A DNA stretch of 25,882 bases from a virus, in the IMG/VR virus record IMGVR_UViG_3300020474_000094, positions 1 to 25,882 of that record. One strand, written 5' to 3'. The notes beneath the pieces were generated by a model. That model was not told the DNA's origin. It worked only from the letters and a program-made list of their open reading frames with translations, and made no database searches. Shown one piece after another: positions 1 through 25,882 of this stretch. How positions within the stretch are numbered: position 1 is the stretch's first letter; each line of letters begins with the position of its first letter. The translations under genes and the position numbers were made by a program.

Positions 1-100
1 CCACTAGAGTTGTAATAGTTTGTGCAACTTCTGACATATTATCAAAAGTAATTTGATTATGCGCTCGGCCTAAAGTGGGTATAAAAATCTGATCTATCAT
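1..100 (-). CDS. Partial glycosyltransferase, TET-associated (TAGT)-like, N-terminus
   Basis: The first 33 codons of a gene run off the left window edge. Its ATG at 100-98 overlaps the TGA of the preceding gene in an ATGA junction, so the two are translationally coupled. The visible start contains IFIPTLGRAHNQ at residues 5-16, followed by a short hydrophobic strand. As far as I recall the family, an I-P-S/T-x-G-R-x-x-N-Q opening is typical of the phage TET/JBP-associated glycosyltransferases proposed to add sugars to modified bases in DNA. Only the N-terminus is visible, so catalytic residues cannot be checked; another GT-A-type nucleotide-sugar transferase is possible. The product would act with the glycosyltransferase immediately upstream. 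Confidence 0.55.
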   Translation of the reverse strand, partial: MIDQIFIPTLGRAHNQITFDNMSEVAQTITTLV

Positions 101-1074
101 ATCGCATTATCCATTTTTTTCTTAAATTCGTGATAGTATTCGTCCTCTGATAACAGCACTTGAGAATATCTAGCACGATACTCATATAATCTATATTCAA
201 AGTTATCTTTATCTCTTAGTTCTAATATCTTCTCATATAGTTCATCAAACTCTTGTACTCTCTGCCATTCAGTTATATTATACTTACCAAGTATATCATA
301 GTCTCTCCACACAAATGGTATCATACCTATAGATAAGGCCTCTGGATATCTTGATGTTGTTGCATATGGGTCTATCCAATTAAAACATAATGTACTTCTT
401 GCTGGTTCTAGTAGTGGATATAGTTGTTTCCAATCCTTTATCCATGAAGCCTGTCGTTTTACTCCACTAGGAAATCCCCCTACCATTACAGTAGACAAGT
501 CTGAGCGATATATTTTTCTTATTGTCTTTTCTCTATCGTTACCATGTTTCATACGACCCCAATAGGCAAAATCTGTTGTCTTTTCCAAATCAAACATATC
601 TGCAATTGGATTCTTTAAAGTCTGAATAAAGTGATATTTCATACCGTGGATATTTCCACTAAAATCTATTTCATCTATTGTAGTAAACTTTTTAATATTA
701 GGTAAATAACTACGATATAATTCCTCTGTATCCCCTCTGTCACTTCTAAACATGATTACAGTTTTATCTTTAAAAAAAGGTATTATTGTATCCATATGAC
801 TTTGTGATTTTGCAAGGTCTTTAGGATTCATCTGCAACTCACCATGATACCTAAACTCTGAATCACTAGGTATGACAATTACATCTGCCCACTCTATATT
901 CTCTGGCGTTCTTTTAGGTCTACTTTTATCAAATGATACATTATATGTTCTATATTCATGTTGTGGATTTGCTTTCATCCACTTGACATAGTTCTCAAAG
1001 AAACTATCTAGGACAGTTTCTAATGGCCCATTATATTTGACGTTACTTCTTAATCGTGCTATACATATTTTCAT
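97..1074 (-). CDS. GT-B-like glycosyltransferase (possible DNA glycosyltransferase)
   Basis: A 325-aa protein opening with a Rossmann-type strand (MKICIARL) and a second strand ending in DVIVIPSDSE at residues 64-73. The C-terminal half carries YWGRMKHG (171-178) and a TSRYPEALSIGMIPFVWRD block (240-258). This resembles the donor-sugar-binding region of GT-B enzymes, where a conserved R/P-E-A-L-x-x-G-x-I-P-F-V-W stretch contacts the nucleotide sugar. The overall arrangement (late E-A/L-x-x-G-x-I-P-V-F-W block, then a helical tail) recalls T4 alpha-glucosyltransferase, but I cannot align it reliably. The gene starts in an ATGA overlap with the nuclease gene upstream and ends in an ATGA overlap with a second glycosyltransferase. 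The substrate could be phage DNA, a protein or the cell surface; the neighbours make DNA attractive, but that is inference. Confidence 0.6.
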   Translation of the reverse strand: MKICIARLRSNVKYNGPLETVLDSFFENYVKWMKANPQHEYRTYNVSFDKSRPKRTPENIEWADVIVIPSDSEFRYHGELQMNPKDLAKSQSHMDTIIPFFKDKTVIMFRSDRGDTEELYRSYLPNIKKFTTIDEIDFSGNIHGMKYHFIQTLKNPIADMFDLEKTTDFAYWGRMKHGNDREKTIRKIYRSDLSTVMVGGFPSGVKRQASWIKDWKQLYPLLEPARSTLCFNWIDPYATTSRYPEALSIGMIPFVWRDYDILGKYNITEWQRVQEFDELYEKILELRDKDNFEYRLYEYRARYSQVLLSEDEYYHEFKKKMDNAI

Positions 1075-1592
1075 AACAATTTCTCCGAAAGATCATCTAT
1101 CAATACTAATTCAAAAGTAATACCTTGTAATGCAACTTGTTTTTTAAGTTTTTTACACCTTTCAATTAAAGCGTAAATATGTTTTTTACCTCTTGAACTT
1201 ATTTGTCCATTATAATCATACACTAACCACATCTCATCACCATAACAACTAGACACTAGATTCATAAAAACATGAGATAATTTATCAAAATGCGATTCAA
1301 CATTCCCTAATTGTTTACACTCAACATGAATTTTTCTATCAGGCATAACTATTTCAAAGTCTCCTCTTCTATCTAAACCAAAGTGACATTTGAATTTTGG
1401 TTGTTTATTAATAATACGCCCATTTCCTACTATTTTAGAATAAACAATCTCTTCAAACATTTGTCCAGATTTAGCAGCTGATTTACCAGCAACTGGTCTT
1501 AAATCTGTTATGAATTGTTCTCCAAATAAATTATTTTGAATATCAAGATCTTTTTTAAATCTATCATTAACTTCTTCTGCTTTCATAAACAA
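1071..1592 (-). CDS. PD-(D/E)XK superfamily nuclease
   Basis: A 173-aa protein with the layout of a restriction-endonuclease-like fold: a helix with KSGQMFEE (41-48), then GDFEI with Asp78, then VECKQ with Glu91 and Lys93. This gives the D...ExK active site plus the adjacent Gln94 common in the superfamily. It probably cuts DNA with a divalent metal; the specific substrate (Holliday junction, host DNA, recombination intermediate) cannot be told. I keep the TTG at 1592 as start because a full AGGAGG (plus-strand 1602-1607) lies 9 nt upstream, whereas the in-frame ATG at 1586 would be 15 nt away. The ATG gives a protein two residues shorter. It lies directly after the DruA-like gene, whose stop codon overlaps this Shine-Dalgarno, and overlaps the glycosyltransferase by ATGA. 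Confidence 0.7.
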   Translation of the reverse strand: MFMKAEEVNDRFKKDLDIQNNLFGEQFITDLRPVAGKSAAKSGQMFEEIVYSKIVGNGRIINKQPKFKCHFGLDRRGDFEIVMPDRKIHVECKQLGNVESHFDKLSHVFMNLVSSCYGDEMWLVYDYNGQISSRGKKHIYALIERCKKLKKQVALQGITFELVLIDDLSEKLL

Positions 1593-1601
1593 TTATCACG
1601 G

Positions 1602-1607
1602 CCTCCT
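1602..1607 (-). promoter_or_regulatory. Shine-Dalgarno AGGAGG selecting a TTG start
   Basis: A perfect AGGAGG on the minus strand lies 9 nt before the TTG at 1592-1590 and 15 nt before the first ATG of the nuclease gene. It overlaps the TAG stop of the upstream gene. The spacing argues that TTG is the used start. Confidence 0.55.
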
Positions 1608-2718
1608 ACCTTATTATATCAATCTTATCCATAGTGTCTTGATTCCAGACCTCTAGTTCTCTACGAACTTTGTCCTCTCTAATCATTTTAATGTATCTTT
1701 TAGTAGAAAGTTTTTTCCACCATTTAATTATATTATCAAGTTCAAATCTATCATAGTTTTCGGCTTTTGTCAAGGTATTTGTTTCTCCTAGTAAAACTTC
1801 TCTAGCATTCTCATACCCATATGTTGACATGTAAAATCTTTTTTGTGTAGTTACTTCCCCTGCTTTATTCATTGCATCTGTAAATAGTTGATATGCTTTT
1901 GTATCATATTCTTTTAATGATGACTTAATTGTTCCTACCATCTTGGTCTGCATTTTTAGTTTTCTACTTGATGCACCTTTATGTATTAGGTCTTCACCAC
2001 CGTTTCTTTCGGTAAACCAATCTCTCATTTCCATATAGATATCTTCTCCAAGTGTCAATAGAAACTTAGATTGTGTATCGCCTTTATATCTCAAATATGG
2101 TCGCATACCATCATACATAGATGCACCTTTAAGATTACCATAGAGAGATGTAGTTTCAAATAGACAAAACTCTGTATCATACTTCTTGTTTAACATACGT
2201 CTAGTTGCATGAGAACAACAAATGGCTGCAAGTAATTTACCACCAAGATAGTTATATCCAAATGGTTGTGCAGGCACAATATTAAATCCCATAATAGCAC
2301 GTTTGTTAAAAATATCTAAATCTGGAACACCCCCAAGGAAATCATTTCTAGGTTTAGAATTAATTAGTGGACTACCATAACGAATAAACCCTACAATAGT
2401 ATTTGTAGTTGTTTCTTTCACTACAAGTTTCAGTGTCTTGCCTGGGTTCTCATCTGGTGAGAATGATGCAGTTTTTTCTAATAAAGTATCAAACACCTTC
2501 ATAGGTATTTCTACAACTTGAAAATTCATGTCCTCTGGATGCATATCAAAGTCTTGAAACAAATCATCTTCAATAGACATGCCAGGCAATGGTGATGGAA
2601 TATCTTTAACTCGTTCTATCTTTCTTGCACGAAAATAATCATCAATACGATTAAAATCCTTAAAGTATTGCATTAATTTTGTAGCAGCATATATTGAATC
2701 TTGTTTATTTAATATCAT
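1606..2718 (-). CDS. DruA/DUF4338-like protein of unknown function
   Basis: A 370-aa protein whose central region has a recognisable architecture: FNIVPAQPFGYNYLGGKLLA (145-164), then CLFETTSLYG (185-194), then KGASMYDGMRPYLRYKGDT (197-215). DUF4338/DruA-type proteins show the same order: strand, V-P...L-A-S-R-L-L, a strand ending in E-T-F-V, then G-T-x-Y-x-A-x-N-W...G-x-T. The match is in pattern, not extended identity, and the fold is often compared with GNAT acyltransferases. DruA itself belongs to the Druantia anti-phage system; here the gene is phage-borne and replication-linked, so a defence role is not implied. It overlaps the gp43 stop (ATGA at 2718-2715) and is therefore probably translated from the gp43 transcript. 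The N-terminal ~130 residues and C-terminal ~100 residues show nothing I recognise. Confidence 0.5.
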   Translation of the reverse strand: MILNKQDSIYAATKLMQYFKDFNRIDDYFRARKIERVKDIPSPLPGMSIEDDLFQDFDMHPEDMNFQVVEIPMKVFDTLLEKTASFSPDENPGKTLKLVVKETTTNTIVGFIRYGSPLINSKPRNDFLGGVPDLDIFNKRAIMGFNIVPAQPFGYNYLGGKLLAAICCSHATRRMLNKKYDTEFCLFETTSLYGNLKGASMYDGMRPYLRYKGDTQSKFLLTLGEDIYMEMRDWFTERNGGEDLIHKGASSRKLKMQTKMVGTIKSSLKEYDTKAYQLFTDAMNKAGEVTTQKRFYMSTYGYENAREVLLGETNTLTKAENYDRFELDNIIKWWKKLSTKRYIKMIREDKVRRELEVWNQDTMDKIDIIR

Positions 2719-5204
2719 AGAAAATCCATTAAGTTACCTTGTTGGCCATATGTTCTATCCACCGTCCATTTAAGTTTGGATACAATAAAGTTTAGTGGTT
2801 CAACAAATGACTTTTCAAATTGTTGTTCATAGTCAATCATACTTTGCAATTCAAACTCTTTAGGCATCTTTGTAATAAATGAAATAGAACTTGATTGGTG
2901 AGCATTTGGTATTCTTAAATGTAAGAATTTAATTTTATCCCCCTCTTGAATATAAGGATATTTGTTTACTAGTTTCTTTTGTTTGAGAAGATGATTATAC
3001 AGAATTGCACCTTTACAATGAATGGGCGCTCCTTTGGCAAACAGTGAACTAGGATCACTCCATTTTGTCAAACCGTTTACACTTCTGGGATAAGCGATAT
3101 CTTCTGGTGGCATATTCATAAACTCTTCTCTAAAGTCTTGTATAAACTTATTTAGCATTTTTTCATCACCACTCATGATGATTTTCAACCCTTCTTTAAT
3201 TTTGTTTCTACAAGGTTCAGGCGTAGAAGATTTAACTGCTTCAATGCCCATAATCTTTAGTTTTGGTTCTTGATAACGAACCCCCTCATTATCCCACACA
3301 TTAAGAATATATCTTTTCTTTGCTGTCCAGATACCCTTATCTGCAATAACCTCTCTAGACATCTCCATCTTTTGTTGATATGCTTTCGTATAAGTAGCGA
3401 GTTCTTGATAACATTTACTAATATATGGTTCTATCTTATCTTTTGCAATTGTATTAAGAAAATCAATTGGACTAGATGGATTAAACTTGTCTACCAACGA
3501 ACCAAATGTCACATAGATAGAATCTGTATCAGAGGCAACTACATAATCTTGATTATCAGTTTTCATCAAATCATTCATATAGTCGTTAATCTTATTTTCA
3601 ATCCAACGAATAGATAATTGTCCAGAGGTTGTAACTGCCTCTGCCATCGCAAGAGAATAATATCTAAAGTATTGATTACCGATTGCACCATAAGCACTGT
3701 TTAGTGCAATCTTTCTTGCCATCTGAATATTATCATACTTAGAAATCTTTTTAAGTAGTTTTGGTTCTTTAGTATTTTCGTATTCTTGTTTTGCCTGTAA
3801 CATCTTCTTCTTGAACACAACACGATCATTATACATATCTTCCATCAACTCTGGAAGAAAACCTTTTATGTTTGTTTTGAACAATGCACCATTAGGTGTC
3901 ATAGTAGTATTTTTAAATATAGATGTATCAACTTCTTTGTTTAGAAGTTTATCTACTTTCATACCTTTTACTGTATCCAGAGATTTTAGGGTTTCTGGGG
4001 ATATGTTATATTGCATCATTAGGTGTGGATACAATGAGTTCAAGTCAAAAGACATAACCCATTTGTGTTCACCAACTATAGGATCTTTGACATATGCACC
4101 CTCAAACTTTTCTGCCTTTTCTGAATGTCGTTTCTGTGGAATCACAATGTTCTTTTTCTTTAGATAATTGTAGATTAGAACATCCCAATATTTAACCGAA
4201 CCAAGAACATCCATGTAATTAACTTTGGCTTCATATGCCATAGTCAAACACAATTCAATAAGTCGCATCTTATCTTCAATACGATCAACTAGTTCCACAT
4301 CAAGAATGTTATAGTCAATAAAAGATTGAAAGTCCTTTGTATACCACTCGCTGAATGTTTCATATGGATTTGTATCTTTCTTCTGCCCAAGTTCTACATA
4401 TGCAATATGTGTAAGTGCATATGACTCTTGACTTGTATATGTAAACTTGTGATACAAGTCCAAGTAATCTAAATGAGCAATACCCCTAATATCATAGAGT
4501 TGGTGTTTTCTACCACTATTATAAACTTCTTTATCTTGAACCATACGCCATGGTGATAATCGTTTTAGTTCATCTTCGCCAAATAATTGTTTCATACGAT
4601 TACATAAGTAAGGTATATCAAAAAATTCTGTATTCCATCCAGTTATGATATCTGGTGGACTTTTTTCCCAAAAGATAAGAAACTCTTTAAGTAGATGTAT
4701 TTCACTTTCACATTCAATATAAGTTACATCATCACGATCATTGGTATATTTACCAACACCCCAAACGATAATCTGTTTATTTGAATGGTTCTTTACAGTA
4801 ATAGAAAGAAATGGTTCTGCCGCTTCTTGTGGATTAGGAAAACCATTCTCACATTTAACCTCTATATCAATTGTGTATATTAAGATGTGATCCAAATCCC
4901 AATTTACAGCATTTGGATATTGTTCTGCAAGATATGTATATGGAAATTGATTTAATCCTAATACTAAATCTTTTTGATTTTCATATTGTTTTGCCCACTC
5001 CTTTGCATCTTTGATATTATCAAATTTGATTGGAGCTGCATTACCACCAGTAAGAGTCTTGAAACCACTTACCTTTTCACAAGGTGTATACAAAGTTGGT
5101 TGATATTTAACTTTACGAACTTGCCTTTGACCGTTTACAACTTCTCTAAGAAAAAGTTGGTTTCCCCATTGCAAAATGTTTGTATAAAAAGTATTCATCA
5201 TCAT
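2715..5204 (-). CDS. 43: DNA polymerase, family B (T4 gp43-like)
   Basis: Replicative DNA polymerase with proofreading exonuclease, 829 aa versus about 900 in T4. All motifs are present: Exo I DIE (Asp113, Glu115), Exo II GWNTEFFD (189-196), Exo III YNILD (Tyr298, Asp302), motif A DLNSLYP (387-393), motif B around KIALNSAYG (498-506), and motif C SDTDS (Asp559, Asp561). The last residues, GNLMDFL, resemble the C-terminal clamp-binding tail of T4 gp43. Three consecutive ATGs open the frame (5204, 5201, 5198). The Shine-Dalgarno is poor, and a sigma70-like promoter sits so close that its predicted start falls on the ATGs. The gene is followed without gap by the DruA-like gene and is preceded by its own promoter, so it can be expressed apart from the regA-rimK run. 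Confidence 0.97.
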   Translation of the reverse strand: MMMNTFYTNILQWGNQLFLREVVNGQRQVRKVKYQPTLYTPCEKVSGFKTLTGGNAAPIKFDNIKDAKEWAKQYENQKDLVLGLNQFPYTYLAEQYPNAVNWDLDHILIYTIDIEVKCENGFPNPQEAAEPFLSITVKNHSNKQIIVWGVGKYTNDRDDVTYIECESEIHLLKEFLIFWEKSPPDIITGWNTEFFDIPYLCNRMKQLFGEDELKRLSPWRMVQDKEVYNSGRKHQLYDIRGIAHLDYLDLYHKFTYTSQESYALTHIAYVELGQKKDTNPYETFSEWYTKDFQSFIDYNILDVELVDRIEDKMRLIELCLTMAYEAKVNYMDVLGSVKYWDVLIYNYLKKKNIVIPQKRHSEKAEKFEGAYVKDPIVGEHKWVMSFDLNSLYPHLMMQYNISPETLKSLDTVKGMKVDKLLNKEVDTSIFKNTTMTPNGALFKTNIKGFLPELMEDMYNDRVVFKKKMLQAKQEYENTKEPKLLKKISKYDNIQMARKIALNSAYGAIGNQYFRYYSLAMAEAVTTSGQLSIRWIENKINDYMNDLMKTDNQDYVVASDTDSIYVTFGSLVDKFNPSSPIDFLNTIAKDKIEPYISKCYQELATYTKAYQQKMEMSREVIADKGIWTAKKRYILNVWDNEGVRYQEPKLKIMGIEAVKSSTPEPCRNKIKEGLKIIMSGDEKMLNKFIQDFREEFMNMPPEDIAYPRSVNGLTKWSDPSSLFAKGAPIHCKGAILYNHLLKQKKLVNKYPYIQEGDKIKFLHLRIPNAHQSSSISFITKMPKEFELQSMIDYEQQFEKSFVEPLNFIVSKLKWTVDRTYGQQGNLMDFL

Positions 5205-5209
5205 GTTCC

Positions 5210-5238
5210 ATTGTATAGTAAAATGTGGGCATTGTCAA
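5210..5238 (-). promoter_or_regulatory. Sigma70-like promoter P1 for gp43
   Basis: The -35 box TTGACA lies at 5238-5233, followed by a 17-nt spacer starting ATGCCCAC and a -10 box TACAAT at 5215-5210 (five of six to consensus). An AAAAGAC tract precedes the -35. It lies in the 39-nt gap before gp43. It is one of six look-alike promoters in the window (others at 11540, 12051, 13422, 15786 and 21559). The predicted transcription start (about 5203) coincides with the first ATG. Confidence 0.7.
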
Positions 5239-5243
5239 GTCTT

Positions 5244-5480
5244 TTATTCAAATAAAGTTTCTTTTTGTTTTACGGTTGGAAAGTAGATATTGATCATTTC
5301 TAATCTATCATGTGCGGCAGATAGTTTATCTAGTTCTGCCATAACTGCTTCTGTAACATCTGAATGTTCTCCAATACCAGCAGGCATAGTTTGGTATACG
5401 GCGATATTTGCCTTATGTACTTCTATTTCACCTTCAGCCTGCTTCTTTGCAGCTAAAATAATTTGTTCGCCAACTTTCAT
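5244..5480 (-). CDS. Hypothetical small protein
   Basis: Not recognised. A 78-aa, mostly helical and charged protein starting MKVGEQII and ending KETLFE, without cysteines, membrane segments or known motifs. I chose the ATG at 5480 because TAGGAG lies 6 nt before it; the ATG at 5486 directly abuts that Shine-Dalgarno and would add two residues. It lies between the RimK-RimB fusion and the gp43 promoter, 9 nt after the former's stop, and is presumably co-transcribed with it. The alanine/glutamate-rich middle (AAKKQAEGEIEVHKANI) suggests a helical bundle or coiled coil, but no function can be assigned. Confidence 0.7.
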   Translation of the reverse strand: MKVGEQIILAAKKQAEGEIEVHKANIAVYQTMPAGIGEHSDVTEAVMAELDKLSAAHDRLEMINIYFPTVKQKETLFE

Positions 5481-5489
5481 TTTCATCTC

Positions 5490-6950
5490 CTATGATTTGA
5501 TTTTTTTTGGTAACTCGTCCTCATCGTTACTATCCCCTCTTTCAATCCAATCCGATAGGACGAATCTTCTGTTTGGATTGACACTAACTTGAAACAAAGT
5601 CATAAGTCCTCTGTTAGCAAGAAAGTTACTTCTGGAATCTTTTGTTGTAAGTCCTACTGGGCAATCTATGTACTTTCTATTATTGAAAGTGATGTTGACA
5701 TTAACGATTGGTCTTTCGTCTATTTTACCAACATGTTCTGGTTTAGACACACCTTGTAAGGCACTTGTAAATTTCTTTCCACCCTTTTCCCACCGTACAG
5801 TTCTACCAGAAACATCAATTTTATCTACTACAAACATTGATGCATGTGTTCCATTTCCAGTATCAAACTTTGCTCTTAGTGGGCCATATCCTTCTACTTC
5901 AATTCTTTCTACATATCCACTTTCTGTGGAAAATGAGTTTCTACGATTGTTTGAATCCATTACAAAGTCTAGTAACTTATCTACAATCTTAGATGGTTTT
6001 GCTTCTCCTATGTATGCATTATTATCTGACTCTGTATCAGTAGCATCATATAGTGCAAAGTTAGAACCAATACCAGCAGAACCATTACACTCTAGAATAT
6101 ATATTTTTTTACCAACAAGTGCATGATCCACTCCAACAACATATGCACCTACAGAACGGGCAGCTCTTAAAATTACATCTCTTTCATCATCTGATAATTC
6201 ATGTGCTTCAGTTGTAGCGCCTCTATGTCTATTTGAACGAAAATCATCCTTTGGACGTATTCTTTTTGTTGATGCAAGTATCTTACCACCGACTACTATT
6301 GTTCTGATATCATAATCAAATTTTAAGTATTCTTGTATTAAAAGTTCTGCATTAAACTTCCAGAGTGATTGAATATTCGATACTAAACTTTCATAAGAAT
6401 CTACAATAGAAACACCAATACCTTGTGTTCCAGTAATTGATTTAATAATCATAGGAAACTTTTCACCAACTCTTTCAAGTGCATCATCTAAAGATTTTTC
6501 ATTTGATACAATTGATGTTTTTGGTGTAGGTATACTATTTCTTTCAAATGATAAAAACGCTGACATTTTATTATCACAAGTTAACATACCTTCTTTGTTG
6601 TTAATCATGAAAGAACCAGCTTTCTCAAAAGATGTCAAAAGGGCAATACCAATCTCATCTTCTAGAACACCAGCACGAACAAAACATACAGTTTTTCTAG
6701 TATTAAATTCTACTACTTTGTCATTACCATCTACATTAGATACAGTAAGAAGTCCAGTTTCTAAATCGTTTTTATTAATCCACGCTTGACGAACATTAAT
6801 AATGTGACATTTAATTTTTCTTTTGTCACACGCTTTTTGAATTAAATTGCTTACCAGTTCTGGTTTTTTAGATTTAACTTTGGTTAGAATTGCAACTTCG
6901 ATATCAGTATCAATTTTGGCCTCAGTAAAAAAATCGGCAAATTTTTCCAT
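5490..6950 (-). CDS. RimK-like ATP-grasp ligase fused to RimB/retropepsin-like domain
   Basis: A 486-aa two-domain protein. Residues ~90-330 form an ATP-grasp ligase of the RimK type: glycine-rich loop TGTQGIG (173-179), QEYLKFDYDIR (206-216) and metal-binding LECNGSAG (286-293). RimK adds glutamates to the C-terminus of ribosomal protein S6; related ligases act on other substrates. Residues ~345-470 look like the RimB/"ATP-dependent zinc protease" family with a retropepsin fold: RAKFDTGNGTHAS with DTG at 363-365, then ERPIVNVNI, then NRGLM and a hydrophobic RFVL near the end. In bacteria RimK and RimB are separate proteins with opposing activities on S6. Here both halves are in one frame, downstream of regA (18-nt gap, GGAG about 8 nt before the ATG). 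An N-terminal ~90-residue domain precedes the ligase. Substrate unknown; the ribosome is a plausible target. Confidence 0.8.
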   Translation of the reverse strand: MEKFADFFTEAKIDTDIEVAILTKVKSKKPELVSNLIQKACDKRKIKCHIINVRQAWINKNDLETGLLTVSNVDGNDKVVEFNTRKTVCFVRAGVLEDEIGIALLTSFEKAGSFMINNKEGMLTCDNKMSAFLSFERNSIPTPKTSIVSNEKSLDDALERVGEKFPMIIKSITGTQGIGVSIVDSYESLVSNIQSLWKFNAELLIQEYLKFDYDIRTIVVGGKILASTKRIRPKDDFRSNRHRGATTEAHELSDDERDVILRAARSVGAYVVGVDHALVGKKIYILECNGSAGIGSNFALYDATDTESDNNAYIGEAKPSKIVDKLLDFVMDSNNRRNSFSTESGYVERIEVEGYGPLRAKFDTGNGTHASMFVVDKIDVSGRTVRWEKGGKKFTSALQGVSKPEHVGKIDERPIVNVNITFNNRKYIDCPVGLTTKDSRSNFLANRGLMTLFQVSVNPNRRFVLSDWIERGDSNDEDELPKKIKS

Positions 6951-6968
6951 ACACCATCTCCAAGGCTT

Positions 6969-7391
6969 TTAAATTTCTTTTGGTTCTTCTTTTTTCTTAC
7001 CAATATTATATTTTGTCTCCAAAATCCATTCATTTTTTTCTTTGAATGAAATTATTTTAATCTGACTTAATGGTGCCACTGGTTCGATTTCACCCTTTAC
7101 TGTTACAAGACCCCAATCACTTAATAGTTTGCCGATTGTGTTTCGTCTTGCGATATCATTCTCACTTAGATTAGTTTCTTTACCATCTAAAGCAAAAAGT
7201 TCTTTAAAGTGTACTAAGTAATACTTACCTTGTTTATGTAAAATATGACACGATTGATAGAGTTTTCTATCTTTTCTACTTGCAACTCCAATTCTAGATA
7301 ATGTTTCTCTGACTTTGAGAAAATCGTCTGGTTCTTTCAAGACGATCTCTAGCATATCATCTTGTTTCCAATTCAGTTTAACCTCTTCCAT
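6969..7391 (-). CDS. regA: RegA translational repressor
   Basis: T4 RegA homologue. RegA binds around start codons of early phage mRNAs, including clamp and clamp-loader messages, and blocks ribosomes. The stretch LEIVLKEPDDFLKVRETLSR closely follows T4 RegA, as do LYQSCHIL, KYYLVHFKE and the C-terminal IISFKEKNEW...TKYNIG. The protein is about 140 aa versus 122 in T4 because ~12 residues precede the T4-equivalent Met (MLEIVL at 7355) and a short Lys/Glu tail follows. I start at the ATG at 7391, which has AAGGTGG about 8 nt upstream; a GTG at 7400 is also in frame, and the ATG at 7355 has only a weak ribosome site. The start overlaps the end of gp62 by 14 nt, as expected for a coupled replication operon. 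Confidence 0.93.
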   Translation of the reverse strand: MEEVKLNWKQDDMLEIVLKEPDDFLKVRETLSRIGVASRKDRKLYQSCHILHKQGKYYLVHFKELFALDGKETNLSENDIARRNTIGKLLSDWGLVTVKGEIEPVAPLSQIKIISFKEKNEWILETKYNIGKKKEEPKEI

Positions 7392-7770
7392 TTTTTCCAC
7401 CTTTTTTCAAACTATCTTTAATAGTCTTTATCTGTTCATCATTAAGTATACTTAGAGCGGATTTTGCCTTTTCATTACTATATCCATAATACTCTTTTAC
7501 ATACTCTAGATCTTTAAGTTTACTTGCTTTCAACCAAGGATTAAATCTTTTCCGTGGTCTAAGACTATTTAGTAAAAAGTCAAACTGCAACTTATTATCT
7601 AGATGATGTTGGCGGTTCATCTCATTAGTAAGATGAATGGTTTCTGGGTCTAATAAACACTTATTTACGACAAAGGCTGGATATTTCTTTTCCCAAGCCT
7701 CGTCTGGTGTGTCCATTAGTTTTTCTTTGGTATAGTTTATAGCATTTAAATACTCTTTTAATTCATACAT
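7378..7770 (-). CDS. 62: Clamp loader small subunit (gp62-like)
   Basis: Assigned as gp62, which with gp44 loads the sliding clamp. The protein is only 130 aa against 187 in T4, as I recall for marine T4-like phages. Visible features are the YPAFVVNKCL stretch (~30-40), NEMNRQHHLD in the middle, a basic RPRKRFNPW patch (~72-80) and a lysine/glycine-rich tail. Sequence identity to T4 gp62 is too low to see by eye. The call rests on position between gp44 and regA (the T4 order is 45-44-62-regA) and on similarity to what I remember of marine gp62 proteins. The ATG at 7770 has AAGGA about 8 nt upstream and lies 2 nt after the stop of the interposed 2OG oxygenase gene. Confidence 0.8.
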   Translation of the reverse strand: MYELKEYLNAINYTKEKLMDTPDEAWEKKYPAFVVNKCLLDPETIHLTNEMNRQHHLDNKLQFDFLLNSLRPRKRFNPWLKASKLKDLEYVKEYYGYSNEKAKSALSILNDEQIKTIKDSLKKGGKNGRG

Positions 7771-7772
7771 GA

Positions 7773-8324
7773 CTAATCCTTATAGCCATCTAATCTATCC
7801 TTATTATAGATTTGTCCACCCTTATCTAAAGTTTTAAATACTATAACCGTTCTTAGAGTATGACAGTTTCTAGATACAGGCATTGCTTGGTGGCGTGTTT
7901 TTGCTGGAAAACAAATCAATCTGTTACCTTTATATTCTGCAACTTCACCACCTACAATCGTTCCACCCATATCATCCTTACCCCAATCCATTCTAGGATA
8001 ATATATTAAAGTATAATCACCATCATCTATATGTGAAAGTGGTTCTAATCCATGAGTATGAGCATTTAGATAAACTCTTTCCCATTGTAAATCTAGATTT
8101 ATCTTTCTTATGGCAGATTGCCATATAGGCATAATCCAATCCATACCTCTATCTATAAGATTTTGTTCAGTATGACATGCTTGAATATGCCAGTGTTTAC
8201 TAGGAGCACCACCCCTAGAAGGATAATCATATTTCCACGAAAGTTCTTGCACTTCTGAATCTATTAGTTCTGCAACATGTGGTTCAAGTAGATCATCTAT
8301 TATCGTTAATTTATCATACCTCAT
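7773..8324 (-). CDS. 2OG-Fe(II) oxygenase
   Basis: A 183-aa Fe(II)/2-oxoglutarate-dependent oxygenase by motif: first ligands in SHIDDG (His98, Asp100 counted from this start), the distal histidine in TRHQAMP (His145) and a 2OG-anchoring arginine in LRTVIVFK (Arg158). The spacing and the YPRMDW...GGEV...FPA order fit the prolyl-4-hydroxylase-like families common in marine phages. Substrate unknown. The start is the ATG at 8324, which forms an ATGA overlap with the gp44 stop. A TTG at 8360 would extend the protein by 12 residues into gp44 and lacks support. It sits between the two clamp-loader genes, an insertion relative to T4. Confidence 0.85.
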   Translation of the reverse strand: MRYDKLTIIDDLLEPHVAELIDSEVQELSWKYDYPSRGGAPSKHWHIQACHTEQNLIDRGMDWIMPIWQSAIRKINLDLQWERVYLNAHTHGLEPLSHIDDGDYTLIYYPRMDWGKDDMGGTIVGGEVAEYKGNRLICFPAKTRHQAMPVSRNCHTLRTVIVFKTLDKGGQIYNKDRLDGYKD

Positions 8325-9256
8325 TTGAATTTTACCACTCCCATAAGTTCTGTTAGACAAGCCAACAAGTTGATTTCTTGGTCTGCAACAAAAGCTGCTT
8401 TGTATTGATAATCCCCTAGAATAACAACAGCATGAGGAATAGTACTAGGACTAAGATAATCGTATAGCGCATCGTAAATCCTACGATAAATCCTAATAGG
8501 GTCATTATCAAGATTACCGACAATCCACTTTCTAACATTTGTAAATTCCTTTCCTTTTAATGATGCCATTAGTTCTCCAATATTCTTTTCAGAAATATTA
8601 ATAAGAATACCAGCATCAATTTGACCAGTAGCAGAATATCTTTGAAGTTCATTCAAGACTCTACGCCAGTCTGGAAAGTGTTTGTTAATTAATTCAGCAA
8701 CAGCCTTTGGTTCATTTTTTATATCTTCCAATACTAATATCTTTAAGATTCTTTGGAAGAACTCTTCTGCAAGTTTTACCTTGTCACTATTATTAATAGT
8801 AAAATCAATATTAGAACACCTAGAATGTAGTGGTTCAATCAATCTATTTTTATAGTTACAAGTAAGAATAAATCCACAGTTTTTATGAAACTCTTCCATA
8901 AACCCCCTAAGGGCTGGTTGAGTTGATTGTGGATTTAAATAGTCTGCCTCATCTAGGATAATATATTTTCTACCACCCTCTAGACTTACAGTTGAAGCAA
9001 AGTTTTTGATTTTAGTTCTAAGAACGTCAATACCAGATTCTTCTGAACCATTTATCATCATATAAGTAGCACCAATCTCTTCGAGCATTGCTTTTGCAAC
9101 TGTGGTTTTACCCACACCAGCAGTACCAGATAATATGATATTTGGTATTGATTTACTTTTAACAAATTCCTTAAACGTATTCCTTAGATCATCTGGCAGA
9201 ATACATTCGTCAATTCTAGTTGGTCGATATTTCTCGACCCACAAAAAGTTTTCCAT
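8321..9256 (-). CDS. 44: Clamp loader large subunit, AAA+ ATPase (gp44)
   Basis: RFC/DnaX-like AAA+ ATPase that opens and loads the gp45 clamp together with gp62; 311 aa versus 319 in T4. Visible are the N-terminal WVEKYRP box (6-12), Walker A GTAGVGKT (44-51), Walker B LDEAD (101-105), sensor 1 in LTCNY (131-135) and the SRC arginine-finger motif (145-147). The ATG at 9256 lies 17 nt after the clamp gene, preceded by AGGAAAATTATATT; this resembles the RegA-bound leader of T4 gene 44 and may be an operator. The gene ends in an ATGA overlap with the 2OG oxygenase gene. Confidence 0.96.
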   Translation of the reverse strand: MENFLWVEKYRPTRIDECILPDDLRNTFKEFVKSKSIPNIILSGTAGVGKTTVAKAMLEEIGATYMMINGSEESGIDVLRTKIKNFASTVSLEGGRKYIILDEADYLNPQSTQPALRGFMEEFHKNCGFILTCNYKNRLIEPLHSRCSNIDFTINNSDKVKLAEEFFQRILKILVLEDIKNEPKAVAELINKHFPDWRRVLNELQRYSATGQIDAGILINISEKNIGELMASLKGKEFTNVRKWIVGNLDNDPIRIYRRIYDALYDYLSPSTIPHAVVILGDYQYKAAFVADQEINLLACLTELMGVVKFK

Positions 9257-9270
9257 AATATAATTTTCCT
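9257..9270 (-). promoter_or_regulatory. Candidate RegA operator / ribosome-binding site of gene 44
   Basis: The 14 nt before the gene 44 ATG read AGGAAAATTATATT. From memory, T4 RegA protects a similar AGGAAATTATG element on its own gene 44 message, and a RegA homologue is encoded three genes downstream. The AGGA also serves as Shine-Dalgarno, 10 nt from the ATG. Functional assignment is inference. Confidence 0.35.
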
Positions 9271-9273
9271 AAA

Positions 9274-9942
9274 TTAAACTTTATAAGTTGATTCTGGTTC
9301 AAGAGCAATCCAATATTCTACCTTACTAGTTTTATTTTGGAAGTGACTAATATTCTTAGATGATACTGTAACATCATAGTTACCACTTATTAGTTTCATA
9401 TTTTCTACTTTGAAATAGAAATTATATTCTGCACCCTCTGGAGCATCACAATCAACATTCATAGAATAATTATTAGCAGTATCGTTTTTCTTATCCTTTA
9501 CTGTTAGTGAATTATTTTGAAGTGCCATATCTGGTGAAGAAATAACACCAGCAGCCCTTTTAAGTTGATTAATAGTATCTTCTTCTATAGAGAATGTAAC
9601 ATCACTTGACGGCATTGTTATCATTTTAGTTGGACTAGTTACCACACTAGGATCAGAATAGAAATATTTCAAAGATTTCTTTGGACTACCCTCTTCTGAC
9701 ATTATCACAAACTGGTCTTGGAAATCCAAAACTGGTACTGTGAATAAAGATAGAGCAGCAAGAAATTCATTCAAGTCATAAATGGCGACTTCTTTTGGAA
9801 ATGTTTGTTCTACTTCTGCTTTTGCAACGATGTTCTTCATCGCTGACATTGTTGTAAGTGTATTACCTTCTTTGATAATCAAGTTCTGATTAATTGTAGA
9901 GAAGTTTTTTAATACATCTACAGTTTGATTACTTAGTTTCAT
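9274..9942 (-). CDS. 45: Sliding clamp (gp45)
   Basis: DNA polymerase processivity clamp, a trimeric ring in T4 that also activates late transcription with gp55 and gp33. With the start at 9942 it has 222 aa (T4: 228). Matches to T4 include MKLSNQTVDVLKNFSTIN at the N-terminus, VAIYDLNEFLAALSLF, the YSDPSVVTSP stretch and the terminal YWIALEPEST. I chose the ATG at 9942 because AAGGA lies about 8 nt before it and the protein then begins exactly like T4 gp45; an in-frame ATG at 9960 would add six residues. It overlaps the DUF3310-like gene by 14 nt and is followed by gp44 after 17 nt. Confidence 0.93.
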   Translation of the reverse strand: MKLSNQTVDVLKNFSTINQNLIIKEGNTLTTMSAMKNIVAKAEVEQTFPKEVAIYDLNEFLAALSLFTVPVLDFQDQFVIMSEEGSPKKSLKYFYSDPSVVTSPTKMITMPSSDVTFSIEEDTINQLKRAAGVISSPDMALQNNSLTVKDKKNDTANNYSMNVDCDAPEGAEYNFYFKVENMKLISGNYDVTVSSKNISHFQNKTSKVEYWIALEPESTYKV

Positions 9943-10225
9943 TTTCAAGTTCCTTTTCATTATTATAAAGTGCTATTATACCATAATGTATAATCTTAAG
10001 CAAGTCATTTCTGTCCTTACCATTCTTTTTTCCGTATCGTTGTGCATATTTCAATATGTTACCAATACAAAAACCTTCACCATGTCCACCATCTATGATA
10101 AACTCTGTGGCTTGAAACTTGTCCTGCCCGTAGTGTTTAGTATAAGTAGCGTCAACATAAGTTCTAAGTTCAGCAAGAATTTTATCCTCGTTGAACTTAT
10201 AATCAATATCTTTATGATATTTCAA
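9929..10225 (-). CDS. DUF3310-like small protein
   Basis: A 98-aa protein with GFCIGNILKYAQRYGKKNG (51-69) followed by DRNDLLKIIHYGIIALY. This resembles the N-x-I-K-Y-x-x-R-x-x-x-K...DL-x-K-A...Y pattern of the DUF3310 family of phage proteins, whose role is not clear to me. It has no in-frame ATG before the domain: the only usable start is TTG at 10225, preceded by GAGGAGG with 6-nt spacing and directly adjacent to the TAG stop of the upstream gene. It lies immediately before gp45, overlapping its start by 14 nt, suggesting a nucleotide- or replication-related role, but that is only context. Confidence 0.75.
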   Translation of the reverse strand: MKYHKDIDYKFNEDKILAELRTYVDATYTKHYGQDKFQATEFIIDGGHGEGFCIGNILKYAQRYGKKNGKDRNDLLKIIHYGIIALYNNEKELENETK

Positions 10226-11179
10226 CTAAGCCCTCCTCAATGATTTAATATAATTTTCTTGGTCTTCTGGACTAGTTTTGCCCATTTTCTTTAAATGCAA
10301 TTTGTCAATTACATTAACATTCGTAGAGAATGTTCTTCGTTCTCCATCCCCATAAAAAGGCATAACCGAATGGCGTAACCAATTAGGGAACAAATACATA
10401 ACACCCTTTTCAGGCTTTACATATTCATCTGTAGCAGGTCTAAGAATCTTAGTGTCTGCTCTTCCATTACTTCCCCATGAGAAATAAGTGAATCCATCTA
10501 CTCCACCAGAATTATTATTCAAATGGTTTTGATCTTCTGCATTTTTCTTTTCAATTGCCTCTGGAACTTTTAAATACAAAATACACGATAGTCCGAAAGG
10601 TGTAGCAACACCGTGATCGTGTAAAGGATTATAGTCGCCAGAATAACTGTGAACTGACCATGCTTCAAATGCATCTACTACTGCATCAATATCATGTCCA
10701 TTTTTTAAATACGTTCTTGCACACTGGTCAATAATAGTTTTTACTTGTGATGGAATAGATCCCTCTTCTTCATCTGTAATTGGAAAGACAAGTTGTGCTG
10801 ATTTACTATTTTGTTTGATTTGTCCTACAAGTCCACCAGCCAAACTATTTTTTGTAGTTGTATTACCAGCAGTTTCACCGAATTTTTCATCTTGTGTTAC
10901 AATATTTTCATCAATGTATTTATTAATTTCGTCAATGGCATCACTTGGAATTTCAACTCGCATCATATGTAGAGCAAGTTTAGTTTTCATTGAAACTTTT
11001 AATCCACTATTTTGTTTTTCATGTTCTGCATCAGCATCAGCCATTGTTTCTGCATCTGCAACTGCTTTTTCTGCATCAGTGGGTACTTCTTCGTTAGAAC
11101 TCCAATGTTCTTTATCTGGTGTAGCAACACCACCATCTTTAAACTCTTCTGGCGCAATGTCAAATGTTTTTAAACCCAT
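10226..11179 (-). CDS. 2OG-Fe(II) oxygenase (2OG-FeII_Oxy_5-like)
   Basis: A 317-aa protein with a C-terminal oxygenase domain: NPLHDHG (first metal ligands around His187 and His189 from this start), SCILYLKVP, then GVMYLFPNWLRHSV with the distal His270 and GERRTFSTNVNV with the 2OG-binding arginine (281/282). The FP-x-W-L-x-H...R-x-S/T-x-x-x-N ending is typical of the phage-rich 2OG-FeII_Oxy_5 family. The first ligand pair reads HDH rather than the usual HxD. The N-terminal ~120 residues are acidic and Ala/Glu/Asp-rich (EKAVADAETMADADAEHEKQ) and probably unstructured. The ATG at 11179 has AAGGAG 6-7 nt upstream; an extension to 11233 would run into a hairpin. Substrate unknown. Confidence 0.8.
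   Translation of the reverse strand: MGLKTFDIAPEEFKDGGVATPDKEHWSSNEEVPTDAEKAVADAETMADADAEHEKQNSGLKVSMKTKLALHMMRVEIPSDAIDEINKYIDENIVTQDEKFGETAGNTTTKNSLAGGLVGQIKQNSKSAQLVFPITDEEEGSIPSQVKTIIDQCARTYLKNGHDIDAVVDAFEAWSVHSYSGDYNPLHDHGVATPFGLSCILYLKVPEAIEKKNAEDQNHLNNNSGGVDGFTYFSWGSNGRADTKILRPATDEYVKPEKGVMYLFPNWLRHSVMPFYGDGERRTFSTNVNVIDKLHLKKMGKTSPEDQENYIKSLRRA
10232..10238 (-). promoter_or_regulatory. Strong Shine-Dalgarno GAGGAGG before a TTG start
   Basis: GAGGAGG lies 6 nt before the TTG at 10225-10223, inside the 3' end of the upstream oxygenase gene. No in-frame ATG exists near it, so this site decides the start of the DUF3310-like gene. Confidence 0.6.
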
Positions 11180-11207
11180 AATATATCTCCTTGGTTTAAG
11201 TGAAAGA

Positions 11208-11230
11208 GGGTGGCGAACATGCCGCCACCC
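11208..11230 (-). terminator. GC-rich hairpin between winged-helix gene and 2OG oxygenase gene
   Basis: A perfect 8-bp stem GGGTGGCG/CGCCACCC with a 7-nt loop, the most GC-rich structure in this AT-rich stretch. On the minus-strand transcript it is followed by UCUUUCACUU, which is U-rich but not a clean U-run, so it may be a weak terminator, attenuator or processing/stability element. It sits in the 66-nt gap before the oxygenase gene, which has no obvious promoter of its own; some read-through would be needed. Confidence 0.55.
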
Positions 11231-11245
11231 CAAAGTTTATTATGA

Positions 11246-11500
11246 TTATGCTGTGTAACCTTGAGCACCGAATAGTGCAGATTGTCCAGCCGCGATTACG
11301 GCTTTACTTGGTGTACCAACTCTATAAGAAACACCTTTTGATCCTCTATTTTCATAGATCATCATACCTTCGTTTCTTAGTTTACCAACCATAGAAGCTG
11401 GTGATTGTAGGTCAAATTTAGTCCTTAGAGTTTTCCAAGTTACGTCTTTGCCTTTTGCAAAAAGATTTCTGATTTTTGCTGTCTTTGTCATTTTCTTCAT
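11246..11500 (-). CDS. Small winged-helix/HTH protein
   Basis: An 84-aa basic protein: MKKMTKTAKIRNLFAKGKDVTWKTL gives a helix and turn, TKFDLQSPASMVGKLRNEGMM a probable recognition helix, and IYENRGSKGVSYRVG the strand pair of a wing. This is the usual look of phage winged-helix proteins in T4-like marine phages, which may regulate transcription or bind DNA structurally. The tail (SKAVIAAGQSALFGAQGYTA) is alanine-rich. The ATG at 11500 has AAAGG about 6 nt upstream; the longer reading from 11539 would start inside the promoter region. It has its own sigma70-like promoter (-10 at 11540-11545) and is followed by a GC-rich hairpin, so it could be an independently transcribed unit. Confidence 0.75.
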   Translation of the reverse strand: MKKMTKTAKIRNLFAKGKDVTWKTLRTKFDLQSPASMVGKLRNEGMMIYENRGSKGVSYRVGTPSKAVIAAGQSALFGAQGYTA

Positions 11501-11539
11501 GTTATACCTTTCATAGTATAGTTTTAATGTTAGAATCAT

Positions 11540-11568
11540 ATACTAACATATCTTGGGGGCTTTGTCAA
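11540..11568 (-). promoter_or_regulatory. Sigma70-like promoter P2 for winged-helix gene
   Basis: The -35 TTGACA at 11568-11563, a 17-nt spacer beginning AAGCCCCC and ending ATGT (an extended TGn), and the -10 TAGTAT at 11545-11540. The -35 box lies in the loop and arm of a GC-rich hairpin (11553-11575) that follows the sHSP gene. Same family as the promoters at 5210, 12051, 13422, 15786 and 21559. Confidence 0.65.
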
Positions 11569-11575
11569 CCCCCAA
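11553..11575 (-). terminator. Hairpin after sHSP gene, overlapping promoter P2
   Basis: Stem TTGGGGG/CCCCCAA (7 bp) with a 9-nt loop, placed 8 nt after the sHSP stop codon at 11583. On the minus-strand transcript it is followed by GAUAUGUU, not a proper U-run, so termination may be inefficient. The promoter -35 TTGACA sits in its loop. Confidence 0.5.
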
Positions 11576-11582
11576 AATTCTT

Positions 11583-12023
11583 TTATTTCACTTCAATTAG
11601 TCTAGGCTTCTTTTCGTCTGGAACGATTTGTTCTAGGGTAATTGATAGAAGTCCATTTTCTAATTTAGCATCACCTACTACAATATCATCTGCAAGAGTA
11701 AACTTACGATTGAACTTTCTAGATGAGATACCCTTATGTAGAGTCCACTCATCGGATTCATCATTAGTTTCTTTTACAGAACGAATTGTAAGTACACCGT
11801 CAGCAACTTCAACTTCAATATCTTTTTTATCGAAGCCTGCAAGTGCCATTTCAATATTGTATTTGAAATCTTCCACCTTCTGAATATTATAAGGTGGGAA
11901 GCCTGTAGATGATGCATTGTTTTCAATGTAATCATTCAACCTATGAAATACACGGTCAAATCCTACGGCATACGGCGTTAGTTGATTAAAATTGTCGAAT
12001 AGACTTAAATTGTTTCTTACCAT
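11583..12023 (-). CDS. Small heat-shock protein (Hsp20/IbpA-like)
   Basis: A 146-aa alpha-crystallin-type chaperone. The region from ~50 to 135 has the family's hallmarks: YNIEMALAGFDKKDIEVEV, DGVLTIRS, SSRKFNRKFTLADDI, and the C-terminal LENGLLSITLEQIVPDEKKPRLIEV, which closely recalls E. coli IbpA/B. IbpA-type proteins bind unfolding polypeptides until the DnaK/ClpB system refolds them. The start ATG at 12023 has AAGGAG about 7 nt upstream. The gene has its own promoter-like sequence (12051-12079) and is followed by a hairpin, so it is probably monocistronic or weakly read through. sHSP genes are a common accessory of marine T4-like phages, possibly helping capsid folding or host stress survival. 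Confidence 0.93.
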   Translation of the reverse strand: MVRNNLSLFDNFNQLTPYAVGFDRVFHRLNDYIENNASSTGFPPYNIQKVEDFKYNIEMALAGFDKKDIEVEVADGVLTIRSVKETNDESDEWTLHKGISSRKFNRKFTLADDIVVGDAKLENGLLSITLEQIVPDEKKPRLIEVK

Positions 12024-12050
12024 TGTTTTCTCCTTTTTAAAGCAAGATTA

Positions 12051-12079
12051 ATAATGACAACCCTTTATGGCATTGTCTA
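12051..12079 (-). promoter_or_regulatory. Sigma70-like promoter P3 for sHSP gene (weaker match)
   Basis: The -35-like TAGACA at 12079-12074, a 17-nt spacer beginning ATGCC and ending TTGT (TGn), and the -10-like CATTAT at 12056-12051. It is weaker than its relatives but keeps the GCC after the -35 and the TG before the -10. Confidence 0.5.
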
Positions 12080-12088
12080 TAGTATATA

Positions 12089-12118
12089 TGGGGATTAAAA
12101 ATCATATTTCAACCCCCA
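12089..12118 (-). terminator. Possible terminator hairpin after tRNA-Trp
   Basis: TGGGGGTT can pair with AATCCCCA (8 bp, one G-U) around a 14-nt AT-rich loop, 12 nt downstream of the tRNA 3' end. The transcript continues with UAUAUACUAU rather than a U-run, so it may act in tRNA processing or weak termination before promoter P3. Confidence 0.4.
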
Positions 12119-12130
12119 CATAATTTTTTT

Positions 12131-12203
12131 TGGAGCGGGCAGATGGAATTGAACCACCTTCTTCAATTTGGAAATTGACATAATACCTTTATACGATGCC
12201 CGC
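12131..12203 (-). tRNA. tRNA-Trp (CCA anticodon)
   Basis: A 73-nt cloverleaf. The acceptor stem GCGGGCA (12203-12197) pairs with TGCCCGC near the 3' end, followed by discriminator T and an encoded CCA (12133-12131). The anticodon arm is TCAAT/ATTGA with loop TTCCAAA, giving anticodon CCA for Trp. The T arm is GGTGG-TTCAATT-CCATC with one G-T pair. The D stem is weak, containing wobble pairs. The gene starts 7 nt after the AAA+ ATPase stop codon and is probably cut out of that transcript. No other tRNA is visible in the window. Confidence 0.9.
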
Positions 12204-12210
12204 ATTTTTC

Positions 12211-13386
12211 CTAGAATGATGGTTCGTCATCATCCTCTTTATCCATCTCAGCAAGTTCTGCATCAACGTCTGAATTATCTGTAGTAGAACCAACATCGAT
12301 TCCACTATCTATTTTAGTGTAAAGATCCATAAAGGAGTCTTTGGTTTCATCATCAAACCTAGCAACACAAAGTTCAATAGACTTCATCTTGTCATTGAAG
12401 ATGGCGAATGCCTTAACGATGTGATCTAACCTTCTGGTCGAAATCACTTCATCGACTCCACCGTCAAAGAAAGTCTTTCTGATAACCTCTGCCCACTTGA
12501 CAAGATTATCTGCAAACACTTCATCTACAGTTCCATACTTTTTCATAGAACCGATAACGATCTTCTTTTCGGTCTTAGTAGTAGCATATGGTTGTTCGAT
12601 AGTGATTGCAAACCTTTCTAAGAAGGCCTCGTTCAAAATGTTAGTTCCGATAAACCTACCGTCATCTGAACCTTTACCTTTAGTGTTAGCAGTTGCCATC
12701 ACATTGAAACCATTTTTAGGAGTAATCCACTTGTTTACTTTTTTCAAGTAAACACCTTTACCCTCAAGAACAGGCTGAAGGGCAAGTAACTTGTTAGAAC
12801 CTAAGTCACACTCATCAAGTAAAAGAGTACAACCTTTTTCCATAGCCTCAATAACAGGCCCAGGCACAAACTTAGTTTCACCATTTACCAATCTGAAACC
12901 ACCAAGTAAATCATCTTCATCAGTTTCGATTGTGATGTTAACTCTGATTAACTCTTTTTTAAGTTCAGCGTGAATCTGTTCAATCATAAGAGTTTTACCG
13001 TTACCAGACAAGCCAGTAACAAAAACTGGATAGAACATACCAGATTTTACAATCTGTTTAATTGTAGAGTGATGACCCCAAGGTACAAAACCTACAAAGG
13101 CCTCTGGAACTAAATTTTGTTTTTCCATATTTGTTGCAACCAAATTAACCATAGTATTTTCTACTGGCGCAGTATTAGTCTGTACTGTTTCAGTAACATA
13201 CTTTTCTTCATTAGGAAGTTTGAATTGATTGTAACCAGTTTTACACTGACCTAGAAACCAACCAGCAAGTGGTATTTCTAGTTTATCACAAATCTCTTTA
13301 ACTTGCGATTTGTTCAGAATAGATCCAGCACCGAATTGTTCAGATGCACAATCAACAAACTTCTGTTTTCTTGGACTTAAATACAT
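12211..13386 (-). CDS. MoxR/CobS-like AAA+ ATPase
   Basis: A 391-aa AAA+ ATPase: Walker A GLSGNGKT (125-132), the helix-2 insert region LLGGFRLVNGETKFVPGPVIEAM (160-182) characteristic of MoxR/CobS-type ATPases, Walker B LLLDECD (188-194), sensor 1 in ATANT (231-235) and arginine finger ERF (257-259). Such proteins are often annotated CobS in marine T4-like phages, by similarity to the aerobic cobaltochelatase subunit, but nothing else for cobalamin synthesis is seen. MoxR-type ATPases usually work with a VWA-domain partner, here the preceding gene. The N-terminal ~65 residues carry a small helical domain (ILNKSQVKEICDKLEIP); the C-terminus is strongly acidic. The ATG at 13386 has GAGAGG about 9 nt upstream and its own promoter. 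Confidence 0.85.
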   Translation of the reverse strand: MYLSPRKQKFVDCASEQFGAGSILNKSQVKEICDKLEIPLAGWFLGQCKTGYNQFKLPNEEKYVTETVQTNTAPVENTMVNLVATNMEKQNLVPEAFVGFVPWGHHSTIKQIVKSGMFYPVFVTGLSGNGKTLMIEQIHAELKKELIRVNITIETDEDDLLGGFRLVNGETKFVPGPVIEAMEKGCTLLLDECDLGSNKLLALQPVLEGKGVYLKKVNKWITPKNGFNVMATANTKGKGSDDGRFIGTNILNEAFLERFAITIEQPYATTKTEKKIVIGSMKKYGTVDEVFADNLVKWAEVIRKTFFDGGVDEVISTRRLDHIVKAFAIFNDKMKSIELCVARFDDETKDSFMDLYTKIDSGIDVGSTTDNSDVDAELAEMDKEDDDEPSF

Positions 13387-13421
13387 AATATATAACCTCT
13401 CTCAATTTTCATCATACTTAT

Positions 13422-13450
13422 AAGCTAACACAATAATAGGGCAATGTCAA
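13422..13450 (-). promoter_or_regulatory. Sigma70-like promoter P4 for AAA+ gene
   Basis: The -35 TTGACA at 13450-13445, preceded by an A-run and GAC, a 17-nt spacer beginning TTGCCC and ending TGTGT, and a -10 position reading TAGCTT. The following TATAAGTATGATG is almost the same as in the promoter of the VWA gene (15786). The -10 itself is a poor consensus match, so the alignment with its relatives is the main evidence. Confidence 0.55.
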
Positions 13451-13467
13451 GTCTTTTTTTTAGGCCC

Positions 13468-13485
13468 TGATTTTACAGCGTTTTT
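13468..13485 (+). repeat. Inverted repeat, copy 1 (downstream of VWA gene)
   Basis: TGATTTTACAGCGTTTTT, an 18-bp perfect inverted match to 15841-15858. It lies 3 bp beyond the VWA gene stop and upstream of the AAA+ promoter. The sequence is not itself palindromic. Function unknown: possible protein-binding site, RNA pairing element or trace of a cassette. Confidence 0.75.
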
Positions 13486-13487
13486 CA

Positions 13488-15758
13488 TTAGGCAATCATC
13501 CCAACAAACTTGTTTAATACTGGGCGATTCGCCATTTTGTTAGTAGAAGATTTCATAAATGCCCTCTTCAATTCACCAACTTTAGCGTTTGGATTTACAA
13601 CTAACTCTTCTGATTCTTGCATCGCACCAGCCCCAGGCAAGATATAAAATTCATCATATCCATCCTCTGTAGAAACTACCACATTATCTTTTTTAAGAGT
13701 CTTGTAGATTTCTCTAACTTTTGCATAATCACTATATGAGGATAATCCAAACTTGTCCTCAATAACATTCTTATGAACTCTACCATTTTTTCCAGAACCA
13801 GCAACAAAGAAACCTACAATATTCATATTAGGCACTCTTTTCTTTAACAACTTGAAAAGTGAAATAGTTTGTCCATTTCTACCATTTCTATCAGTAATGA
13901 TTTTAGCACCACTAATTGGATCGGTAATATGAACATCAGCACTTCTCCAACCATCAATATATTTAGAATCATTATAAGATTGACCTTCTTTATCCGTACT
14001 AACATGATAGGCAGAATCAACTCTATGACTATAACCATCAGTTAAAAATACAGAGTGTATTTTTTGAACATTATGTTTTTTCTGAAAGTCTGGAAGTATT
14101 TTCATAGCAGCAATAATAGCATGATTAAGTGGTGTACCACCTAATTGATAATAATTCATCACTCCTAAAGGATAACCTTGTCTACTCCAATTTCTATAAC
14201 CTTTCCAATTTTCACCCATCATATACATGTAATGCATCATTTCATGTTGTTCTTTTTTGGACATTGAAGAACTCAAAAAGTTAAACAATTTTAATTCATC
14301 AATTTTGATATCACCAGACTTGAATACTTGTTCAAACCTTCTATCTTTAATTCGATAGGCCCTATCAGAGAAAGCGAAAACATCAAAAGGAATTTTAGTT
14401 CTCATACAAAATTCTGTAAGATTAAATAACTGTTTCATAGTACCACTCATATTCTCTTGCATTGATCCAGACCAATCCAAAAAGAAAACTAAACCGTGGT
14501 TTGTAGCCCCAGGCACATTAGTAACTTTAGCAAATAAATCCTCATTGTATTTGTAAGTATGTAACTTAGACATATCTAACGAACCAGTTTTTGCGACAGT
14601 AGCACGATTGTATTGATCTGCAGCTTTTTTCATCTCAAATTCTTTAGTAATATAAGATACTGTTTTTTTAGAACCGTCTAGAAAAGTTTTCAATTCTTGT
14701 TGAGTGTATTGAAAGAAAGTATCGTTTTGATCGTTTTTGTAAAACCCTCTTAAATCCTCTAGGATTTGAGCAGGCGTATCAATCATATCTTTGATATTAT
14801 CTAACTTTGGTATCCAACAATAATTTCTATCTTGAGCATTTGTATCTATAAACTTTTTAGATGCCTGTTGATAAGCACTATCGGTAGAAGCAACGAATTT
14901 TTTACCTTCTGATTTACCACCTTCTTTACCATTAGTAACTACTTGTTCAGAACCTTTTTTATCAGATTTTTCATCATCACCATCACCACTACCATTTGAA
15001 CCTTGTTCTGTCTGGTCGGTGTTCTGGTCGTCTCCAGCCCCACTCTGGTCATCAGAATCACCGTTTTCTTGGTTTTCTTCTTTACCATCAGAACTGTCTG
15101 AACTTTGTCCACTTTGTGATTCAGTGTCAGCATTACCACCAGCAGAATTACCCTCACTAGGCATCTGACTCATCTTACCGTCAGCACCAGCACCATCTTG
15201 GTCTGGATCACCTTGGGATTCTTCGTTTTGTTCAATATATTCATATAACTCTTGAGCAAGTTTTAATACTTGTTTAGGAGTCTTAGTTTCATTTGCTTTT
15301 TGAACCCACTCCATCTCTGCATCAGAAAATGGAACATCAGGCACATGTTTAAAATGAAGATTAATTCTATCAATCAAGTTCATTGATTTTAGATGTTTAC
15401 CTTGGAGTTTGAAAAAATCCATTTGTAATAATTCGGTATATCCTAGATTGAAACACCTAACACCGCCTGGGTATCTAGATTGTATCATCTTTTCAATTCT
15501 AACATCTTCTAGGACATTGACAAAAGAAAAATCAATATTTTTCTTTCTAGCGGTTTCCAACATATCTAATGGAGTCCAAAATGCATGACCTACCTCATGA
15601 AGTGTAAATAAGTCTTGAACATTTTCACTCATATCTTTCCAGATAGGTAAAACCAATTCACGATTTTTAACGTCAAAAGCAGCAGTTTCTACTTTTTTAT
15701 GAACCACATGAATATCTTCTTCTGCAAGAAGTTTCGCAAGTCTTGATTTATCTTTCAT
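13488..15758 (-). CDS. VWA-domain protein with HExxH motif (CobT-like)
   Basis: A 756-aa protein. From this start, residues 54-58 read HEVGH in an LHEVGHAFWTP context, a zincin-like HExxH, followed by NVLEDVRIEKMIQSRYPGG, which matches the E-D/Q-x-R-V/I-E...G block of CobT-type proteins and could supply a third metal ligand. Residues ~180-290 are a long acidic Ser/Gln/Gly/Asp linker. The C-terminal third holds a von Willebrand A domain with MIDAS DWSGS (Asp428, Ser430, Ser432), a threonine in LGGTPLNHA and a later FLTDGYSH. I start at the ATG at 15758 (GAGAGG about 7 nt upstream) because the longer frame to 15827 reads through the promoter. It presumably pairs with the AAA+ ATPase next to it. 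The pair could be a chaperone/protease-like remodeller; cobalt chelation is unlikely. Confidence 0.8.
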   Translation of the reverse strand: MKDKSRLAKLLAEEDIHVVHKKVETAAFDVKNRELVLPIWKDMSENVQDLFTLHEVGHAFWTPLDMLETARKKNIDFSFVNVLEDVRIEKMIQSRYPGGVRCFNLGYTELLQMDFFKLQGKHLKSMNLIDRINLHFKHVPDVPFSDAEMEWVQKANETKTPKQVLKLAQELYEYIEQNEESQGDPDQDGAGADGKMSQMPSEGNSAGGNADTESQSGQSSDSSDGKEENQENGDSDDQSGAGDDQNTDQTEQGSNGSGDGDDEKSDKKGSEQVVTNGKEGGKSEGKKFVASTDSAYQQASKKFIDTNAQDRNYCWIPKLDNIKDMIDTPAQILEDLRGFYKNDQNDTFFQYTQQELKTFLDGSKKTVSYITKEFEMKKAADQYNRATVAKTGSLDMSKLHTYKYNEDLFAKVTNVPGATNHGLVFFLDWSGSMQENMSGTMKQLFNLTEFCMRTKIPFDVFAFSDRAYRIKDRRFEQVFKSGDIKIDELKLFNFLSSSMSKKEQHEMMHYMYMMGENWKGYRNWSRQGYPLGVMNYYQLGGTPLNHAIIAAMKILPDFQKKHNVQKIHSVFLTDGYSHRVDSAYHVSTDKEGQSYNDSKYIDGWRSADVHITDPISGAKIITDRNGRNGQTISLFKLLKKRVPNMNIVGFFVAGSGKNGRVHKNVIEDKFGLSSYSDYAKVREIYKTLKKDNVVVSTEDGYDEFYILPGAGAMQESEELVVNPNAKVGELKRAFMKSSTNKMANRPVLNKFVGMIA

Positions 15759-15785
15759 GGTATTTCCTCTCATCATCATATGTAT

Positions 15786-15814
15786 AAGCTGACATACTTT
15801 TGAGGCAAAGTCAA
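15786..15814 (-). promoter_or_regulatory. Sigma70-like promoter P5 for VWA gene
   Basis: The -35 TTGACT at 15814-15809 is preceded by AAAGAC; a 17-nt spacer begins TTGCC and ends TATGT; the -10 position reads CAGCTT followed by ATACATATGATG. It is clearly a sister of the promoter at 13422, including the downstream TATGATGA. The -10 hexamer is a poor match to consensus on its own. Confidence 0.55.
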
Positions 15815-15840
15815 GTCTTTTTTTCACTTTTTTTGAATTA

Positions 15841-15858
15841 AAAAACGCTGTAAAATCA
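15841..15858 (+). repeat. Inverted repeat, copy 2 (upstream of VWA gene)
   Basis: AAAAACGCTGTAAAATCA, the exact reverse complement of 13468-13485. It lies 11 bp past the SGNH hydrolase stop and about 27 bp upstream of the VWA promoter -35. The two copies bracket the VWA gene plus its promoter. Confidence 0.75.
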
Positions 15859-15869
15859 ATGGCTTACTA

Positions 15870-16886
15870 TCACGCCCACTTGGTATTCCACTCTTTATAT
15901 AGGTATTCTGCCAGATATTTGTGGCCTGATTCGTTTGGATGCGAATCACTTACTCCCATTCTATACTTTTCATCACGAATTATTGATGATGCTGTATCTC
16001 CACCAAGATCATTGAATATAGGCCAACCGACAAATGTTTCATTATTCATAGAAAGCATATAATCTGTAGTCATTAAATGATCTATTACTTTTCTCCTTTC
16101 TATCTTATAATCTTGATCCTCAAACCAAGTAAAAAATGGATTAGTTCCCACCATCTGTAAATATGGTATTTTTTCATTTTCACAAATACTTTGAATTGCA
16201 TACCAATATCGTAGACTTTGATTCCACGATGTTTCAATTTGCCATATACCTAACTTTAATGTATTATCTGCAAGGTAATCAAAATCTGTTGGTGATCTTT
16301 GTTTATTATCATTGAGTTTAATTTCTAAAATAATATCTTCAAGTTGTTTTTTAAATGTATCAATTTCTTCATTTATATTTTTAAGAATGTCTTTTGTTTG
16401 TAGGCGGTTGTGCTTAATCATAGTGACCATTCTATCTACCGTTGCACCATGTAATTGTCTTTGAACTATGCCTTTATCAAGAAATGTTTTATAACGCTGT
16501 TCTAGTGACATATGTGTTTGTCTTTTATTACCAAGAGACCGTCTAGGACTCCAATGGAAAAAACCGCTGTCCGTTACTGAATTATAACCACTTAAATTTT
16601 TATTCTTATGAATTTCAAAATCAATTCTATCTGGTTCACTCCACATACAAACCACACCACCAATATTATCACCATAATTTATGACATCCACAGCTTTATT
16701 GAATATCTGTTGATTACCAGACCCAGAGTTTCCTAGATTTAAGACTTCCATATCTAAATGTTTAGCAAGATGTTCAGGCCATTTGGGCCAATCGGTGTTT
16801 GCATCTTTATAAACAGAACTTTTGAAGTTTTTATCCGTCCAACTGTCACCAATACAGACTAAAACTTGTCTATCTGATTTCCCCAT
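15870..16886 (-). CDS. SGNH/GDSL-family hydrolase
   Basis: A 338-aa putative esterase/acylhydrolase. Block I is CIGDSWTD near the N-terminus (catalytic Ser), block II NLGNSGSGNQ supplies the oxyanion Gly and Asn, and block V SDSHPNESGHKYLAE near the C-terminus supplies the D-x-x-H dyad. The ~150-residue insert between blocks II and V is helical and of unknown role. Such enzymes deacylate sugars or lipids; in phages they may trim surface polysaccharide or act on nucleoside-linked groups, but no substrate is evident. No signal peptide is seen. I chose the ATG at 16886 (AAGGA about 7 nt upstream) over the ATG at 16895. It overlaps the MT-A70 gene by about 28 nt. Confidence 0.85.
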   Translation of the reverse strand: MGKSDRQVLVCIGDSWTDKNFKSSVYKDANTDWPKWPEHLAKHLDMEVLNLGNSGSGNQQIFNKAVDVINYGDNIGGVVCMWSEPDRIDFEIHKNKNLSGYNSVTDSGFFHWSPRRSLGNKRQTHMSLEQRYKTFLDKGIVQRQLHGATVDRMVTMIKHNRLQTKDILKNINEEIDTFKKQLEDIILEIKLNDNKQRSPTDFDYLADNTLKLGIWQIETSWNQSLRYWYAIQSICENEKIPYLQMVGTNPFFTWFEDQDYKIERRKVIDHLMTTDYMLSMNNETFVGWPIFNDLGGDTASSIIRDEKYRMGVSDSHPNESGHKYLAEYLYKEWNTKWA

Positions 16887-17416
16887 GATTCCCATCCTTC
16901 TCTTTTAGTTCTTGCAAATAATTCAACATAAGGCCCATCTAATAAATCTTCAATATAATTATATATCTCATCAGGCTTTCTGGAATGTTCTCTTCTAGGA
17001 CTCATGACTAATTGTTTAACCGATTTTGATTTTCTCTGTGGTTTACCCCTAGTTGCAAGCAAACACATTTCTGGATTAGCTCGTGTCCAATAACCCATGC
17101 CTGTAAACATACCTATATCTTTTTTATTTTGTTTTGCCCATGTAAACCCCACAGTTTTATATTGGAAACCCCACGCTTCAATAACTTTAAAAGCTTCTGG
17201 GAGCATTGGGTCAACACACCACATGAGTAATGCACAATCTTCATCAGCAAGATTCTGAATAGGTAACTTACAAATATCAGATATAGACATACAATTATAA
17301 TGCTGTGTAGCATTACGTCCTTCCCCCTTTGAAGAGTAAGAACGAAAGTACCAAGGTGGGTCTGCATAAATTACTTTGTATTTAACTGATGTGGCTAAAG
17401 TTTCTAAGTTTTTCAA
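16859..17416 (-). CDS. MT-A70-family adenine-N6 DNA methyltransferase
   Basis: A 185-aa SAM-dependent methyltransferase with the catalytic DPPW at 19-22 after VIYAD, then CALLMWCVDPMLPEAF, FTWAKQN, GYWTRANPEMCLLATRG, and EHSRKPDEIYNYIE, the order and wording of the MT-A70/Dam-like family that methylates adenine N6. It could protect phage DNA from restriction or mark it. There is no in-frame ATG near the N-terminus; the start at 17416 is TTG without a clear Shine-Dalgarno, within the last 35 nt of gp46, so expression probably depends on coupling. Start uncertain; function fairly sure. Confidence 0.9.
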   Translation of the reverse strand: MKNLETLATSVKYKVIYADPPWYFRSYSSKGEGRNATQHYNCMSISDICKLPIQNLADEDCALLMWCVDPMLPEAFKVIEAWGFQYKTVGFTWAKQNKKDIGMFTGMGYWTRANPEMCLLATRGKPQRKSKSVKQLVMSPRREHSRKPDEIYNYIEDLLDGPYVELFARTKREGWESWGNQIDKF

Positions 17417-19085
17417 ATTTTACTACATTTCTAAATTTATCTACTAGTTGATCTTGTTTGTGTGATATAATGAATACATTTTCATTTTCTAAAGTTCCTA
17501 ATATTTTTAAGAACTCTTCTGTTCCAGTTCCATCTAGTGAACTATCGAATATCTCATCAAGTATTAGTAGATTAGTATTTGTTGAGTTTTTCATTTTTGC
17601 AATTGCACGCCAAGTAAAGAGTAGTGCAAGGTCTATTCGCATCTTCTCTCCTTCACTAAATGATGCATAATTAAAATCATCACGGAATCTAGACTTAATA
17701 GTTTCATTAAAGTTTTCATCTAAATTAAAGTTAACATAAAATTCCATAGATTGTAAGTAAGCATTAATTAGTTTATTCATGATAGGAAGATACTGTTTAA
17801 TAATCTTAGTCTTGATTCCAGTATCTTGTAACATTGCTTTTGCAGCTTCATTATATTGTTGTTCATCTTTTAAAGATGATTGTTGTTTATCTAACTCATC
17901 TAATTTAGTTTGTAAACCGTCTAAGTTAGTTTCATCTGCTGACTTTTCGTTACTATCTAACTGTGTTAGTTCTGTTTCTAGTTTAACATTAAACTTTTCC
18001 AACTCTGATTTAGAATATCCTATAGAAGATATTTTCACATCTAACTCTCTAATATTTTGAGTATTAGTTTCTATCTCTTCTTGTCTTTTTTGAGTATTTT
18101 CCATCTCTTGTTTGAGTTGTTTCATACCATCTTCTAGTTCGTCAAGTTCTCCTTGTTTAGTAGAGAGGATTTCATCTTTAAATGCTTGAGCGATTTCTTG
18201 ATCACATGTCGGACATGTTTCATTGTCTTTAAAAAAATCAACTGATTTACTATGACTTTTATGTTTCTCTACTAGAGTAGCACGAATACCCAACATCTTT
18301 TGTATTTTTTGTTCTACTTTATTTGCATCCGAAATCTGTCCTAGATATTCTTCTTTTTTAGATTTTAATTCATCAATTTCATTTTCTCTTCTACCTATTT
18401 CTTTTTTATTTTGTTCTATCTGTCTTTTCTTATCGGTTCTTAGTTTTGCTTTTTCGCTTTTACTTTCATTGATGTATTTACTAGACAGATCAAACTCTGT
18501 TTGTGTAACCTCAAACTTATGTGAAACTTCTCTAGTTTCATCTACAATATTCTTTATGTGTGTTTTTACAATCATATTCATCATCGAAAAGATTTTGATA
18601 TCTAATATCTCTTCAACAACTTCTCTTCTTTTCATTGCTTTAAGTTGCATAAACGGAGCCCATGATGCACTTCCAAGAATAACTACTTGTGTGAAAGAAC
18701 CATAGTTTAGTTTTAAGATTTGTTGTTCTAGTATCTTTTGATAATCTCTAGCATGCGCTTCTTGATTCACCATTACATCATCACAATAGATTTCAAACTT
18801 ATTTGGTTTGATACCTCTAAATACCCTATAGTTTTTTGTTCCGATTTTAAATGTAACTTCTACTTCTGTTCCAGTACCATTAATAGAATTGATTAGTTGA
18901 TTTTTACTAATCACTCTAAATGGTTTGCCAAACAAACCAAAACACAGTGCATCTAGTATTGTTGATTTACCAGCACCATTGTCACCAATAATAAGTGTTT
19001 GTGGATTTCTATCTAAGTCAATGCTAATACCAGTGTTACCAGTTGATAAAAAATTCTTCCATTTCACATTCTTAAATATAATCAA
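17382..19085 (-). CDS. 46: Recombination nuclease subunit, Rad50/SbcC-like (gp46)
   Basis: ATPase subunit of the gp46/gp47 complex that resects DNA ends for recombination-dependent replication; 567 aa versus 560 in T4. Visible are Walker A GDNGAGKS (34-41) and FGLFGKPFR, a long coiled coil on both sides of the zinc hook CPTC (291-294), the ABC signature in SFSEGEKMRIDLALLFTW, and Walker B LLILDEIFD. The frame has no early ATG; the likely start is TTG at 19085, which makes a TTGA overlap with the stop of the nucleotidyltransferase gene and has AGGGGGA about 9 nt upstream. It overlaps the MT-A70 gene at its end. Confidence 0.95.
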   Translation of the reverse strand: MIIFKNVKWKNFLSTGNTGISIDLDRNPQTLIIGDNGAGKSTILDALCFGLFGKPFRVISKNQLINSINGTGTEVEVTFKIGTKNYRVFRGIKPNKFEIYCDDVMVNQEAHARDYQKILEQQILKLNYGSFTQVVILGSASWAPFMQLKAMKRREVVEEILDIKIFSMMNMIVKTHIKNIVDETREVSHKFEVTQTEFDLSSKYINESKSEKAKLRTDKKRQIEQNKKEIGRRENEIDELKSKKEEYLGQISDANKVEQKIQKMLGIRATLVEKHKSHSKSVDFFKDNETCPTCDQEIAQAFKDEILSTKQGELDELEDGMKQLKQEMENTQKRQEEIETNTQNIRELDVKISSIGYSKSELEKFNVKLETELTQLDSNEKSADETNLDGLQTKLDELDKQQSSLKDEQQYNEAAKAMLQDTGIKTKIIKQYLPIMNKLINAYLQSMEFYVNFNLDENFNETIKSRFRDDFNYASFSEGEKMRIDLALLFTWRAIAKMKNSTNTNLLILDEIFDSSLDGTGTEEFLKILGTLENENVFIISHKQDQLVDKFRNVVKFEKLRNFSHIS

Positions 19086-19414
19086 ACTGGTATCCCCCTA
19101 ATATCTGTCGCTGATATGTTTTCAATTTCTTCATCAAAATGTTCTTGTTCAATCTTATAACCAACATCTCTTCCATATGTAATATTCACTATATTAGGAA
19201 CATCCATAATAATATAGTCGTGGTTATATACAAACCCTTCACGAAATAGTTTATCTACCAAATCATCTCTATCGTGATACTCTTCGCCAGTATCACGAAT
19301 CATTATTGCAACTTGCCCAGTTTTACTATGAGCTCGTTTAAAAAGCTCTGTATGTCCGTCATGCCATGGTTGATATCGTCCAAGCATTTGGACAGTTGGT
19401 TTTTGTCGATCCAT
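19082..19414 (-). CDS. HxGH-motif nucleotidyltransferase
   Basis: A 110-aa cytidylyltransferase-like protein: LGRYQPWHDGHTELFKRA carries the HxGH nucleotide-binding motif (18-21), and ISATDIR near the C-terminus corresponds to the ISSTxIR-type motif of the superfamily (NMN, pantetheine-phosphate and related adenylyltransferases). A CTP- or ATP-dependent transfer onto a small phosphate is likely; the substrate is unknown. The ATG at 19414 has TAAGGA about 8 nt upstream, so independent translation is possible. It nevertheless overlaps the upstream kinase ORF by 112 nt in the -1 frame and starts exactly where a kinase domain would end, so the two may be halves of one bifunctional protein. Confidence 0.75.
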   Translation of the reverse strand: MDRQKPTVQMLGRYQPWHDGHTELFKRAHSKTGQVAIMIRDTGEEYHDRDDLVDKLFREGFVYNHDYIIMDVPNIVNITYGRDVGYKIEQEHFDEEIENISATDIRGIPV

Positions 19415-19761
19415 TTTGTAATCCTTACGTCATAATTAATAGGTTGTTCAAAAGTTTTATTGGTATCTTCATATATACTACTTGGAATTTTATCCATCCA
19501 GATAATTACTTCTGGATCAAATATTCGTACTGTTTCCTCTGTAGGACATATAAATGAAGAAATACTTATTGGGTTCAAACAACTAAGATTATGCATCCTA
19601 AATGCTTGTCGTATTCTTCCTTCTTCTGAAAAATCCCAATCATTATATATGTTACGAACCACATCTGCATCCCAATGTGGGATACTAAATTTTTTACCTA
19701 TATGTGATGCTATCCAAGTTTTACCATTTTGTGGCAAACCCATTACTAATATTCTTCTCAT
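19303..19761 (-). CDS. APS-kinase-like P-loop kinase
   Basis: A 152-aa P-loop protein: Walker A GLPQNGKT (8-15), DADVVRN (31-37), then DWDFSEEGRIRQAFRM, which follows the D-G-D-x-V-R...F-S-x-x-x-R pattern of adenylylsulfate kinases (CysC), and VIIWMDK as a later strand. It may phosphorylate a nucleotide or small metabolite; true APS kinase activity is unproven. It begins in an ATGA overlap with gp47. The last ~37 codons overlap the nucleotidyltransferase in another frame and look unlike a folded domain, so the functional end may be near residue 117, where a -1 shift would enter the nucleotidyltransferase. Confidence 0.65.
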   Translation of the reverse strand: MRRILVMGLPQNGKTWIASHIGKKFSIPHWDADVVRNIYNDWDFSEEGRIRQAFRMHNLSCLNPISISSFICPTEETVRIFDPEVIIWMDKIPSSIYEDTNKTFEQPINYDVRITKWIDKNQLSKCLDDINHGMTDIQSFLNELIVKLGKLQ

Positions 19762-20819
19762 ATTTCTAAGTCTTGTGCTTCCGTATATAGTTGTTTCATA
19801 ATATATTTTAGTTTCTTTTTATTTAAGTCAATTGACAAATCATCTACATATCTATCTAGAATTGTAAGTGTGTCTTGTGTTCCTTCTACGATTTCATCTG
19901 AAACATTACTAGCATTCAATTCAGAAAAATCTTCTACAATTTTTACTTCATGTGCATCTGCTTTTAAAAGTTTCTCCGTAAACTTATCAAATGTATATAA
20001 ATCTTTTTTATTTACAACAATGAGTTTTACATACTTGTTTGCATATTGTGTAAAATCGTGGTTATCATAATTCTTCATAGAATCATCATAATATATCTTT
20101 TGAAATATTTGATGAGGATTTTCTATTCTAGTCAATTCTCTAGTTTCTGTATCAAATATATGAAACCCTTTTGGACATCCATAATCACTCCATGTCATCT
20201 GATATGGTGTTCCCAAATAAAACACTTGTCCATCATCTGATTTCTTATGAAAGTGACCAGAAAATACAGTATCAAATTTTTGAAACTCTTTCTTTTCCCA
20301 ACCAGTTTCCGATACATGTCCAGCATGCATTTCAAATCCTTTAAGTTCTAAATGCGACATACAAACCGTTGCTGGTGTTTCATCAATCATACCAAATGAA
20401 TATATTTCATTTGATGGATTAATCCAAGGTAACATAAGAATAGGCATACCACCAAAGTCCACAGTTTCTGCTTCTGCATACATATGAATATTTTTATAGT
20501 TAGTACCTATAAGTTCTTGCAAAGAGTTTACATCATTTGTATTTTTAAAATAGATATCGTGATTACCAACTAACATATGTAAGTTAATATCTAAAACATT
20601 AAATGGTAAAAGAAATCTTTCTCTAAAGTTTTTTGCAGTTCTATAAGAAATATACTTCCTTCTATCCATCACATCGCCGAGATGGATACAATGTTTTATA
20701 TTGTGTTGTTGTAGATATGGAAAAAATATTCCTTCATAAAACTTATAAAAGTAATCATCAAAAAATATATTATCATTCCGAGCACCAAAATGAGTGTCGG
20801 TTACTAAAGCAATTTTCAT
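19758..20819 (-). CDS. 47: Recombination nuclease subunit, Mre11/SbcD-like (gp47)
   Basis: Metallophosphoesterase nuclease partner of gp46; 353 aa. All metal-binding motifs are visible: DTHFG (Asp8, His10), LGDVMDRR (Asp49), VGNHD (Asn86, His87, Asp88), MSHLE (His156) and GHFH (His189, His191). The C-terminal ~120 residues are the less conserved capping and gp46-binding part. It is translationally linked on both sides by ATGA overlaps: its start with the zinc-ribbon gene and its stop with the kinase gene. Confidence 0.95.
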   Translation of the reverse strand: MKIALVTDTHFGARNDNIFFDDYFYKFYEGIFFPYLQQHNIKHCIHLGDVMDRRKYISYRTAKNFRERFLLPFNVLDINLHMLVGNHDIYFKNTNDVNSLQELIGTNYKNIHMYAEAETVDFGGMPILMLPWINPSNEIYSFGMIDETPATVCMSHLELKGFEMHAGHVSETGWEKKEFQKFDTVFSGHFHKKSDDGQVFYLGTPYQMTWSDYGCPKGFHIFDTETRELTRIENPHQIFQKIYYDDSMKNYDNHDFTQYANKYVKLIVVNKKDLYTFDKFTEKLLKADAHEVKIVEDFSELNASNVSDEIVEGTQDTLTILDRYVDDLSIDLNKKKLKYIMKQLYTEAQDLEI

Positions 20820-20986
20820 ACGTTAAATCTTCCTTGTATTTCTTTTTTACGATAAACTAATACAAAGGCTTCGCAGTTTGGACATGTTAAATTTGTTTCC
20901 ATATCAAACTCTTCTTCATTTAAATCATCGTCAACATCTTGGTCACCACCCCATATTAACTCTGTGTGACAAAACCAGCATTTCAT
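20816..20986 (-). CDS. Small zinc-ribbon protein (56 aa)
   Basis: A short gene easily missed by length filters. It encodes MKCWFCHTELIWGGDQDVDDD..., with cysteines in CWFC (3-6) and CPNC (35-38) separated by an acidic stretch, the two knuckles of a zinc ribbon, and ends IQGRFNV. Its ATG overlaps the gp55 stop and its TGA overlaps the gp47 ATG, both as ATGA, so it is clearly built into the gp55-gp47 operon. Comparable small Cys4 proteins occur in marine T4-like phages, from memory, with no known role. It may bind RNA polymerase, DNA or a partner protein. Confidence 0.85.
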   Translation of the reverse strand: MKCWFCHTELIWGGDQDVDDDLNEEEFDMETNLTCPNCEAFVLVYRKKEIQGRFNV

Positions 20987-21531
20987 TCTATATCCTCTTC
21001 ATCCATAAAATTTTCTAATCCAACTCTTTTACTCTCTGTTTCTTCTTTTTTCTTTTTTGGTTTATATACTGCTTCATCTGGCACCATTACATTTGGGTCA
21101 AATCCTACAACACTGTACTTTGAAGTATCACCATCAATTGTATCAAAAGGAATATATTCTTGTTTTGAAATAAGTTGATGTTTCACATGTGTTTGTTTCT
21201 TTTCTTTTGCAATTCGTCTAAGAAATGCATAGTATATAATTTGTGTAAAATATGCAAAGGGATTATTGGATTTCTCTGGATTGAAGTTGTGTAAATATTG
21301 TAAACAATTTTCAATACCGTCTGCAACCATTTCATCTTTGTATGTATAATTTATAAAGTTAGGACGATAAGACAACCCTTGTGCTATCTTTAAAAAGCAC
21401 GAACCGATATAATTAGATATAGGTGGTTTATCATCTGTTTCTTCCATCTCTATACATAGTTGTTTATAATCCTTCATTGCTTGAAGAAACTTCTTATTAT
21501 CTACATAGTGAGGTTTTTGTTTTTTATTCAT
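20983..21531 (-). CDS. 55: Late transcription sigma factor (gp55)
   Basis: Homologue of T4 gp55, the phage sigma factor that directs host RNA polymerase to TATAAATA late promoters when bound to the clamp. 182 aa versus 185 in T4. The matching parts are HYVDNKKFLQAMKDYK near the N-terminus, IAQGLSYRPNFINYTYKDEMVADGIENCLQYLHNF (sigma region 2-like) and NPFAYFTQIIYYAFLRRIAKEKK. The C-terminus is acidic. It has its own sigma70-like promoter (21559-21587) and AAGGA about 10 nt before the ATG. Two TATAAATA boxes in the window fit its expected specificity. Confidence 0.95.
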   Translation of the reverse strand: MNKKQKPHYVDNKKFLQAMKDYKQLCIEMEETDDKPPISNYIGSCFLKIAQGLSYRPNFINYTYKDEMVADGIENCLQYLHNFNPEKSNNPFAYFTQIIYYAFLRRIAKEKKQTHVKHQLISKQEYIPFDTIDGDTSKYSVVGFDPNVMVPDEAVYKPKKKKEETESKRVGLENFMDEEDIE

Positions 21532-21558
21532 CCTAATATATCCTTGTAGTTAGGTCTT

Positions 21559-21587
21559 ATACTACATCAATTTGGGGCTATTGTCAA
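21559..21587 (-). promoter_or_regulatory. Sigma70-like promoter P6 for gp55
   Basis: The -35 TTGACA at 21587-21582, a 17-nt spacer beginning ATAGCCCC and ending GATG, and the -10 TAGTAT at 21564-21559. It lies in the 67-nt gap before gp55 and would drive the gp55-gp47-gp46 operon. It shares its -10 with the promoter at 11540. Confidence 0.65.
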
Positions 21588-21598
21588 GTTTTATTTTG

Positions 21599-22036
21599 TT
21601 AATGAATTGTCTTTTTTCGTAGTAAATCGCCATATAAATCTTGCCACTCTTCTGTGGTGTCATACTCATCAAAAGCGTCTGATGGCATTTCATCTGCTAA
21701 TAGTTGTTCTGGTGAGGGCGATTTACCCCAATCTTCTGATTTCATGTTGTCCATTTTTGCAACAACATACTCATAATATCTACCTAGTCCAATTGAGGCA
21801 TCTATTCTTAACGTAACAGAATCACTTGGAATTTTATGTACAGTTTCATCTGTGAATGGTTGTAACCATCTAGATAATCCTAAAGTTTCCATAAACCCCC
21901 TTGGGCCGTGTTTGGAAAACAAATCCATTTTCATAGGGTCAGAAATCTCATAATGTTCATCGGTAGTTTTAATTAACTTACAGATTACATCTTCACCATT
22001 ATTTAATTTGAAAATATGGTATTTTTCATTACTCAT
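21599..22036 (-). CDS. Hypothetical protein, possible Sm/Lsm-like N-terminus
   Basis: Not firmly recognised. 145 aa. The N-terminus YHIFKLNNGEDVICKLIKT...HYEISDPMKM has the strand-turn-strand rhythm of Lsm/Sm-like small beta barrels (L-x-x-G-x-x-V...G/K-x-V), seen also in some phage proteins. The C-terminal half is helical and acidic, ending DLYGDLLRKKTIH. The ATG at 22036 has AAAGG about 9 nt upstream and overlaps the end of uvsW by 8 nt. It is the last gene before the gp55 promoter. Confidence 0.6.
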   Translation of the reverse strand: MSNEKYHIFKLNNGEDVICKLIKTTDEHYEISDPMKMDLFSKHGPRGFMETLGLSRWLQPFTDETVHKIPSDSVTLRIDASIGLGRYYEYVVAKMDNMKSEDWGKSPSPEQLLADEMPSDAFDEYDTTEEWQDLYGDLLRKKTIH

Positions 22037-23492
22037 ATAATTTTACCTTTTCTACCTTATAGTTTAATTCTTCTGTCTTGTATATATTTAGTCTCTGTTG
22101 GAAATGTCTGTATGTGAAATTTTGTCTACTTAGATATGATATATCATCTGCAATATCAAAGATTAAAACGGAATCTTTATTATCGCCCTTACGCAATCCA
22201 CGGCCAATTGATTGGAGCACTCGTACCCTACTTTTAGATGGTGATGCGAACACGATGTTATGAAGATTGCGAATATTAATGCCTGTAGAAAATGTACCAT
22301 AAGAAGCAATAATGATTGCGTTTTTTTCATTTTCAACAATTCCTCGTATCTCTTCTCTAGTTTTAGTTTCTGTATTACCATAAACAAAAAAAACCTTTTT
22401 ATTTGAATCCTTCATCATATCATAGAGTGGTTTACCATGTTTCTCTACAAGTTGAAAAAGGATTAATGTGTTACCCTTTACGGTTTCCCCTAACCTTTTG
22501 ACAAAATTGTTTCGTTTAGCATGTGAAACAATGTAGTTCATTTCTTCTTGATAATCGTATTTTTTAACTCTTTTACACTCTTCTTTATCATGCTTTAAAA
22601 CTATGCAGTTAATATTTAGTTGTGAAAGTGTTCCTTTATCTATTAATTGTTTTGTGGTAGTTACTTTTTGAACTGTGCCAAATAATCCCTCTAAGATTAA
22701 TTGATGAGTTTCCATACCATCCAAAGTTCCAGTAAATCCAAATCTGTATTTACATTCTGTAAGAAAAGTCATAATCTTAGTAAGACTTTTAGATTTAAAC
22801 AAGTGAGCCTCATCTCCTATCACACAACCAAATTGATTAAAATAGGTTCTAGGCATCTTGTAAATTGACTGCCAAGTTGAAATAACTATAGGTAATTCTG
22901 TGTCTTTATCATGTCCAGAATATATCTTGTGAAGTTTTTTTCTATCCATTCCATAGGAAATAAAATCTCCATACATCTGTTCTACTAAAGATGTAGTTGG
23001 AACTATAATTAATATCTTCTTTTCTTGTAATAATTGATAATATCTAGTTAAGATATAAATTATGAGTGACTTGCCTGAAGCAGTAGGAGATACAAGAAAA
23101 CACCTATTTTTTGATATAGCATGTTGGATAGCATCAATCTGATAGTCTCGCATTTTGATTTTTGTGGGTAATATTGAAGAGGTGAATGCTTCCACATCTC
23201 CACGAATAACATTCCGTTCATTGTCGAATCCTTCCGTTTCTAAATTAATATTATTATCTTTACAAAAACGCTTGACATACGCCATCAAGCCAGTATATAA
23301 TGAACTTGTTCTTAGTTCATATAATCTTATCTTTCCATCCCATAAACGCCTTCGGTAGTGGGGCATGTATTTGGCGCCTGGCACTTCAAAAGTAAAATAG
23401 TCTTTGAGGTTGTGTTCAACATCTTCATCAACTTCACTTACTTTCATAAACACTTCATTTTTTTTGGTTAGTTTCACTTTTTCATCCACCAA
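22029..23492 (-). CDS. uvsW: DEAH-box helicase UvsW
   Basis: Superfamily 2 helicase that unwinds branched DNA and R-loops and helps switch T4 from origin- to recombination-dependent replication; 487 aa versus 503 in T4. The N-terminal domain keeps the RRLWDGKIRLYE signature. Motif I SPTASGKS (135-142), motif II GDEAH (226-230), the FGFTGT region and motif VI QSIGRGLRKG are present. There is no ATG at the expected N-terminus: TTG at 23492 or GTG at 23489 gives the T4-like start DEKVKL, while the first ATG (23447) would cut about 15 residues. No strong Shine-Dalgarno is visible; translation may be coupled to the overlapping methyltransferase gene. Confidence 0.93.
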   Translation of the reverse strand: MVDEKVKLTKKNEVFMKVSEVDEDVEHNLKDYFTFEVPGAKYMPHYRRRLWDGKIRLYELRTSSLYTGLMAYVKRFCKDNNINLETEGFDNERNVIRGDVEAFTSSILPTKIKMRDYQIDAIQHAISKNRCFLVSPTASGKSLIIYILTRYYQLLQEKKILIIVPTTSLVEQMYGDFISYGMDRKKLHKIYSGHDKDTELPIVISTWQSIYKMPRTYFNQFGCVIGDEAHLFKSKSLTKIMTFLTECKYRFGFTGTLDGMETHQLILEGLFGTVQKVTTTKQLIDKGTLSQLNINCIVLKHDKEECKRVKKYDYQEEMNYIVSHAKRNNFVKRLGETVKGNTLILFQLVEKHGKPLYDMMKDSNKKVFFVYGNTETKTREEIRGIVENEKNAIIIASYGTFSTGINIRNLHNIVFASPSKSRVRVLQSIGRGLRKGDNKDSVLIFDIADDISYLSRQNFTYRHFQQRLNIYKTEELNYKVEKVKLYE

Positions 23493-23998
23493 TAATAATT
23501 ATGAGGAACTTGGGGTTTAGGATAATTTACAATATCACCTAATATTTTTAATTTGTATTTTTTTGTAACAACTTTTATAAAATTTGTTGTCCACCTTGCT
23601 CTTATAACTATATACTTTTTAGACCATTTATACACAAAATCAAAGTCTGATAATGTATCTTTATGTGTATATCTACGATCTGATTCATTTATTATGTTAG
23701 AATCATTTATATTCAAACTTCCTATACACATAACAACATCAGCACACTCTGGTTCAAAGGGAGCTTCTTTTATCGTACAGATATAGTCTGGTTCATAAAC
23801 ATTACCCCCAAGTACTTTGCCAGGCGATGTTCCAATTCTTCCCCATTTAGATTGATCAAAACCCACAACATTATTTACCAAACCTTTACTCCAAAAGTTA
23901 CCACAACCAACATCAATAACTAAATTAGGTTTTACTTTATTAATATCATCAGCAATTATTTGTTTTAAATTATCATTAAAATGAGAGACTATTTCCAT
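23474..23998 (-). CDS. SAM-dependent methyltransferase-like protein
   Basis: A 174-aa class I methyltransferase-like protein. Motif I is LVIDVGCGNFWSKGL, followed by VVGFDQSKW (acidic end of strand 2) and PECADVVMCIGSLNIND as the motif IV region. The remainder, FVYKWSKKYIVIRARW and KYKLKILGD, fits later strands of the Rossmann-like fold. Substrate unknown; small-molecule, protein or nucleic acid are all possible. The ATG at 23998 has TTAGG about 7 nt upstream; a TTG at 24016 would extend it by six residues. It overlaps the preceding oxygenase gene by about 10 nt and uvsW by 19 nt. Confidence 0.7.
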   Translation of the reverse strand: MEIVSHFNDNLKQIIADDINKVKPNLVIDVGCGNFWSKGLVNNVVGFDQSKWGRIGTSPGKVLGGNVYEPDYICTIKEAPFEPECADVVMCIGSLNINDSNIINESDRRYTHKDTLSDFDFVYKWSKKYIVIRARWTTNFIKVVTKKYKLKILGDIVNYPKPQVPHNYYWWMKK

Positions 23999-24531
23999 TT
24001 TGAACCTAATACCCAACCTACGAGACTTCTTCTTATTCCATTTGTAATTGGACGAACTCTATGCCACTGGTCAGATTTAAAGAAAAGTGCTGTATCTGGT
24101 AATGAATGAAATGTTTCATATCTATCTTTAACAGCAGGCGAGTATATTTCTAAATCAAACTCTCCACCTTCAAAAGTGTCATTTAAAAAAACAGAGAATG
24201 ACATTTTTCTTACCCTACCATCTTTATATGGTTCTGTGTGAGCATCTTGATGCCAACCATATTCACCACCTATAGGATATTCTCCATATTGTAATGGTTC
24301 TATTGCATCTATATCAAATCCCCAACCTACTTCTTGATTAACTTTTTTAGCAATCTGTAAAAAGTGTTCTCGTATATCTGCATCTTCTATAAAAGAAACA
24401 TAGGAGTCTCTTTTAATTTTTCCAGTTTGATTATGAGTTTGAGCTGCTTTTGCACCCCTAACTCTATCCATAGTCATGGTTATTAAATATTGTGGTATTT
24501 CTCTAGTTATATAAGGCCATCCGTAAGACAT
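23989..24531 (-). CDS. 2OG-Fe(II) oxygenase (PKHD-type)
   Basis: A 180-aa prolyl-4-hydroxylase-like oxygenase. Metal ligands lie in YGWHQDAH (H-x-D) and QWHRVRPI (distal His), and the 2OG arginine in GIRRSLVGWVLG. The intervening SFSVFLND...GGEFDL is the usual strand pair of PKHD-type proteins such as PiuC. These hydroxylate protein or small-molecule substrates; the target here is unknown. The ATG at 24531 forms a TAATG junction with the uvsY stop; the ATG at 24549 is also in frame and adds six residues. A GGGAG precedes 24531 by 11 nt, so the start is not certain. Confidence 0.88.
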   Translation of the reverse strand: MSYGWPYITREIPQYLITMTMDRVRGAKAAQTHNQTGKIKRDSYVSFIEDADIREHFLQIAKKVNQEVGWGFDIDAIEPLQYGEYPIGGEYGWHQDAHTEPYKDGRVRKMSFSVFLNDTFEGGEFDLEIYSPAVKDRYETFHSLPDTALFFKSDQWHRVRPITNGIRRSLVGWVLGSKWK

Positions 24532-24956
24532 TACATTCCATGCTCCCATTGTCTAAATGCAATAGCGTTTTTAATATCCCACCCTCTACCTTGGATAGAT
24601 TTTAAAACACCATCAATATATTTGACAATTGTTTCAAGGTACATAATTTTATGTTCCATTTGAATGATATCTTCATCGGATTCTATGTATATTGATAAGT
24701 CTGTTTTTAATACTTTTAAATCAAACGGTTTTGTTGCATAAATTTTTGCATCAGCTTTACCACCGTAATATTCCCACTTATCTCTGTAAATAACTTTATA
24801 CTCTCCTTTTGCTTTGTACAAAAGTAATTCGTATCTAGTTTTGTGGTCTAGATATTTTGCATAAAGTTCTTGGTTTTTGAGAGATTCGGTATCTAACTTT
24901 TCATCATTTACTACCAAGTCATTTGCGACTTGAATCTTCAATTCATCTAGTGTCAT
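24531..24956 (-). CDS. uvsY: Recombination mediator UvsY
   Basis: T4 UvsY homologue, 141 aa versus 137 in T4. UvsY helps load UvsX recombinase on gp32-covered single strands. The similarity is spread over the protein: MTLDELKIQVANDLVVNDEKLD, ELYAKYLDHKT, KVIYRDKWEYYGGKADAKIY, DEDIIQMEHKIMYLETIVKYIDGVLKSIQGRGWDIKNAIAFRQWE, the last part closely matching the T4 C-terminus. The ATG at 24956 has AAAGGA about 9 nt upstream. A TATAAATA late box lies 21-28 nt before it, at the end of the preceding gene. Confidence 0.93.
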   Translation of the reverse strand: MTLDELKIQVANDLVVNDEKLDTESLKNQELYAKYLDHKTRYELLLYKAKGEYKVIYRDKWEYYGGKADAKIYATKPFDLKVLKTDLSIYIESDEDIIQMEHKIMYLETIVKYIDGVLKSIQGRGWDIKNAIAFRQWEHGM

Positions 24957-24976
24957 AATATATCCTTTGTTAATAC

Positions 24977-24984
24977 TATTTATA
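24977..24984 (-). promoter_or_regulatory. T4-type late promoter box before uvsY
   Basis: TATAAATA on the minus strand, an exact match to the T4 late promoter -10 recognised by gp55. It overlaps the stop codon of the upstream gene. The expected transcription start is about 24971, giving a short leader before uvsY. Confidence 0.6.
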
Positions 24985-25561
24985 TCTTATTAATAGTATA
25001 TATTTTATATCTAAAACTTACGTCTGCTGTTAAATTTTCTACATCCGTTGCTTGTTGTGTGAATGATAATGCACCTACCGATACTGGAAAAATATCTTCA
25101 AATCGTACTTCAACAATTGGATTATTTTTGTTTGATAATATAGTTAGTGTTGCATCAGAATACATTGATCTGTCAGCAACGGCACTCCCAACTTGGTCAA
25201 CCGATACAGTTCTAGCATCACTTGGTGTTACAGAGGTATTATTTCTAAAAAATGAAAATTGACTTCTTTGTTGTGGAAAACCAATTCCAGTTAACCATCC
25301 ATGTATTTCTCTATAATTTTCTAATTCTTCATCAACAATAAAAGTAATATCTAAATTACCATATGTAATATTTGTGCCTGGGATTGGTATATCTTTAAAT
25401 GGTGTAGGTATAACTGCCTCCCCCAAAGTCAAGTCTGGAACAGATACCGCTGTAGTATTAAATTGCACTTTTGGAAGTTGCAATATATTAAAAGCAAATT
25501 GTGTAGGACTTGCATAGTCCAAATTTGTTGGTTGTCTTGACAACGGATTATTATCTACCAC
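24980..25561 (-). CDS. Tail-tube-like virion protein
   Basis: A 193-aa, beta-rich protein. The pattern FAFNILQLPKVQF...VPDLTLGEAVIPTPFKDIPIPG, then LDITFIVDEELENYREIHGWLTGIGFP, and the end FEDIFPVSVGALSF...VSFRYKIYTI follow the layout of myovirus tail-tube proteins (T4 gp19: P-x-G...M/V-x-D-x...W, then D-x-W-P-x-x-V-G-x-L-x-L and a final strand). It may be a tube paralogue or another neck/tail completion protein such as the gp3 position in marine T4-likes; I cannot decide. The start is GTG at 25561, with AAGGAG 6 nt upstream. A late promoter box precedes it, fitting a structural gene. Confidence 0.6.
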   Translation of the reverse strand: MVDNNPLSRQPTNLDYASPTQFAFNILQLPKVQFNTTAVSVPDLTLGEAVIPTPFKDIPIPGTNITYGNLDITFIVDEELENYREIHGWLTGIGFPQQRSQFSFFRNNTSVTPSDARTVSVDQVGSAVADRSMYSDATLTILSNKNNPIVEVRFEDIFPVSVGALSFTQQATDVENLTADVSFRYKIYTINKI

Positions 25562-25567
25562 TACAAA

Positions 25568-25573
25568 CTCCTT
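25568..25573 (-). promoter_or_regulatory. Shine-Dalgarno AAGGAG before a GTG start
   Basis: AAGGAG 6 nt before the GTG at 25561-25559. It decides the start of the tail-tube-like gene, for which no ATG is available. Confidence 0.6.
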
Positions 25574-25586
25574 ACAGTTATATCTT

Positions 25587-25594
25587 TATTTATA
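25587..25594 (-). promoter_or_regulatory. T4-type late promoter box before tail-tube-like gene
   Basis: TATAAATA, an exact match to the T4 late promoter element, just downstream of the gp23 terminator and about 26 nt before the GTG start. It would restart late transcription after the capsid gene. Confidence 0.75.
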
Positions 25595-25599
25595 ACGCT

Positions 25600-25628
25600 A
25601 AAAAAAAGGGGGAGCGAACCCCCCCTTT
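25600..25628 (-). terminator. Intrinsic terminator after gp23
   Basis: On the minus strand AAAGGGGG pairs with CCCCCTTT around an 8-nt loop and runs straight into eight T residues, a classic Rho-independent terminator. It lies 17 nt after the capsid gene stop codon. Confidence 0.88.
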
Positions 25629-25645
25629 AGTATTCTTTTTAAATA

Positions 25646-25882
25646 TTACATTAAGTTTGAAACTTTAACTTTTCTGTAGTACTTATTAGTTGCAGAACTG
25701 ATACTAATTGCACCGTTAGCAGCCGCAGCAACTGTTCCAGTGTGGAACGGATTAGCAGCGATACCGTATCTAGTTTTGAAACCAATTTTCGGTTGGAATG
25801 TGTTCTCACCAACTGCACGAACCATTTGTAGTGGAACGTATGGGCAATAGAACATACCAGCGTCATAAGGTGATGTACCTTT
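25646..25882 (-). CDS. 23: Major capsid protein gp23, C-terminal fragment
   Basis: Only the last 78 codons are inside the window; the 5' part lies beyond the right edge. The readable part, KGTSPYDAGMFYCPYVPLQM, then NTFQPKIGFKTRYGIAANPF and the final YYRKVKVSNLM, follows the T4 gp23 C-terminus (MFYAPYV..., FQPVMGFKTRYGI..NPF, ...YFRRVYVKGI). The protein forms the hexamers of the T4 head; in T4 it is cleaved at its N-terminus by gp21. An intrinsic terminator follows directly, as expected for a very highly expressed gene. Confidence 0.93.
   Translation of the reverse strand, partial: KGTSPYDAGMFYCPYVPLQMVRAVGENTFQPKIGFKTRYGIAANPFHTGTVAAAANGAISISSATNKYYRKVKVSNLM

Follow-up and report, generated by a model that had tools for sequence, protein, structure and literature searches.

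Putative Sigma70-Type Early Promoters With a G/C Spacer Block in a T4-Like Marine Myophage, Including One Stem-Loop Composite

Introduction

Six look-alike strings on the minus strand of an uncultured phage genome, each with a TTGACA-like -35 element, a GCC block in the spacer, and a -10 position, raise the question of whether they are promoters of one family and whether the block calls for a phage-specific determinant in addition to the host polymerase. The strings are located in the window, i.e., the whole stretch of 25,882 nucleotides analysed here (positions 1 to 25,882 of IMG/VR record IMGVR_UViG_3300020474_000094), whose minus strand carries a T4-like replication/regulation cluster comprising gp43, a RegA-type regulator, clamp-loader subunits, gp55, Hsp20, a CobS-like ATPase, and a phrog_459 protein. 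Among cultured phages, Melnitz EXVC044M (Methylophilales; Kyanoviridae) is the closest, with a gp43 identity of 64%. Two uncultured contigs, referred to as G1 (contig G001, 148 kb) and G2 (contig G002, 21 kb), encode gp43 proteins that are 95% and 83% identical to that of the window, respectively. In the available passages of the Melnitz article (PMC9004378), 31 early promoters are predicted by BPROM and no middle promoters are found, and those of an article on pelagimyophages (PMC7029224) describe the prediction of middle and late promoters as having failed. Earlier published analyses of such phages used general tools; the promoter family, the dialects of individual phages, and the composites with a -35 element in a hairpin loop described herein provide a concrete definition for annotating and testing transcription programmes.

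The Six Sites and Their Parts

An earlier note, prepared from the letters of the window, had described six promoters with a fixed spacer of 17 nt. All six 29-mers are indeed found on the minus strand, the 17-nt spacer is present in each, and GCC follows the -35 element after 2 nt in sites 1–5 and after 3 nt in site 6. The features are as follows.

5210..5238, minus strand: site 1, putative gp43 promoter; -35 TTGACA at 5233-5238, GCCC at 5227-5230, -10 TACAAT at 5210-5215
11540..11568, minus strand: site 2, putative promoter before orf97; -35 TTGACA at 11563-11568, GCCCCC at 11555-11560, -10 TAGTAT at 11540-11545; orthologue at G1 99949
11550..11578, minus strand: site 2 hairpin; arms ATTTTGGGGG (11569-11578) and CCCCCAAGAT (11550-11559), 9-nt loop containing the -35 element
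12051..12079, minus strand: site 3, overlapping the sHSP leader hairpin, not a promoter
12056..12077, minus strand: conserved sHSP leader hairpin, GACAA-tGCC-ATAAA-GGG-TTGTC
12039..12047, minus strand: TCTTGCTTT, between the leader hairpin and the Shine-Dalgarno sequence of sHSP
13422..13450, minus strand: site 4, putative promoter before a CobS-like AAA+ gene; -35 at 13445-13450, GCCC at 13439-13442, extended -10 TGT-TAGCTT; orthologues at G1 101296 and G2 2290
15786..15814, minus strand: site 5, putative promoter before the phrog_459 gene ('peptidase'; VWA in the first reading); -35 TTGACT at 15809-15814, GCC at 15804-15806, extended -10 TGT-CAGCTT; orthologue at G1 103658
21559..21587, minus strand: site 6, putative promoter before gp55; -35 at 21582-21587, GCCCC after 3 nt, -10 TAGTAT at 21559-21564; orthologue at G1 109336

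Sites 1, 2, 4, 5, and 6 fit early promoters of the sigma70 type, and matching promoters are found 5′ of gp43 in G1 (93583) and G2; site 3 is considered an RNA hairpin, so the description of six promoters holds for five. The T4-type combination of -35, TGn, and -10 elements at sigma70 spacing is recognized in five of the six sites, with weak -10 elements in site 4 (three of the six bases of TATAAT) and site 5 (two of six). The TG described before several -10 elements is present as a TGT directly adjoining the -10 in sites 2–5, is shifted by one in site 6, and is absent from site 1, and the AAGAC described before several -35 elements is confined, as AAAGAC, to sites 1, 4, and 5. All six sites are intergenic according to our own simple gene caller, which set coding and non-coding DNA throughout and whose choices of start are approximate, although the longest open reading frames extend into sites 2 and 5.

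The putative association with early/middle-type genes is supported in part. The G1 stretch 109336-132518, which carries uvsY, gp23-gp18, gp17, gp14, and gp13, lacks any site of the family, but two family-like sites are located in the tail-gene region of G1, at 132518 and 140787 (gene classes being assigned by homology only). The exact T4 late motif, TATAAATA, is found in G1 close before gp22, gp21, gp18, gp8, and uvsY, and not directly before gp23.

Recurrence of the Spacer Block

A matrix built from the six sites and scanned over a relative, which the earlier note had proposed as a check, gave 30 matches above 9 bits in G1 vs. 3–9 in ten Markov controls, and 19 of the best 20 matches are on the coding strand; in Melnitz, 14 matches were obtained vs. 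2–9 in controls. At least one of the G1 matches, at 97974 and resembling position 9621 of the window, falls within the sliding-clamp gene and can be presumed a false positive. Because this matrix includes the G/C block, a separate, non-circular test was made with the block left out: sites were chosen as non-coding occurrences of TTGAC followed at 16–18 nt by a TAnnnT-like box, and spacer positions 1–14 were not used. In G1, this choice rule yielded 25 sites, with 23 on the coding strand and a 17-nt spacer in all, and the extended -10 appears as T at position 15 in 19/23 and G at position 16 in 18/23; the spacing and the TG are partly built in, since the rule gave a bonus for both. G or C occupies spacer position 3 in 14, position 4 in 21, and position 5 in 19 of the 23 sites (p 1.8e-8 for position 4 against a non-coding G+C of 0.341). 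When the four orthologues of window sites are removed, the corresponding counts are 11, 17, and 15 of 19; among these non-orthologous sites, 15 of 19 contain a GS pair somewhere in positions 3–5, vs. 0–3 of 19 in eight other triplets. Furthermore, the base preceding TTGAC is C or G in all 23 sites, and the DNA further upstream is A-rich. On this sequence evidence, the G/C spacer block is real and recurs at non-orthologous putative promoters of G1. Scans of viral contigs with the pattern GAC-TTGACAWTGCC return promoters across contigs of varied G+C, with some matches inside long open frames; the pattern itself demands GCC, and hence such scans cannot test enrichment.

These results bear on the reading in which the resemblance merely reflects a reader's chance selection of promoter-like strings from AT-rich DNA. 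A plain sigma70 consensus scan of the window found 100 strings vs. 94.7 expected, being uninformative in such DNA, and one of the six sites (site 3) is not a promoter; however, chance selection is already disfavoured by the surplus of matrix matches in G1 and their strand bias, together with the non-circular spacer test, and is considered highly improbable.

The Leader Hairpin at Site 3

Site 3 is, as judged from covariation among related sequences, a hairpin in the leader of the sHSP mRNA and no promoter. G2 keeps the hairpin, in a better form, while the '-10' CATTAT reads CGCTAA. The window's own hairpin is no better than shuffled sequences (z -0.55). A set of 80 sHSP loci gave a list of 48 leaders, from which duplicates were then removed; a GCC..GGG core is present in 36 distinct leaders and absent from 2. 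A flanking stem accompanies the core in 34 of these 36, vs. a maximum of 14 in 1000 re-dealings, and the TTGCTT after the hairpin is invariant in all 25 aligned leaders. In Melnitz and HTVC008M, TATAAATA is located just upstream. An Rfam search of the window left the leader hairpin unmatched and returned one tRNA and, opposite that tRNA on the other strand, one weak match below the gathering score.

The -35 Element in a Hairpin Loop at Site 2

At site 2, the -35 element lies in the 9-nt loop of a 10-bp hairpin (p 0.000, 200 shuffles), and GCCCCC forms the 3′ arm of the stem. A 71-nt piece at this site, which takes in another small hairpin as well, has a folding energy of -23.5 kcal/mol (z -5.1). 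Among 160 loci (1.02 Mb), 65 distinct hairpins carry TTGAC in the loop, and a well-placed -10 follows in 46 of them (37 located in sHSP loci and 9 in gp43 loci). With six control motifs in the loop, the corresponding counts are 4/58, 8/56, 7/24, 6/45, 6/30, and 2/21, and those for the loop motifs TGACT, which overlaps TTGACT, and TTTAC are 14/30 and 12/57.

In a covariation test of the sites behind the sHSP gene, 42 of the 44 distinct ones keep the stem (80 loci, of which 3 were too short and 3 had no promoter by the choice rule, although two of the latter, L236 and L238, visibly carry the hairpin). The mean stem score of the composites is 24.9, vs. a mean of 14.7 and a maximum of 16.7 after re-dealing of the 3′ sides; an average of 20.2 (maximum 27) of the 44 composites still pass the stem threshold after re-dealing, because many arms are G-rich. 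The window-like loop GAC-TTGACA-TTG with an arm CC or CT forms hairpins in loci L222, L227, L229, and L239. RNA folding of six pieces gave z values of -4.9 to -6.5 for five and only -1.4 for L227. The composite stems are followed by modest U-tracts, in most cases 3–5 T in 8. Site 2 is, on the evidence of conserved pairing, a composite of a putative promoter and a covarying stem-loop.

In 34 of 42 composites, the 3′ arm has its start at spacer position 4 or 5, i.e., at the place of the G/C block elsewhere. The idea that the GCC block is part of a hairpin at every site was rejected, as only site 2 reached p<=0.05 among the six window sites; a partner-arm test in G1 gave 0/24 sites at p<=0.05, with the best value, 0.06, at the orthologue of site 2.

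Dialects of the Block and Possible Determinants Behind It

The earlier note had described a conserved GCC block, and GCC as a fixed word is not upheld: the letters vary at orthologous sites, and it is seldom kept in the gp43 promoters of more distant relatives. After the -35 element, site 4 reads TTGCCC in the window, ATGGGT in G1, and TTGGCCC in G2. TTGAC is present within 130 nt 5′ of gp43 in 63 of 74 loci (80 were found, and 6 were left out for short upstream DNA), and GCC is kept in few. G or C is retained better than the exact letters.

Individual phages have their own dialects. In most Melnitz promoters selected by the choice rule, TTGAC is preceded by GCC and the spacer contains an inverted repeat, TGTT-N5-AACA. 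This dyad is recognized by eye in 11 of 27 spacers, and stems of at least 4 bp are present in 17 of 27 vs. 6.0 expected, a number reached by 0/1000 shuffles; such stems are found in 1/23 spacers in G1 and 3/15 in HTVC008M. A spacer dyad in G1 was rejected (stem score 5.83 vs. 6.31 in shuffles). HTVC008M tends toward GC-TTGACT and TTGTGATATAAT. Four further contigs of the group display a weaker bias (G/C in 13, 19, and 15 of 28 at spacer positions 3–5). In the first 50 kb of T4, 11 sites have their own visible flank and spacer pattern, and T4 early promoters display a mild version of the bias (5, 5, and 5 of 10 at positions 3–5). An additional consensus beyond UP/-35/TGn/-10 is described for T4 early promoters in the available part of a review (PMC2988021). 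The block hence seems to be one lineage's version of something general to T4-like phages.

The mild bias in T4 implies that the block may be a general polymerase effect, i.e., that G/C flanked by A/T is a direct preference of the host polymerase or an effect of DNA shape, which arose convergently and was not inherited. The better retention of G or C than of letters and the weaker versions in the four contigs and T4 are in line with this reading; however, the spacers of Melnitz and HTVC008M differ at positions 5–7, and two SAR11 genomes give almost no comparable TTGAC-17-TAnnnT sites (4 in 800 kb of one and 2 in 400 kb of the other). These SAR11-like genomes were picked from 385 alphaproteobacterial genomes with a 16S oligo, and a genome scan with the phage S21 returned 40 loci with SAR11 absent among them; for the window phage, the SAR11 comparison says little. 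Altogether, the polymerase-preference reading appears rather improbable.

A second reading is that the block is the binding site of a phage- or host-encoded activator or repressor and that the promoters constitute a regulon. The block is position-specific, the Melnitz dyad resembles an operator, and a weak, sub-threshold winged-helix match (E 0.045) was obtained for orf97, the gene that follows site 2. However, the word varies at orthologous sites, G1 spacers are without a dyad, and MotA and AsiA were undetected in G1, Melnitz, and HTVC008M at E<=1 in searches that recovered the T4 proteins as a positive control (3.2e-63 and 2.3e-43). Moreover, the T4 MotA box is centred at -30 according to the available text of PMC2988021, vs. 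near -26 for the block. A MotA-like box was rejected on the grounds that a TTGAC -35 is present (by selection), the block is nearer to the -10, and MotA/AsiA are undetected. A factor-binding site is accordingly regarded as unlikely. The earlier note had suggested an extra determinant, such as an activator or a modified polymerase preference. MotA and AsiA are undetected in the three relatives searched, and the block of site 2 is a stem arm. Since an extra family-wide consensus has already been described for T4 early promoters, the block alone does not call for such a determinant.

A Predicted Leaderless gp43 mRNA

The gp43 ATG of the window, at 5204, is located 5 nt after the -10 of site 1. 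The first in-frame start of gp43 lies 5–8 nt after the -10 in 43 of 49 distinct promoters and exactly 6 nt after it in 33; the remaining starts lie 12 nt (2 promoters) or 27 nt (4 promoters) after the -10. At 6 nt, the start codon coincides with the predicted first base of the mRNA. The gp43 mRNA is therefore predicted to be leaderless in 43 of 49 relatives, which, if true, would leave no room for a translational operator such as that controlling the T4 DNA polymerase.

Proposed Explanation

Sites 1, 2, 4, 5, and 6 are probably early promoters of the host sigma70 type in a T4-like marine myophage, with a lineage-specific block likely inherited with a promoter cassette, a composite at site 2, and a leader hairpin at site 3. 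In the five promoters, a consensus -35 and a 17-nt spacer follow an A-rich upstream stretch, and the -10 is mostly extended; promoters of this make-up should compete well for the host polymerase with no need of a phage activator, in the manner of T4 early promoters, and the five sites may thus capture host RNA polymerase at an early stage of infection. Within the family consensus, the G/C block (spacer positions 3–5) would be the element specific to this lineage. Most likely it was inherited, spreading along with the promoter cassette, and was not kept as a protein-binding word, because it sits where the 3′ arm starts in the -35-in-loop composites of related phages. Stemless copies would have kept the block and lost the partner arm; we infer this descent from the position of the block, and the fact that only site 2 forms a hairpin counts against it. 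At the site 2 composite, upstream transcription would meet a terminator-like hairpin, and new transcription would start from the same DNA. Termination, like the promoter activity of the five sites, is predicted from these elements.

Selection for something else could also account for G/C being retained at 17 of 19 sites. In a more elaborate version, the promoters form a class with the -35 in a terminator-like hairpin loop, and stemless copies keep the G/C block as a phage or host factor, or the spacer itself, times their firing and replaces the missing MotA/AsiA switch; this version is speculative and considered distinctly improbable. The sigma70-type early promoters with an inherited block remain the preferred explanation.

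Comparison With Known Systems

The family resembles T4 early promoters (Pe; 'UP/-35/TGn/-10'), which the available part of PMC2988021 presents as strong multi-element sigma70 promoters with an extra consensus before prereplicative genes. The two differ in wording: the T4 sites of the first 50 kb have TTTAC and another flank, whereas this lineage has TTGACA and a GSC spacer block.

In addition to the -10, MotA-dependent T4 middle promoters also carry an element around -30 to -25, and some sites here share WWTGC letters with them; by contrast, the present family has a full -35 and an element nearer to the -10, and MotA/AsiA are undetected. No evidence for a dedicated activator emerged from the promoter comparisons or from the searches for MotA and AsiA in three relatives.

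Site 2 and 42 of 44 relatives join a putative early promoter to an intergenic stem-loop; no such stem-loop accompanies sites 1, 4, 5, and 6. The promoter-early stem-loops (PeSLs) of T4-like phages, reportedly described by Arbiol in 2010 and Comeau in 2014, are likewise composites of an early promoter and a stem-loop in the DNA between genes. PeSLs are reported to act as terminators and to mediate gene shuffling between relatives; the composites here have strong hairpins with modest U-tracts. They are also touched on in the available part of PMC4503421. In RB49, the five TTGAC promoter and stem-loop sites found in 45 kb place the stem-loop over the spacer/-10 or downstream, whereas here the -35 lies in the loop. 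T4-type early promoters and composite stem-loop promoters are both known kinds, and the family in this window would be a variant of them.

Start of the gp43 mRNA

Window 5196-5215, minus strand: -10 box of the gp43 promoter and start region (loci compared in relatives, L003-L082)
Window 5196-5204, 13409-13415 and 15773-15779: ATGATGA following the candidate early promoters at sites 1, 4 and 5, respectively

The gp43 start codon lies 5-8 nt past the -10 box in 43 of the 49 distinct promoters, the distance being exactly 6 nt in 33 of these 49, and the gp43 mRNA is predicted from sequence to be leaderless. The same 6-nt gap between the -10 box and the called gene start is found at two sites (85618 and 62721) of G1, an uncultured relative; the former is directly upstream of a uvsX match. 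At sites 1, 4, and 5, ATGATGA coincides with, or lies close to, the bases where transcription is predicted to begin, and several G1 promoters are likewise followed by ATGATG or a variant thereof.

Upstream region of the sHSP gene

Window 12024-12077: covarying leader hairpin and UCUUGCUU, before the phage sHSP gene
Window 12080-12125: second stem-loop upstream of the sHSP leader (also in the sHSP loci L206, L236, and L239)
Window 12131-12203: tRNA-like gene flanked by the genes for the CobS-like ATPase and the sHSP

The sHSP leader hairpin, supported by covariation, is kept in 34 of 36 leaders, and an Rfam search of the window yielded no match for it. The hairpin and UCUUGCUU may together act as an RNA thermometer or stabilise the 5′ end. 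In many sHSP loci, a second stem-loop of the GGGGTTGNAAT..ATTNCAATCC type immediately precedes the leader hairpin and is followed by TATATAATA or TATAAATA. The tRNA-like gene is matched by the Rfam tRNA family (E = 1.3e-7), and no assignment was possible for its anticodon loop by ARAGORN.

Comparison with cultured phages and SAR11-like genomes

Of 27 candidate early promoters in Melnitz (MZ577097.1; L083-L085), the nearest cultured phage, 11 (counted by eye) have an inverted repeat, TGTT-N5-AACA, within the spacer; this repeat looks like an operator or a structural element. Under the promoter selection rule of this analysis, TTGAC-17-TAnnnT sites before genes are nearly absent from the SAR11-like genomes G305 (4 sites, 800 kb searched) and G215 (2 sites, 400 kb searched), whereas HTVC008M, a phage of SAR11, has 13 TTGAC-17-TAnnnT sites.

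Follow-up and report, generated by a model that had tools for sequence, protein, structure and literature searches.

The window, the whole 25,882-nt stretch of DNA that was analysed, comes from a T4-like phage; in this 25.9-kb fragment, homologues of gp45, gp44, gp62, RegA and gp43 form a single operon. Reading of its open reading frames revealed, between regA and gp43 and close to the clamp and clamp-loader genes, an ATG-initiated gene for a 486-aa RimK-RimB fusion protein. The initial annotation had described here one phage protein carrying a ligase and a C-terminal DTG domain, encoded in the replication operon next to regA. The ORF and both domains were confirmed, as was the adjoining regA by gene annotation, and the motifs lay at the residues first given for them (TGTQGIG at 173-179, LECNGSAG at 286-293 and DTG at 363-365). 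The genes of this region are:

2715-5204, minus strand: DNA polymerase, gp43-like (PF00136/PF03104)
5244-5486, minus strand: conserved 80-aa ORF between the fusion gene and gp43 (phrog_1811, E=1.5e-21)
5490-6950, minus strand: RimK-RimB fusion gene, 486 aa (ORF, profile matches, homologue alignment and model)
6969-7400, minus strand: RegA translational repressor, directly upstream of the fusion gene (PF01818, E=2.7e-43)

The nearest long relative of the window is a 148-kb contig (G001), colinear with it at ~80-90% nucleotide identity. No head genes were found in the 25.9-kb window fragment. Several other genes of the window, all on the minus strand, deserve mention. The 370-aa product of 1606-2718 has a sub-threshold match to Druantia DruA (PF14236, E=2e-4), and phage Mosig has a DUF4338 protein. 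A MoxR/CobS-like AAA ATPase (AAA_5; PHROG "porphyrin biosynthesis") is encoded at 12211-13386, beside a 779-aa protein (13488-15827) that has a glycine/acid-rich middle part and resembles a CobT/VWA partner. Finally, the overlapping ORFs 19082-19414 and 19303-19761 look as if a frameshift or an overlap had divided a single nucleotide-kinase/nucleotidyltransferase gene.

The N-terminal half of the fusion protein comprises the following features:

5955-6899, minus strand: RimK-type ATP-grasp ligase, residues ~18-332 (PF08443, TIGR00768 and Foldseek)
6414-6434, minus strand: glycine-rich ATP loop TGTQGIG, residues 173-179 (sequence and homologue alignment)
6072-6095, minus strand: metal site LECNGSAG, residues 286-293, with E287 and N289 invariant, as is the upstream D275
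6003-6062, minus strand: insertion of ~18-20 residues after the metal loop, ~residues 297-316 (alignment)

This half matched PF08443 of Pfam over residues 126-294 (E=6.5e-34; 117.6 bits vs a cutoff of 21) and the NCBIfam RimK family TIGR00768 over residues 29-292 (153 bits, exceeding the cutoff of 143.4). With the full-length AlphaFold2 model (mean pLDDT 83.7), the top PDB folds retrieved by Foldseek were RimK of Pseudomonas and E. coli, 7qys (E=2e-21) and 5zk6. The ATP and metal residues (the Gly loop, D275, E287 and N289) aligned with those of bacterial RimK and were invariant or nearly so among 60 diverse phage homologues. Scores above the profile cutoffs, the RimK fold of the model and the conserved residues all uphold the earlier claim that the ligase is intact. 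The score against the S6-specific RimK equivalog (PRK10446/NF007764) was 108 bits, below its cutoff of 331, so that an assignment as S6 ligase is not possible by sequence. The metal loop reads ECNGSAG in the window clade alone and EVNSSPG elsewhere, and the insertion that follows it was not present in the aligned divergent homologues or bacterial RimKs. Substrate choice may therefore differ in the window clade, the loop and the insertion (residues 286-316) being a hint of another amino-acid or acceptor specificity.

The C-terminal half comprises:

5553-5939, minus strand: RimB/DUF785-type retropepsin-like domain, residues ~338-466 (hhalign, fold Z and HMM matches)
5853-5864, minus strand: predicted catalytic DTG followed by a phage-specific Asn (DTGN), residues 363-366 (homologue alignment)
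5712-5714, minus strand: R413, invariant, aligned with RloA R114 (poly-Glu contact, PMC12239564)
5640-5642, minus strand: K437, aligned with the poly-Glu contact R137 of RloA; Arg or Lys in all 60 homologues
5493-5552, minus strand: disordered acidic tail, residues 467-486 (ending in DSNDEDELPKKIKS), pLDDT <50 and not conserved

Pfam did not match PF05618 (RimB/DUF785) to the window copy; two relatives exceeded the 27-bit cutoff (L270, 29.9 bits; L203, 28.4 bits). When compared with hhalign, the phage-domain profile aligned with bacterial RimB over 121 columns (probability 98.9, E=1.4e-17), and the HMM matches of this half were 9g58, 9g59 and 2pma. The domain modelled alone (pLDDT 83.3) superposed with VIA-align on 2pma (DUF785) with a Z of 16.2 over 119 residues at 1.9 A and on RloA (9g58/9g59) with a Z of 15.4, values of 8-9 being obtained with the retroviral HIV/FIV proteases. 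A retropepsin-like fold of this half and conservation of the DTG were the two points on which the initial annotation had made its proposal depend; the former is borne out by the likeness to 2pma and RloA and the latter by a DTG invariant in all 60 aligned phage homologues. Profile, fold and motif evidence rule out that the RimB half is an artefact of a distant match. Designed "Bagel" repeat proteins also gave a strong PDB match, which was discarded, as it was made up of eight low-scoring repeats of 21 residues.

The residue following the DTG was Asn in 60/60 phage homologues, whereas bacterial RimB had D(T/S)GA in 22/22, and the psi-loop Gly position was occupied by Asn or Asp in all 60 phage proteins. 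The phage domain thus lacks both the DTGA and the hydrophobic-hydrophobic-Gly psi-loop of bacterial RimB, which are common in the family and not strictly defining, and by these signatures appears as a divergent branch of the RimB/DUF785 family. In RloA, R114 and R137 hold poly-glutamate (PMC12239564). Their equivalents R413 and K437, assigned from how D48, R114 and R137 are spaced along the aligned chain of RloA, were basic in 60/60 phage homologues. Since the DTG and the poly-Glu contacts have been kept, protease activity is likely, although the DTGN and the psi-loop Asn/Asp are fixed; with the DTGN and without the psi-loop Gly, the protease may be altered or inactive. The same two substitutions would suit a module without catalytic activity that serves for binding or dimerisation, holding on to poly-Glu tails and regulating the ligase, then the sole enzyme; the retained contact positions also fit this, as does the stimulation of RimK's poly-Glu synthesis by bacterial RimB (PMC11957791). 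A dead enzyme would not need the invariant catalytic Asp, Thr and Gly, however, and we regard such a module as unlikely.

Relatives of the fusion protein were present on at least 500 viral contigs in each of three scans, the full RimK-RimB architecture was retained down to ~30% identity, and the synteny with regA and gp43 was kept in the phages Mosig and Melnitz and in several contigs, which rules out chance or an assembly artefact. The full architecture was recovered at the marine regA-gp43 locus, in Pelagibacter phage Mosig, in the Yersinia phages GN1 and YerA41 and in contigs of up to 430 kb. Other phage genes, those of the cyanophages S-RIM8/12/32 and of Methylophilales phage Melnitz, share the RimK ligase without the retropepsin half. 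The Melnitz gene has in common with the window fusion both its locus and the N-terminal tag described below; in S-RIM32 the gene is untagged and is found in the vicinity of that for the major head protein. A search of bacterial genomes for the fusion gave one full-length match, 84% identical to that of Mosig, the others being RimK only. It was rejected as a bacterial gene because its contig carries T4-like regA, clamp-loader and polymerase genes, and is thus a phage contig inside a MAG.

One further feature had been overlooked in the initial annotation and is probably more informative than the position in the operon:

6921-6950, minus strand: capsid-targeting-sequence-like propeptide MEKFADFFTE, residues 1-10 (IPIII register, homologue motif, disordered in the model)

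Bacterial RimK begins at the first strand, whereas the phage proteins have 10-25 extra N-terminal residues. The N-terminus of the window protein (MEKFADFFTE/AK, the slash marking the actual or expected cut here and below) is in register with that of IPIII taken from the T4 record (MKTYQEFIAE/AS). The first ten residues of IPIII suffice for packaging, residues 4 and 7 serving targeting and residues 8 and 10 processing (PMC9026906). With aromatic residues at 4 and 7, a hydrophobic one at 8 and Glu at 10, the window tag fits such a capsid-targeting sequence (CTS) of ~10 residues, and a cut by a prohead protease is predicted after E10, before A11. The motif aromatic-x-x-aromatic-hydrophobic-x-E was found, in relaxed form, in 28 of 31 phage homologues chosen as representatives less than 75% identical, 27 of them with a stricter version, and was lacking in all nine bacterial RimKs; Ala directly followed the tag Glu in 15 of the 28 phage copies bearing the motif. 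The gp23 maturation sites are alike (SFLTE/A in T4 and, inferred by similarity, AFLSE/A in Mosig and AFMTE/A in G001), and an S77 gp21-type prohead protease is encoded in 13 of the 15 related records examined, G001 included. The tag Glu is replaced by Asp in L225, and the canonical motif was not found in the YerA41/GN1 homologue. The T4 internal proteins IPI, IPII and IPIII and the T4 protein Alt resemble the phage fusion in their N-terminal CTS (IPIII register), their prohead protease partner and their presumed delivery with the DNA, but their mature domains are unrelated to it, Alt being an ADP-ribosyltransferase.

The strict tag pattern occurs at the start of 19 of the 224 genes of G009 vs 0.62 expected (P~5e-22) and of 7 genes of G010 vs 0.33 expected, or 19 vs 1.2 in relaxed form, and of none of 272 genes in bacterial loci (0.48 expected). 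Genome-wide enrichment was not strong in G001 (2 vs 0.27 expected) and Mosig (1 vs 0.37). The fusion gene lies inside a run of tagged genes in L225/G010 and L188, and in G010/L188 it is outside the regA-gp43 operon.

The tagged genes of G010 (L306-L311) and G009 (L312-L319) form batteries, for instance L225:131-6677, of mostly domain-less proteins with N-termini such as MKLQNYLIE/D, MKFLDYISE/A and MKHIPTFEDFLNE/G, and include a poly(A)-polymerase/CCA-adding-type enzyme and an NT5C-like phosphatase. Judged by their N-termini, these are candidate injected proteins of large phages. Tag-bearing genes in G001 include those for a PAP2-superfamily phosphatase (66522-67607, MPRDFRTHIKE), a 143-aa protein (69076-69507, MKSFKQHIKE) and a DUF6267 protein (78574-79821 (L250), MKTFNQLLTE/DK).

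Two statements of the initial annotation did not survive comparison with known systems, namely that RimK and RimB are separate in bacteria and that the phage fusion is new. Work of 2025 identified RimB as a retropepsin-like protease, and proteolytically active RimBK hybrids exist (PMC11957791); several such fusions were also found here in bacterial genomes. A purified hybrid, D. psychrophila DP2392, cut poly-Glu S6, and no S6 glutamylation was seen (PMC11957791). DP2392 thus combines both domains in one chain, as in the phages, its RimB part cleaving poly-Glu S6. In contrast to the phage order RimK-RimB, RimB comes first in all bacterial fusions checked, which have DTGA/DSGA and LLGR motifs and lack the capsid tag. 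The Pseudomonas RimABK proteins and RloA retropepsins (PMC11957791, PMC12239564) display the same two folds and the same conserved poly-Glu-contact positions, but as separate, untagged polypeptides, whereas the phage protein is fused and tagged. As for novelty, Monier, Claverie and Ogata described in 2008 a RimK of marine phages that is encoded next to regA and has DUF785 as its C-terminal domain, and they mentioned that DUF785 and RimK are also fused in bacteria and haloarchaea (PMC2530865). Given the same architecture and regA neighbourhood, in marine T4-like phages, theirs is very likely the same family. DUF785 had no assigned function at that time, and the capsid tag, a virion link and a jumbo-phage distribution are not reported in the sections of that paper considered here (PMC2530865). 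The fusion as first noted is therefore not new; the new element is the capsid-targeting tag that it bears. Of the earlier account, the intact ligase, the true RimB-type domain with its conserved DTG and the regA neighbour stand.

Published data on a homologue support, by analogy, a presence in the virion. In Table 3 of the YerA41 study (PMC7354516), the part of it used here, g112, a "Ribosomal protein modification protein", bears the asterisk of LC-MS/MS detection in purified particles. By gene order (RNR beta, RNR alpha, one ORF, then the homologue), g112 corresponds to the homologue YerA41_066. The particle proteome also includes replication enzymes (PMC7354516, same part), so contamination is possible, and since the YerA41 homologue moreover lacks the canonical motif, we take this detection as supportive only.

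No T4-type late promoter was found upstream of the fusion gene in the window. The two TATAAATA boxes of the window, at 24977-24984 and 25587-25594 (minus strand), are both ahead of virion-region genes, ATAAATA being depleted elsewhere (3 seen, 18.7 expected); a late box was present within 300 nt upstream of the gene in 3 of 194 family loci. The missing late promoter is what one would expect of an early or middle enzyme that stays in the cytoplasm and edits ribosomal glutamate tails within the replication programme, the N-terminal motif then being an amphipathic peptide for docking, perhaps to the sliding clamp. The site between regA and gp43, near the clamp and clamp-loader genes, is in line with this, as are the cytoplasmic work of bacterial RimK and RimB and the middle-phase peak of the YerA41 homologue (PMC7354516). 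Yet in a docking peptide one would not expect a Glu followed mostly by Ala, a likeness to the gp23 maturation site or a recurrence on ~19 unrelated G009 proteins. The G010/L188 gene is among tagged genes outside the regA-gp43 operon, and packaged proteins can come from non-late operons. On balance a purely cytoplasmic enzyme seems to us rather doubtful.

The tag would also serve an enzyme acting inside the capsid or in head assembly, where a phage head or core protein would be glutamate-tailed or trimmed, modification of the host being secondary. The RimK-only gene of S-RIM32 adjoins the genes for the protease, scaffold and major head protein, which fits such a role; however, ATP would be required in the prohead, and IPI, an internal protein of T4, exerts its effect once injected. 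We consider action within the head very improbable.

The reading that we favour, and hold to be reasonably probable, is that the fusion protein is a packaged and injected glutamate-tail writer-eraser, a virion-borne relative of the bacterial RimK/RimB pair. Its foundations are the two folds, established by prediction and homology, the conserved catalytic and poly-Glu-binding positions, the tag with its conservation, and the prohead protease encoded by related phages. The N-terminal capsid-targeting sequence of ~10 residues would direct the protein to the core of the prohead, and we infer that the gp21-type prohead protease of the phage would cut after Glu10 and that the mature ligase-protease would be ejected with the DNA into the next host. 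There, the RimK half would extend the C-terminal tail of a host protein with glutamates, and the RimB half would trim or limit this tail, or stimulate the ligase as bacterial RimB does. The most likely target would be ribosomal protein S6 of the host, or else a different protein of translation or transcription, altered before phage gene expression. We infer S6 as the default target since RimK and RimB act on S6 and the related phages G001 and Mosig encode S21. The bS21 proteins of these two phages (G001 56624-56812, Mosig 9932-10141; 49% identical) are a second link with the host ribosome.

The replication-operon site, the missing late promoter, the YerA41/GN1 homologue without the canonical motif, the Asp of L225, the modest tag enrichment in G001 and Mosig and the lack of head genes in the window were counted against packaging, and the bacterial RimBK hybrid without S6 glutamylation (PMC11957791) was counted, by analogy, against writer activity. 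The writer-eraser reading is plausible but unproven. We propose more tentatively, as a possibility not quite as likely as its opposite, that a self-contained RimK/retropepsin-like RimB writer-eraser is packaged in the heads of many T4-like and jumbo phages and injected along with their DNA. It would modify the ribosomes or some other tailed protein of the host ahead of any phage gene expression, and the same capsid tag would mark a battery of further injected proteins in these genomes.

The fusion has been on record since 2008 without a function. The tag shifts the question from a RimK in a replication operon to a RimK in a virion, and the packaging question is open to testing on the cultured phages Mosig (Pelagibacter) and YerA41 (Yersinia ruckeri). 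A common N-terminal tag would also be a simple way to list other injected proteins of jumbo phages. If the proposal is true, glutamate tailing and trimming would join the short list of virion-delivered modifications of host proteins, beside ADP-ribosylation by Alt.
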